A stretch of DNA of 64,000 nt, taken from positions 35,529,328-35,593,327 of the forward strand of contig NC_091146.1 in NCBI RefSeq assembly GCF_041381155.1. Reading direction: 5' to 3'. The notes beneath the pieces are model-generated. The model had not been told where the DNA came from, searched no databases, and saw only the letters and a program-made list of their open reading frames with translations. This document shows positions 1 to 64,000 of the stretch, one piece after another (within the stretch, counting starts at the first letter, position 1; the number at the start of each line of letters is the position of its first letter). Origin of the DNA: Argopecten irradians (lineage: Eukaryota > Mollusca > Bivalvia > Pectinida > Pectinidae). The translations under genes were made by a program, and so were the position numbers.

Positions 1-176
1 TACAATCACATTAAACATCTATTATAAATAAATTTGATTAGACCTATAATTTTCACCTGAATAGTCATATTTAAACACCAAGGTCATCATTTTCTCTCTC
101 TCTCACTTAAAAACTTACACACATCGATTTCTCTATCTTAATATGTCACCAACATTTATCACATAATTTCTGTCAA

Positions 177-492
177 CACAGTTTCTCCTGTTGCCATGGT
201 TACATGTTTGAAATTGATTTTAGTTTTAGTAACCATAGCAACAACAGAAACTGCGTTTCTTTGTTATTGCTAAAAACATCCAATCAAAATGCTCCATCAA
301 TATCTCAAATCACTTTTTTGTCCAATTCATGTTTACCGTCAGTTTTTCATTAAAAAAATTACCACCAACAGTCCACATTAATATGGAAACAAACAGTCAT
401 GTTACTATGGTAACCAACTGCGATTATATCGCCATGGTAACCAACGTCCATTTTATCGCCATGGAAACCAACAATCACCATGGTAACCATCA
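177..492. repeat. Cluster of CCATGGTAAC-type motifs with an inverted repeat, beyond the ACO1 stop
   Basis: Six or so copies of a near-palindromic GYYRCYATGGTAAC motif occur in both orientations. A 26-bp inverted pair lies at 177-203 and 229-254. The motif resembles an RFX X-box (GTNRCCNNRGYAAC), but it could equally be a dispersed repeat. It would fall in the 3' untranslated region of ACO1 if the transcript extends this far. Confidence 0.5.
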
Positions 493-513
493 TCCATATC
501 ACCGACGGAGAAG

Positions 514-624
514 CTACAACATTTGTCGTATCATGTAGTTAAGGATACCCCCGTGTCTGAAGTACGCTAACTCCACGTCTGTGTCGAACCGGCAGCATAC
601 ATCAAATGTGCGTCCATCATTTAG
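514..624 (-). CDS. ACO1: ACO1 coding exon 21 (C-terminus and stop)
   Basis: Reads [20 protein letters not shown], then [16 protein letters not shown] and a TAG stop at 514-516. RFDTDVEL and GGILNYMIR are the conserved IRP1 C-terminus. The acceptor is CTGTAG. No minus-strand AATAAA is visible between the stop and the window start, so the poly(A) site may lie outside. Confidence 0.95.
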
Positions 625-3600
625 CTACAGCACAAGAAAAAAAAGCAAGAAATACAGTAAAAGTAGGATAATGTAGACACAAAGTCATATTAAACGGTTA
701 CCGCTTCAATCAAAGATTTGGGTTGATGTGTCTGTCATTACACCACTAACCTTAAGAGCTACAGAGTCTGAGTGGTTAAGGTGTCTGACATTCTACCACT
801 AACCCTCCACCTCTGGGTCACAGAGGCGGAGTGGTTAAGGTGTCAGACTTTCTACCACTAGCCCTTTAACTCATAGTTATAGTGGCTGAGTGGTTAAGAT
901 GTCAGACATTACACCACTAACCCTCCACCTCGTAGCTACAGTGGCTGAGTGTTAGAAGCGTGTGACATACAACCATCAGCCTGACAACTCTGAGACACAA
1001 TTTGATACCAATTTCAGTCAGTGCCTAAATAAACATGATGACAGTAAGTCTGTTGTTTTTCTTGAGGAGATCTGGGTTTCTTCCACCAGCATGTCCTTAA
1101 CGGACCACATCTGTTAATTCGACATTTTACAAAAATAAAATTCAGTTCCCAATTCAATGCAGGTTATCTGCCCATTTTGATGTGGAGTTGATAGACCCCA
1201 TTATTTGGTTACTGAAAACATACTTCTTTTAGCAGAAGTTTTATTTTAGCACTTTTTGCACTGTCTTTGAATGAGTTTGACTTAATCGAGAAAATACAGA
1301 CTAACCTGAACCTAAGACAGGCAATACTGCTTCGCACTCGTGAAAAATATTTAAGTTTCCACCCCATTCGATGAAATATAACTAGTATTCATCAGGAAAT
1401 AAGGGATATCCTCTATCTACTGGTTTGGACACGAGACCTAACAGAGGAAACCCTAACTTATACACACTAACCTGAACGGTCATGACCTGTCCAGCGCTGA
1501 TGTCCCCCGGGAGGTCTACACTGAATCGTTCCTTGCCGGTGAGTCCCAGACTTTCGGCCGTCTGACCTGGTAGGTACTGGAATGGTATGATACCCATGCC
1601 GACCAAGTTACTCCGATGAATCCTCTCGTAACTCTCCGCTATCACAGCTTTGATTCCCTGTAAACAGTATTTAAAATGAGGCAAACTGCTTTCAGCTTTT
1701 CCTTTATTATTTTACAAAAAGAAAAAGAAATGCTGCCAAACTTTTTTTTTCTTTTCATTTTTAAGAATGGGTTAAAGTTTTAATAAGAATTTGAAGGTCA
1801 ATGAGTAAAAGAGTTTTCCTAATTTGAAGGTTAATTCATTCATCTTGTAGACACATTTAGACTCTTCCAAATCAAAGAATAGAGCAGTCCATTGTGAAAT
1901 TTCAGGGATGAATGAGTTAAGTGTGAAGTATAGCCTGGCTCCGATTTCTCGAAACAAAAGTGCAGACTTAAGTCAAAAAAAGATCCCAGAGGGATCTTGG
2001 CGCCCACCAAAGAATGATCTATGTCTGACAATGGAAAGAGGGATCTTTTCCCTGCTTTTCAAACTTTTTCAAACACGACTACACATAAAATTTGAGACAG
2101 ATCGCTGCAGTACTTTCTAAGAAATAGTGGTAACAAACTTCAACAATGAAATCCAAGATGGCAGACGTGCAGCCATCTTGTTGACCTATCAGTTACAAAA
2201 TGCAATATGCACAACTAAGGCCCTAAGGGAACCTACATATAAAATTTGAGAGACATCCTTTCAGTACTTTTTTTAGAAATAGCAATAACAAACTTTAACT
2301 ATCAAAATCCAAGATGGCTGCCAGACAGCCATCTTGTTGACTGATTGGTCCCAAAACGCAATATGCATAACTAGGGCCCTAGGGGAACCTATGTATGGAA
2401 TTTGCTTGAGATCCCTTCAATACTCTCTGAGAAATAGTGGTAACAAACTTCCACTACCAAAATCCAAGATGGCCGTCTGTCTTGTTGACAAATCAGTATC
2501 AAAACACAATATGCACAACTAGGTCCCTAGGGGAACCTACATATGAAATTTGAGAAAGATCCCTTTTGTACTTTCTCAGAAATTGCGGTAACAAACTTTA
2601 ACTATCAAAATACAAGATGGCCGCCTGGCAGCCATCTTGTTCACCGATCGGTCCTAAAATGCAATATGCACAACTAGGGCCCTAGGGGAACCTATATATG
2701 ACATTTGAGATAGATCCCTTTAGTACTTTCTGAGAAATAGCAGTAACAAACTTTAATTATCAAAATCCAAGATGGCCGCGTGTCCGCCATCTTGTTGACC
2801 GATCGGTCCCAAAATGCAATATGCACAACTAGGGTCCTAGGGGAACCTGCATATGAAATTTGAGAAAGATCCCTTCAGTACTATCTGAGAAATAGCGGTA
2901 ACAAACTTTAACTATCAAAAATCCAAGATGGCCGCCTGTCGGCCATCTTGTTCGCCGATCGGTCCCAAAATGCAATATGCACAACTAGGGTCCTAGGGGA
3001 ACCTACATATGAAATTTGAGAAAGATCCCTTCAGTACTTTCTGAGAAATAGCGGTAACAAACTTTAACTATCAAAATCCAAGATGGCCGCCTGTCGGCCA
3101 TCTTGTTCACCGATCGGTCCCAAAATGCAATATGCACAACTAGGGTCCTAGGAGAACCTGCATATGAAATTTAAGAAAGATCCCTTCAGTACTTTTTGAG
3201 AAATACAGTCAAACCTGTCTATAACGACCACTCAAGGGGAGACAGAAAAAACGGTCACTATAGACAGGTTGCCTTTATAGACAGGTTGGGGCTTTCGTGC
3301 CAACCAACGAGCCAGTAAATAAAACAGAATTGTATTAATACAAAACAGACCTGCTACTGGATGTTTATATATTTATTGCCATGCATTATTTAAGAAATAG
3401 TTGTGTCAATATATTTCCGTGATTAGTGTTGTTTTATTTTAATGCAATCGGAAATTTCGATCATAACAAAATCAACTCGTTTTGATACATAGTAGATTTT
3501 TTCAGCTATGAACATAATCATTACCTAATTACTGACTTCACATGGCCTGGAATTATCTGTGAACGATTATTTTCCGACTATGTATGCGTGTAATATTTTT

Positions 3601-6600
3601 TTACAACACATTCTCGCTGGCAAGTCGTATGTAATGTTGCCGTGTAACCAGTTTTGACGGATTAATCTCGGAACATGAAAGATCGATTTGGAGGCGTTTT
3701 CTCACAATATACAGTCTAAAAACTATTAAAATCACAATGCAGGTACACATATTAACTTTCAGTAACATTTCTACCAAGAAATGGGACCGTATGTTATTTA
3801 TAAACACGTCGAGAATATACCCGGGTCACAACGGGCGATAATCCGACTGACTCTAATCGTAAAGAAGAACGTAAATTTATTGGCCTAATTTGAAATAGCT
3901 TTAGTACAGGCCATTTCTTAGTAATAAAACAATGCTAAATATCGACAATGAATAACGGAACACATTACATAAATCAGCATGTTTTATTTTGCCTACCGTA
4001 TCATCCGAGTTGTGGCTTCAAAATCACGCTTTACGAGTGATCTTTTCGTGCACATGGCGTTCGCGACCAAACATAATTTCAGTCTTTGATAGGCATAAAA
4101 CTTCGTTAAAACTTCCATCCTTAAGTTGGCAACCAAATTTGTACCTCAAATGTTACGACCGCTAGGTTATAAACCAAACAGTACTGTATAAACAATTCAT
4201 TCAGTAATGGCTGCCATTTGCTTACAAAGGGAGTTAATTACCGGAAGTAGGTCAAAGGGACGCTACTACACACACAAGTGTACTCGGTACTCGAAAAGTC
4301 AATCTCAGCGACCGGTCGTTATACAACTTTGAGGGGGCTAAAACGACCGGTCGTTAGCCACATTAGACAGGTGGTCGTTATGCAGAGTGCCATTATATAG
4401 TAAAAACGCACGGGGAGTCTAAAAACCGGTCGTTATAGACAGGCGGTCGTTATATACAGGCGGTCGTTAGAGCAGGTTTGACTGTAGCGGTAACAAACTT
4501 TAACTACCAAAATCCAAGATGGCCGCCTGTCGGCCATCTTGTTGACCGATCGGTCCCAAAATGCAATATGCACAACTAGGGCCATAGGGGAAACTACATA
4601 TGAAATTTGAAAAAGATCCCTTTGGTACTTTCTGAGAAATAGCGGTAACAAGAATTGTTAACGGACGGACGGACGGACGGACGACGGACGGACGGACGGA
4701 CGGACGGACGGAACGGACGGGAAGGACGGAAGGACGGACGGACGACGGACCACGGACGAAAGGCAATTTGAATAGCCCACCATCTGTTGATGGTGGGCTA
4801 AAAAAGTTTTTCTCTTTCTTTAATCTATATGAAAAATCATGACTTAAGTCAGTTTTGACTTATTAAATTTTATTTTAAGAAATCGGGAGCCTGGACAAGT
4901 TTTTGTTATTTTGTAATAAAAGGTATAACAGATTCCTTTGGAATTGCATGAGACTAAAAAGTATTGGAATGTAAAATATTAAACAAATCTGTCTGTGTTT
5001 GAAACACATTGTGAAAGCATTGAATCAAACAAAGGGAGAAAACCCTACCAACATCCAGGGCCCTTTAGCGGCCCAGTCTCGTGACGATCCTGATCCGTAA
5101 TCCTTCCCGGCCAACACAATGACCTGCTGGCCTTCACTGCGGTACCGCTCTGCTGCGTCAAAAATATCCATCTGGAACATAGCAATGACGAAGGTTAATA
5201 AACATAAGTTTCAATCTTATGGATAAATTTTTGTATAATAATCATTAATCGAAAAAGTAATAGTAATGCAAACTAGTAAAAGGGGGAAATTTTGACTACT
5301 GTAAATCTACTTTCATACACATGCGATTTACTTTTGCGAATTTCGCGATCCAAGTCAATTCCAGAAATTTTATCTTCGCAAATTAATATCTACAGCATCT
5401 ACATTGATAGAAATTATCATAGAAATTATCATTCAATTGTTAAAACTGCGAATAATATTCTTTGTGAACTTGTTTTGATATGGAAATCACGAAATTTAAG
5501 AATTTTCAATCATCGTACAAGATTGATTACTGTAAACCAACTTAACTTTCCCAATATTTATAATAAGTTTGCGAAGAATAAGTTTGTGAAGATTAACGAA
5601 TTTTAAAATTTTAATATCTATTAACATAAGCGAGGTTTATATGCATTCGTGGACATGATATTTGCAAATTTTCTGTGATCGCAAAATTCAAGAAATAATC
5701 ACTACAGGGGGTGGAAGCGCAACGTCCTAGGTTGTTGAAAATGTAGAAATTCTTGATGGAACCGGCCATGGATCCAAAAGAATACAGAGGCCTCACTTAT
5801 AATCCAGGTAAATAAGTAAAAGAGCGAGTCCAACACGGCAGTTCCTTCCAGTAAGCTGATTTTTTAATCAGATAGTTGTTGACATGTTTCGACTCAAAGG
5901 AGCCGTCCTCAGAACCCTCTGGTTCTCTCGTTCTGAGGACGGCTCCCTTGAGTTGAAACATGTCAACAACTATCTGATTAAAAAATCAGCTTACTGGAAG
6001 GAACTGCTGTGTTGGACTCACTCTTTTACTTAAAATTCACGAAAGTAATCCATGTGTGAAAGAAAGTTGGTTTACAGTAACTCATTCACCCTTGAAGACA
6101 CACTTAAACTCTTCCCATTCAAATGATGGAACAGGCCACTATGAATTTCCAGGGGTGAATAAATTAACAATGTATACCTCTTCTCCATTGGGTAGATACA
6201 CAGTTCTTGGCCCTGCCTTAGAGACAAACTTATTGACCAATCGGATGTTTGCGAATGTTCCGCGGGTCATCACTGCATCGTTGCCGCGTCGAGAACCGTA
6301 CGAGTTGAACTGCCTCGGAGTCAACCTGAAGAAAAGCACAAAACATGACAGAGATGACAGATTTTATATAAAATATCAACTTAAAGGGACAATTCAGTCA
6401 TACGAGCACAAAATACAATGTAAATGTACATATACCATTATGTTTATAAAACAAAAAATATAAAATTAGCAAACATGTTTTATCACAATAGCGGTAAATG
6501 TTTATCCACTTCAGTATCGCTTCTAATATATATGCAAATCAGATTATATTCGGTTACGGAATTTTATAAATTTATGCCGTATTTCCCTTCATGCTTATGT

Positions 6601-9600
6601 AACAGCATAAGCCTCACTTAATTGTCCCTTTTATAAATGGTACTGATCAAGTTTCATGAACTTTCCTAAGGAATCCCTTAACTTAAATCTCTTCATAGGA
6701 AAGCATTACATTTTTTAAGGAAGGCTCCTTAACGTAAGATTTTTTCCTTAACTTCTGTAATGCTTTCTTAAGGGGAATTTTAAGTTAAGAAATTCCTTAA
6801 TAGTACCGTGGGATTGGATTGGGTCGATCATCGGTGACCAGGTAGCTCAGTCTGTAGAGCAATCGGCTAGTGTTTGGAGGGTTCCGGGTTCGAATCCCGA
6901 TCTTGCCACAACTCATATATTCTACTCTCCTATTACCATGTTAATGTTCACAAACTGGGCCATGGAGGCAGGCTGTTCCAATTGTAGATAGTTCTTTGAA
7001 AAATGATAGTTGTGGTTTTGTTCTAAATGTAATTGTTTGCAAGGAGTTCTGGTGTGCATGTCTGGTAAGGCCAGATGAAGTGGAAAGCAAATCTTAACTT
7101 TGACATGGACAATTTTGTGGAAAGTAGACAGCGTTCAGTTATCTGTCAGTGTTGAAGTATGTCACCAATACTAGAGATGAAACATAGGAAATAGACAAAA
7201 AATTCTAAATTTAAGTACAGGTTGGGTTGACCAGTCCCGGTAAAATTTCCCACCTGACCAGCCGAATTCCTATCTCCAGATTGAAGTATATCTCATCACA
7301 GATTGTGTTTACTCTGTTATAGAACTAACTTTCTCTCAAACCTACACGTGTAATACTGGCTGGTCTCGGGCATTACACTCATGTCGCCTGAAGCTGTGTT
7401 GTATACCTACATATGCAATAAAGCCTCGTGACATCACAGCGTCAACAAAATTACTATTTTCTCAGTACAATTTTAACTTTTTTTTCCCCCAGAAACTATG
7501 CTGGGTTTACTTTTAAAAGATACAAACAACCATATTTGCATTGAAAATATCACACAATTATCATGCATGGAGAATAGAGTTGCAGTTGCATTTTTTTTCT
7601 AATATATTTTAAAACGGTGGAAAATCATAGAAGTAAAATTGCAATAAAACGTTGGAGTATGAGAGAAAATACTCTTTCATACATGATATGAAGGATAGGG
7701 GTATTCTATCCTCGGGATCACAAAATGTTGTTAAACTCTTGGCAATCCTCAGGTTTTACAACATTTTGTGACCCTCTGGTAGAATTTCCCTATCCTTCAA
7801 TAAAAGAGTCTTATAGTACTTACCCACGAGTGGCTAGGTAGCGGGCGGCGGAGCTGTTTCGGGCGATGCTCCCCGCAGGAGATATATGATCAGTAGTCAC
7901 AGAGTCACCAAGGTTCAGCAGCACACAGGCATCTTTTAATCCTGTCTGGGTTGGTAACTCTTTTGTCTGAGGAGGGAGAAATGTTACATTATAATCTGTG
8001 TGGGTCTGACAGTAACTCTTTTGTCTGAGGAGGGAGAAATATAACATTATAATCTGTCTGGTTTGTAACTCTTTTGTATGAGGAGGGAGAAATGTAACAT
8101 AATAATCTGTCTGGGTTGGTAACTCTTTTGTCTGAGGAGGGAGAAATATAACATTATAATCTGTCTGGTTTGTAACTCTTTTGTATGAGGAGGGAGAAAT
8201 GTTACATTATAATCTGTCTGGGTTGGTAACTCTTTTGTCTGAGGAGGGAGAAATATTTATTAACTTGAATAGATTTTTTATGTTATGGAGATATAACACA
8301 AAAATCTGAGTGTACTCTAAATAAACCGCGAAGCGGTTTATGATGAGAGTACACTCAGATTTTTGTGTTATATCTCCATAACATAAAAAATCTATTCAAA
8401 TTAATCCTTATAATTCAATTTACTAAAGATAATCTCTTCAACATTTAAAATTTATTTTGGGACTCTTTGTCTATAAAATTATTACGCCGTCATCTCAGCC
8501 AATCAGAAGCGACGTTACAAACGGCGACGCCATTTTTTCCTTTATGGGCTGATAAAGTAAATTTTTAGAATAGCCAATGAAAATGCTCGTAACAAACAAA
8601 AATGAATTATAATGTTATAATCTGTCTGGTTTGTAACTCTTTTGTATGAGGAGGGAGAAATGTTACATTATAATCTGTCTGGGTCGGTAACTCTTTTGTC
8701 TGAGGAGGGAGAAATATAACATTATAATCTGTCTGGGTTGGTAACTCTTTTGTATGAGGAGGGAGAAATGTTACATTATAATCTGTGTGGGTTAGTAACT
8801 CTTTTTGTATGAGGAGGGAGAAATGTAACATAATAATCTGTCTGGGTTGGTAACTCTTTTGTCTGAGGAGGAAGAAATCTAACATTATAATCTGTTCGAT
8901 TTATAACTCTTTTGTCTGAGAAGAGAGAAATACATCCACTACGGGAGATATACCGACCCACTTAACATAGACACACAAACCCACTTACCATAGTCTCAAA
9001 GAAGGGTGGTGATTTGATGTAGGTGGACTTTGAGTCCCATGGGTATAGGATATCTGATGGAGCTTCTAAGGCATTCCAGCGTTTGTTACCAGCCTGAAAA
9101 GAAATTTCTGTGTCATTGAAATAAGCTCAATGGTTAGGTATGGAAAGGACATTTAGATGATTTTTCAACATCAAACAAGACCAATGACAAATCTAGTTAT
9201 TGCATAAATGGAGCCATTGGATTAAGCCACTCGCTTTTCAGGGGCACCTGCCCGACCATGTTGGTTTTCTCTAAGCACTCCGGTTTCCTCCCACTCTAAG
9301 ACCTCTTGCACATTTCGAATCCATCAGGACCATCAAAAAGATTTGTATAAGTTATATAACTTGTTTCACAAGTTTATTAATAATATATTAACATCTCATT
9401 GACCTTGTCACCCCTGACCTTGTCTCTCCTGACCTTTTCACCCCTGACCAACAGAAGACATCAAGATTGTTGCAGTAATTTAAGATTATCATATTCCTTT
9501 AAGAGTGAATACAGAATTTGAGCAAGATTGGTCAAATACTATATATAAGTTTATACAGTGTATATGATTCAACTATTTCGGAATATGTACTAAAATACAA

Positions 9601-12600
9601 TGCTACATAACATCTGTTTATCATATCGACAATAGTATTATATTCTGTTTATCATACAGACACTATTATTATATTCTGTTTATCATACAGTCACTAGTAT
9701 TATATTCTGTTTATCATACAGTCACTAGTATTATATTCTGTTTATCATACAGTCACTAGTTTTATATTCTATTTATCATACAGTCACTAGTATTATATTA
9801 TGTTTATCATACAGTCACTAGTATCATATTCTGTTTATCATACAGCCACTGGTATTATATTCTGTTTATCATACAGTCACTAGAATTATATTCTGTTTAT
9901 CATACAGCCAGTAGTACAATATTCTGTTTATCATACAGTCACTAGTATTATATTCTGTTTATCATACAGTTACTAGTATTATATTCTGTTTATCATACAG
10001 TCACTAGTATTATATTCTGTTTATCATACAGTTACTAGTATTATATTCTGTTTATCATACAGACACTAGTATTATATTCTGTTTATCACAGTCACTAGTA
10101 TTATATTCTGTTTATCATACAGTCACTAGTATAATATTCTGTTTATCATACAGTTACTAGTATTATATTCTGTTTATCATACAGACACTAGTATTATATT
10201 CTGTTTATACACAGTCACTAGTATTATTTCTGTTTATCATACAGTACTAGTATATATTCTGTTTATCATACAGCCACTAGTATTATATTCTGTTTATCAT
10301 ACAGTCACTAGTATTATATTCTGTTTATCATACAGTCACTAGTATTATATTCTGTTTATCATACAGTCACTAGTATTATATTCTGTTTATCATACAGTCA
10401 CTAGTATTATATTCTGTTTATCATACAGTCACTAGTATTATATTCTGTTTATCATACAGTCACTAGTATTATATTCTGTTTATCATACAGTCACTAGTAT
10501 TATATTCTGTTTATCATACAGTCACTAGTATTATATTCTGTTTATCATACAGTCACTAGTATTATATTCTGTTTATCATAGTCACTAGTATTATATTCTG
10601 TTTATCATACAGCCACTAGTATTATATTCTGTTTATCATAGAGTCACTAGTATTATATTCTGTTTATCATACAGTCACTAGTATTATATTCTGTTTATCA
10701 TACAGTCACTAGTATTATATTCTGTTTATCATACAGTCACTAGTATTATATTCTGTTTTATATAATATTCTGTTTATCATACAGTCACTAGTATTATATT
10801 CTGTTTATCATACAGTCACTAGTATTATATTCTGTTTATCATATAGTCACTAGTATTATATTCTGTTTATCATACAGTCACTAGTATTATATTCTGTTTA
10901 TCATACAGTCACTAGTATTATATTCTGTTTATCATACAGTCACAAGTATTATATTCTGTTTATCATACAGCCACTAGTATAATATTCTGTTTATCATACA
11001 GTCAAGGGTACAGCAATATTTTGTGAGCCAACAAAGGACATTTGATCAAATACCTGGTCCTGAATTATGGTACAAAGAAAGTTGAAATATAGAGTTTTTA
11101 TAATTATATATATGACAATTTTATAACTCCTGTCCCGGGGTACTTACTGTGATTCTAGAGTACACGTCTGTGAACATGGCAGGAACAACAAACTGCTTCT
11201 CTACCTCCTACAAAAAATCAAAGTACTGAAAGTACTGTAAGATAACACATGGCAGGTACAAACAATCAAAGTACTGAAAGTACCGTAAGATAACACATGA
11301 CAGGTACAAACAATCAAAGTACTGAAAGTACTGTAAGATAACACATGGCAGGTACAAACAATCAAAGTACTGAAAGTACCGTAAGATAACACATGGCAGG
11401 TACAAACATATCCTCAATACTCCAGGGGTTCCTATCACTTACGATCCCTACTAGCCTGGACTATCTCATAGCAAAACTGGAGGTAACAGAACAAAACTGG
11501 TAATTTAATCCTTTGATGCACATCAAAAGAGCCATATAACAGTACACTGTGGTTGACTGTAGCTTTGAATTTGGGAGTCACCTGGTCTGTGATTGGTTCA
11601 GACTTTTTCCTCTGAGCTGCCTTCAGTTTTACTATAAGATAGTCCAGGGGTATAGAGATCGGAACCCCTTGAGTATCAAGGATGGTACAAACAATCAAAG
11701 TACTGAAAGTACTATAATATTAAACACTAAAACATAGCTGATGGCAGTAAAGACACCCTGTTGCTCTACCTCGAACAAACAAACGCTTTACATTAACAGA
11801 CATTTTCTGATCAATTTCTGAAAATTCTGCTTTACATCTTACTTATAGCTTTTGTCTTCAGGCAAGCTATAGATATAGTGGAGCACATACATGAAACCTA
11901 GGAAGCAAATCTTGGCCAGATCAAGGTTCAGATTTTTTTATCATTTTATCAGATCGCAGGAACTGAGGATCTATTTATAGAACCTGTGATCTTGAGATTT
12001 GACCTATGCAGACTTACCTGGATTTCTTCTCGCGTCGGCCAAATATCCCTGAGAAACACGTCCTTTCCTTCACTATTAGTTCCTAAATATACAAGAGAAT
12101 TAACATATGAGAAACTTATTTCATATCGGACTAAAACCCAAAAAGAAATGAACATGCTACAGGCCTAATATAATGTACTTGGGTCAATTATTTTAGGACA
12201 AGATGTTTTTTTGCTTAATATTTTACTCCTTTGAACTTTAATGAAGGTCAAGGTCAATCATTTGTATGAACATTATAGTTATTCAGCTAAGCATAATACA
12301 GGCCCTATATCTAGGTTTCTAGGCCTATAAATCAACTCTCTTGTAACCATCTTTTAACCATCTGGCCCTGTTACACACTGTACCCACCTAGAGCCTGTGT
12401 TTCAAAATCAATCAGCACAGTTCCTGCCAGAGCGTAGGCTATAACCAGCGGTGGGGACGCGAGGTAGTTTGCTCGAGTCAGTGGATGGATTCGACCTTCA
12501 AAGTTGCGATTCCCAGACAGCACACCACATGCTACTAAGTCATTCTGTTGGAAATACAGAGGATTCCGCTTATTTGAATAAGTCATTTTCCAGAAGAAAA

Positions 12601-15600
12601 TATGCAAATAACCGGAGTATTCGAATAGGCGGAGATAACATTTTGCATCTTCGTTTGACCCCACACATATGTATGTGAACAGGCAAATAGATATCATTTC
12701 GTTCACTTGACAAATACGTAAATTATTTACACTTAAAATAATAAACAAGTAGTTCTTAATCGATTTTAATTGTTAAATAACAAAAAATATTCCAAAATTA
12801 GATTCTTGGTTACGTTAGATCGACATGTGAATCTTTGAGAAACAGCTTAACGATCGATGTCAAATGCAATAACTAAACAGGATTGAATTTGTGTCTGCAA
12901 TTCTGAACATGAATAATAAATAAATTTACGTACATATAATAATTTACGTTTGAAAAAACCTGGCAAAATGATCTTACGATCGTGATTAAACTTCAAAGTG
13001 CCGATCAACTAGATCTAGTAGTGTTGTTTTTACACATGTGTATGAATTCGAAAATGGCGGCAGGTGATGAAGCCATGCGTTCACTGGACCTAAATGTGTT
13101 TTGAGAATTCTTCCTGTATTGTTGATCGATACGGCGAATAGCTTGATAACTGATAACATTTCAGAAATTAATGCATATTCAAGTAGCAATGAAACAATGT
13201 AGCAAGTATCTTTTGTATCCTACATACTGTACGAAACTTGCGGTAGTCATTGCACACCGACTTTGCATGCTTTTACGTCTCGTTCAACGAGACGCTTGAT
13301 ACGCACATGTCTGTCGTAGTCAACAAGACTCTGGTTGAATGAGACAACGAGAATGGCGATTGTTGTAAGGAAGCATGGTTTCTCCAACCGATCGTGAACT
13401 AAGGTACGTTACGTTAATAAATAAACATATTTGAAAGTGCAAATGCTTTAATTAGATGTTTGAGTCAGTGATTATACTAAAGTAATGATCAACCGCTGCT
13501 GATGTAAATCGTAACAGCGTCGAATACCTTTGCAGATTCATGCATAAAATAACAAGCCATACGATAACGTTAATCTGTCACCATGATGATTTCTAGTAAA
13601 AGCGAAGTATCTTGAAACATATATCGGCGAATTTCGCTAAAAATATATTGCAAAATTGAAAAATATTCTATTTTATTTTCAGAATTTCCCAAATATTTTA
13701 TTCAAATAACCGGAGGTCATGTAAAAGTCTATTCAAATACACGGAGTTGAAAAACAAAGATAAAGAAGGAAAAAATTTTATGCAAATAACAGAAATATTC
13801 AAATAACCGTTATTCAATTATGTGGAGTCCTCTGTACAATGGATATTCACTGTTCACAAAGGTTTAATAAAACTTTAATAATTTCTAATACTTATGCATT
13901 CCAATAAACATTCAATAACTGTTAAGGTCCCGAACAACATGCCAGATATTGTGTAGACTTTTCTATGACTTCAGATTCGACTCAAGAAAATTTATAAATT
14001 TTCTGTTTCCTTATAGATAGTGAATCACCTTTCTACTGCATTCAAAACTGGATTGGAAAGTGGGTCACTGTTACCTAATATAGACAGTGACTCATCATTT
14101 CTATGGCCTCCGACACACGACTCGGTAAGTGGGTCACTGTTACCTCATATAGACAGTGACTCACTTATTCTATGGCCTCCGGCACAAACTCAGGAACTAG
14201 TTCACTGTTACCTAATATAGATAGTGACTCACCTTTTCTATGGCCTCTGACAGAGACCCAGGAACTAGGTCACTGTTACCTAATATAGACAGTGACTCAC
14301 CTTTTCTATGGCCTCTGACACAGACTCGGGAACTAGGTCACTGTTACCTAATATAGAGAGTGACTCACCTTTTCTATGGCCTCTGACACAGCCTCGGGAA
14401 GTGGGCCGCTGTTACCTATACATGTCATGCAGCCATAACCCACAATATCAAATCTGCAAGTAAAGTTGAATATACATCACAATTCTGACAGGTAACTATG
14501 AACTCCAAACCATCAAAATTCATCTATCATACAATTAACAAATTTTTTTTTTCTAATTAATTAAATACTTTAATAGGTGCTTACTTAACGTTTCGTATTT
14601 AAGAATTGATGTCACTATTTTTTAATTTCATTGGGATATGAAAGAAATTTTGTTTGCAAACCGTGTGAATCTGCATAGTAATCAAATTAAACATTATGGA
14701 GATATCTTTCTGGATTTTTGTGAGCTATTATTTGTGTTCTTTTAAATATTAAGAAAATATCAATGTCAGATACTCACAATAGAGCTGTAGGCTTATTTTC
14801 ACGATTTGAATCCATACAACTTTCACAGTGTTATTATTTTTTGCAATGGACACACTCTCAAGACTTTTAACAACAAAGTTCATACATGAATAAAGTATTA
14901 CGCACGAAGGAGGGGTTTTCGCAATCAAATGACCTTCATGGAATTCACAGCCTAAATTTCCCCCTCGAGTAAATATCCACGTCCACAGTACCAACTCCAA
15001 AATTAATCTAATTCACAGCATTACCTAGTGACATTAGTCAACAAAATTAATATATTAGATCTCTGAAGACGACAAACATCCTTCCTTAACAGTCTTACCC
15101 CAGTTTCTGTAGGAAAGGTGTCACTCCACTTTCCCGCAGGTAATAGGTCACGACCCCGCTGCCGGGCGACAAACTCGTCTTGATGTATGGATTGACGCTA
15201 AGCCCCGCCTCCACAGCCTTCTTGGCTAGAAGCCCCGCCCCCAACATGACTGACGGGTTACTGGTATTGGTACAGCTGGTGATGGCTGCTATGACAACAG
15301 AGCCGTGTGACAATAGGTATTCTTGGTTATCGAAAACAATTGGAGCTTTGACTGACTGGCGGTCGGACGGAATGGCGAACCCCTGCAAAGTCAATAGAGA
15401 GTTACTATAAAGAAATAATGGAATGTAAATTAGTTTGTACAACAAAATTTTATTCCTACTGCATTAAAACCATAAGGACTTCTTGCTTGTTCAGTTTAAT
15501 ACTGATAATATATATTTCCAAATTTAAGTCAAAAATGTCTTTTTCAGATTTCTTATTTAAATGTATTTTATTAGCACACACTCTAATAGCGGGGTCAGCC

Positions 15601-18600
15601 GGACACTAAATGTTTCAATGGATAGTTATACTGTGAATTCTTCACGTTTATTTTCGTTGTGGCTCAATTAGAGTTTACGTGGATTCTAAAATTTTACATT
15701 TTCGTTAATGCAAATCACTTACAAATGAATGTGTGCAGACACTTTCTATGAAGACCTCACTTATTACTGAAAACGTAATATATTTTAAAATACACAGTCT
15801 TATTTGAAACCTGTGCATGTCACCTGTATTGCAATGGTTGATCTCGTTAGTCAAGTTATTTCACCTTACGCTACTAAGCATTTATCTGTGTTTGAATCTA
15901 GAGTCGGTAACTAGAAGCCAGTGTTTTTATACAGACTTTTTGTGTCCAACGACTAAACAATGTGTTATCGTGTCACATTGATAGAGTCAAGACAGCGTGG
16001 ATATACTCAATCAATTATTTTCGAAACAATTACATGTAATCAATCTTACGGACCAGATGAAAGGCGTGGTGGCGAAAAGATGAATCTTCCAAGGATATAT
16101 GTCAACCTCCATGTAAATTTTCTGAAAATTATTTTCTCATTTTGTGCCCACTTTTAATTGTTTGAAGACGATATTATGGCTTGTTCCAACCTTTTGAAAG
16201 CTTGTTAATCATAATTGCTTGGTCCCCGAATAATATTTCGTACCTGGAAAAATACAGATATGTATTGTAGGTGCAATTTAATTGTTTAATCATCCTAACA
16301 AATGAAAAGGTGAACGCATATTGCTTTAAATAAAATTTTACTATTTTACATGAACAAATGGTAAATGGTATATATATGTTTTCGTGGGTTGAACCGCTGT
16401 AAAACTCAATCAAAAATACTGACCTTTTTAAAGGCCCACCCTCTCTATAACGCGGGACACTTTTGCCCTTAAATTATACACAGATAATACTATATTTCCA
16501 AATTTAAGTCAAAAATGTCTTTTTCAAATTTCTTTGATATTTTAACAATTGGATGTTTCAATGGATAGTTATATAATAAATCTGACCTTCTTACCCATCC
16601 TTATCAATTTGAACTGTAATGATGGGTTTGGTCTGATTTTGTTAAGTCAAGTGATCAGGCAGTCTTTTAAGCTTGTCAAACTTGTTGTTGGTGACCTGTA
16701 AGTCTTGACCTTTGCACCCTGAAGCTGACCTTTTCTGTGATTTATGACCTTACCTTTTAAATCTTCCTTTTCTGGTAACCTCCTACTATGTCTTAATTTT
16801 GCTGGTGACTTATGACCTTACTGTCAACCTTCTCTATGACCTTAGTGTAAAGTTTATTTTTGTTGGTGAACTATGACCTTACCTAAGTCTACCTTATCTG
16901 TGACCTATGACCTTACCTTGAAGTCGACCTTCTCTGTGACCCATGACTTTACTGTTAAGTCGATCCTGGTTGGTGACTTATGACTTTACCTTGAAGTCGA
17001 CCTCTATGACCTATGACCTTACCTTGAAGCCGACCTCTGTGACCTATGACCTTACCTTGAAGTCGACTTTCTCTGGAACATATAACTTATTGTAAAGTCT
17101 ACCCTGGTTGGTGACCTATGACCTTACCTTCAGCCGACCTTCTCTGTGACCTATGACCTTACCTTGAAGCCGACCTTGTTGTTAAGACAAGCCTGGAAGT
17201 CTGTCTTCATGTCCGTCACCGCCACCTTATCATGGGGTCGCTTGGGGCCAGAACAACAGGACACAATGGTGGAAAGGTCAAGCTCCACAATCTGTTAAAG
17301 TTAAACATAAAAGTCAAACAATTATCCTAATCTACACTTATTGCACAAATATTTTCATCTTGTGTTTTTATTCTTTTTTTTAAGTGACTTTGATCTTTTA
17401 CTATATCTTGATATTGCTGATACATTTTTATCATTGGTTGGTCGAGGTTGAAGACCATCTTTTGTCTACCAGGACATTGTAACTAATGATAAAAGGTAAT
17501 ACCTGTGAGAAAACAGGATCCTGTGAGGGGTCACCATAGTTACGGAACATGTGAACAGCATTGAGGTATTTCTCTATTTGTTGTATCTTGTCGTCATGAC
17601 GACCTGTAACACAGATTAATACCAAGATTAAACATTGACAAGATTAATACAGATTTATAAAGCAAGGAAAAACAATCTAGTATACTTTTTTTCAGAATAC
17701 ATCCTCGTTAAGCTGTGTGTAGTATAATGTTTGGGCCATAAAGGCCTCCAACTTATAACTGTATAGTTACTTTTATTAACCCAAACCAGCAAGAGTAAAG
17801 CGACTTTTGTCTAGAACTACTTATATCACTCTTACAGTAGTGTGTCTACCCAATCAGAATCATGATCTTGTCTTCAACACTTTTACTAACTCCACAGTGG
17901 TACATATTACGTTTAGTTAAACTTAAAGATGCTCCACCGCCGACAGAGCATAAATGATATTCATCATTTGAACAACACTTGGTGTTTAATAATGTATATA
18001 TATGTCTAATTAACACAAAAATAATACAAAATAACTTATTTTGCCTTTGATGCATGAGCAATCAGTACTACATTCTATATAGGATATAGTGCCACGGAAT
18101 TTTTTCGGGATGCAATTCATTATTTTTTACATTTTCAACTTGAAGTAAAATTAGAAGCTCAAACTTTTCAATGTTGGTAATGGTGTAAATTAAGTAACTT
18201 TTGTAACTAAAGAATAATACTAAATTGTCTGCTCCTGGTTTTAATAGTGAAAAAATATCATTTTTTTCAGCGGTGGAGCATCTTTAAGTGGTTTACACTA
18301 CGAAACCTAAACTAATAATTAGTTAAATTTCTGTATGAATATACTACTGTATGTTTATTACTACGAAACCTAAACTAATAATTAGTTAAATTTTCTGTAT
18401 GTATATTACTACGAAACCTAAACTAACTATGATTAGTTAAATTTCTGTATGTATATTACTACGAAACCAAAAACCAATAATTAGTTAAATTTCTGTATGT
18501 ATATTACTACGAAACCTAAACTAATGATTAGTTAAATTTCTGTATGTATATTGTATGAATTTTCTTTTCATATATATTCACTACAAAACTGTTAACCAAC

Positions 18601-21600
18601 ATTCTTTCGTAGAGCTCTATAAAATTGGATGATTTCCATTTCAAAACAAGGTGGCGAAGATTATAAGACTCTTTCATTAGTGGATATGAAGGATAGGGAT
18701 ATTCTACCCGAGGGTCACAAAATGTAGTAAAACCCGAGGCTTGCCACTTATTTTTCTTTCATACCTCGATGTTATATTGCAATTTTTACAGATATAATAT
18801 CCTGCCATTTTGAAATAAATTCGAAGAAATCGATGACTGGAAGTCATTTTCCATACATGAAAAATTACGTGAAATTTTCATAACAAATTCCGTTGTTTGC
18901 ATCCTTTATAGTAAAACCAGTCATATTTGTGAAAAAAAGTTAAAACTTTTACCGGGGAAATAGAGATTAGTTGACGCCGTGACGTCATGAGGCTTTATTG
19001 ATTGGGTAGCAATGCAATACAGCCTCAGGAGACATGAGTGTATTGCCCTGGACCAGCCAGTATTACACTCGTAGGTATGAAAGAAAAATATTTGCGGATT
19101 TAACAATTAAATGATAATTCCTATCAATATAAATGATGTAGATATTAATTTGCAGAGATAAACTTTAGTGAATTTACTTGGATCGTGAAATTCGCGAAAA
19201 TAAATCACACGCAAAAGAAAGTTGGTTTGCAGTATTAAGTTCAAATTCTATGTATATTGGTCTAACCTGTCTGACGAAGATATTCCAGACTTTTCCCGTC
19301 CACAGGGAAAAACCCGATCGTGGCTCCATACTCTGGACACATGTTGGAGATCGTGGCACGGTCAGCGATGGACAGGTGCTCTACACCAGAGCCGAAAAAT
19401 TCAACAAATTTACCAACAACGCCAATCTGTCGTAGATTCTGAAAGGACACATTTAATGTATTTTTTATTAGTTCGGAGACATAATAATAAAACACTTCCC
19501 GTATTCATTGTACATTAACATCCAGGCTGCATAAAAAGTGTTATAAAGAGGGACACTTATCAATGAACCAAAATATAAGTTGTTGAAGAAAAAAAGTCAG
19601 TTATATCTTAACTTCATTTCATATTAATCTGTCTGAGTAAACATACATATGCTTTCTTTCCTTATTATGTCATGATTCACACGTGAAAATCTCCTAAGTG
19701 AAGATAATACAGGATACCATGTCGATGTTATAAGAACATCATTAAATCAATGGGATGGGAGGCGGGTTTATAAACTTTCATCTCCTTCATTTTCCTAAAG
19801 AGTGGAAGAATAGCGGAGGGATGTGAATGTGTCATGAAGTATATGAAAACATGTTTCTATAACAGATTAATGTGTCACAAGTACAAAAAAAAACCAATGA
19901 GGTAAGATGTCAGATGGGTGAGGACACCTGTCTACAAGTCTATCATTTTGTAGCTGCTGGCGTTACCTTGGTGATGGTCAGTACAACGTCTGTGGAAGTA
20001 ACCAAAGGATTGACCACTCCGGTCAGTTTGTATCCAACAACTTGTGGTAGTACCATGCTGATAGCCTGTCCCAACATGACCGCCTCAGCTTCTATACCTC
20101 CCACACCTGTAATCAAGTAAATTAGACAAATCTATATAAACATGACCACATCAGCCTCTATACCCCCTCCCTCTCCAAACACACACACCTGTGAAATTTC
20201 AACAAAATCAATAAATCTGTTCACAAGTTATCATCAGGAAACCAACAGACTATCACACAGAGACAAACATGATAGTCCCCTCCGTACTAATAATCAGATA
20301 TGAGTCTGTCAGGTGGACAGAGAGATCTCAAACCTTGGAAAACACTGTCAACACTCAGCAAGACTCAAGTTAACCAGCAAAAAGCTTTTCCTTGCCTAAG
20401 ATATCCCTTGGTTGCTTGGGAAAAGATTACTCTATCTTACACAAGGGGGTGTAAGACATCTCACACGCAATACGTGACGTCATCAATACATGCGACATAA
20501 TTGCAGCGTGCATTTCAATGAAGTCATCAATTTTGACGCATAAAAATGTTCCTGTGATAATGGCACGATGAAAAAGCTGAAAAGCAATGGAAATTCCATA
20601 TTTTTTCTTCTAAGTATGAGAGAAAAAGAATCAACTATGGATCTGTCAATTGGACAGGGATATCTCTACCCTTGTGAAAGATTTTTGGCCGTCAACCCTC
20701 AGCAAGCCTCGGATTGACAAGCCAAAATCTTTCACTTGAGATATCTCTGTCCAATTGACAGACCTATGTAAGATTCTAATAGTCCATTTGAAGGACCAAA
20801 ATGTAAGATTTTATAAGTCATACATACCCCAGCCGACGACGCCGAGACCGTTGATCATCGTGGTGTGAGAATCAGTACCAACCAGACTGTCTGGGTAGAG
20901 GATGTTACCAGAGTCAAACACAACCTTGGCCAGATACTCGAGGTTCACCTGGTGGACGATTCCAGAGCCAGGGGGGACAATCATCATGTTCTGTAAGGCT
21001 TTAGCTCCCCACTGTAAGAAAATTCAGTTAAAATCTTTATTTGCTACTATTTATTGCTTTCTAATACGTCTGTACAAGGATGAGACATTTTCTTGAATAT
21101 TGAGGAATCTTTGCACTGGTTTTATATTACTTGATTTATCTTTCTTAGATTTGGGTAAGAAAATTACATGATTTAATTGATTTTCGCAGAATATCACGAT
21201 GTAACTAACACACTAACACAATCACATGACATCTTGATATAATTAATCCTGTTATTATCTGTAAAAGTTTACCTCGAGCTCGAGGAACAAAAACAATGCT
21301 GTGTTCCTCTTAAACTCACTTCACCTCCTCTCAAACCCATGCTTACCTTGAGGAACACAAAGCATTCCTTGTTCCTCTCAAACCCATGCTTACCTTGAGA
21401 AACACAAAGCGTTCCTTGTACCTCTCAAACCCATGCTTACCTTGAGGAACACAAAACGTTCCTTGTTCCTCTCAAATTCCAGTTCCTGATTTTTCTCTAA
21501 TGCATCGACACTGCAATATATATACAATATTAAATGATAATATCACTTAAAGTTTATTTCGTAAATAGAGGATATTACATGAGTGGTTATGTAACATAAA

Positions 21601-24600
21601 ATCTATCAAACGAGTTCAATAATTTTGTATGCCACAAGCCTTTAAGCATAAAACTGTTTCATGAGTTTGATAAATTTCATATTTCATAGCCATGAGAGCA
21701 AAATTCTATTTATCACATAACTTTACTAATAGAAATATAAGTGAAATATTTAATTTCGTCTCTATATATGCAACAGTAGAAATCAAGCTCGGATGTGACC
21801 TTTCCGTCTACTTAGAAAATCATAAGACGTCATATATAGATTATAACGTCAAAACTATATGTGACGTCATACTAGTGTTATTACACGTGTGTCTTACGAT
21901 ATTTATGACATGGCCGTATGACATGGCTGGAAGAGCCAGTTATGTGATAAAATGAATCTGTGATTTAATGGAGCCAAGCTTAAATATCAGTCCCCCCAAA
22001 ACCAGTAAATTAGCAGTATAAATTAGAAGTCAGTATAAATTAGAAGTCAAATACTAGTAAATTACTGCTGGAGAGGCAGTGAATTAGCAGTGTAAATTAG
22101 AAGTATACTGCTGGAGAGGCAGTAAATTAGCAGTATAAATTAGAAGTCATATACTGCTGGAGGGGCAGTAAATTAGCAGTAATAAATTAGAAGTCAAATA
22201 CTGCTGAGAGGGCAGAATTAGCAGGTAAATTAGAAGTCAGTATACTGCTGGAGAGGGCAGTAAATTAGCAGTATAAATTAGAAGTCAATATACTGCTGGA
22301 GAGGGCAGTAAAATTAGCAGTATAAATTAGAAGTCAAATACTGCTGGGAGAGGGCAGTGAATTAGCAGTGTAAATTAGAAGTCATATACTGCTGGAGAGG
22401 GCAGTAAATTAGCAAGTATAAATTAGAAGTCATATACAGCTGGAGAGGGCAGTAAATTAGCAGTGTAAATTAGAAGTCATATACTGCTGTAGAGGTGCTT
22501 ATGATCGCTTTAAGATCACCCCGATTCAAGATTCGAGAAATTTTATACCTTGCATGAATTTACTACTTCTTCTATATATATATATATATATCACCCACTC
22601 TAATGTTTTCAAATGCTACAAAGATGATTCTCTACAATAAAATAAAATGTCCAAACATTCAATCACATCAAAATTTATAACTGATACAGTACATTATCAG
22701 TAGTAAGATAGAGAATTATAATTGATCTGAAAAATCAAACATGAATCAGCTTCTGTTAACACATCAGCTCTGTATTTACATGTCCTTCTGATGAGCTCAA
22801 GGAAGAGAACCAAAATTATTTCTTAAGTCCATTCTAATTACTAGAACTGTCACCAGAGTGGACAACTAATACCCCCTGCTGCACAAATTTTAGTAATAAC
22901 TCCATTAATAGGGGACATTGCAGAACCCTATATAGTTTAATCAACTTCCCTTTATGTCAGGGTTCTGTGTACCAAATTTTATCAAAAATCTGTCAAGTAG
23001 TTTAGGAGGAGTTTGCCTGACAAAGTTGTGGACTACAGACAGACAGACAGACAGGACGGACAACCCGATTTCCAGTATACCCCCCCCCCACCCCCCTTCC
23101 TTAACTTATTTTGTTGCTGAGGGAATAATAAAGAGGACACCCGGGATTATTATAAATAAAAATATTTATCCTGAAACCAACATTGGTGTGTATTCAGTAC
23201 AATACGAAACAATTTTTATTAGAATTTCAACACATGGGCCGATTCCACTGACCTACATCCGAGACAAAATCTTGTTTGAAAGACGGACGTAATTGCGACA
23301 AGATTGGCATCTTTCAGCTTAAATGTTTGTGTTTTGATTGAATGTTGTAGGATAAAAGGTATAAATTGTCAGTGTCTTAAAAAATCAAGCTGTGTTTTTG
23401 ACTCAGGTCAGAAAGAATAAGGTGTCTCACCACTTTGTCTTTCTTAACCCTCTCTGAAATACAACTTAAGTTTTAAGACAATGGCCATGTATTCTCTATA
23501 GCATTCATACAGATTTTGGTTTGTAAAGTTTAACGTCCTATTAACAGCCAGGGTCATTTAAGGACGTGCCATATTTGTTGGTGGAGGAAAGCCGGAGTAC
23601 CCGGAGAAAAACCACCAACCAGCAGTTAGTACCTGGCAACTGCCCCACATGGGATTCGAACTCGCGACCCAGAGGTGGAGGGCATGTGGTAATATGTCAG
23701 TACATCTTAACCACCCGGCCACCACGGCCCCCTTCATACAGATGATGATAACAATGGCGACAATGATGTAATGAGGAAGGTCAAAGGTCAAAGGACAACA
23801 TCAGGAAGGTCAGCTTAAAACACTGGGCATGAATATCACCCCTGAAAATGCCAACAGATAATATAAAATTGCCCCCGTCAGCGTAAAGCATTGATACTTA
23901 TTCACAAGCTAATGACTGATATGCTCAATGTTACTAAACGAATGATCATAAAGTTTGAATTTTGATTACATATATAAATAATTATTTTTCTCTTTGTTTC
24001 TGGCTTTCTGATTGGCCAATTAATTTTTTCATTCCACGATAAAAAAAAAACGAGAATGGCGCCGAATCCCGACGTTATCGTGACGTCACAATAGAAACAT
24101 TGACAAGGCGTATTGATTTGGAAACAAAAAAAACTTGGAAAAAATCAATGGAATCGTACGTGTAAACTTATTTCATTTTATAAAGATGCCTGGAAAATTA
24201 ATTATAAGCATTGAAGTCACTATTTTTTAATTTCATCGGGGTATGAAATGAATTTTGTTTGCAAACTTTTGTGAGAATCCCTGTCTTTCATACCCCGATG
24301 AAATTAAAAAATAGTGACTTCAATGCTTAATTAAATTGTTAGTTATTGATGAATTTGGCCTTCACATGTTGATGTAGAAACAAACAATATGTCCTAACAT
24401 GTTGTAGGTGAACACTTTATAGATGAATAACAGTTTTACAAAGGGGCATAACTCTGTAACTTTGATTACTTTTCAGAAATAGAAACTGCAATGTTTTTTT
24501 TAAGTATAACTAAAGCATTAGCTCTTCAGCCAGAGAGATTAAAATCTTTTTATGTGCATGGTTTTGTATATTAAAACCTTGAATGCTCAAAATCCCCCCC

Positions 24601-27600
24601 CCCCAAAAAAAAAATATGTATACGCTTACACAAAAAACAAAACGAAATTAAAACAAGAATAAAACAACAAAAATTTACACAATCGAAAATTAAGCCATCA
24701 AAATCAAATATTGAACGCAAGTTTTTTAGCTCTCCTATCTTTGGAGATAGAAATCTGTACTAACCCTGCCTGCTGCTGTTGCGGGCAAATATACGGCTGC
24801 TTTTTTTGCAGGGAACACTGCGAGCAAGAGGTTGACCCTAACCTTTGACATGACCTTTGACCTCCACCAGGGTTGGGAGAGTTCAACAAACTACAAGAGA
24901 AACCAGACTTAAGATTACATTCAAAGGGCCAAACACACAACCTACTTATTAACATGACCCATTCACCCCTGGAATGCCATAATGAACTGTTCCTGTTCAA
25001 GAGTTGGGAAAGTTCAAGAGTGTCTCTAGGGGTGGAAGGGTTGTATAGTAAATTTTAAATTCAATTAGGATGATCATATTTTTACAATGTCAAACTTGAC
25101 CCTCATTAGTTCAAGAATAACCTGGAAAACTTTACCTTGATTAACTCAAAATTATAAAACTTGATGGCCCTATTTCATCTAAGAATTGGTACTGACCCAA
25201 GCTGTTCCCATATATATTCAAAATATTCCAGGGCACCTGTTACTGTAAGTCCATGCCGGTTGATTGTCATCAGTCCTACATTGGTACACTTATGATTCAT
25301 TAGCATCCTTTCAAATTGGACAAGCAGATTGTTAAAATTGTTTTATATGAGAATGTACGGAGTTCTAGAAGAATGAAGAAGTTTATATAGTACAGTGAAC
25401 TCCACATTTCACAAAGTCGGATTTAATTTGTTATCACAATCTATCAATTTTTATAAAGTATTCCGGGGTTTGGATTGACGTTCTATTAACTGCCCGGGTC
25501 AAGTAAGGACATGCCAGTTTTGATGACGGGAGCAAAACCGGAGCACTTTGAGAAAAACCCCCGACCAGCAATCAATACCTGGTAACTACCCTCGATGGGA
25601 TTCAAACTCGCGACCTAGAGGTGGAGCTTGAGGGCTTGTGGTAATATGTGGAGGCATCTTAACCACTCAGCCACTGCACTCCTACAAATGTTCTGTGGTA
25701 GGGAAGGAAAAACGTACCAGTATGTAGAGTTATTGTCAGTTCTTTAGGCACTTGAGGATGTGATATTAACTCACGTTGCCATTTTTTTGTACCACTATTA
25801 ACCTATTAAACTATTGCAATCTATTCAAAAATTATACTATCAGAGTTAATCTATGAAAGTTTATCTCCGCAAATTAATATCTACACCATATATATATATA
25901 ATTAATTTTTCTTTGTTTTCATACCAAATCTGGTTTTCTGATTGGCCAACATTTTTTTTGCATACCACTATGAAAAAAAATCCAAGAATGGCGTGAAACC
26001 CCAACGTTATCGTGACGCCACAATAGAGACTTTGACTTTGCGTATTGATTCAGAAAAAAAAATCCCTTGAACAACCACTATCATGTTACATTTAAAAATA
26101 CTTCATTTTATCAATTAGTGTATAAAATCAATTTTAAGTATTGATGTCACTATTTTTTTAATTTTATCGGGTAATGAAAAAAAAAATTGTTTGCAAACTT
26201 TTGTGAGAATCTGCAATGCGGATTCACACAGTTTGCAAACAATTTTTTTTTATACCCTGATGAAATTAAAATATAGTGATCACATCAATGCTTAATGAAA
26301 GAAATTTCCATTGAAGTTTTAAATCTGCAAATATTAATCTTTGCCAACTCGTTTTTGAAATGGAAATGCAAAATTTAGTATCTGCGAAAGAAATTTGGTT
26401 GACAGTATTTCTGTTCATTTATGGCTGTGTTTGAATCCATCAAAGTTCATGAAATTAAGAAATGTTTCGAACTTTAGGAATGATCAAAAGAAAATTTCTC
26501 GGTAACACATAGTGCTGAGTAATAACTTAGATGCCAAATTTATATTTGTATTCGCTGTAACATAAACCTCCTTTTGGATTTCTAATTTCTATGAAGCGTT
26601 TTTATTGGTTCACTATATTCAAGATAATGTAAATACTGCAATTATAGACATGACGCCCTAAAACTTTATACAAAACCGGAAAACCATAAAGTCTTATAAA
26701 CATTCCAAAGTTATCACTGAAACTTGAAAACAAAGTAACAAAGAAAACCTTTTCCTTTTCACAAAAGAAGTTAAACTTCATATTTTAGAAAAAGAAAAAA
26801 AAAATGCAATTTCTCCAAGTAAAATGGGACTTTGAAGAAATTTTAGATTGAGAAAAAGGTCAGTTACCGACCCCTAAAAAGGCTCTAGAGTATAGTTTAG
26901 GGTTTACTCACCTACGAGCTACGTCCACCTGTATTGAGTGGTCAATGACAAGGTCGACCGGACAAACAGGGTTAATTTTGTTGGGGTCACCTTCTAGTCG
27001 CTTGACCGCATCACGCATCGCAGCGAAGTCCACTACTGCAGGAACACCTCTGTAACATTATGCATAATTTGCATATACCTACTACATATTCAAATTAATT
27101 TTGTATTAATGTGTAATTTGCATATACCTACTACATATTCAAATTAATTTTGTATTAATGTGTAATTTGCATATACCTACTACATATTCAAATTAATTTT
27201 GTATTAATGTGTAATTTGCATATACCTACCGTATTTTTTGCGCATATAGTGCGCACTTTTTTTCATAATTTATCAAGTGAAAAGTTGGGGGTGCGCACTA
27301 TACGCAGGTACAAGGCATGGCCAGGTCCTGGGTTATGATCACCGACCGGCAGGTCCCGCGAGCTATGCAGTAACATTTTGTACACGTTGTCGTGAAATAA
27401 TTATGATTAAATACTTGGATCTTTAAGTCAGTGGTCAATGCATATATTCAATATAAAAGGAAAACATTTCTTGAAATTTTTATCTTTAATTCCTTGAAAG
27501 TTCGTTTTAAGAGCACGTGTGTTCATGACCGGATTCATGTTACGATCGTGAATATTCAGTAAGGTATCTCCAAATCTAAATGGCTAAATGAATATAGCCT

Positions 27601-30600
27601 GGAGCTTGAAACGATGTATAAGTGTGTAATTAATTCGTCACACTAGACAGATTACCTTATAAATAAGTTTCTCCAGCATGTGAAAACTTTTGAACTTGCA
27701 AATGTTTACGGAAGTGAGTGTAATCCCACATGCAGAGCCAGCAAATTAAATACGAAACTAAAACCTTCCTACTTTAACACTGACCAATCGGCACTATAAA
27801 TGATGGTATGACTGTAAAATTTACTCTTATTACTATCTTTTGAAATGGTTCTGTAAGATATCATCCTGATTTCAATACTAATTGAAATAATTGAGAATAC
27901 GGAAGCGTGCAGTCAGTAATCAAATATGGCGGCCACCTGTGGTTGATTAGCCTACTCAGTCAGCTTTCCAGCTAATATCTTGGACAATGATTAAATCTAA
28001 ATGCCTATCAGATACACAATAGACTTGATTGATACCACTTGGAATTACACAAGGTATGGTTAATTATTTGATTGTAAAAACATGTACATCGTTGCTGATA
28101 TCCTCATTATAGTGTCACCGGCAATTCACAAGCTAACTAGGCCTGCCGTTGTGTAAACAAAGTGTCAATCATCGTGTCAAACTCCTCTCGCCAGTTAATT
28201 TTAATGAACAGAAGGTTGTTTTAAGCACTGATAAACAATAAGAACCGTTTGATATTTTGTTCTTTAAAAGTGTTTGGAGGCAATGCAAAATGTTGTGATC
28301 GAAGATACAAAAACTGAGATTTTTTTTTTGCAAATATTTTTTTTTTCCAAAATGAAACTAAAAAACGTACCTGCGCACTATACGCGGGTGCGCAGTATAC
28401 GCGCAAAAATACAGTACTACATATTCAAATTAATTTTGTATTAATGTGTAATTTGCATATACCTACTACATATTCAAATCCAAGTTGTCAAACGTGAGGT
28501 TTTGAGGAGTGGTCGACAATTTAATCTATCCTGATGGTTAAGATCTTCTGTCTTACCCCTAAGAGGGTGAATGCTTCTTTTTCTCTTACCCTGTGCACCA
28601 CTTTGTGTCTCTTATAATAATGTGTCACTTTTCCAAGCAAGGATGTCGTCATGACCTCAACAATGTTATCAATATATGCAGCACCCTAGTCAACATCATT
28701 GTGACAATGTGATACAAATGTTACTAAACAAATGAAATTTCATCATTTTTCATTTCCTTATTTGGATCTAACCCACTTACGTGAAATCCTGTAGATGTTA
28801 TCCAACCCCTTCAGTTCTTTCAGTACTTTGACAATATTTGGATCTAAACCACTTACGTGAAATCCTGTAGTATTACCCTGGACGGTTTGAAGGGTATTTC
28901 CACACTTTTGGCCTGATTTTCCTCCCAGCCAAGAATATTGTCTACGTCGGCACGTTTGACCTGGAAGCCATCACAGTTTCTGACAGCCGATTCCAGCAAC
29001 ACTCGTATAGAAAAGGGCAGTTTGTCTGTAAACATTATCCAGTAAAATTAGCACAAGAGAAAAAACTAAATATTTAATAATATAAATATAACATTAATTT
29101 CAATTCAGATTTTCCAATATTGTTTTTAAATGCATTAAATAAAATCATATTTCATGTTTTCATTTTTGTATTTGCACTTAATAAAGATAATGTGAATGAA
29201 CTTGTCACCTGGAATGGTAGGGGGCACTCACTGGATTGCCAGGTTTAGGTGGAGAAGAAAAGCCACAGTACCCAGAGAAAAAACACCCACCAGAGGTCAG
29301 TACCTGACAACTGCCCCACATGTGATTAAAAATTATGACTAGAAAATAGAGAGCTTGTGGTATAAGGTCTGGACATCTTAACCGCTTGGCCAACATGTCC
29401 CTAAATAAGGAAAGGGGCACTTATGGTATGAGGGGCCGTGGTGGCCGAGTGGTTATAGGATGTCTAGACATATTACCGTAATCCCCCCCCCCCCTTCTGG
29501 GTTGCCAGTTTGAAGCCCATGTAGGGCAGTTGCCAGGTACTGGTCAATAATTTTTCTCTGGACACTTTTAAAAAAGTTTTCATCCACCATCAAATTAAAC
29601 CTAGCACGTCCTTAAATGACCCTGGATGTAATAACTTAACAAACCACATCAGATAATATGATACGTGCCTTAGCTTCTCAGTAGTTTGTAATGTTGTACC
29701 AGAGTTGTTTATTAGGTTTGAAGCTATAATTAAGCAACTGCCAATCTCCTCAAAAATACTGTTTTTGAGACAGGAGAATCTTACTATTGTAGCAATGGAA
29801 AATGAAATTCATTGAACTCATTACATAACTTGATGCAACATTCCCCACAGAATTATTGAACTTTTGTATTACAGAGTTACAACTTACAGAGTTATTTGTT
29901 AGAAGGGTATATTAGGCATTTATGTCCCCGATGTCAGTGTGATATGAAGGTTTATTTCCCCTCATATGTAATATTTCCCTCGGGCGACATTAATTTTTTA
30001 TTGCACCGAAAATTCACGATTCGATACGTTGGGTTTAATATTACTTAGATTTGCGATGAGTAAAAAAATTAGTGTTTACGCTTCGTCCGTCATTGTTGTA
30101 CAATCTGAAGGGAAGATAACTCCGTGTGAAAGATGGGTGGTCAGCATATGGGCACATGTCCCAGGGAAATGCGATGTTTTATTTCCCCCGCGGGAAATAC
30201 GACATTTTATTTCACTATATCATGTAATGCGTTTCAACTAATCACAGACACTGTTATAAACATGAGGTATAATAATATCCATTATCTGTCTATGGATATG
30301 ACTTAACATAGCGATATGTAGACTTATTATAGCGATATGTAGACTTATTATAGCGATATGTAGACTTATCATAGCGATATGTAGACTTATCATAGCGATA
30401 TGTAGACTTATCATAGCGATATGTAGACTTATCATAGTGATGTGTAGACTTACCATAGTGATTTGTAGACTTACCATAGTGATGTGTAGACTTACCATAG
30501 TGATATGTAGACTTACCATAGTGATATGTAGACTTACCATAGTGATATGTAGACTTACCATAGTGATATGTAGACTTACCATAGTGATGTGTAGACTTAC

Positions 30601-33600
30601 CATAGTGATGTGTAGACTTACCATAGTGATGTGTAGACTTACCATAGTGATGTGTAGACTTACCATAGTGATGTAGATTACCATAGTGATGTGTAGACTT
30701 ACCATAGTGATGTGTAGACTTACATAGTGATGTGTAGACTTACCATAGTGATGTGTAGACTTACCATAGTGATGTGTAGACTTACCATAGTGATGTGTAG
30801 ACTTACCATAGTGATATGTAGACTTACCATAGTGATGTGTAGACTTACCATAGTGATGTGTAGACTTACCATAGTGATATGTAGACTTACCATAGTGATG
30901 TGTAGACTTACCATAGTGATGTGTAGACTTACCATAGTGATGTGTAGACTTACCATAGTGATGTGTAGACTTACCATAGTGATATGTAGACTTACCATAG
31001 TGATGTGTAGACTTACCATAGTGATATGTAGACTTACCATAGTGATATGTAGACTTACCATAGTGATGTGTAGACTTACCCAAGATATTAATTTATCATA
31101 GCGATATGTAGACTTACCATAGTGATATGTAGACTTACCATAGTGATGTGTTGACTTACCATAGTGATGTGTAGACTTACCATAGTGATGTGTAGACTTA
31201 CCATAGTGATGTGTAGACTTACCATAGTGATGTGTAGACTTACCATAGTGATGTGTAGACTTACCATAGTGATGTGTAGACTTACCATAGTGATGTGTAG
31301 ACTTACCATAGCGATATATAGACTTACCATAGTGATATGTAGACTTACCATAGTGATGTGTAGACTTACCATAGCGATATATAGACTTACCATAGTGATA
31401 TGTAGACTTACCATAGTGATGTGTAGACTTACCATAGTGATATATAGACTTACCATAGTGATATGTAGACTTACCATAGTGATATGTAGACTTACCATAG
31501 TGATATGTAGACTTACCACAGAGATATGTAGACTTACCATAGTGATATGTAGACTTACCATAGCGATATGTAGACTTACCATAGTGATATGTAGACTTAC
31601 CACAGAGATATGTAGACTTACCATAGTGATGTGTAGACTTACCATAGCGATATGTAGACTTACCATAGTGATATGTAAACTTACCATAGTGATATGTAGA
31701 CTTACCACAGTGATGTGTGGACTTACCATAGTGATGTATAGACTTAATTACCACAGAGATATGTAGACTTACCATAGCGATATGTAGACTTACCATAGTG
31801 ATGTGTAGACTTAATTACCACAGAGATATGTAGACTTACCATAGCGATATGTAGACTTACCATAGTGATGTGTAGACTTAATTACCACAGAGATATGTAG
31901 ACTTACCATAGCGGCTGTCATTGAGAGCCGTCAGATTGAAGAATGAGAAATCTTTTCCGTCTATGGATATGCTCTCCTTAATCTGACTGAAACCTGAAAA
32001 TATGATGATGTTATCATGAGTGCTTATCATTTAGTTTTGCTTTGGTAGTCAAGGAATGTGATTAATATTCATCTTATCAGTAAAGGGAGGAAATCTCTTG
32101 ACCATTATAAGGGAATTCTCCCCTTTGTTAGTATTTAAAGTCATTTTATGATGTTTCAGATTACATCTGACATTATTTGTTTCTCGTAAATATTGTTTCA
32201 ATCAGAGAAATCTCAAAAAGAGAAGAATCACATCCCTGGTAGTCTTTAAATACAACAATAATTGTGTATTTGTTTATATATAACACAGCTTAACATTCTG
32301 CCAGGTTCCGTCCAGCATAGTCTATACAAAGTATGAAACTTTGGTGCACAAGACTCAGAAAGCCCATATGCTATATGGTTTCATGTCCTAGGGCTGGACT
32401 GGGTCCAACAACAACTGATCATGAAGTGACCATTGCTGAATGCTAAATGAACAATCATTGTCAATGTATATCATATTTACTCCAACAACAACTGAAGTGA
32501 CCATTGCTGAATGCTAAATGAACAATCATTGTCAATGTATATCATATTTACTGTAATAGATATTCAGAGAGACATTTAGTGTGTATCACAGTATGCTGTG
32601 CCTGTTTATATTTTAGTTCTTGTTGTTTTGAATGATATGATGTGATATTGTTAATGTTGAATGAATTATTTATTGAACTGATCTTTGGTATTGTGTTTTG
32701 TTTGCAGACATTTTAAGTACATCCTGTACCTAGTTACTTAATCACATAAAAAGATGGTCTGAGAGACAGTTTCTATTCCAGAGACATAAGATTTAAACAC
32801 ATTTGAAGATGTCACATGGTACGCCGAGAAAAGTTGGTGAATCTGATTTTTTACCCAGAGCTAGCCGTGGAACTGAAGCGACCAAGTATTTTGATCAAGA
32901 TCAGTAGAACAAATAATCTAGTTAGTGTCTGGAGGTCCTAGATTCAAGTCCTTGTCTCATCTGGTCCCTACATTTTCTCCTTCGCTGTTTTGTTACAGGT
33001 TCAAGTATATGCTCAAAGACTTTGAGAAAAGATTGAGTATTTAGCCTCATTATTGTAGTAGAATTAGACTTCGCTAATCATCAGTAGCCATGCCTGCATA
33101 ATTGGTAGCTATAGAGCATCCGGCTTGACTTATGAGGTCCCAGGTTTGAGACCAGATCTGGCCGCAACATATACATTTTTTCACCCTTTCTGGCGAAATA
33201 TGAATTTTTTTTTATTGAAATCATCAACTTCCATTATTGTCAAAAACCTCAACTGACTTGAGAAGAATGAACTCTGAAATGATGTCTTCAACTCACTCTA
33301 ATTTCTTTATTTTTGAACCAATTTTCAGAACTCTAATTTCTTTATTTTTGAGACCAAAAAAAAATATGTATGTTTCAGGTACCCCTACCTACCCTAGTTT
33401 TTACCTCCGACCCTACCTATTTTATAACACTTTTTGCTTTAAGTTTATCCAGATAAAGTACAATTATGGTAATGAAAAATAAAAGACTTCTAGCCAGCCT
33501 AAAGCCTAAAAGACAAATTACTTTGTAATGTAGTAATAAAGCAACTCAACCCCTCCCCCACCTCTCCCAAAAAAACTAAAATAAAATAAATTCCTGACCG

Positions 33601-34424
33601 ACCTACCCTATTTTTTTCAGCCATGTAACCTGAAACATGCATATTATTTTTTTTGGCCCGAACCAACTTTGTAGAAATATTTTGTATACCTATTGAACAA
33701 CATGTCTTGTGTTGTCAGCAGCTTTTATGCCTATTTAATCTCTTGTCATTAATAACTTGTATGAACGATCTAGATCTTGACTGCTACATGCTGGTCAGGG
33801 GTGCTCGAGTTTTTAAATTTTAGATATGGAGGAAATTATGACAACAGATGTACCCATTAATATGAAACAAATCAACATTCAGCATATTTGATAGTTATGG
33901 TCAGAAATCTTTATCACATTTTCATTTTAATATGAATTTAAAAATAGCTCCGACATTATCGCGGAGGTTCGAACTTGCGACCCTCTAGCCTTGGTCAGTC
34001 GTTTAGACCAATTCGACCATAGGTAACATATAGCAAGACGGAGTAAAAACGAAAGTCAAGCATAACACAGATACTTAGAACCACTTTTTTTTAAAGCAAT
34101 CCTAGTCAAGCATAACACAGATACTTAGAACCACTTTTTTTTAAAGCAATCCTATTCCAGATGAAATTCAAAATAAAGTTTAATCTACAACATAGTTTTC
34201 CCCACTGGGTCGACATGACCAAAAAAGCACTGTACTTTGACCCAAGACACGTATCTATATAGCAACGCCATTACAGAAGATGAACTTCATCGAAAACAGT
34301 CATTCGTAACGGTTTAAACTCTAAGGAACCGTTCCAGCATACATTATGCACTTAAAAGATGATAAACCAACATAACGCAACACAATATTTCTACAACGAA
34401 TCATAACAAACCTTGTTCCGCCAT
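514..34424 (-). CDS. ACO1: Cytosolic aconitase / iron regulatory protein 1, 21 coding exons
   Basis: Bifunctional cytosolic protein. With a [4Fe-4S] cluster it interconverts citrate and isocitrate; without the cluster it binds iron-responsive elements in mRNAs (family knowledge). The spliced exons are, in order: 34412-34424, 31907-31993, 28857-29025, 26912-27049, 21441-21510, 20828-21011, 19967-20106, 19267-19438, 17503-17603, 17163-17291, 15099-15382, 14369-14453, 12388-12544, 12018-12082, 11148-11207, 8989-9093, 7824-7966, 6178-6325, 5049-5171, 1472-1657, 514-624. Phases agree throughout and give about 889 residues, matching the family length. Cluster cysteines are C438 (SCTNTS), C504 and C507 ([13 protein letters not shown]). 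Active-site arginines are R537 and R542 (GNRNFEGR) and R781 (GSSRDW). Sequence is closer to IRP1 than to mitochondrial aconitase, and no mitochondrial presequence is seen. All introns are GT-AG. The gene is head to head with an SLC25A44-like gene. Several introns carry arrays made of copied splice junctions. Confidence 0.96.
745..962 (+). repeat. Tandem tRNA-like SINE heads in ACO1 intron 20
   Basis: About four diverged copies of a segment containing GAGTGGTTAAGGTGTC and ACCACTAACCCT, spaced about 55 bp. The GAGTGGTTAAG box is the A-box of Leu/Ser-type tRNA-derived SINEs seen elsewhere in this window. Confidence 0.55.
1472..1657 (-). CDS. ACO1: ACO1 coding exon 20
   Basis: Residues 792-853: [20 protein letters not shown], then [20 protein letters not shown] and [14 protein letters not shown]. 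The preferred donor is CAG/GTTAGT, ending at 1472. A donor six bases further on (ending at 1466, GTGTAT) would add Val-Ser and fits the family alignment slightly better, but it is a poor splice site. Confidence 0.93.
1788..1922. repeat. MITE-like fragment (TGAAATTTCAGGGATGAAT end)
   Basis: Segment ending GTGAAATTTCAGGGATGAAT, related to copies near 6075-6180 and 24950-25050 that share a CATTCACCC...CCATTATGAA style of end. Family not identified. Confidence 0.4.
2110..4803. repeat. 155-bp tandem unit ending in a GGAC microsatellite and hairpin
   Basis: About seven copies of a roughly 155-bp unit, each with an imperfect palindrome around CAAGATGGCCGCCTG...GGCCATCTTG. One further copy follows the 3206-4484 insertion. 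The block ends in a (GGAC)n stretch at 4660-4755 and a hairpin AGCCCACCATC/GATGGTGGGCT followed by AAAA. The terminal hairpin is reminiscent of a Helitron 3' end, but the terminal CTRR is not convincing. Confidence 0.65.
3206..4484. mobile_element. Non-autonomous pogo/Tigger-type DNA transposon
   Basis: Begins CAGTCAAACCTGTCTATAAC and ends with the complement CAGGTTTGACTG, directly flanked by TA on both sides. The CAGTC-type terminus with a TA duplication is typical of the pogo branch of Tc1/mariner. No transposase reading frame is present in the 1.28 kb. Subterminal GGTCGTTA motifs repeat near both ends. Confidence 0.85.
5049..5171 (-). CDS. ACO1: ACO1 coding exon 19
   Basis: Residues 751-791: [20 protein letters not shown] then [19 protein letters not shown]781 in GSSRDW is an active-site arginine. 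Acceptor TTCCAG, donor GTAGGG. Confidence 0.97.
5293..6080. mobile_element. MITE with TACTGTAAAYC ends, containing a foldback insert
   Basis: Left end TACTGTAAATCTACTTTC and right end complement GAAAGTTGGTTTACAGTA. The inside is AT-rich with GCGAATTTCGCGA-like motifs. A nearly perfect palindrome at 5813-6031 lies inside it. Related ends appear near 19240, 26405, 40790 and 40925. Confidence 0.6.
5813..6031. mobile_element. Foldback MITE (about 100-bp arms)
   Basis: Two arms of about 100 bp are near-perfect inverted copies: AGTAAAAGAGCGAGTCCAAC on the left is matched by GTTGGACTCACTCTTTTACT on the right, around a CTCTGGTTCTCTCG loop. Foldback type; no coding capacity. Confidence 0.8.
6178..6325 (-). 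CDS. ACO1: ACO1 coding exon 18
   Basis: Residues 701-750: [19 protein letters not shown] then [14 protein letters not shown]. The [16 protein letters not shown] motif binds the substrate carboxylates. Acceptor CTTCAG, donor GAG/GTATAC. Confidence 0.97.
6832..6960 (+). mobile_element. tRNA-derived SINE
   Basis: Contains an A-box-like GTAGCTCAGTCTGTAGAGC and a B-box GGTTCGAATCC in tRNA spacing, followed by CGATCTTGCCACAACTCATA. The acceptor ends do not pair and there is no clear cloverleaf 3' end, so a SINE head is likelier than a tRNA gene. Related copies lie near 32895 and 33098. Confidence 0.6.
7330..7460. repeat. Diverged MITE copy related to 18660-19090
   Basis: Shares, in inverted orientation, segments such as GTAATACTGGCTGGTC and AAAGCCTCGTGACATCAC with the region 18950-19085. 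Family unidentified. Confidence 0.4.
7671..7810. mobile_element. Foldback MITE next to the exon 17 donor
   Basis: Inverted arms: ACTCTTTCATACATGATATG and AAGGATAGGGGTATTCTA at left are matched by the complement of GAATTTCCCTATCCTTCAAT and AAAAGAGT at right. It starts about 13 bp into the intron after the exon 17 donor. A partial relative sits at 18668-18745. Confidence 0.7.
7824..7966 (-). CDS. ACO1: ACO1 coding exon 17
   Basis: Residues 654-701: [19 protein letters not shown] then [32 protein letters not shown] is the swivel-domain aconitase signature. The acceptor CCTCCTCAG and the first 25 exon bases are the founder of a 54-bp repeat array upstream. Donor GG/GTAAGT; a foldback MITE starts about 13 bp beyond it. 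Confidence 0.97.
7967..8940 (-). repeat. 54-bp minisatellite made from the exon 17 splice acceptor
   Basis: About eleven copies of a 54-bp unit, each carrying the pyrimidine tract CATTTCTCCCTCCTCAG and exon start ACAAAAGAGTTACC of exon 17. Roughly half the copies keep the CAG acceptor and the others read CAT at that place. Some copies are one base shorter. The array is interrupted by an insertion at about 8253-8605. Confidence 0.9.
8260..8404. mobile_element. Palindromic MITE inside the exon 17 acceptor array
   Basis: Arms of about 70 bp: TTGAATAGATTTTTTATGTT at left is the inverted copy of AACATAAAAAATCTATTCAA at right, with a CCGCGAAGCGG centre. Together with AT-rich sequence to about 8605 it splits the 54-bp array. 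Confidence 0.8.
8989..9093 (-). CDS. ACO1: ACO1 coding exon 16
   Basis: Residues 619-653: [19 protein letters not shown] then [30 protein letters not shown] is an IRP1 hallmark. Acceptor TTTTCAG, donor ATG/GTAAGT. Confidence 0.97.
9230..9320 (+). repeat. SINE core fragment (tentative)
   Basis: Contains GGTTTTCTCTAAGCACTCCGG followed by a TTTCCTCCCACT segment, similar to the core shared by the longer SINE copies at 23518, 25468, 29433 and 37073. No tRNA-like head is recognised here. Confidence 0.4.
9609..11004. repeat. 31-bp minisatellite in ACO1 intron 15
   Basis: About 45 nearly identical copies of a 31-bp unit containing CATACAGTCACTAGTATTAT and ATTCTGTTTAT. A few copies carry ATTACT, ACCAC or one-base changes. 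It fills most of the intron between exons 15 and 16. Confidence 0.95.
11148..11207 (-). CDS. ACO1: ACO1 coding exon 15
   Basis: Residues 599-618: [20 protein letters not shown], matching the IRP1 V.PGMF..VY helix. Acceptor TTTTGTAG, donor GTAAGT. A 48-bp tandem repeat starts within about 10 bp upstream of the acceptor and shares a CCTGCCATGT segment with the exon. Confidence 0.94.
11213..11407. repeat. 48-bp minisatellite abutting the exon 15 acceptor
   Basis: Four copies of a unit containing CAAAGTACTGAAAGTACTGT and ACACATGGCAGGTACAAAC, plus one partial copy after the MITE at 11408-11684. On the gene strand each unit has CTTACAG and a CCTGCCATGTG segment resembling exon 15 (CCTGCCATGTTCACAG). 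Confidence 0.85.
11408..11684. mobile_element. TIR MITE, possibly Mutator-like
   Basis: Ends ATCCTCAATACTCCAGGGG and the complement of CCCCTTGAGTATCAAGGAT. GGTACAAAC lies on both sides, which could be a 9-bp target duplication but is also part of the surrounding 48-bp repeat. A 1.06-kb relative lies at 56137-57196. Confidence 0.65.
12018..12082 (-). CDS. ACO1: ACO1 coding exon 14
   Basis: Residues 577-598: [21 protein letters not shown]. The LRDIWPTR motif is conserved in IRP1. Acceptor ATTTAG, donor CAG/GTAAGT. Confidence 0.96.
12388..12544 (-). CDS. ACO1: ACO1 coding exon 13 (active-site arginines)
   Basis: Residues 525-577: [18 protein letters not shown], then [23 protein letters not shown] segment and IDFETQAL. 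R537 and R542 match the substrate-binding arginines of aconitases. The acceptor TTCCAACAG lies only 12 bp from the end of an inserted Tc1/mariner-type element. Donor GTGGGT. Confidence 0.97.
12557..13834. mobile_element. Non-autonomous Tc1/mariner-type element 12 bp from the exon 13 acceptor
   Basis: Terminal repeats CAGAGGATTCCGCTTATTTG and complement of GAATTATGTGGAGTCCTCTG style, flanked by TA on both sides. Internal ATGCAAATAACCGGA motifs repeat near both ends. 1.28 kb, no transposase frame. It lies in intron 12, leaving only TATTTCCAACAG of host sequence before exon 13. Confidence 0.8.
14024..14368 (-). repeat. 68-bp minisatellite made from the exon 12 splice donor
   Basis: About five copies of a 68-bp unit. 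On the gene strand each has GTCAGAGGCCATAGAAAAG, i.e. the last bases of exon 12, followed by the GTGAGTCAC donor and a short CTATATTAG spacer. The copies farther from the exon are more diverged. Confidence 0.9.
14369..14453 (-). CDS. ACO1: ACO1 coding exon 12 (second and third cluster cysteines)
   Basis: Residues 496-524, [20 protein letters not shown] then AVSEAIEK. C504 and C507 are the other two cluster ligands. Acceptor CTTGCAG, donor AAG/GTGAGT. The last 47 bases of the exon plus 21 intron bases are repeated about five times as a 68-bp unit in the downstream intron. Confidence 0.97.
14575..14690. repeat. MITE fragment (family of 23990 and 25900)
   Basis: Shares GATGTCACTATTTTTTAATT and TTTTGTTTGCAAAC with the two longer copies in intron 4. 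Confidence 0.5.
15099..15382 (-). CDS. ACO1: ACO1 coding exon 11 (first cluster cysteine)
   Basis: Largest exon, residues 402-496. It contains [19 protein letters not shown], in which C438 is the first [4Fe-4S] ligand, followed by [19 protein letters not shown]. Acceptor TTTGCAG, donor GG/GTAAGA. Confidence 0.98.
15490..16580. repeat. Direct repeat pair in ACO1 intron 10
   Basis: Segments near 15505-15640 and 16485-16575 both contain TTTCCAAATTTAAGTCAAAA, ATGTCTTTTTC and TGTTTCAATGGATAGTTATA. About 1 kb of otherwise unrecognised AT-rich DNA lies between them. It may be a duplicated intron block or element ends. Confidence 0.45.
16690..17162 (-). repeat. Degenerate array made from the exon 10 splice donor
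   Basis: Ten or so irregular copies of a 30-40-bp unit. On the gene strand several read GTCGACTTCAAGGTAAGGTC or close variants, which is the exon 10 end plus its donor, followed by ATAGGTCACAGAGAAG. Copies become more diverged away from the exon. Confidence 0.75.
17163..17291 (-). CDS. ACO1: ACO1 coding exon 10
   Basis: Encodes residues 359-401: [19 protein letters not shown] then [19 protein letters not shown]. This is the SGPKRP signature of IRP1/aconitase. Donor AAG/GTAAGG. The terminal GTCGGCTTCAAG and the donor recur in degenerate copies downstream in the intron. Confidence 0.96.
17503..17603 (-). CDS. ACO1: ACO1 coding exon 9
   Basis: Encodes residues 325-358: [19 protein letters not shown] then [14 protein letters not shown]. 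It matches the IRP1 helix that follows the NMCPEYGAT exon. Acceptor TTACAG, donor GTATTA. Confidence 0.96.
17922..18288. mobile_element. MITE with CTTAAAGATGCTCCACCGC ends
   Basis: Perfect terminal inverted repeats CTTAAAGATGCTCCACCGC / GCGGTGGAGCATCTTTAAG, 367 bp, AT-rich inside. A diverged second copy lies in the SLC25A44 gene at 38226-38572. Confidence 0.85.
18290..18560. repeat. 47-bp tandem repeat in ACO1 intron 8
   Basis: Five copies of a unit with ACTACGAAACCTAAACTAAT and TAGTTAAATTTCTGTATG, directly following the MITE at 17922-18288. Not at an exon junction. Confidence 0.85.
18660..19090. mobile_element. MITE-like repeat, family unresolved
   Basis: Starts with the GACTCTTTCAT...GAAGGATAGGGATATTCTAC segment shared with 7671-7810, and includes CGTGACGTCATGAGGCTTTA, which recurs inverted near 7425. 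Probably a longer member of the same family. Confidence 0.45.
19267..19438 (-). CDS. ACO1: ACO1 coding exon 8
   Basis: Encodes residues 268-325: [19 protein letters not shown], then [19 protein letters not shown] and [31 protein letters not shown] is a canonical aconitase signature. Acceptor TTTCAG, donor GTTAGA. Confidence 0.97.
19967..20106 (-). CDS. ACO1: ACO1 coding exon 7
   Basis: Encodes residues 221-267: [17 protein letters not shown] then [11 protein letters not shown] and ending VVLTITK. This is the aconitase GGIEAEA segment. Acceptor TTACAG, donor GTAACG. Confidence 0.97.
20284..20770. repeat. Inverted-repeat MITE pair in ACO1 intron 6
   Basis: A foldback at about 20634-20770 has arms CTGTCAATTGGACAGGGATA and the complement of ATATCTCTGTCCAATTGACAG. 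A diverged relative precedes it at 20284-20410 with CTGTCAGGTGGACAGAGAGA and CAGCAAGACTC. Confidence 0.65.
20828..21011 (-). CDS. ACO1: ACO1 coding exon 6
   Basis: Encodes residues 160-221, starting [18 protein letters not shown] and ending [20 protein letters not shown]. The GTDSHT motif contributes active-site residues in aconitases. Acceptor CTTACAG, donor GTATGT. Confidence 0.97.
21290..21440 (-). repeat. 47-bp minisatellite made from the exon 5 splice donor
   Basis: On the gene strand the intron continues GTAAGCATGGGTTTGAGAGG, then ACAAGGAACGCTTTGTGTT and CTCAAG, followed again by GTAAGC, about three times, with a fourth decayed copy. Each unit repeats about 35 bases of exon 5 plus about 12 bases of intron. 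Confidence 0.93.
21441..21510 (-). CDS. ACO1: ACO1 coding exon 5
   Basis: Encodes residues 136-159, [18 protein letters not shown] followed by FVFLK, a highly conserved helix of IRP1. Acceptor ATTGCAG, donor AAG/GTAAGC. The last 30 or so exon bases plus the donor are copied about three times into the downstream intron. Confidence 0.95.
22010..22495. repeat. 45-bp tandem repeat in ACO1 intron 4
   Basis: About eleven imperfect copies with AGTAAATTAGCAGTATAAAT, TAGAAGTCATATACTGC and TGGAGAGG. No relation to a nearby exon is seen. Confidence 0.85.
22950..23110 (+). repeat. Repeat tail with (CAGA)n and GGACGGAC
   Basis: ACCAAATTTTATCAAAAATC and GACTACAGACAGACAGACAG followed by GGACGGACAACCCGATTTCC. 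It resembles the GGAC-tailed repeat at 4650-4803 in organisation, but lacks its terminal hairpin. Confidence 0.4.
23518..23735 (-). mobile_element. tRNA-derived SINE, MetaSINE-like core
   Basis: On the minus strand it runs from a tRNA-like head (GGTGGCCGGGTGGTTAAGAT, GGGTCGCGAGTTCGAATCCC) through a core TTTCTCCGGGTACTCCGGCT to a tail ending GACGTTAAACTTTACA. The core resembles that of MetaSINEs, which are widespread in bivalves; the naming is tentative. Confidence 0.75.
23990..24335. mobile_element. MITE, family A copy 1 in ACO1 intron 4
   Basis: Shares with 25900-26300 a left part containing TTTCTGATTGGCCAA and GACGTTATCGTGACG, and a foldback right part with GTCACTATTTTTTAATTTC in both orientations around a TTGCAAACTTTTGTGAGAAT loop. 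Confidence 0.7.
24950..25060. repeat. MITE-like fragment (CATTCACCCCTGGAATGCC)
   Basis: CATTCACCCCTGGAATGCC and complementary CTAGGGGTGGAAGGGTTGTA ends. Related to fragments at 1788 and 6075. Confidence 0.4.
25468..25684 (-). mobile_element. tRNA-derived SINE, MetaSINE-like core
   Basis: Second minus-strand copy of the SINE at 23518, more diverged: head GGCTGAGTGGTTAAGATGCC and GGTCGCGAGTTTGAATCCC, core with CTCCGGTTTTGCTCCC. Confidence 0.7.
25900..26300. mobile_element. MITE, family A copy 2 in ACO1 intron 4
   Basis: Same organisation as 23990-24335, with TTTCTGATTGGCCAAC, CAACGTTATCGTGACGCCAC and a foldback around GAATCTGCAATGCGGATTC. Confidence 0.7.
26912..27049 (-). CDS. ACO1: ACO1 coding exon 4
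   Basis: Encodes residues 90-136: [18 protein letters not shown], then [17 protein letters not shown], which is the DLVIDHS motif of the IRP1 aconitase core. The donor is GTGAGT after CGTAG, completing Ser with exon 5. The intron upstream of its acceptor contains a 49-bp tandem repeat that has been split by a DNA transposon. Confidence 0.95.
27062..28480. repeat. 49-bp tandem repeat upstream of the exon 4 acceptor, split by a transposon
   Basis: Units with TGTAATTTGCATATACCTAC and ATTCAAATTAATTTTGTATT occur at 27062-27228 and again at 28417-28480. The first unit lies about 13 bp upstream of the exon 4 acceptor but does not include exon sequence. Confidence 0.85.
27229..28414. mobile_element. 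Non-autonomous Tc1/mariner-type element (CYGTATTTTTGCGC ends)
   Basis: Ends CCGTATTTTTTGCGC and the complement CTGTATTTTTGCGCG, with TA on each side, inside a 49-bp tandem repeat that continues on both sides. A secondary GTGCGCACTATACGC palindrome is repeated near both ends. No transposase frame in 1.19 kb. Confidence 0.85.
28761..28870 (-). repeat. Two-copy duplication of the exon 3 splice donor
   Basis: TTGGATCTAAMCCACTTACG followed by TGAAATCCTGTAG occurs at 28761-28794 and 28837-28870. The second copy includes the last 12 or so bases of exon 3 and its true donor; the first is a decoy 76 bp into the intron. Confidence 0.9.
28857..29025 (-). CDS. ACO1: ACO1 coding exon 3
   Basis: Encodes residues 34-90, including [18 protein letters not shown] and [10 protein letters not shown], both diagnostic of IRP1. 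Acceptor TTTACAG, donor AC/GTAAGT. A 34-bp segment spanning the donor is duplicated 76 bp further into the intron. Confidence 0.96.
29236..29404 (-). mobile_element. tRNA-derived SINE, degenerate minus-strand copy
   Basis: Contains AGTACCCAGAGAAAAAACAC, CAGTACCTGACAACTGCCCC and CTTAACCGCTTGGCC, i.e. core and head of the same family as at 23518, but with a decayed B-box. Confidence 0.6.
29433..29645 (+). mobile_element. tRNA-derived SINE, plus-strand copy
   Basis: Head CCGTGGTGGCCGAGTGGTTA, a C-run, GGGCAGTTGCCAGGTACTGG, a diverged core, and tail CACGTCCTTAAATGACCCTGG. Same family as the copies at 23518, 25468 and 37073. Confidence 0.75.
30300..31906 (-). repeat. 21-bp minisatellite made from the exon 2 splice donor
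   Basis: About 75 copies of a 21-bp unit. On the gene strand it is CTATGGTAAGTCTACACATC plus A, with variants TATC, TCTG and a 24-bp form. CTATG is the end of exon 2 and GTAAGT its donor, so nearly every unit carries a good 5' splice site. Copies next to the exon are the most heterogeneous; the centre is nearly uniform. Because 21 is divisible by three, long open frames (YGKSTHH repeats) appear but are not genes. Confidence 0.95.
31907..31993 (-). CDS. ACO1: ACO1 coding exon 2
   Basis: Reads residues 5-33 and ends in LNDSRY, the conserved start of the IRP1 fold. The acceptor is TTTTCAG. The donor is CTATG followed by GTAAGT. The last exon bases and first intron bases are the founder of a 1.6-kb array of 21-bp units immediately downstream in the intron, so the true donor is the first of about seventy similar sites. 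Confidence 0.92.
32403..32560. repeat. Two-copy tandem duplication in ACO1 intron 1
   Basis: About 75 bp containing AAGTGACCATTGCTGAATGC and AATGTATATCATATTTACT is present twice in direct succession, nearly identical. Confidence 0.85.
32890..33180 (+). mobile_element. Two degenerate tRNA-like SINE copies
   Basis: Near 32895 (GGAGGTCCTAGATTCAAGTCC) and near 33098 (ATTGGTAGCTATAGAGCATC, CAGGTTTGAGACCAGATCTG, GCCGCAACATATACA). The second resembles the 6832 SINE downstream of its B-box. Confidence 0.45.
33365..33645. repeat. Possible MITE with GTTTCAGGT ends
   Basis: Left GTATGTTTCAGGTACCCCTA and right complement of ATGTAACCTGAAACATGCAT, with CTACCTACCCTA/TAGGGTAGGTCGGTC subterminal matches. 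Inside is low-complexity. Confidence 0.45.
33957..34155. repeat. tRNA-like fragment and a 50-bp tandem duplication
   Basis: At 33957-34030 the minus strand has GGTCGCAAGTTCGAACCTC and GGTCGAATTGGTCTAAACG, a decayed SINE head. At 34058-34153, AGTCAAGCATAACACAGATA plus about 30 bases is present twice in tandem. Confidence 0.55.
34412..34424 (-). CDS. ACO1: ACO1 coding exon 1 (start codon)
   Basis: Encodes MAEQ plus the first base of a Gly codon, followed by a weak GTTTGT donor. The start context AAAATGG has A at -3 and G at +4. It joins in phase to exon 2 to read [12 protein letters not shown], a divergent N-terminus of normal IRP1 length. The AAAATGGCGG around the start also resembles a YY1-type element at a start codon. 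The only support is phase, length and context, because this tip of the protein is not conserved. Confidence 0.75.
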
Positions 34425-35289
34425 TTTTATCTGTGGCCCTGTCACGTGTGACTGAAAACTAAAACAAAGAAATCAAATAAAATAATTCGTTACGAAAACA
34501 ACAATATAAAAATCCACTCGTATTCATTCGTATCCTTGTTTCAATAAAAAATAAGAATTGTATTTTTTTCTTAGCAGTTTACATAATTTTACTGCGGATC
34601 AATTTTTCAAATCCGCTGAAAGTAAACTTCCGGTTCACCGGTGAAAGCCATTTGGACGGATTAAGACCTAGTTCGACTGTTCAAGAACGCTGAATTTTAA
34701 GCCGTAGTTTTTACTGTCTTGTCCTGGTGTGGAAATTTCATGATACAAAATCGAATTCAGTACTGATCTGATATCAACAGCGACAGATTATTCTTGAAAT
34801 GAAATCGTTAGCAGCTGTTCGATCAGCTGATCAACTGTCAAGTCGTAGAGAGACATGACACCTGTAACCTTTGTCAAGTTGTCACCGGTCAAATTAGACT
34901 TTTTGCAACGACTGAGACACTGAAGTCACCCAAGATTGCTCAGTGCGATGATTTAGATGTAAAGTAAATCAGTTTCGAGTGAAATAGAGACTTGCAGATT
35001 ACTTATAAATATGTTGGTTCAATGGACCATATCACATTTGTTCAGTAATCAGTATCTTTGTATACATATCATGTGATGGTCACGGACATCATACAAATTA
35101 ATTATTAACTCTCTGGATGATTTTAAAGCAACACAAATCTATGGATGGAACTTTACTTAAATGATGTTTCACAAGCCTGACTGTGTCTGAATGAGCGACT
35201 TTAAAGCAAATAGATAATAAATGACATACTCATAAATTGACAAAACTAGAAACTGCATTAGAACTTTATCATACCGATAGATTCAGAAA
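34425..35289. promoter_or_regulatory. Probable bidirectional promoter, ACO1 / SLC25A44
   Basis: The two start codons face away from each other across 865 bp free of recognised repeats, so both promoters must act from here (or from unseen upstream exons). Visible candidates are an E-box CACGTG at 34443-34448, a CCGGTTCACCGG palindrome near 34631, the AAAATGGCGG element at the ACO1 start, and a TATAAAT near 35004 in the SLC25A44 direction. None is proven. Confidence 0.6.
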
Positions 35290-35823
35290 ATGTCGAACCA
35301 AGAGGTACGACAGAAGCCGCAGATTATCCAATTGGATATGATGGACAAGAGAAAGTACTATCCTCTCGCTCTAGGAAGTGGTCTGTTTGTTCGATTTGTC
35401 CAGTACCCACTGACCTTAGTCAGAACGAGACTACAGGTGCAGCGTGGGAAGGATGTGTATAAAGGGACATTTGACGCACTGGTCAAAATCCGTAAAACTG
35501 AAGGAATTCGGGGTCTATATCAAGGATTCGGAGTTCATGCCATACAAGCTTGTAATTCTCTTATATACATCACAATTTATGAAAACGTGAGGCAGGTGAT
35601 GATGAATAAAGAGGACCTTCAGACATTTAAATATAAAAGTTACCTGAGTAGTTTCGTTGGAGGCTTTTCTGCGAGTTTGATATCCCAGACAATCGCAGTA
35701 CCAATTGATATTGTGTCCCAACATATGATGTTGTTAGGGCAGAGTAAACAACGAAAGGAAGATGTGCCGTCTAAAGTGAAAGTGAAACTAGAGCGTCTAC
35801 AGGGAATCCACATACCAGATGAG
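35290..35823 (+). CDS. SLC25A44: SLC25A44 coding exon 1
   Basis: Encodes MSNQEVRQKPQIIQLDMMDK, carrier repeat 1 and most of repeat 2, ending HIPDE. The frame stays open to 35913, so the donor is chosen by phase: GAG/GTATTG at 35823 keeps exon 2 in frame. In-phase alternatives are a GTTTCG near 35862 and a GTACAA near 35892, both weaker. The common-sense donor GTAAAG at 35888 breaks the frame of exon 2. Confidence 0.85.
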
Positions 35824-38800
35824 GTATTGACTATTATCCAGAGCCTATTCTGTAATACGGGGGTTTCGAGCTCCCAAAACGACGTGGGTAAAGTACAATT
35901 CACCGTCAATTAGTCTATAGGTATTTAGCACGCTGGTACATGTAAGTCAAAGACCCACTATATATAGACTAATATATAGAGAAAGGTATGGAACTTCTCC
36001 GTGACGCAAAATTGGGTAATTTAGTTCAAATTGCTGGGAAAAAAAATATCCAGACCAGATATCTCAACAGTTTCAGTCTTCATTAAAAGTTAAGATGTTA
36101 AACTTCATGATGATAACAAGAAGTCATACTGAACTAGTCTACTTTTTTCACAAACAGCCTCGAAACTTGAGAAATTGACAGTGAATTTCCCTTAGTCAGA
36201 CACGACCGAGAACTTTTTTTGCAAAGGAAAATGTCTACACTGAAAACACGGCAGCCTACAATAACAGGCTTTGACATAAACAAACATCAGGTGAAAACAA
36301 ACGTATTTACTTGTTTGACGCTTCATTCAAATCCCCCTCTCATGATCCTTATGTCGTTTTTCAGCGCTATTAGTTATCCGTGTCAGCTTGACGGCCATTT
36401 TGCCACTTTCTTGAAAGTTATGTTCAGCCTATAATCTCATTGGCAGAGTTAAAACAAACCGGCCATGTGTCTGTTCCCATTTTCTTATAATTATTACAAA
36501 TACAATGTACGATATAATATTACTACTTTGATATACTGTATATCGTGCTTTAATTTTGTGGGTCAATATTTCGCGGTTTCCTATAGAGAGCAAATTCTTG
36601 CAGGTACAATTTCACGGTTCACTTACTCCTATAATTCATTAAAACTATTGTTCTCAGATGGAGGTTTGGTTTACAAATTCATAGTAATTGTTTGTACTTA
36701 TTTACAATGAAATACTGATTATTAAGCCAGTGTTTAGTGAAATTGAGAATATAGCAAAATAAACCATTCACAAAATTCATCTATCCCCAAAATTAATCTA
36801 TCCACGAAATTGAACTATACACAAAAGTAAGCTATTCATGAAATTAACCTGCTATGCAGTAATAGATGATGCTTTGTGTTTCAGAAAAAAGCTAAGAAGA
36901 TAGATGTAGTTAAAGCGATTATCTCCGAAGTACACAGGAAGGAAGGAGCCAGTGGATTTTATCGTGGCTACTTCATCTCCATGGCAGTATATGGCCTTGG
37001 TAGCGCCCTCTGGTGGCCTTTTCAGGAATTTTATAGTTGTAAGTTTTCAAGTGTAGATATAGTGATAATGTTGTTGGTTTTATTAGTTTAACGTCCTATG
37101 AATAGTTATTTAAAGACGTGCCAGGTTTGCTGGTGGAAGAAAGTCAGAATACTCGGAGAAAAATCACCAACAACTGCGCCATATTTGATTCAAACTCGAA
37201 ACCCAGAGGTGTAGGGCTTGTGGTAATTAATATGTTGAGACATTTTAACCACTCGACCACCGCACCATCCCTTAGTGATAAGAATAGTGTTTAAGTGTAA
37301 ATAACAATAATCATAGTAGTGCATATAAATAATTTCTAGACTGTGATAAATAGAACCTTACACTTGTGACTATATGATGTAAAATTTATAGAATTTCTCA
37401 AACAAGGTCAATAATTTCATATGTCACAAGGCTTTAGGCAAGTTGCATATATCAAATAATTTCACAAGTTAATAAATTTCATATTACATAGACATAAGTG
37501 TAAGACTTATATTGATCAAATAACTTTTATCAATGAAACTATAAGCAAAAATTTTAATTCTATCTTTAGAAAACAGAAGAATTCGGCTGATATGGAATGT
37601 AATATTTCCTTCAACCGACACAATCATTTGACATCATTTATTTTATTTTAAATGACGCCATATATAGATATCTGTGATGTCATAAAAATGTTTTGATGTT
37701 TCTCATAACTTTATATCTATCATAACAGATTTGGTTGTTCCGACCTTTCTCAAAGGCTTAGTTCTAATATTATAACAGATTTGGTTGTTCCGACCTTTCT
37801 CAAAGGCTTAATTCTATTATAACAGATTTGGTTGTTCCGACCTTTCTCATAGGCTTAATTCTATTATAACAGATTTGGTTGTTCCGACCTTTCTCATAGG
37901 CTTAATTCTATTCAATATAACAGATTTGGTTGTTCAGACCTTTCTCATAGGCTTAATTCTATTATAACAGATTTGGTTGTCCCGGTCTTTCCCCAATGGG
38001 TTCCCAGAATCCTGTTGGATGGAGTATCCGCATTCCTGTCCGGTTTGACTACTGTTACGATAACCAACTCGATGGAACTGGTCCGTGTCCGAATGCAGGT
38101 AAGTAGTTAAGGCCAAGTATACTACTGGATTCTGCAGACTTCATCGATCCCTATACATATATTAACTGAAACTGGATACAACATGTCACATATGCTTCCA
38201 GTGTCTTATTTTAGGTTATTTTATGTTAAAGATGCTCCAACATCGTCATTTAAAAAGTAGTTACCGGTAGTGTATATATATGTCCAATGAACACAAAATA
38301 TGATATTAAATAAATTATTTTGCTTTTGGTGCATGCTCAATCATTACTTTATTCCATATAGGACATAGTAACAAGGAATTTTTCAAGACACAATTAATTA
38401 TTTTTAATATTTTTTAATTTTATCCGGAAGTAAAATTAGAAGCTCAAACTTTTCAATGGTGGTAATGATGTCAAGTAAGTTACTTTTGTGACTGAAGACA
38501 AATACTTATTTGTCTGCTCCTGTTTTTGATGGAGAAAAAAATACTACTTGTCGGAGATGTAGCATCTTTAAGGTCACTGCTTAGCTAACTTAGCTAAGTT
38601 GATAAAAAGTGTGTACACATCAGGCATAACCTTAGGTATTACTGTTGACTCCTAGATTGTTGTGTTGCTTGCACATTTTCACAATTGTCATTTTTTTGTC
38701 CGTGTAAACTAATTAGATAATGAAACCACCTCCATGCCTTTACCTATTTTAAACTGTGTAAACTGACTGTGTTTTGTAGGTAGGTCGTACAGGGTTTAAA

Positions 38801-38968
38801 GAGACGGTGCGAAGGGCGTGGAGAGATGAACGACTAGGTATCTTCACTAAAGGTCTAACAGCGCGTATGATACATGTGGCACCCTTCAGCTTCCTCATCA
38901 TGACCTCCTACTCCACCATCAAACATCTTAGTCTTAAGGAGGACCACAAGGAAAATGTCAACTGGTGA
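35290..38968 (+). CDS. SLC25A44: SLC25A44-like mitochondrial carrier, four coding exons
   Basis: Member of the mitochondrial carrier family in the inner membrane. Mammalian SLC25A44 imports branched-chain amino acids into mitochondria (established knowledge); the same substrate here is inference. Exons are 35290 to about 35823, 36885-37038, 37971-38098 and 38780-38968, giving about 334 residues against 314 in human. The three carrier repeats are visible. Repeat 1 has PLTLVRTRLQVQRGK (Thr in place of the usual acidic residue, as in human), repeat 2 has VPIDIVSQHMM and repeat 3 has TNSMELVRVRMQ, where Ser replaces the signature Pro. The C-terminal motif is GLTARMIHVAPFSFLIMTSY. The gene is divergent from ACO1. 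A repeat array made of its exon 3 acceptor lies in intron 2. Confidence 0.93.
36080..36860. other. SLC25A44 intron 1, no recognised feature
   Basis: AT-rich intron sequence. Small open frames here show no family resemblance. Degenerate GCGGTTTC/ACAAAATT motifs suggest an old MITE, but no ends can be defined. Confidence 0.4.
36885..37038 (+). CDS. SLC25A44: SLC25A44 coding exon 2
   Basis: Encodes KKAKKIDVVKAIISEVHRKE then GASGFYRGYFISMAVYGLGS and WWPFQEFYS. GFYRGY and WWPF are strongly conserved in SLC25A44. Acceptor GTTTCAG, donor GTAAGT. Confidence 0.93.
37073..37272 (-). mobile_element. tRNA-derived SINE in SLC25A44 intron 2
   Basis: Minus-strand copy: head GGTGGTCGAGTGGTTAAAAT, core with TTTCTCCGAGTATTCTGAC, tail complement of GTTTAACGTCCTATGAATAG. 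It begins just 34 bp after the exon 2 donor. Confidence 0.7.
37725..37970 (+). repeat. 47-bp minisatellite made from the SLC25A44 exon 3 acceptor
   Basis: Five copies of a 47-bp unit precede the true exon. Each has TATAACAGATTTGGTTGTTC (acceptor plus exon start), then CGACCTTTCTCATAGGCTTA as linker. The true copy at 37963-37990 differs by reading GTCCCGGTCTTTCC. Confidence 0.93.
37971..38098 (+). CDS. SLC25A44: SLC25A44 coding exon 3
   Basis: Encodes LVVPVFPQWVPRILLDGVSA then FLSGLTTVTITNSMELVRVR and MQ. This is the start of carrier repeat 3. Acceptor TATAACAG, donor CAG/GTAAGT. Its acceptor and first 20 or so bases have been copied upstream five times. Confidence 0.93.
38226..38572. mobile_element. 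MITE with TTAAAGATGCTCC ends, second copy
   Basis: Diverged relative of 17922-18288: shares GTAAAATTAGAAGCTCAAAC and TTTTCAATG and the terminal TTAAAGATGCTCC / complement of AGCATCTTTAA. It lies in SLC25A44 intron 3. Confidence 0.8.
38780..38968 (+). CDS. SLC25A44: SLC25A44 coding exon 4 (C-terminus)
   Basis: Encodes VGRTGFKETVRRAWRDERLG then IFTKGLTARMIHVAPFSFLI and ends KENVNW with TGA at 38966-38968. The Trp at the extreme C-terminus also ends the human protein. Acceptor TTTTGTAG. Confidence 0.95.
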   Translation, partial: VGRTGFKETVRRAWRDERLGIFTKGLTARMIHVAPFSFLIMTSYSTIKHLSLKEDHKENVNW

Positions 38969-39149
38969 TCACGGATTTAAATAGGGGCTTTATTTTTAGA
39001 ATTTCTGTTTTTGAAAAAATGTTTTTGAAAAAATGTGGTAATCTCCTCCAACATCAATGACACCACTGACACTTTTACTCCCCAGGGTCATTATGTATTA
39101 CAAACACATGATTTTATCTCCTGTAGCACTGATGTCACTTATTAAATAG

Positions 39150-39735
39150 TTACCTCCCCTGATATCAACATTGTAGTAATAACCTCCCCTGATCCAGATA
39201 TCAACATTGTGGTAATTACCTCCCCTGATTCAGATATCAACATTGTAGTTATTACCTCCCCTTGATTCAGATATCAACATTGTAGAAATTACCTCCCCTG
39301 ATTCAGATATCGACATTGTAGAAATTACCTCCCCTGGTTCAGATATCAACATTGTACTAATTACCTCCCCTGATCCAGATATCAACATTGTAGTAATTAC
39401 CTCCCCTGATTCAGATATCAACATTGTAGTAATTACCTCCCCTGATTCAGATATCAACATTGTACTAATTACCTCCCCTGATCCAGATATCAACATTGTA
39501 GTAATTACCTCCCCTGATTTAGATATCAACATTGTAGTAATTACCTCCCCTGATCCAGATATCAACATTGTAGTAATTACCTCCCCTGATCCAGATATCA
39601 ACATTGTAGTAATTACCTCCCCTGATCCAGATATCAACATTGTAGTAATTACCTCCCCTGATCCAGATATCAACATTGTAGTAATTACCTCCCCTGATTC
39701 AGATATCATTATTGTAGTAATTACCTCCCCTCATT
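39150..39735. repeat. 36-bp minisatellite in the SLC25A44 3' region
   Basis: About 16 copies of a 36-bp unit containing ATTACCTCCCCTGATCCAGA and TATCAACATTGTAGTA. It starts about 180 bp after the stop codon, so it probably lies in the 3' untranslated region. The 159-codon open frame on the minus strand is a by-product of a unit length divisible by three. Confidence 0.92.
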
Positions 39736-40457
39736 CCATGGACACCAATGAAGAAATTATCACTCTGACCATGGTTAACTTCTCTTCCCTGGCCCCTATA
39801 TCTCCTCTGGCCCCGAAGTAAAGTAGTTATCTCCTCTGGTTCCAATATTATCTAAGCTCCCCTTGTCTGGATGTTACCTGTGAAGTAGTTACCACCACTT
39901 TCCCCTATGTTACCTGTGAAGTAGTTATCTCCCTTGGTTACAATGTTACCTATGATGAGTTAATTCCCCTTGTCCTGATGTTACCTGTGAAATTGAAATC
40001 TCCCTTGGTTCCAATGTAACCTGAAGAGTTATCTCCCCTTGTCCAGATATTACCTTTTACATACTGACATTTTATAATTTTTCTTTCAAATTTATCTAAA
40101 AAAAAGATTTTGTTTTTCAGAATTGATAATGACACCATGCACTGAATGAGTCTATGTTATTTATAATAAAAATAATCCTGCACATGATAATTAGACAATG
40201 CTTTCATGCTGTTTTATATAAAATTCTGTGCAAAATTGAGGCACCGGAAATATGTCTTAGGTTGAATGTTGTTGTTGTATATGAAACATTTATATAAGTG
40301 TGAAAGACAATGTGAATGTGATAATATATTTTATACAGATATGGAAAAATGCACAAGTGTCACCAGTTATTTAAAATAAATAACTTTTGAAGAAAAAAAT
40401 GAAAGAAAGTAAGAGAGAGAGTTTAAAGATGGAGATAAATCATTGAATTATTTTGAA

Positions 40458-40463
40458 AATAAA
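40458..40463 (+). terminator. Candidate poly(A) signal of SLC25A44
   Basis: AATAAA followed within 10-40 bases by a GT/T-rich stretch (GGTGTC, TTGTGTTGTATT). This would make a 3' untranslated region of about 1.5 kb. Other AATAAA-like sites exist near 40374. Confidence 0.4.
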
Positions 40464-40569
40464 CTCAGGTGTCTTTCCAGAATTGTGTTGTATTATTTTG
40501 CTCATGTATTTTATAGTGAGTAAAAAGTAGATATAAATGTAATGAACCTATTCCATATAATTTGTGAGC

Positions 40570-40780
40570 CAGACTTTTGAGTGTATCTTTAAGTTGAACA
40601 GAGTTAACTGCCCTTGATTGCAGTTATTTGTAAGTTAAATAAAGTTAACTGCCCTTGGTTGCAGTTATTTGTAAGTTAAATAAAGTTATCTGCCCTTAGT
40701 TGCAGTTATTTTTAAGTTATATATAATTATCTGCCTTTGGTTGCAGTTGGTTTTGTTAAACAGAGTTATCTCCCTTGGTG
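40570..40780. repeat. 47-bp degenerate tandem repeat
   Basis: Four to five copies containing GTTAACTGCCCTTGGTTGC and AGTTATTTGTAAGTTAAATA. Downstream of SLC25A44. Confidence 0.75.
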
Positions 40781-40786
40781 CCAGAT

Positions 40787-41205
40787 ATACTGTAAACAAA
40801 CATAAGTTCACATGTACTTTTGGGAATTTCACAATCTGAAGTAATTTCAGGAATGTTTATCTGCGCCGATTCATATAAACATAATTTAGAGATTTCCAAT
40901 TCAATATGTAATAACATCAAAAAGTTACTGTAAATCAACTCATTTTAGTGGGTACTTATTTTCACTTGTTTTTTTTAAAGGATGTTTTCACAAAGATATA
41001 ATTTCATAATCTGGAATTCTACCTTACCTTACTTAAACAGTTTCATAGCAATTTAGTTTCGCTATTTCTTATCGCTCGCATTATCTGCCAAATTTAATCA
41101 TGTGAAAAAAGTAGGTTTAAAGTATGTGAAAGTTAATCTTGGCAAACTTGAAATAGATATTGCAAAATTTAGAATCCACAGAAACAAGCCTCATTTACAG
41201 TACAT
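40787..41205. repeat. Old MITE fragments with ACTGTAAAYC ends
   Basis: ACTGTAAACAAACATAAGTTC at 40790, ACTGTAAATCAACTCATTTT at 40926, and complement ends near 41200 (CATTTACAGTA). Related to the 5293-6080 element. Confidence 0.45.
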
Positions 41206-41689
41206 TGTAATGTGATTACACGTCACCTTCTCAGATTTTTCTTCTTTACTATTCATGTCCAAAATTTCTTCACCAATAGACTCTTAAGGGTAAATTTTAC
41301 TCTTAAATCTAGCTCATGCACATATTTCTGATTTTTGTATTCTGTTTGTGAAAAAGATTGTTCTAATCATTAGTAATGCTAGAAAATATTCAAGATATTG
41401 TTTAATTATATTGATTTTTTAGTTTATTATCTTGTCTTAATAAATTATTTATATACAAGAATATACCCGTCTTTTTTTTCTTTTTGTATGATAAGATGGC
41501 CAAGTGTTGAACAGTTAGCTACTGTCCCAATATCAATCCCCTGAGCCTATTGGTTATTGAGAAGAATGTGTTTGAATGAAAAGCTTATGAACGGGGCAAG
41601 CAGGTAGACGAAGCGAGTGTACAGTGACTATAGGTTTAAATATCAAAGAAACACAATTTAACAAAGCATGACAATTTATTGACTCCTGC

Positions 41690-41790
41690 CCTATCCGGGC
41701 CTCGAACTCACGATCTGCGGCACCCAATCGCCTAGCCGAACATATATGGGCCTTCTACCACTGCGCCACACGCGTTCTCACTCTCACAGC
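41690..41790 (-). mobile_element. tRNA-derived SINE head at the edge of the 41-bp array
   Basis: Minus strand: GTGTGGCGCAGTGGTAGAAG, then GGTGCCGCAGATCGTGAGTT and CGAGGCCCGGATAGG. It has A-box and B-box in tRNA spacing with a long insert. The first array unit follows directly after GCCACACGCG. Confidence 0.6.
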
Positions 41791-44700
41791 CAATAATTTA
41801 TACGTTAGGAGAAGGTTCTCACTCTCATGGCCAATCCTTTATACGTTAGGAGAAGGTTCTCACTCTCATGGCCAATACTTTATACGTTAGGAAAAGGTTC
41901 TCGTTCTCACGGCCAATAATTTATACATTAGGAGAAGGTTCTCACTCTCACGGCCAATGCTTTATAAGTTAGGAGAAGGTTCTCGTTCTCACGGCCAATG
42001 ATTTATACGTTAGGAGAAGGTTCTCACTCTCACCGCCAATAGAAGGTTCTCACTCTCACCGCCAATACTTTATACGTTAGGAGAAGGTTCTCGTTCTCAC
42101 GGCCAATGCTTTATACGTTAGGAGAAGGTTCTCACTCTCATGGCCAATACTTTATACATTAGGAGAAGGTTCTCACTCTCATGGCCAATACTTTATACGT
42201 TAGGAGAAGGTTCTCACTCTCACGGCCAATACTTTATACGTTAGGAGAAGGTTCTCACTCTCACGGCCAATACTTTATACGTTAGGAGAAGGTTCTCACT
42301 CTCACGGCCAATCCTTTATACATTAGGAGAAGGTTCTCACTCTCACGGCCAATCCTTTATACATTAGGAGAAGGTTCTCACTCTCACGGCCAATACTTTA
42401 TACATTAGGAGAAGGTTCTCACTCTCACGGCCAATACTTTATACGTTAGGAGAAGGTTCTCACTCTCACGGCCAATACTTTATACGTTAGGAGAAGGTTC
42501 TCACTCTCACGGCCAATACTTTATACGTTAGGAGAAGGTTCTCACTCTCACGGCCAATACTTTATACATTAGGAGAAGGTTCTCACTCTCTCACTGAGGC
42601 CAATACTCTTTATACGTTAGGAGAAGGTTCTCACTCTCAGGCCAATACTTTATACGTTAGGAGAAGGTTTCTCACTCTCACGGCCAATACTTTATACGTT
42701 AGGAGAAGGTTCTCACTCTCATGGCCAATACTTTATACATTAGGAGAAGGTTCTCACTCTCACGGCCAATACTTTATACGTTAGGAGAAGGTTCTCACTC
42801 TCATGGCCAATACTTTATACGTTAGGAGAAGGTTCTCACTCTCACGGCCAATACTTTATACGTTAGGAGAAGGTTCTCACTCTCACGGCCAATACTTTAT
42901 ACGTTAGGAGAAGGTTCTCACTCTCACGGCCAATCGTTTATACGTTAGGAGAAGGTTCTCACTCTCACGGCCAATACTTTATACGTTAGGAGAAGGTTCT
43001 CCTCTCTATGGCCAATCTTTATACGTTAGGAGAAGGTTCTCACTCTCACGGCCAATACTTTATACGTTAGGAGAAGGTTCTCACTCTCACGGCCAATCTT
43101 TTATACGTTAGGAGAAGGTTCTCACTCTCACGGCCAATCCTTTATACGTTAGGAGAAGGTTCTCACTCTCACGGCCAATACTTTATACGTTAGGAGAAGG
43201 TTCTCACACTCTCACGGCCAATACTTTATACGTTAGGAGAAGGTTCTCACTCTCACGGCCAATACTTTATACGTTAGGAGAAGGTTCTCACTCTCATGGC
43301 CAATACTTTATACGTTAGGAGAAGGTTCTCACTCTCACGGCCAATACTTTATACGTTAGGAGAAGGTTCTCACTCTCACGGCCAATACTTTATACGTTAG
43401 GAGAAGGTTCTCACTCTCATGGCCAATACTTTATACGTTAGGAGAAGGTTCTCACTCTCACGGTCTCATCAGCCAATCTTTATACGTTAGGAGAAGGTTC
43501 TCACTCTCACGGCCAATACTTTATACGTTAGGAGAAGGTTCTCACTCTCATGGCCAATAATTTATACGTTAGGAGAAGGTTCTCACTCTCATGGCCAATA
43601 CTTTATACGTTAGGAGAAGGTTCTCACTCTCACGGCCAATACTTTATACGTTAGGAGAAGGTTCTCACTCTCATGGCCAATACTTTATACGTTAGGAGAA
43701 GGTTCTCACTCTCATGGCCAATACTTTATACGTTAGGAGAAGGTTCTCGTCTCTCACGGCCAATACTTTTATACGTTAGGAGAAGGTTCTCACTCTCACG
43801 GCCAATCTTTATACGTTAGGAGAAGGTTCTCACTCTCACGGCCAATACTTTATACGTTAGGAGAAGGTTCTCACTCTCACGGCCAATACTTTATACGTTA
43901 GGAGAAGGTTCTCACTCTCATGGCCAATACTTTATACGTTAGGAGAAGGTTCTCACTCTCACGGCCAATACTTTATACGTTAGGAGAAGGTTCTCACTCT
44001 CATGGCCAATACTTTATACGTTAGGAGAAGGTTCTCACTCTCACGGCCAATACTTTATACGTTAGGAGAAGGTTCTCACTCTCATGGCCAATACTTTATA
44101 CGTTAGGAGAAGGTTCTCACTCTCATGGCCAATACTTTATACGTTAGGAGAAGGTTCTCACTCTCACGGCCAATACTTTATACGTTAGGAGAAGGTTCTA
44201 GTTCTCACGGCCAATACTTTATACGTTAGGAGAAGGTTCTCACTCTCACGGCCAATCCTTTATACGTTAGGAGAAGGTTCTCACTCTCACGGCCAATACT
44301 TTATACGTTAGGAGAAGGTTCTCACTCTCACGGCCAATCCTTTATACGTTAGGAGAAGGTTCTCACTCTCACGGCCAATACTTTATACGTTAGGAGAAGG
44401 TTCTCACTCTCAGGAGAAGGTTCTCGCTCTCATGGCCAATACTTTATACGTTAGGAGAAGGTTCTCACTCTCATGGCCAATACTTTATACGTTAGGAGAA
44501 GGTTCTCACTCTCACGGCCAATACTTTATACGTTAGGAGAAGGTTCTCACTCTCACGGCCAATAATTTATACGTTAGGAGAAGGTTCTCACTCTCATGGC
44601 CAATACTTTATACGTTAGGAGAAGGTTCTCACTCTCACGGCCAATACTTTATACGTTAGGAGAAGGTTCTCACTCTCACGGCCAATACTTTATACGTTAG

Positions 44701-47440
44701 GAGAAGGTTCTCACTCTCATGGCCAATACTTTATACGTTAGGAGAAGGTTCTCACTCTCATGGCCAATCCTTTATACGTTAGGAGAAGGTTCTCGCTCTC
44801 ACGGCCAATACTTTATACGTTAGGAGAAGGTTCTCGCTCTCACGGCCAATAATTTATACGTTAGGAGAAGGTTCTCGCTCTCACGGCCAATAATTTATAC
44901 GTTAGGAGAAGGTTCTCACTCTCACGGCCAATACTTTATACGTTAGGAGAAGGTTCTCACTCTCACGGCCAATCCTTTATACGTTAGGAGAAGGTTCTCA
45001 CTCTCACGGCCAATCCTTTATACGTTAGGAGAAGGTTTCCTCTCATGGCCAATACTTTATACGTTAGGAGAAGGTTCTCGCTCTCATGGCCAAATAATTT
45101 ATACGTTAGGAGAAGGTTCTCGCTCTCACGGCCAATGCTTTATACGTTAGGAGAAGGTTCTCACTCTCACGGCCAATCCTTTATACGTTAGGAGAAGGTT
45201 CTCACTCTCACGGCCAATCCTTTATACGTTAGGAGAAGGTTCTCCTCTCATGGCCAATCTTTATACGTTAGGAGAAGGTTCTCCTCGGCCAATACTTTAT
45301 ACGTTAGGAGAAGGTTCTCACTCTCACGGCCAATACTTTATACGTTAGGAGAAGGTTCTCCTCTCAGGCCAATCTTTATACGTTAGGAGAAGGTTCTCAC
45401 TCTCATGGCCAATCTTTATACGTTAGGAGAAGGTTCTCACTCTCATGGCCAATCCTTTATACGTTAGGAGAAGGTTCTCGCTCTCATGGCCAATACTTTA
45501 TACGTTAGGAGAAGGTTCTCACTCTCATGGCCAATCCTTTATACGTTAGGAGAAGGTTCTCGCTCTCATGGCCAATACTTTATACGTTAGGAGAAGGTTC
45601 TCGCTCTCACGGCCAATACTTTATACGTTAGGAGAAGGTTCTCACTCTCACGGCCAATACTTTATACGTTAGGAGAAGGTTCTCACTCTCATGGCCAATC
45701 CTTTATACGTTAGGAGAAGGTTCTCACTCTCATGGCCAATACTTTATACGTTAGGAGAAGGTTCTCGCTCTCATGGCCAATACTTTATACGTTAGGAGAA
45801 GGTTCTCACTCTCACGGCCAATACTTTATACGTTAGGAGAAGGTTCTCCTCTCACGGCCAATACTTTATACGTTAGGAGAAGGTTCTCACTCTCATGGCC
45901 AATCTTTATACGTTAGGAGAAGGTTCTCCTCTCACGGCCAATACTTTATACGTTAGGAGAAGGTTCTCACTCTCACGGCCAATACTTTATACGTTAGGAG
46001 AAGGTTCTCACTCTCATGGCCAATACTTTATACGTTAGGAGAAGGTTCTCGCTCTCATGGCCAATACTTTATACGTTAGGAGAAGGTTCTCACTCTCACG
46101 GCCAATACTTTATACGTTAGGAGAAGGTTCTCACTCTCATGGCCAATACTTTATACGTTAGGAGAAGGTTCTCACTCTCACGGCCAATACTTTATACGTT
46201 AGGAGAAGGTTCTCGCTCTCACGGCCAATACTTTATACGTTAGGAGAAGGTTCTCACTCTCATGGCCAATCCTTTATACGTTAGGAGAAGGTTCTCACTC
46301 TCATGGCCAATACTTTATACGTTAGGAGAAGGTTCTCGCTCTCATGGCCAATACTTTATACGTTAGGAGAAGGTTCTCACTCTCATGGCCAATCCTTTAT
46401 ACGTTAGGAGAAGGTTCTCGCTCTCACGGCCAATGCTTTATACGTTAGGAGAAGGTTCTCACTCTCACGGCCAATCCTTTATACGTTAGGAGAAGGTTCT
46501 CACTCTCACGGCCAATCCTTTATACGTTAGGAGAAGGTTCTCACTCTCACGGCCAATACTTTATACGTTAGGAGAAGGTTCTCACTCTCACGGCCAATCC
46601 TTTATACGTTAGGAGAAGGTTCTCACTCTCATGGCCAATCCTTTATACGTTAGGAGAAGGTTCTCGCTCTCACGGCCAATACTTTATACGTTAGGAGAAG
46701 GTTCTCACTCTCATGGCCAATCCTTTATACGTTAGGAGAAGGTTCTCACTCTCATGGCCAATACTTTATACGTTAGGAGAAGGTTTTTCTCACTCTCACG
46801 GCCAATCCTTTATACGTTAGGAGAAGGTTCTCACTCTCATGGCCAATCCTTTATACGTTAGGAGAAGGTTCTCACTCTCACGGCCAATACTTTATACGTT
46901 AGGAGAAGGTTCTCACTCTCATGGCCAATCTTTATACGTTAGGAGAAGGTTTCTCACTCTCACGGCCAATGCTTTATACGTTAGGAGAAGGTTCTCGTTC
47001 TCACGGCCAATGCTTTATACGTTAGGAGAAGGTTCTCACTCTCACGGCCAATGCTTTATACGTTAGGAGAAGGTTCTCGTTCTCACGGCCAATAATTTAT
47101 ACGTTAGGAGAAGGTTCTCACTCTCATGGCCAATCCTTTATACGTTAGGAGAAGGTTCTCGTTCTCACGGCCAATGCTCTCACGGCCAATAATTTATACG
47201 TTAGGAGAAGGTTCTCGTTCTCACGGCCAATACTTTATACGTTAGAAGGTTCTCGTTCTCACGGCCAATAATTTATACGTTAGGAGAAGGTTCTCACTCT
47301 CATGGCCAATCCTTTATACGTTAGGAGAAGGTTCTCACTCTCATGGCCAATCCTTTATACGTTAGGAGAAGGTTCTCTTTCTCACGGCCAATGCTTTATA
47401 CGTTAGGAGAAGGTTCTCGCTCTCACGGCCAATGCTTAAG
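41776..47440. repeat. 5.7-kb satellite-like array of a 41-bp unit
   Basis: About 138 copies of a 41-bp unit with GTTCTCACTCTCACGGCCAA and TACTTTATACGTTAGGAGAA. The commonest variants are CACGG/CATGG and ACGTT/ACATT (both CpG to TpG or CpA), CTCACT/CTCGCT/CTCGTT, and TACTTT/TCCTTT/TAATTT/TGCTTT. Short deletions occur. No long open frame, no spacer sequences, no higher-order period obvious by eye. Confidence 0.97.
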
Positions 47441-47630
47441 CCTTTATACATTAAGTGAAGGCTTTCACTTCAATGGCTAAACGTCAAGGAAATAATAGGA
47501 CCGACCTACGGTTACCATACGCAATTGTTGAACACTACAAATTAGGGATTCTGAAAAATGCGTAATAAGTAGACAAACTTGTAATACATAATAAATAAGG
47601 ATGTTATAAAACATTGATGTCTCTCACTTG

Positions 47631-47656
47631 TTGAATTATTGAGCTCAATAATTCAA
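47631..47656. repeat. Perfect 26-bp palindrome
   Basis: TTGAATTATTGAG followed by its exact complement CTCAATAATTCAA, in the 250-bp gap between the two large arrays. Confidence 0.8.
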
Positions 47657-47689
47657 AATCTCTAGATATAGATGCATGTAACTTCACTA

Positions 47690-48506
47690 GTCAAGGGTGT
47701 CATGGGTATTGAGATTTCAGGGAGGGAGTATCGTGTTCAATACCCTTGGCTAGCAAAGTTTCAGGGACAGTATCGTACTGAATACCCTTGGCTAGTTAAG
47801 TTTCAGGGAGAGTATCGTACTGAATACCCTTGGCTAGTGAAGTTTCAGGGACAGTATCGTGCTGAATACCCTTGGCTAGCAAAGTTTCAGGGACAGTATC
47901 GTACTGAATACCCTTGGCTAGCGAAGTTTCAGGGACAGTATCGTGCTGTACACCCTTGGCTAGTAAAGTTTCAGGGACAGTATCGTACTGTACACCCTTG
48001 GCTAGTAAAGTTTCAGGGAGAGTATCGTACTGAATACCCTTGGCTAGCAAAATTTCAGAGAGAGTATCGTACTGAATACCCTTGGTTAGCGAAGTTTCAG
48101 GGAGAGTCTTGGCTAGCGAAGTTTCAGGGACAGTATCGTGCTGAATACCCTTGGCTAGCGAAGTTTCGGGGACAGTTTCGTGCTGAATACCCTTGGCTAG
48201 CGAAGTTTCAGGGACAGTATCGTGCTGAATACCCTTGGCTAGCGAAGTTTCGGGGACAGTTTCGTGCTGAATACCCTTGGCGAGCGAAGTTTTAGGGACA
48301 GTATCGTGCTGAATACCCTTGGCTAGCAAAGTTTCGGGGACAGTATCGTACTGAATACCCTTGGCTAGTAAAGTTTCAGGGACAGTATCGTGCTGTACGC
48401 CCTTGGCTAGTAAAGTTTCAGGGAGAGTATCGTACTGAATACCCTTGGCTAGCAAAATTTCAGAGAGAGTTTCGTACTGAATACCCTTGGCTGGCGAAGT
48501 TTCAGG
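47690..48506. repeat. 42-bp minisatellite, left part
   Basis: About 19 units containing GAATACCCTTGGCTAGCGAA and GTTTCAGGGACAGTATCGT. Continues at 53268 after the retroelement. Open frames on both strands (14-residue repeats) result from the unit length being divisible by three. Confidence 0.95.
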
Positions 48507-48695
48507 TGTAGTAAATACGGTACACAGTGTTATTTGTATAACTCGGACTTTAGTAAGTCTGTTAATCTGTATCACTACACGCTTGTATGTCTGAGCATGC
48601 GCATTGTAATAAACTGAATACAAGATGGAAACCTCCATGATGATGTCACGTTGTGTTGTAAGCTACTAGAAACGGGTTTTAGCTACGATATAACA
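48507..48695 (+). repeat. Left LTR
   Basis: 189 bp, begins TGTAGTAAATACGG and ends GATATAACA. Contains AATAAA about 60 bp from the end of the repeat region. Identical by eye to the right LTR. Confidence 0.96.
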
Positions 48696-48709
48696 TTCTG
48701 GCGACGAGG

Positions 48710-49480
48710 ATGGCTGGACGCATGGGGAAAATCGACAACTTTGACGATTCCGTCGAGTCGTGGAAGTGTTATCAGGAACGTCTGGAACAATTTTTTAAGG
48801 CAAATGAGGTGCCAAATGGAAAAAAAGTTCCGGTGTTGTTGAGTGTTATTGGCGGGAAACCGTATTCCATCCTGCATGACTTGGTTGCACCAGATTTACC
48901 GGGTGATAAATCGTATGTAGATTTGGTCGGCGTCTTAAATGGACATTTTAACCCTCAACCGCTACAGATAGCCGAGCGTTTTAGGTTTCACAAGAGAGAC
49001 CAGAAGTCGGGTGAGTCGATCAGAGAATTCAATGCAGCCATACGAAAATTAAGTGAGCATTGTGGGTTTGGACAGTCTTTGGATGAAACTTTGAGAGACA
49101 GATTAGTGTGTGGTCTACGTAATGACAATATACAAAAGAAACTGCTGTCTGAAGATAATCTGACCTATAAAAACGCGTTAGATATTGCAATTGCAATGGA
49201 AACTGCATCCCGAGATGCTGTGGAACTTCAGAGGGAAAAGTCAGGAAACATTGTAAACAAAATAAACAAGGTTAACCCAAACAAGAAAATGAAGAAATAA
49301 ACTCAACAAAGCGTCTTAAAGAATGAAAAGAAATCACAGAAACCATGTTTTCGGTGCAACGGAAAAAATCATAGTGCGGAGGAATGTTTCTACAAGGACT
49401 ACTCGTGCAACGCTTGTAAAGAAAAAGGACACATACAGAGAGCCTGCCGAAGCACAGAAAAGAAGTCTAATTCTGGAAAT
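48710..49480 (+). mobile_element. Gypsy element, gag part (approximate)
   Basis: Gag-like protein with an N-terminal region of the retrotransposon gag type (WKCYQERLEQFFKANEV; FHKRDQKSGESIREFNAA) and, near the end, two CCHC zinc knuckles (CFRCNGKNHSAEEC and CNACKEKGHIQRAC). Fossil part of the element described at 48507-53267. Confidence 0.85.
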
Positions 49481-49489
49481 AAAAAGGGG

Positions 49490-52400
49490 AAGGTGTACTC
49501 TCTAGATCACGATGACAGTGATGATGACAGTCTACTTGGAAGTTTAACATTCACGGTAAAGAACCTCGACAGTGACGTCATATGGGTAAAACCGGAAGTG
49601 AACGGTAAAGTAATCGCTATGGAACTGGACACCGGTTCTCCAGCTACCATCGTTCCTGTGTCCGTCTATAAGAGACATTTCAGTGACTGTAAACTGGAAA
49701 CGACAGATTTAAAACTTCGTACTCTAGTCGGTGAGAAAATAAAGGCACTAGGTCAAATTAAGGTGAAGGTCAACCTAAACGGACAAAAAGCAGTGCTACC
49801 GATACACGTTGTTAGTGAGGAGTGCAGAGGTCCGCCATTACTCGGAAGGAACTGACTCGATGTGTTGACACTTGATTGGACGGCAATCAAGGAAGCTCGG
49901 CGACTCAACTTTCATGAGAAATGTGAAAACATGACAGTACAAGGTCTCAAACTGAAATATGCCGCCGTGTACAAGGATGAGTTGGGTACGTTAAGGGACA
50001 TTTCCGCTCAGATCAAAGTACGCCCCGGGGCCAATCCGAAATTTTGTAAGGCGAGAACTGTGGCATACGCCATTAAACCAAAAGTTGAAACTGAGATAAC
50101 ACGATTAATGGGTGCTGGTATCCTAAAGAAGGTCGAAACGAGTGAATGGGCCACACCGATTGTGCCAATCCCTAAGAAAGACAATTCCGTGAGAATATGT
50201 GGAGATTTCAAGGTCACAATCAACCCGGTACTCGACGTGGACCAGTATCCGTTACCGAAAGTTTGAGGACATATTCGCTTCGTTAGCCGGAGGTGTGAAA
50301 TTTACAAAGTTGGACTTAAAGCAGGCGTACCTGCAAATGGAGGTGAGACCAGAGGATCGGAAATTCCTAACTATAAACACCCATCTTGGCCTTTTCCAAT
50401 ATCAGAGGCTCGTGTTTGGTATAGCCTCGGCACCTGCCATTTGGCAACGTGCCATGGACCAAGTGCTTCAAGGGATAGGTCGTGTCCAATGTATTCTTGA
50501 TGATATGATTATAACCGGCGAAACGGAGGAAGAACATATGCGAAACCTCGAAACCGTGCTTCAGCGCCTAGATAAATTTGGTCTACGCCTGAACAAGGAG
50601 AAATGTGCGTTTATGCTCGACAAGATCGAATTCTGCGGTCATGTAATCGACAAGGACGGTATTCACAAAACCGACGACAAGGTCAACTCTGTAGTCAACG
50701 CTCCGATTCCGAAAACCGTGAGTGAGCTCCGAGCTCTGTTAGGGTTAGTGAACTATTATGCGAGGTTTCTCCCAAACCTTGCTACCGTACTTAGCCCGCT
50801 ACACAAACTTCTGGAAAAGGATGCTGAATGGGAATGGACCGAGGAATGTCAGAATGCCGTCGACCGTGTGAAGGAAATGATGACATCGGACGAAGTTCTG
50901 ACGCATTACGACCGGCGATTACCCGTGGTACTCTCGTGCGACGCGTCTCCGTTTGGTATCGGTGCTGTATTGTCTCATCGTCTCGAGAACGGCGACGAAA
51001 AGCCAATAGCATATGCCTCGCGAAGCCTTACTGCTGCTGAAAAAAACTACTCGCAAATAGACAAGGAAGCTCTGGGAATTGTATGGGGTGTGAAAAAGTT
51101 CTACGCCTATCTCTACGGTCGTGAGTTCACACTAATAACGGACCATCAACCCCTGGTGTCTATTTTCCACCCATTGAAAGGTATTCCTGCTACGACAGCC
51201 GCACGTCTTCAGCGATACGCGTTGTATTTGTCCGGTTTTCAGTACAAGATTGAATTCAAAGGTACGAAAAGTCATGGAAACGCTGACGGTCTATCGCGCT
51301 TACCGATCGTGAAGGAACGAGAAACCGACGAGCCGGATGTCGACTATGTGTTCATGACGACTCAATTTGACACACTACCGGTATCGATCAAGGAAGTGCA
51401 CCAAAGTACAAGGAGAGACCCAGTATTGTCGAAAGTCTATGAAATGACATTAAACGGTTGGAATAATGATGTGAAGGCAGACCCCGACATAGCTGCCTAT
51501 GCTAACCGTAAAACGGAACTATCGTTACACGACGGATGTTTGATGTGGGGGATACGTGTAATAATTCCCGAAAATCTCCATCTCAAGGTCATGGATCAAA
51601 TACATGAAGGTCATCTTGGTGCGAGCAAGATGAAGGCGCTAGCCAGGAGCTACGTCTGGTGGCCAGGAATAGACAGTGACTTAGAAACACAAGCTAAAAA
51701 GTGTCATGGGTGTGTGATGCACAAAAGTAGCTCGAACGCCGCACCTGTGCACCCATGGGAATGGCCACAACTACCATGGATGCGAGTCCATGTCGACTTC
51801 GCCGGACCTTTCGAAGGATCCATGTTCCTCCTCATGGTGGACGCTCATTCTAAATGGCCGGAAATAATACCAATGTCAACGACGACGGCTTCGAAAACGA
51901 TCGAAGTTATGCGTGAAGTGTTCTCCAGGAACGGCTTACCCGAATGTATAGTTTCGGACAACGGCCCACAATTTGTATCTGACAAATTTCAACACTTCAT
52001 GAAATACAACGGTATACGTCACACTACGTCCGCACCATACCACCCCCGTACCAACGGTTTAGCGGAACGACTATTTCAAACCTTCAAACAGGCCATGAAA
52101 GCATCGCGAAAGGACGGAGGAACGTTAAATAAAAGACTATGTAATTTCCTACTAGCCTACAGATCGACACCACATGCGACAACGAACGAAACCCCGGCGC
52201 ATTTGTTCATGGGAAGATCGTTACAAACACGCCTGAGTCTTATCCGACCGAGCACGAGTCGTACAGTTCGTAATAATCAGGAGAAGATAATAAACGAAAA
52301 TCAGTCGTCTCGACAATTCAGCGAAGGAGAAACGGTAAATGTACGTGATTATCGACAAAGCGGAGAAAAGTGGATCCCAGGAACTATCGAATCGAAAACA

Positions 52401-52694
52401 GGTCCACTTTCGTACCGAGTAAATGTTGGTAATGGAGCGGTGTGGCGGAGACATACCGATCAAATCATCAAAGGGAAATTACCCATCCCTGAACTCGTTG
52501 TTGACTTACCACCCAAATTACCAATACCAATCACACCGAAGGCCCCAGAAACAGTCCCTATCCAACCTCCATCCGATGTCGCGACGCCTCCTCCACCGTT
52601 GGAAAATCCTGTGGCTGTGTCCTCGGGCAAGACTGTGTCAGCACCATCTCCGAGACGAAACCCAGCTCGACGAAGGAGAGCTCCATCGCGTTAA
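49490..52694 (+). mobile_element. Gypsy element, pol part (approximate)
   Basis: Domains in order: aspartic protease (ELDTGSPATIVPVSVY, about 49.62 kb); reverse transcriptase with KLDLKQAYLQM and ILDDMIITG (about 50.0-50.75 kb); RNase H with SCDASPFGIGAVLS and TDHQPL (about 50.9-51.3 kb); integrase with an HHCC zinc finger (HEGHLG, CHGCVMH) and the DDE core (VDFAGPF, SDNGPQFVS) (about 51.6-52.3 kb). A proline-rich C-terminal tail follows. Confidence 0.92.
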
Positions 52695-53078
52695 GCGTTT
52701 AGATTTGTAGCTAGGTATAGGTCAGAGCCGCACTGTGCTCTGGGGACATAATAACTCCCCGTGCAGACTCTTAAGAACCCCTGGGTTCTATAATGTTTAA
52801 GTTTTGTTTAATTTTTCTATTGACAAAATGACAATGTTATACTGTTAAGTGTTTTATTTCATTTCATAAAGTTAAAAATGAGTGTTTTAAAAATCCATCT
52901 ACAGTGTCGTATAATTGAGAAACTGACATTGACATTTATGATTTAAAAGAAATGAGTAAATTTAAAGTCTATAATTTACTGTGTATCTTTAAAGAAAAAT
53001 ACTCTAAATATCCCCTATAATAATTAATGGTGAAATTATAGACATTTAAAGACTGACTTTTTAAATAGAGGGGAGGAA

Positions 53079-53267
53079 TGTAGTAAATACGGTACACAGT
53101 GTTATTTGTATAACTCGGACTTTAGTAAGTCTGTTAATCTGTATCACTACACGCTTGTATGTCTGAGCATGCGCATTGTAATAAACTGAATACAAGATGG
53201 AAACCTCCATGATGATGTCACGTTGTGTTGTAAGCTACTAGAAACGGGTTTTAGCTACGATATAACA
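53079..53267 (+). repeat. Right LTR
   Basis: 189 bp, identical by eye to the left LTR, preceded by the polypurine tract and followed by the second copy of the TCAGG target duplication. Confidence 0.96.
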
Positions 53268-55815
53268 TCAGGGAGAGTATCGTACTGAATACCCTTGGTT
53301 AGCGAAGTTTCAGGGAGAGTATCGTACTGAATACCCTTGGTTAGCGAAGTTTCAGGGAGAGTATCGTGCTGAATACCCCTGGCTAGCAAAGTTTCGGGGA
53401 CAGTATAGTACGTACTGAATACCCTTGGCGAGCGATGTTTTAGGGACAGTATCGTGCTGAATACCCTTGGCTAGCAAAGTTTCAGGGACAGTTTCGTGCT
53501 GAATACCCTTGGCTAGCGAAGTTTCAGGGACAGTATCGTGCTGAATACCCTTGGCTAGCGAAGTTTCGGGGACAGTTTCGTGCTGAATACCCTTGGCTAG
53601 CGAAGTTTCAGGGACAGTATCGTGCTGAATACCCTTGGCTAGCGAAGTTTCGGGGACAGTTTCGTGCTGAATACCCTTGGCGAGCGAAGTTTTAGAGACA
53701 GTATCGTGCTGAATACTCTTGGCTAGCAAAGTTTCGGGGACAGTTTCGTGCTGAATACCCTTGGCTAGCGAAGTTTCAGGGACAGTATCGTACTGAATAC
53801 CCTTGGCTAGCGAAGTTTCAGGGACAGTATCGTGCTGAATACCCTTGGCTAGCGAAGTTTCGGGGACAGTTTCGTGCTGAATACCCTTGGCTAGCGAAGT
53901 TTCGGGGACAGTATAGTACGTACTGAATACCCTTGGCGAGCGAAGTTTTAGGGACAGTATCGTGCTGAATACCCTTGGCTAGCAAAGTTTCAGGGACAGT
54001 TTCGTGCTGAATACCCTTGGCTAGCGAAGTTTCAGGGACAGTATCGTGCTGAATACCCTTGGCTAGCGAAGTTTCGGGGACAGTTTCGTGCTGAATACCC
54101 TTGGCTAGCGAAGTTTCAGGGACAGTATCGTGCTGAATACCCTTGGCTAGCGAAGTTTCGGGGACAGTTTCGTGCTGAATACCCTTGGCGAGCGAAGTTT
54201 TAGGGACAGTATCGTGCTGAATACTCTTGGCTAGCGAAGTTTCAGGGACAGTATCGTGCTGAATACCCTTGGCTAGCGAAGTTTCGGGGGACAGTATCGT
54301 GCTGAATACCCTTGGCTAGCGAAGTTTCAGGGACAGTATCGTGCTGAATACCCTTGGCTAGCGAAGTTTCGGGGACAGTATCGTGCTGAATACCCTTGGC
54401 TAGCGAAGTTTCGGGGACAGTATCGTGCTGAATACCCTTGGCTAGCGAAGTTTCGGGGACAGTATCGTGCTGAATACCCTTGGCTAGCGAAGTTTCAGGG
54501 ACAGTATCGTACTGAATACCCTTGGCTAGCGAAGTTTCGGGGACAGTATCGTGCTGAATACCCTTGGCTAGCGAAGTTTCGGGGACAGTATCGTGCTGAA
54601 TACCCTTGGCTAGCGAAGTTTCAGGGACAGTATCGTGCTGAATACCCTTGGCTAGCGAAGTTTCAGGGACAGTATCGTACTGTACACCCTTGGCTAGTAA
54701 AGTTTCAGGGACAGTATCGTGCTGTACACCCTTGGCTAGTAAAGTTTCAGGGACAGTATCGTACTGTACACCCTTGGCTAGTAAAGTTTCAGGGACAGTA
54801 TTGTACTGAATACCCTTGGCTAGCAAAATTTCAGAGAGAGTATCGTACTGAATACCCTTGGTTAGCGAAGTTTCAGGGAGAGTCTTGGCTAGCGAAGTTT
54901 CAGGGACAGTATCGTGCTGAATACCCTTGGCTAGCGAAGTTTCGGGGACAGTATCGTGCTGAATACCCTTGGCTAGCGAAGTTTCGGGGACAGTATCGTG
55001 CTGAATACCCTTGGCTAGCGAAGTTTCGGGGACAGTATCGTGCTGAATACCCTTGGCTAGCGAAGTTTCAGGGACAGTATCGTACTGAATACCCTTGGCT
55101 AGCGAAGTTTCGGGGACAGTATCGTGCTGAATACCCTTGGCTAGCAAAGTTTCGGGGACAGTTTCGTGCTGAATACCCTTGGCTAGCGAAGTTTCAGGGA
55201 CAGTATCGTACTGAATACCCTTGGCTAGCGAAGTTTCAGGGACAGTATCGTGCTGTACACCCTTGGCTAGTAAAGTTTCAGGGACAGTATCGTACTGTAC
55301 ACCCTTGGCTAGTAAAGTTTCAGGGACAATATCGTACTGAATACCCTTGGCTAGCAAAATTTCAGAGAGAGTATCGTACTGAATACCCTTGGTTAGCGAA
55401 GTTTCAGGGAGAGTCTTGGCTAGCGAAGTTTCAGTGACAGTATCGTGCTGAATACCCTTGGCTAGCGAAGTTTCGGGGACAGTTTCGTGCTGAATACCCT
55501 TGGCTAGCGAAGTTTCAGGGACAGTTTCGTGCTGAATACCCTTGGCTAGCGAAGTTTCAGGGACAGTATCGTGCTGAATACCCTTGGCTAGCGAAGTTTC
55601 GGGGACAGTATCGTGCTGAATACCCTTGGCTAGCAAAGTTTCTGGGATAGTATCGTGCTGAATACCCTTGGCTAGCGAAGTTTCAGGGAGAGGATCGTTC
55701 TGAATACCCTTGGCTAGCGAAGTTTCAGGGACAGTATCGTGCTGAATACCCTTGGCTAGCGAAGTTTCAGGGACAGTATCCTGCTTAATACCCTTGGCTT
55801 GCTAAATTTCAGGGA
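53268..55815. repeat. 42-bp minisatellite, right part, with higher-order structure
   Basis: About 60 units of the same 42-bp repeat. A distinctive block (TGTACACCCTTGGCTAGTAA units, then AAAATTTCAGAGAGAG, then a shortened GGAGAGTCTTGGCTAGCG unit) recurs near 54700-54890 and 55240-55420, and once in the left part near 47940-48120. The period is about 530 bp. Decays into unrelated sequence near 55800. Confidence 0.94.
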
Positions 55816-56136
55816 GAGGATCGTACCATTGGCTGAAACCCCCTAATACGAATAAGAAACTTATTAAAAATGATAGGTCTGAAAAGTCCTAATAAGGATT
55901 TTTACCATTGGGTGAAAGGTCCTAATAAGAATACGAAACTTAACAAAAACAATTGTTCTTTCCATCATTGAGTGAAAAGTCCTAATAAAGTATTAAGAAG
56001 GGCCAAAAATGTAAGGAGCGTGGGCATACAAATGTACAAGGAGGATTTAACTAAAATAATGATGCAAGAGGTCCAATGGGCCGTATCGGTCATTTGAGTG
56101 TTAGTGCAATACAACTATAGTAGTCCACGCCATATC
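55816..56136. other. No recognised feature
   Basis: Degenerate short repeats of GTCCTAATAAG and CCATTGRGTGAAA at the end of the 42-bp array, then unique sequence. No gene seen. Confidence 0.5.
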
Positions 56137-57196
56137 ATCCTCGATATTCCAGGGGTTCCGATCACATACGATCTCTACACCCCTGGAATATCTCAGTGAC
56201 AGCTCAGGGGATCAAATCTGAACCAATCACGGAACTGGAAAACATTTTCGTTAAAGACTATAGGGAGAGCAACGCCCTAAAGTAGCAGACCAGAGATTAT
56301 ATATTTCTATTAAGTGGGGAGCCCCTGTTTTGAACCATGCATAAAAAAATAAAAATCAAATTTATTCTGAAATTGGTACATCCAATATGGAGGGTTTGAT
56401 TTAAGTTTCTTTTTTTTATAAAACAAACATAACTTTAATGGGTTAGAGATTACGATTCTGGGCTCCTCCGGAAGTGCGTCTTGACCGGAAATGCTAGCTT
56501 TACTTGAAGGAAAATCCATGTCGCGGGTATAGGCAAAAATATTGAAAAATCCACACAATTGATATACGAAATGAATTAACTTATTTTGGCATTGTGATAG
56601 AATTGCTCAATTTAAGGCAGGTCTTAAGAAAAAACTTGTGTACAATTTTTTGCAAGTTTGGGCTAAAAATCACGATATTTTGCAATTTTTCAGGTATTTC
56701 TTTTTGTTGTTACCATGGTATTCACTAGTCCGCTAAACCTGCCTATATTATTAGGCTTTTTTATTTTTTAATATATATTAGGCAAAAAAAAATAAAATAA
56801 AAAAAAGCCTAATAATATAGGCAGGTTTAGCGGACTAGGTATTCACATGCACGCATAAGCGCAGAATATGACCAAATCTTTATCAAAATATCACATTTTA
56901 ATTGCAAAAGTTGTGCAGATTAATTATATATATATACTTTTGTACAGGTATTTTTTTACAGTTAAATGACTATATCTATATTTCTAAGGCCTTATTTTCA
57001 TAGATTGTCCAAAGCTACTGTTTTCTGCTACCTAATTCAAAGCCAAATAGTCAATCACAGTGTACCGTTATACGGCTCTTTTAATGTACATCAAATGAAT
57101 AAATTACCTATTCTGTTCTGTAGCCTCTAATTTTACTATGAGCTAGTCCAGGAGTGATATATCGTATGTGATCGGAACCCCTGGAGTAGCGAGGAT
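56137..57196. mobile_element. 1.06-kb TIR element related to the MITE at 11408
   Basis: Ends ATCCTCGATATTCCAGGGGT plus TCCGATCACATACGATC at left, and the complement of GATCGGAACCCCTGGAGTAG and CGAGGAT at right: about 60 bp of imperfect terminal inverted repeat. No transposase. No clear target duplication. It contains a younger palindromic element at 56726-56837. Confidence 0.7.
56726..56837. mobile_element. Palindromic MITE with a perfect 9-bp target duplication
   Basis: 112 bp; TAGTCCGCTAAACCTGCCTA at left is exactly inverted at the right (TAGGCAGGTTTAGCGGACTA), with arms of about 37 bp. GGTATTCAC flanks it on both sides (56717-56725 and 56838-56846). A 9-bp duplication is the Mutator-like signature. 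Confidence 0.92.
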
Positions 57197-57199
57197 GCA

Positions 57200-58840
57200 G
57201 CAATGGATGCTACAGACCCTATATTAGGTGTCTTGGCCTAATAGTTACTCACAAGAAGTTGTTAACAGATTTTAGCATATTTGACCTCTGTGACCTTGAA
57301 TGAAGGCTAAAGTCATTCATTTGAACAAACTTTGTAGGGCTTCATCACAGCATGCCACATGCCCAATATCGGTATTCGTGCTGGGCCTATCGATTATTGA
57401 GAAGAAGCTGTTTGGATGAAAAAAAGGCATGGACGGCGGACTACGATGAACGAAGAACGATGAATATATGTCTTCGTAGCTGCAATAATGTAGCCCAAAA
57501 GACTTTTAGACAGAAAATGGCGTCCTCTTTGGAGCTGTTACTGCTAGTGGAGCAAATTAATGGTTATGCAAACCATTATTAAAACGTTTGCATGTATTTT
57601 ATCTTACTTGTTTTATATCGCTTACCTACAAGGCAATAAAACTAAACCGTATAAAATATCAAATTCTCAGCGAGACATTATTTGTTTACATATACATATA
57701 TGCTTTATGAAGAGAATTTATACTACAAATTATGAATTTGACGTCTTGTGAGCGGTTCGGTAGATATTAAGAATGGTAGTTATTTTGTTTTGGACAATAT
57801 TATTTGTAAATGCTTGTATACTTGTATACGCAAAAAAAAAATTGAAAACCTACAAAAAAGTTTATAAAATTGTGCTCGAGTGATTTTCTGAGGCAGTGCT
57901 CCATTAGGACACATATGGACCTTTTTGTACAAAAAAAAATATGTACCTTTATTGAGGTCCATATGGTGTTTTACCGCCCGGGTAGAATAAATAATAACCG
58001 AGGGTAGTTTCTTTTTCAAATGTCAAAAACATTTAATAATGTGCATGCTAATGAAAAGAAAAACGTTGGCTATAGGACGCCACCTTGAAGAATGCAGCGT
58101 TTGGGCAATAAGGTTCACAAGATAATATTAGTCGGTGTTAAATTCTGTTACATAACCACGAAGCAAAATATGACATAAATGTATTGTTCTACATTCTTTA
58201 TGAAACATATAACAAGAAACATTGACAAATTCCACGACATTTTTTTTTTATATTTTGATTGATACCGCTGACATTCCAAATCGTTAATCAATAAGATTAA
58301 GCAGGTATAACATGTAAAATGTATGTTGTACCTATTCCCGAGCCAAAGTCACGTACATTGAAAAAATGCGATACATAACCACTGAGGAATTGATGAAATT
58401 ATATTTAGACAAAAACATGCACCTAATAACGTAAACACACTTCTGTAAGAGCGATTTGAGTAGTTCTAGACAAATACGCCTTCATTACACTGGCAAGGGC
58501 CCGGGTTCGGCATACAAGACGTCCGACCACAATGTGTAATGGCGGACAGTCAGCGAGTTTGAACATTTCACATACACTTCACTACAGTGGGCTTTTCTAA
58601 CATTTATCATAGTAAAAACAACTAATCTAATTTCCATTTGAACTGGTTTGTTTCCGATATATATGCAAATTTTAATGTACTCTTAGACTGAATTGTCCCT
58701 TTAAAAATGGAAACATCGAGTCGATATTTTTTTTATATTGAACGTCACGTGACCATGATTTAGCCAATGATAATAGTAGATATAGTGTTAGTTGGAAATT
58801 TGTGTCAGGTCCTTGTGTATAAGGATATTATGTCAAAAAA
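57200..58840. other. No gene recognised
   Basis: AT-rich intergenic DNA. At 57285-57430 a fragment (GACCTTGAATGAAGGCTAAA, TTATTGAGAAGAAGCTGTTT) resembles sequences near 12240 and 41510-41600, so it is a dispersed repeat. Short open frames here have no recognisable family. Confidence 0.5.
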
Positions 58841-58844
58841 ATTG

Positions 58845-59055
58845 GTCTGTTTAAGTTACATTGGCAAAAAAAATAGGGTTGGTCGGTCGGAAGGATTTTT
58901 TTTTTCTTTTTTTTTTAAGTGTCTTCACTCTAAAATAATGGCCGGAACCGGAGTCTGAGATCGAAATCCCGACTTTTTCATTTTTTCGCAGAAAAGTGGA
59001 AAAAATTAGGGTTGGTGGTAAAAAATTAGGGTTGGTCGGGTAACCCTAAACAGAC
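58845..59055. mobile_element. MITE with GTCTGTTTARGKTTAC-type ends
   Basis: Left GTCTGTTTAAGTTACATTGG and right complement of GTAACCCTAAACAGAC, with subterminal TAGGGTTGGTCGG near both ends. 211 bp. Confidence 0.6.
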
Positions 59056-59059
59056 AGCT

Positions 59060-60170
59060 GTCTTGGCAATAATATGTGACAATGAGAAGAGACATTTGTC
59101 ATGTTACGTACATTTCTTTCCAGTAAAACATGTGCCTGTGATGATTACATAGTGCTCCAGTAGGTATTATTGACATATGCGTGATAAACAATACACACTG
59201 TAAAAGTAGGTATTTTTCTACATGATAATATGAAATAAACTGATTATTATTTTAATACCTACTCTGCTTGTCAATGTACATATTCATTTTCAAACGTTTC
59301 TCCCCTTTTTGTTGATTTCTCCGGTCATGTGAAATCTGATATTTAGCATTAGATTAAAAAGATATAAAATTAGACTTTACATATATGATTGCCCCCGAAA
59401 GCCCCCGAAAGCTTCCGAACGAACCTATAAAAAAAATCATAACCATGGCGTGTATTCCTTTGTCGCCGGATCCAGACAGAATTAAATTCTCAGAGTCCGG
59501 ACCTCACTTTAGTACGTACCCTTTTATGACGGGCCAGGGTCACATAAACGCTTGCTTTATATTTTTTGATCGCTATTTTTTTCTCTCTGCTCTCGCCTAG
59601 TTTTATTCCTCCGATTTACGACAGGGCTTTATCACGTTAGTGGTTTGGGAAAGCATTTGCTATTGAACGTTTTGACGGGCGTTGGCTGGAACTCAAAACC
59701 TCTTAGGCTACAAATATATACTCCGCATATGACCAGTATTGCCAGTTCTCACGATTTTAAAGGAAGACTCACGATATTATCGTCTCACGCCACAATCTCA
59801 CGATATTAAGAACCGCATTTTATTAGAATTGTTAATCAACCTATTTTTGCATGCGATTTTATTTTGTGTGTTTCAGGGATGGCGTAAAAATCGCGAAAAT
59901 AGATCTCCGCGTTAGCATTTCAAATACAAGTGAAACAGATCACGAAATTGAATTCCAATGAGCAGGAGGAAGGAAAACAAAAAATAAAAAGGGAAAAGAA
60001 AAAGAGGAGAAAGGAAAAAGGGGGAGAAGGGAAAAGGGGAAAAAATGAAGGAATATTAGGTAAAGAATGAAAGAGACAGAGAGCTCCAAGCGGAAACATT
60101 TCAAAAACAAATAAAACAGATCGTGAAATTGAATATAAAATAAAAATATTATAAAAATGAAATTAAGTCC
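59060..60170. other. No gene recognised
   Basis: Intergenic DNA with a purine-rich AAGGAAAAGGGGGAGAAGG stretch near 59960-60070. Nothing else supported. Confidence 0.5.
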
Positions 60171-60179
60171 CCGCTAAAC

Positions 60180-60780
60180 TGCGTTTACAGTACTGTATAT
60201 GATCGGTTTTCCTATTACAATGTACACGTTTATAAATCCGTGTCTGATCATATGAACGGTTTTACAATTACAATGTACACGTTTATAAATCCGTGATTGA
60301 TTATTTGATTGGTTTTACAATTACAATGTACACGTTTATAAATCCGTGATTGATTATTTGATTGGTTTTACTAATACAATGTACACGTTTATAAATCCGT
60401 GATTGATCATCTGATTGGTTTTACTAATACAATGTACACGTTTATAAATCCGTGATTGATTATTTGATTGGTTTTACTAATACAATGTACACGTTTATAA
60501 ATCCGTGATTGATCATTTGATTGGTTTTACTAATACAATGTACACGTTTATAAATCCGTGATTGATTATTTGATTGGTTTTACTAATACAATGTACACGT
60601 TTATAAATCCGTGATTGATTATTTGATTGGTTTTACTATTACAATGTACACGTTTATAAATCCGTGATTGATCATTTGATTGCTTTTACTATTACAATTT
60701 ACACGTTTATATATTTATAAATCCGTGTCTGATCATTTGATTGATTTTACTATTACAATGTACACGTTTATAAATACTGT
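60180..60780. repeat. 54-bp minisatellite
   Basis: About eleven copies with TACAATGTACACGTTTATAA and ATCCGTGATTGATTATTTGA. The outer copies are more diverged. Confidence 0.93.
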
Positions 60781-60841
60781 TAAAATGCACATATTTATAA
60801 ATTCGTGTTTGAGAAGCCATTCCTGGCTGAGTATCTTATCA

Positions 60842-61027
60842 CAGTCCAACCTGTCTATAAAGACTAGAAAAAGGATATTGGAAAAGTGGTCTCTGTAGCC
60901 AAGTGGTCACACGGGTCAGGCTGCGTCAATGGCGTCAGGCTGCGTTAATAGCCATTTGGACCATGAGAAAGTGGTCTTAATAAGCAGGTGGTCTTTATAC
61001 AGGGGTGGTCGCTAAGGCAGGTGTCAA
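60842..61027. mobile_element. Degenerate pogo-type MITE
   Basis: CAGTCCAACCTGTCTATAA at left; GGTGGTCTTTATACAGG and GGCAGGTGTCAATG at right. A short, decayed relative of the 3206-4484 element by its CAGTCMAACCTGTC end. Confidence 0.55.
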
Positions 61028-61282
61028 TGCATGTTTACTGAATATTACGGTCCCCTTATGCTCCTGTTGTGAGCGCATTGTGTCCGAACGTGATCACCAA
61101 CATCAGAGAATACTGACGAACTCTTTGATTCAAAACAGGGAAACAAGTTTATACACCAAGAACAGCGTCGTTTTGGCTACATTTTTATGGTGTGTGTGTG
61201 TGTGGTTTTTTTAGGTTTTTTTTTCATTTTGAATTATTAATTTCCATTTTTATGTACAATATACCAAAATACTCAATTTCAA

Positions 61283-61287
61283 TATCA

Positions 61288-61328
<41 letters not shown>

Positions 61329-61423
61329 ATCATCATCATCATCACCATTCATTCATTCAATCACCATCATCATCATCATCATTGCATCATCATCATCATC
61401 ATCATCATATCATCATCATCGTA
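61283..61423. repeat. ATC trinucleotide microsatellite
   Basis: Nearly continuous (ATC)n with a few CATTC and ATAT interruptions. Confidence 0.95.
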
Positions 61424-61429
61424 AGAATG

Positions 61430-63180
61430 TTTTTATTGCAAGCATGAATAACACTTATTTTTGCAGTCGAAACCAAAGTGCTACATATGAAACCTTGATA
61501 ACCCATAACTAGTAAATTGACGTCATTTCCGTATCAAAGATCAATAGCGTGACTTATTTACTAAGCCCTTTCATATTTCAATTGTCATCTTTGCACAAGA
61601 TCGAGAATTATGTGTGACCTTTAAGAACAAAACAACAACTTTTCAAAACAGGATAAGACTGTCATGTTTTAGTATGACGTCATATCGTGACTATGTCGGT
61701 TGGATGTTTGTCACAGGTGGCAGACTGTGTGTGAATGGAAATTGGCAATAGAAAATCATCATAACATTTTCTCTTCGGGTGTTTCTGATGTGTGGGTTAT
61801 GCCAACGGCAAATTACGAGGTGTCCCGAACGGAGCAAAACAAATTTTTTATTTCAGTCAGCCAATGAGATTGCAGCAGAAGTGTCGCCCATGCATAATCC
61901 GTGACAAAATTTGCATGATCATTTTCCATTGCCCGATAGAGAATTCAGACTTGGTATTTTTGAAGAAACGGGGCTGCTTTTGTCTGAATGGCAGCACTTT
62001 GTATAGTTGTGTAGGATGATTTTGAGCGGAAAATTATCGCTTTTTTCCAACTAGTGACCGTTTTTGTGAAGACGTGCTTGCCGCTAAAGTTAGGTGGGTT
62101 ATAAGTTTTATGTAGAGTATGATTTTTACCGATTTTTATCTAGACCAGTAAAACGCCTAAAATGGTCTATGGGCACTCTGATAACTCTATAAACTTTCTC
62201 ATATCCCTGTGGATTTGATATGGGTCTACGAACTACAGATTTGCCATGTCTTTCCATGCGTCTTTCCGTCCGTCCGTCCGTCCTTCAGTGTTTTTCTCTA
62301 ATATATTCCTGTGACATAAACAGGTATACCCGGATCCAAAACTTGAATATGTTTTTTGCTCTTTTGTTTTTGCTCGGCCTGGAACTACATGTGAATTTGT
62401 GTTCACCTAGATGAGTGTATTACGTAGACAGTGTGACCTATATTTTGACATTTGCATGCTATATTTATTTATCTTTGATATTTTTTCTCTCTTTAATTTG
62501 CTCTGAGTATTACAGCCTCCATTTTATTTTTTTCAGTCACGGCGGCTGAAGAGTTTTTGCTAAAATCACACTTTGTGGTTGCCTTATCGGCATATCACGG
62601 GGTTTTTTTATAGACAAGTCAAGATATATTGCGTACACTTCTGATGTGACAACTTATGGCTTGTTTAGGTGGTTGCTATGTCGCATCCCGTTAATACGCC
62701 GTCCTGGCACCTGCGCCTTCAATATCTGAGAAGGTCAAGTCTGATATTCGTCAAAAATCGGTAAAGTTCGGCAGACATCGCATGTCCTAACTAATAATCT
62801 TCTAATTCAGACAAAATATCCGGACGATGTCATGTTAAATTTGAACAAAATTAATCAATTATATGACTTAACGGCGTATACGTCAGGAGATTGTAGATAT
62901 TTATTATTTTATTACTGCCCACCTAGCGATGTTTGTATTAGTCTAGTGTAGCACACATTTGATATATAATAACGGTACTGAGCTGCCTACTGAGAGTTTG
63001 GGAGGGAGATGGGAGAACAGATCCGTAAACTGTACTTTGATTTCCCGCTACCGTTAAAACACCAACATTTTCTTTCGAGTATGCTAACTTTTGTCAAATC
63101 AAGTTAAAATCTTCTCAAAACTTCTCATCACTGTGTTTACATTTTTGGCCAAGTCCGTAAGCATTGATAGGGTAAAATTC
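61430..63180. other. No gene recognised
   Basis: Intergenic. A short (GTCC)n run at 62268-62285 sits in a fragment with TTTGATATGGGTCTACGAAC and may be the tail of a dispersed repeat. Short open frames have no recognisable family. Confidence 0.5.
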
Positions 63181-63189
63181 AAATCGGGA

Positions 63190-64000
63190 GGCTAATATCT
63201 AATTCATGAGGGTAAAGTAGGGTAGCATCTAATTCGGTAGAGTGGCATCTAATTCGGTAGAGTGGCATCTAATTCGGTAGAGTGGCATCTCATTCGGAAG
63301 GAAACACATCTAATTAAGTAGAGTGGCATCTAATTCGGTAGAGTGGCATCTAATTCGGTAGAGTGGTATCTAATTCGGTAGAGTGGCATCTAATTCGGTA
63401 GAGTGGCATCTCATTCGGAAGGAAACACATCTAATTAAGTAGGGTAACATATAATTCGGTAGAGTGGCATCTAATTCGGTAGAGTGGTATCTAATTCGGT
63501 AGAGTGGTATCTAATTCGGTAGAGTGGTATCTAATTCCGTAGAGTGGCATCTCATTCGGAAGGAAACACATCTAATTAAGTAGGATAACATCTAATTTAT
63601 AGGATAACATCTAATTCGGTAGGGTAACATCTAATTCGGTAGGGTAACATCTAATTCGGTAGGGTAACTTCTATTTCGGTAGGGTAACATTTAATTCTGT
63701 AGGGCAACATCTAATTCGATAAAGTAACATCTAAATTGTTTGGGTGATATCTAATTCGGTACGACAACATCATATTCGGTAGGGTGACATCTAATTCGGT
63801 AGGGCAACATCTATTTCGGTAGGGTAACATCTAATTAAGTAGGGTCCCATATAACCAGGTAGGGTAACTAATAACTTGGTAGGATGACATCTTATTCGGT
63901 AGGGTAACTTCTAATTCAGTAGGTTAATATCTAATTCGGTAGGGTAACTTCTAATTCAGTAGGTTAATATCTAATTCGGTAGGGTAACTTCTAATTCAGT
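63190..64000. repeat. 20-bp minisatellite running off the window
   Basis: About 40 copies of GGTAGAGTGGCATCTAATTC and variants (GGTAGGGTAACATCTAATTC). A higher-order block with CATTCGGAAGGAAACACATC recurs near 63290, 63410 and 63550 (spacing about 130 bp). The array is still present at the last base. Confidence 0.94.

What the first reader, a model, noticed from the sequence alone, without database searches (positions are those of the whole stretch)
7824..37990. Minisatellites repeatedly born on exon-intron junctions in two neighbouring genes
At seven junctions (ACO1 exons 2, 3, 5, 10, 12 donors; exon 17 acceptor; SLC25A44 exon 3 acceptor) the intron-side tandem array has a unit that includes exon bases plus the splice site itself. 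Unit lengths differ (21, 76, 47, about 35, 68, 54 and 47 bp) and sequences are unrelated, so these are independent events. Both genes and both splice-site types are hit. The real site is always the copy at the exon edge. Rough reasoning: about a dozen arrays and about 45 junctions in 38 kb would place one or two array ends near a junction by chance, not seven that include exon sequence. Tandem duplication of AGGT-containing exon ends is an established idea for intron gain (proto-splice-site duplication); a junction-seeded expansion leaving rows of decoy sites is, to my knowledge, not described as a recurrent genomic pattern.
Basis: partly seen in the sequence, partly recalled or inferred. Interest (0 to 1): 0.88.

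Follow-up and report, generated by a model that had tools for sequence, protein, structure and literature searches.

The report
Minisatellites copying exon-intron junctions
Several short tandem-repeat arrays in two neighbouring animal genes are copies of an exon edge together with its splice site; the pattern is real here, but the same thing has been described in amphioxus under the name "mirages".

Summary
All seven named junctions carry intron-side repeats whose unit contains exon bases plus the splice site. A degenerate eighth case, the ACO1 exon 7 acceptor, was missed. The spliced ACO1 model aligns to a cytoplasmic aconitase of known structure over 869 residues without a gap.

Excess over chance depends on the null. 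Free placement of footprints: none (6 seen, 5.2 expected, p 0.41). Exons kept nearly intact: 6 seen, 1.5-2.5 expected, p 0.002-0.03 by choice of arrays. One duplication per array: 0.8-1.0 expected, p about 1e-4. This is one post-hoc window without genome, RNA or orthologues.

[quoted passage not shown]). Best reading: neutral tandem duplication across the junction; the exon-edge site goes on being spliced and the copies pile up in the intron. If the host is a mollusc (suspected from recall only), the known range of mirages widens.

The parts
30300..31911 (-). Array on the ACO1 exon 2 donor (exon 31993-31907), unit 21 bp, 76 intronic copies, about 5-7 exon bp in the unit
   Evidence: TRF; exon model; copies; 68 donor-like decoys, 59 with the authentic 9-mer
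28759..28870 (-). Duplication of the ACO1 exon 3 donor (exon 29025-28857), 36-bp repeat 76 bp apart, 14 exon bp, one extra copy
   Evidence: not in the TRF list
21326..21476 (-). Array on the ACO1 exon 5 donor (exon 21510-21441), unit 47 bp, 36 exon bp; a further degenerate copy lies just beyond its intron end
20139..20192 (-). Degenerate copy of the ACO1 exon 7 acceptor and exon 7 start (exon 20106-19967); decoy AG at 20190-20189; not in the finding
16866..17177 (-). Array on the ACO1 exon 10 donor (exon 17291-17163), unit about 35 bp, 14-15 exon bp, 9 intronic copies
   Evidence: weaker copies reach about 16732
14011..14418 (-). Array on the ACO1 exon 12 donor (exon 14453-14369), unit 68 bp, 50 exon bp, 5 intronic copies, the farthest the most diverged
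7937..8932 (-). Array on the ACO1 exon 17 acceptor (exon 7966-7824), unit 53-54 bp, 30-33 exon bp, 11 intronic copies in two blocks separated by 8257-8614
37699..37991 (+). Array on the SLC25A44-like exon 3 acceptor (exon 37971-38098), unit 47 bp, 21 exon bp, 5 intronic copies
   Evidence: mitochondrial-carrier family by Pfam
11209..11408 (-). Array ending at the ACO1 exon 15 acceptor (exon 11207-11148), unit 48 bp; exon bases in the unit not shown
27065..27229 (-). Array 16 bp from the ACO1 exon 4 acceptor (exon 27049-26912), unit 49 bp; no exon bases shown
8956..8993 (-). 23-bp duplication at the ACO1 exon 16 donor (exon 9093-8989), 5 exon bp; suggestive only

Best explanation
These are mirage-type minisatellites: independent tandem duplications whose segment happened to span an exon-intron junction. 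Shown here: the repeat unit is exon end plus splice site plus intron start (or the mirror image at acceptors), the copies lie on the intron side, and in ACO1 the single copy at the exon edge keeps the protein in register. Inferred: such a duplication is nearly neutral, because splicing goes on using the site next to the exon, so the extra copies become intron and can expand and decay there, while duplications inside exons are purged. Also inferred: duplications form or survive more often near exon edges than deep in introns in this minisatellite-rich region. The mutational step (replication slippage, template switching or unequal exchange) is not identified.
For: 7 of 7 claimed cases confirmed, plus E7. 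In exon-versus-own-intron alignment, 7 of 44 junctions (E7 among them, E2 not) exceed the 99.9% point of mismatched pairs, 0.04 expected. The exon parts of the exon 3, 5, 7, 10 and 12 units lie in stretches conserved in a cytoplasmic aconitase of known structure, and the 869-residue alignment has no gap, so those exons came first. Among 15 merged arrays of unit 20 bp or more, 6 straddle a junction (1.5 expected, p 0.002) and 9 lie within 40 bp of an exon (2.5 expected, p 0.0001; p 0.0033 or less at each of eight cut-offs from 0 to 150 bp, 0.04 at 300 bp). Donor-like decoys abound, yet only 1 of 90 would keep the frame open through the next exon, as expected if they are not used. In the E17 array 5 of 11 copies have CTCAT in place of CTCAG.
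Against: Free placement of footprints gives no excess (5.2 expected, 6 seen, p 0.41): about 20% of the region is array, and 24% of 3000 intron pseudo-edges resemble their own flank against 16% (7 of 44) of real exon edges. With 22 arrays, short units included, the signal weakens (overlap p 0.03; p 0.007 at 40 bp, 0.09 at 100 bp; median distance p 0.11). The set was picked after the fact from one window. Identity to the exon-edge copy does not fall significantly with distance in four of five arrays tested (only in E12). Percent match within junction arrays does not differ from that of other arrays (p 0.48). No RNA, reads, second haplotype or orthologue was available.
Confidence: 0.68

Rival explanations
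1. Chance in a minisatellite-dense region: arrays land anywhere outside exon cores, junctions are simply not spared, and the reader noticed a lucky window. This shares the neutral duplication step with the best explanation and denies only the bias, so the two odds overlap.
For: Free-placement null expects 5.2 and sees 6. Arrays cover 20% of the gene region. Looser edge criteria give only 2-3 fold excess, p 0.002-0.02.
Against: Exon-preserving and per-event nulls give p 0.002-0.03 and about 1e-4. Three more arrays lie within 40 bp of an exon without overlapping it.
Confidence: 0.27
2. Intron-gain intermediates of the Rogers type: duplication of exonic AGGT proto-splice sites is creating introns or sliding their borders here.
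For: Published models tie such duplications to intron gain (PMC3087553, PMC4974935, passages). The E12 unit starts at an exonic AGGTAA, and 4 of its 8 donor-like decoys read TAGGTAACA.
Against: Units contain intron bases with the authentic site, so the intron already existed. In 0 of 21 introns does the donor region resemble the acceptor region beyond mismatched pairs (best p 0.19). The ACO1 model is ungapped against a cytoplasmic aconitase. Relatives could not be checked.
Confidence: 0.04
3. Functional decoys: rows of splice sites regulate splicing or recruit factors to the exon.
For: Decoy sites often equal the authentic site: in the E2 array 62 of 149 GT sites score at least as high as the real donor.
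Against: Only 1 of 90 decoy donors would keep the reading frame. Some copies have lost GT or AG (E2 far end; 5 of 11 E17 copies). Unit lengths and sequences are unrelated.
Confidence: 0.04
4. Assembly artefact: repeated sequence wrongly expanded or misjoined.
For: Amphioxus PGBD5 and BflGb6 arrays differed between assemblies or were misassembled (PMC3902484; PMC3087553).
Against: Copies differ from the exon-edge copy by up to about 30%, and an unrelated stretch with a long inverted repeat lies between the two E17 blocks. Reads could not be checked.
Confidence: 0.03

Closest known systems
Amphioxus 'mirages' (globin genes BflGb6 and BflGb9; Adh3; also reported for troponin C and PGBD5)
   Same: Minisatellite-like tandem duplications that contain an exon-intron boundary, at both 5' and 3' boundaries, varied unit lengths (10-72 bp in Adh3, 150-160 bp in BflGb6 as quoted in PMC3087553), copies carrying splice signals, several genes in one genome.
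   Different: Here at least 8 boundaries in two adjacent genes. Normal splicing and length instability, reported there, are untested here. The host is probably not a cephalochordate (recalled, not shown).
Intron gain by tandem duplication (Rogers 1989 model; potato RdRp case, PMC4974935, passages)
   Same: Tandem duplication near or across a splice site; the potato duplicate also crosses an intron-exon boundary.
   Different: No new intron is seen here; the copies stay inside existing introns, mostly many copies rather than one.
Ordinary intronic minisatellites of molluscs (27-bp array in abalone TSSK1-like intron 3, PMC6905558, passages)
   Same: Intron minisatellite of similar unit length.
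   Different: The passages seen do not say that it includes an exon edge.

Membership tests
Mirage (junction-spanning minisatellite) | Repeat unit includes exon bases, the splice site and intron bases | tested here: met
   for seven junctions; E7 in degenerate form
Mirage (junction-spanning minisatellite) | Both donor and acceptor boundaries affected | tested here: met
   5 donors (E2, E3, E5, E10, E12) and 3 acceptors (E17, carrier exon 3, E7)
Mirage (junction-spanning minisatellite) | Authentic exon-edge copy keeps the normal transcript | tested here: inconclusive
   ACO1 protein register fits a cytoplasmic aconitase without a gap over 869 residues; no RNA held
Mirage (junction-spanning minisatellite) | Array length varies between haplotypes or tissues | not testable with these tools
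   one haplotype only
Mirage (junction-spanning minisatellite) | Found in cephalochordates (the only group named in the passages seen) | not testable with these tools
   no genome is held and no eukaryote collection is on hand; a mollusc host is suspected from a recalled SINE sequence only
Intron gain by tandem duplication | A new intron whose two splice sites come from copies of one segment | tested here: not met
   0 of 21 introns have donor and acceptor regions alike; whether any intron is new could not be tested without relatives

The most novel reading that the evidence does not exclude
Junction-spanning minisatellites are not a cephalochordate peculiarity but a general class of mutation in minisatellite-rich animal genomes, biased to exon edges by some property of the junction itself, and here, in what is probably a mollusc, they reach 8 or more of 44 junctions in two genes.
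Probability: 0.4. Interest if true: 0.66.

Novelty: new member of a known kind. Interest (0 to 1): 0.45.

Why it matters
If exon edges are preferred sites of tandem duplication, intron ends evolve by a route that leaves rows of working-looking splice sites. That bears on splice-site choice, on intron-gain models and on gene annotation. The density here, 8 of 44 junctions, makes the idea testable in any good genome of the same group. The phenomenon itself is already in print for amphioxus.

Tried and rejected
Tried and not used as support: a direct-repeat edge scan whose edge criterion also fires inside imperfect arrays; it gives 6-10 seen against 2.2-4.4 by rotation, p 0.002-0.019. The 9 of 44 it reports at scores 15-25 include the exon 15 and exon 4 acceptors, where exon bases are not shown. 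A gapped alignment meant to show exon bases in the exon 15 array failed (133 of 1000 shuffles as good), although exon 15 and that array share 14 of 15 bases (p 0.004 against mismatched pairs). Divergence with distance from the exon, a possible sign of growth from the exon edge: E12 rho -0.9, p 0.04, 5 copies; E2, E10, E17 and the carrier array not significant; E3 and E5 too few copies. Percent match of junction and other arrays does not differ (p 0.48), so a longer life of junction arrays is not supported.

Host: exact searches of prokaryote and viral contigs with a 30-base SINE stretch found nothing, and a text search for 13 of its bases found nothing.

Literature: 10 of 10 searches used. Three asked about molluscs, bivalves or oysters with repeats in introns or at boundaries: they listed 0, 8 and 2 papers. 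I saw passages of 3 of those 10 (PMC6905558, PMC3510168, PMC5405514), none of which describes the pattern; the other 7 I saw only as a listing. Subscription papers are mostly not held. The Adh3 paper (PMC117041) and Hellsten 2011 are not held; what I say of them comes from the citing papers.

Null details: one search used 23 TRF arrays (16 of unit 20 bp or more), kept the two E17 blocks apart, and counted two unresolved edges of carrier exon 1 as junctions, which slightly raises its expectation. Its 10-bp overlap rows see 5 arrays, not 6. The 15 arrays merge the E17 blocks, extend E12 to 14034, and leave out units under 20 bp and the two-copy cases E3 and E7; one search repeats the test with 7 short-unit arrays added (22). 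The array at 407-472 lies outside the region tested. The donor scan took 28700-28856 for E3, wider than the duplication, and its matrix was built from the same donors.
Full report
What is there. The window holds an ACO1/IRP1 gene on the - strand, from exon 2 at 31993-31907 down to exon 21 at 624-514, and on the + strand a mitochondrial-carrier gene resembling SLC25A44, exons from 35290 to 38968. No whole genome is held for it. The spliced ACO1 protein (884 residues, exons 2-21) matches PDB chain 3sn2_A, cytoplasmic aconitate hydratase (rabbit, by recall), at 1479 bits; query 15-883 pairs with 38-906 with no gap. The 19 introns between exons 2 and 21 are thus placed so that nothing is gained or lost, and the copy at the exon edge is the one that fits the protein. 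This shows register, not splicing: no RNA was available. Exon 1 of ACO1 and the donor of carrier exon 1 were not found.

The junction arrays. At 7 of 7 claimed junctions the intron-side repeat contains exon bases and the splice site: donors of exons 2, 3, 5, 10 and 12, the acceptor of exon 17, and the acceptor of carrier exon 3. Exon parts range from about 5-7 bp (exon 2) to 50 bp (exon 12). Intronic copies at 62% identity or more number 76, 1, 3, 9, 5, 11 and 5 in that order. Each of the 7 units finds only its own array in the window. Three other facts came out. First, exon 7 has a degenerate copy of its acceptor and of bases 5-34 of the exon in the intron before it; it was not in the finding. 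Second, arrays end 2 bp from exon 15, 16 bp from exon 4 and 38 bp from carrier exon 2, without shown exon bases. Third, the donor of exon 16 has a weak 23-bp duplication, which I do not count.

Chance. Aligning the last 60 exon bases with the adjoining 400 intron bases, 7 of 44 junctions exceed the 99.9% point of mismatched pairs, where 0.04 is expected; exon 2 is not among the seven because its exon part is too short, and exon 7 is. That rules out chance similarity but not chance placement. For placement I used several nulls. Free placement of 23 TRF footprints expects 5.2 straddling arrays and 6 are seen (p 0.41): arrays fill 20% of the region. This null lets arrays bury whole exons, which real genes cannot bear. 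With exon overlap held to 60 bp it expects 1.5-1.8 (p 0.003-0.007, 5-bp overlap rows; in the 10-bp rows 5 are seen, p 0.009-0.02). With one unit-length duplication per array it expects 0.84-0.88 (p 0.00005-0.0001, 5-bp rows; 0.00015-0.00025 in the 10-bp rows). A uniform edge detector that includes the two-copy cases gives 7 seen, 2.3-2.45 expected, p 0.005. Footprints of the 15 merged arrays with unit 20 bp or more lie nearer to exons than random: 6 overlap (1.5 expected, p 0.002), 9 lie within 40 bp (2.5 expected, p 0.0001), and the median distance is 16 against 298 (p 0.0004). With 7 short-unit arrays added the same test is weaker (overlap p 0.03, 40 bp p 0.007, median p 0.11). I read this as a two- to seven-fold excess that is likely but not established, in a window chosen because the pattern was seen.

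Direction and decay. The exon parts of the exon 3, 5, 7, 10 and 12 units lie in stretches conserved in 3sn2_A, so these exons came first; for exon 17 and the carrier exon the repeated residues are poorly conserved and the argument rests on length alone. In the exon 12 array all five copies share two changes that the exon lacks, so the copies multiplied among themselves and the exon copy stayed out, much as PMC3087553 describes for cluster boundaries in amphioxus. A 358-bp stretch with a long inverted repeat lies between the two blocks of the exon 17 array; if it is an insert, as I infer, that array is older than it.

Decoys. With a matrix built from 21 donors of these genes (the tested ones included), the five scanned donor stretches hold 90 decoy donors at least as good as the weakest authentic one, in 2.5 kb, against 5.4 per kb in sense-strand intron outside arrays (115 in 21,190 positions). 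Only 1 of the 90 would keep an open frame through the next exon. Rows of decoys are thus real as sequence, and I infer that the gene splices from the exon-edge site. Choice of the site nearest the exon fits exon definition, which is established knowledge and not tested here.

What is known. [quoted passage not shown] PMC3902484 (passages) adds PGBD5 and cites troponin C. PMC4974935 (passages) reports a potato intron gained through a duplication that crosses an intron-exon boundary; here no intron has donor and acceptor regions alike (0 of 21). So this finding is a further set of mirages. Whether the host is outside the cephalochordates is open: the tRNA-SINE copies look to me like those of molluscs, from recall.

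Verdict. The pattern is known by name. What would be new is its spread to another phylum and a measured bias to exon edges; neither is proved by this window.

Noticed in passing
48507-53268: A Ty3/gypsy-type retrotransposon with two identical 190-bp LTRs and a 4-bp CAGG target duplication sits inside a 42-bp-unit satellite array (47727-48506 and 53269-55824), which suggests a very recent insertion.
   Followed up: partly
8257-8614: A 358-bp stretch with a long inverted repeat (149-bp self-match at 93%), like a foldback element, lies between the two blocks of the exon 17 array.
   Followed up: partly
41774-47437: A 41-bp satellite of about 137 copies, 5.7 kb long.
   Followed up: no
23541-23860, 25486-25674, 29237-29401, 29426-29629, 37105-37261: Copies of one tRNA-derived SINE in the introns of both genes.
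   Followed up: partly
17990-18288 and 38268-38572: An interspersed repeat, 80% identical, one copy in each gene.
   Followed up: no
514-38968: 9 of the 16 TRF arrays of unit 20 bp or more in the gene region have units of 47-54 bp, at junctions or not; no explanation sought.
   Followed up: no
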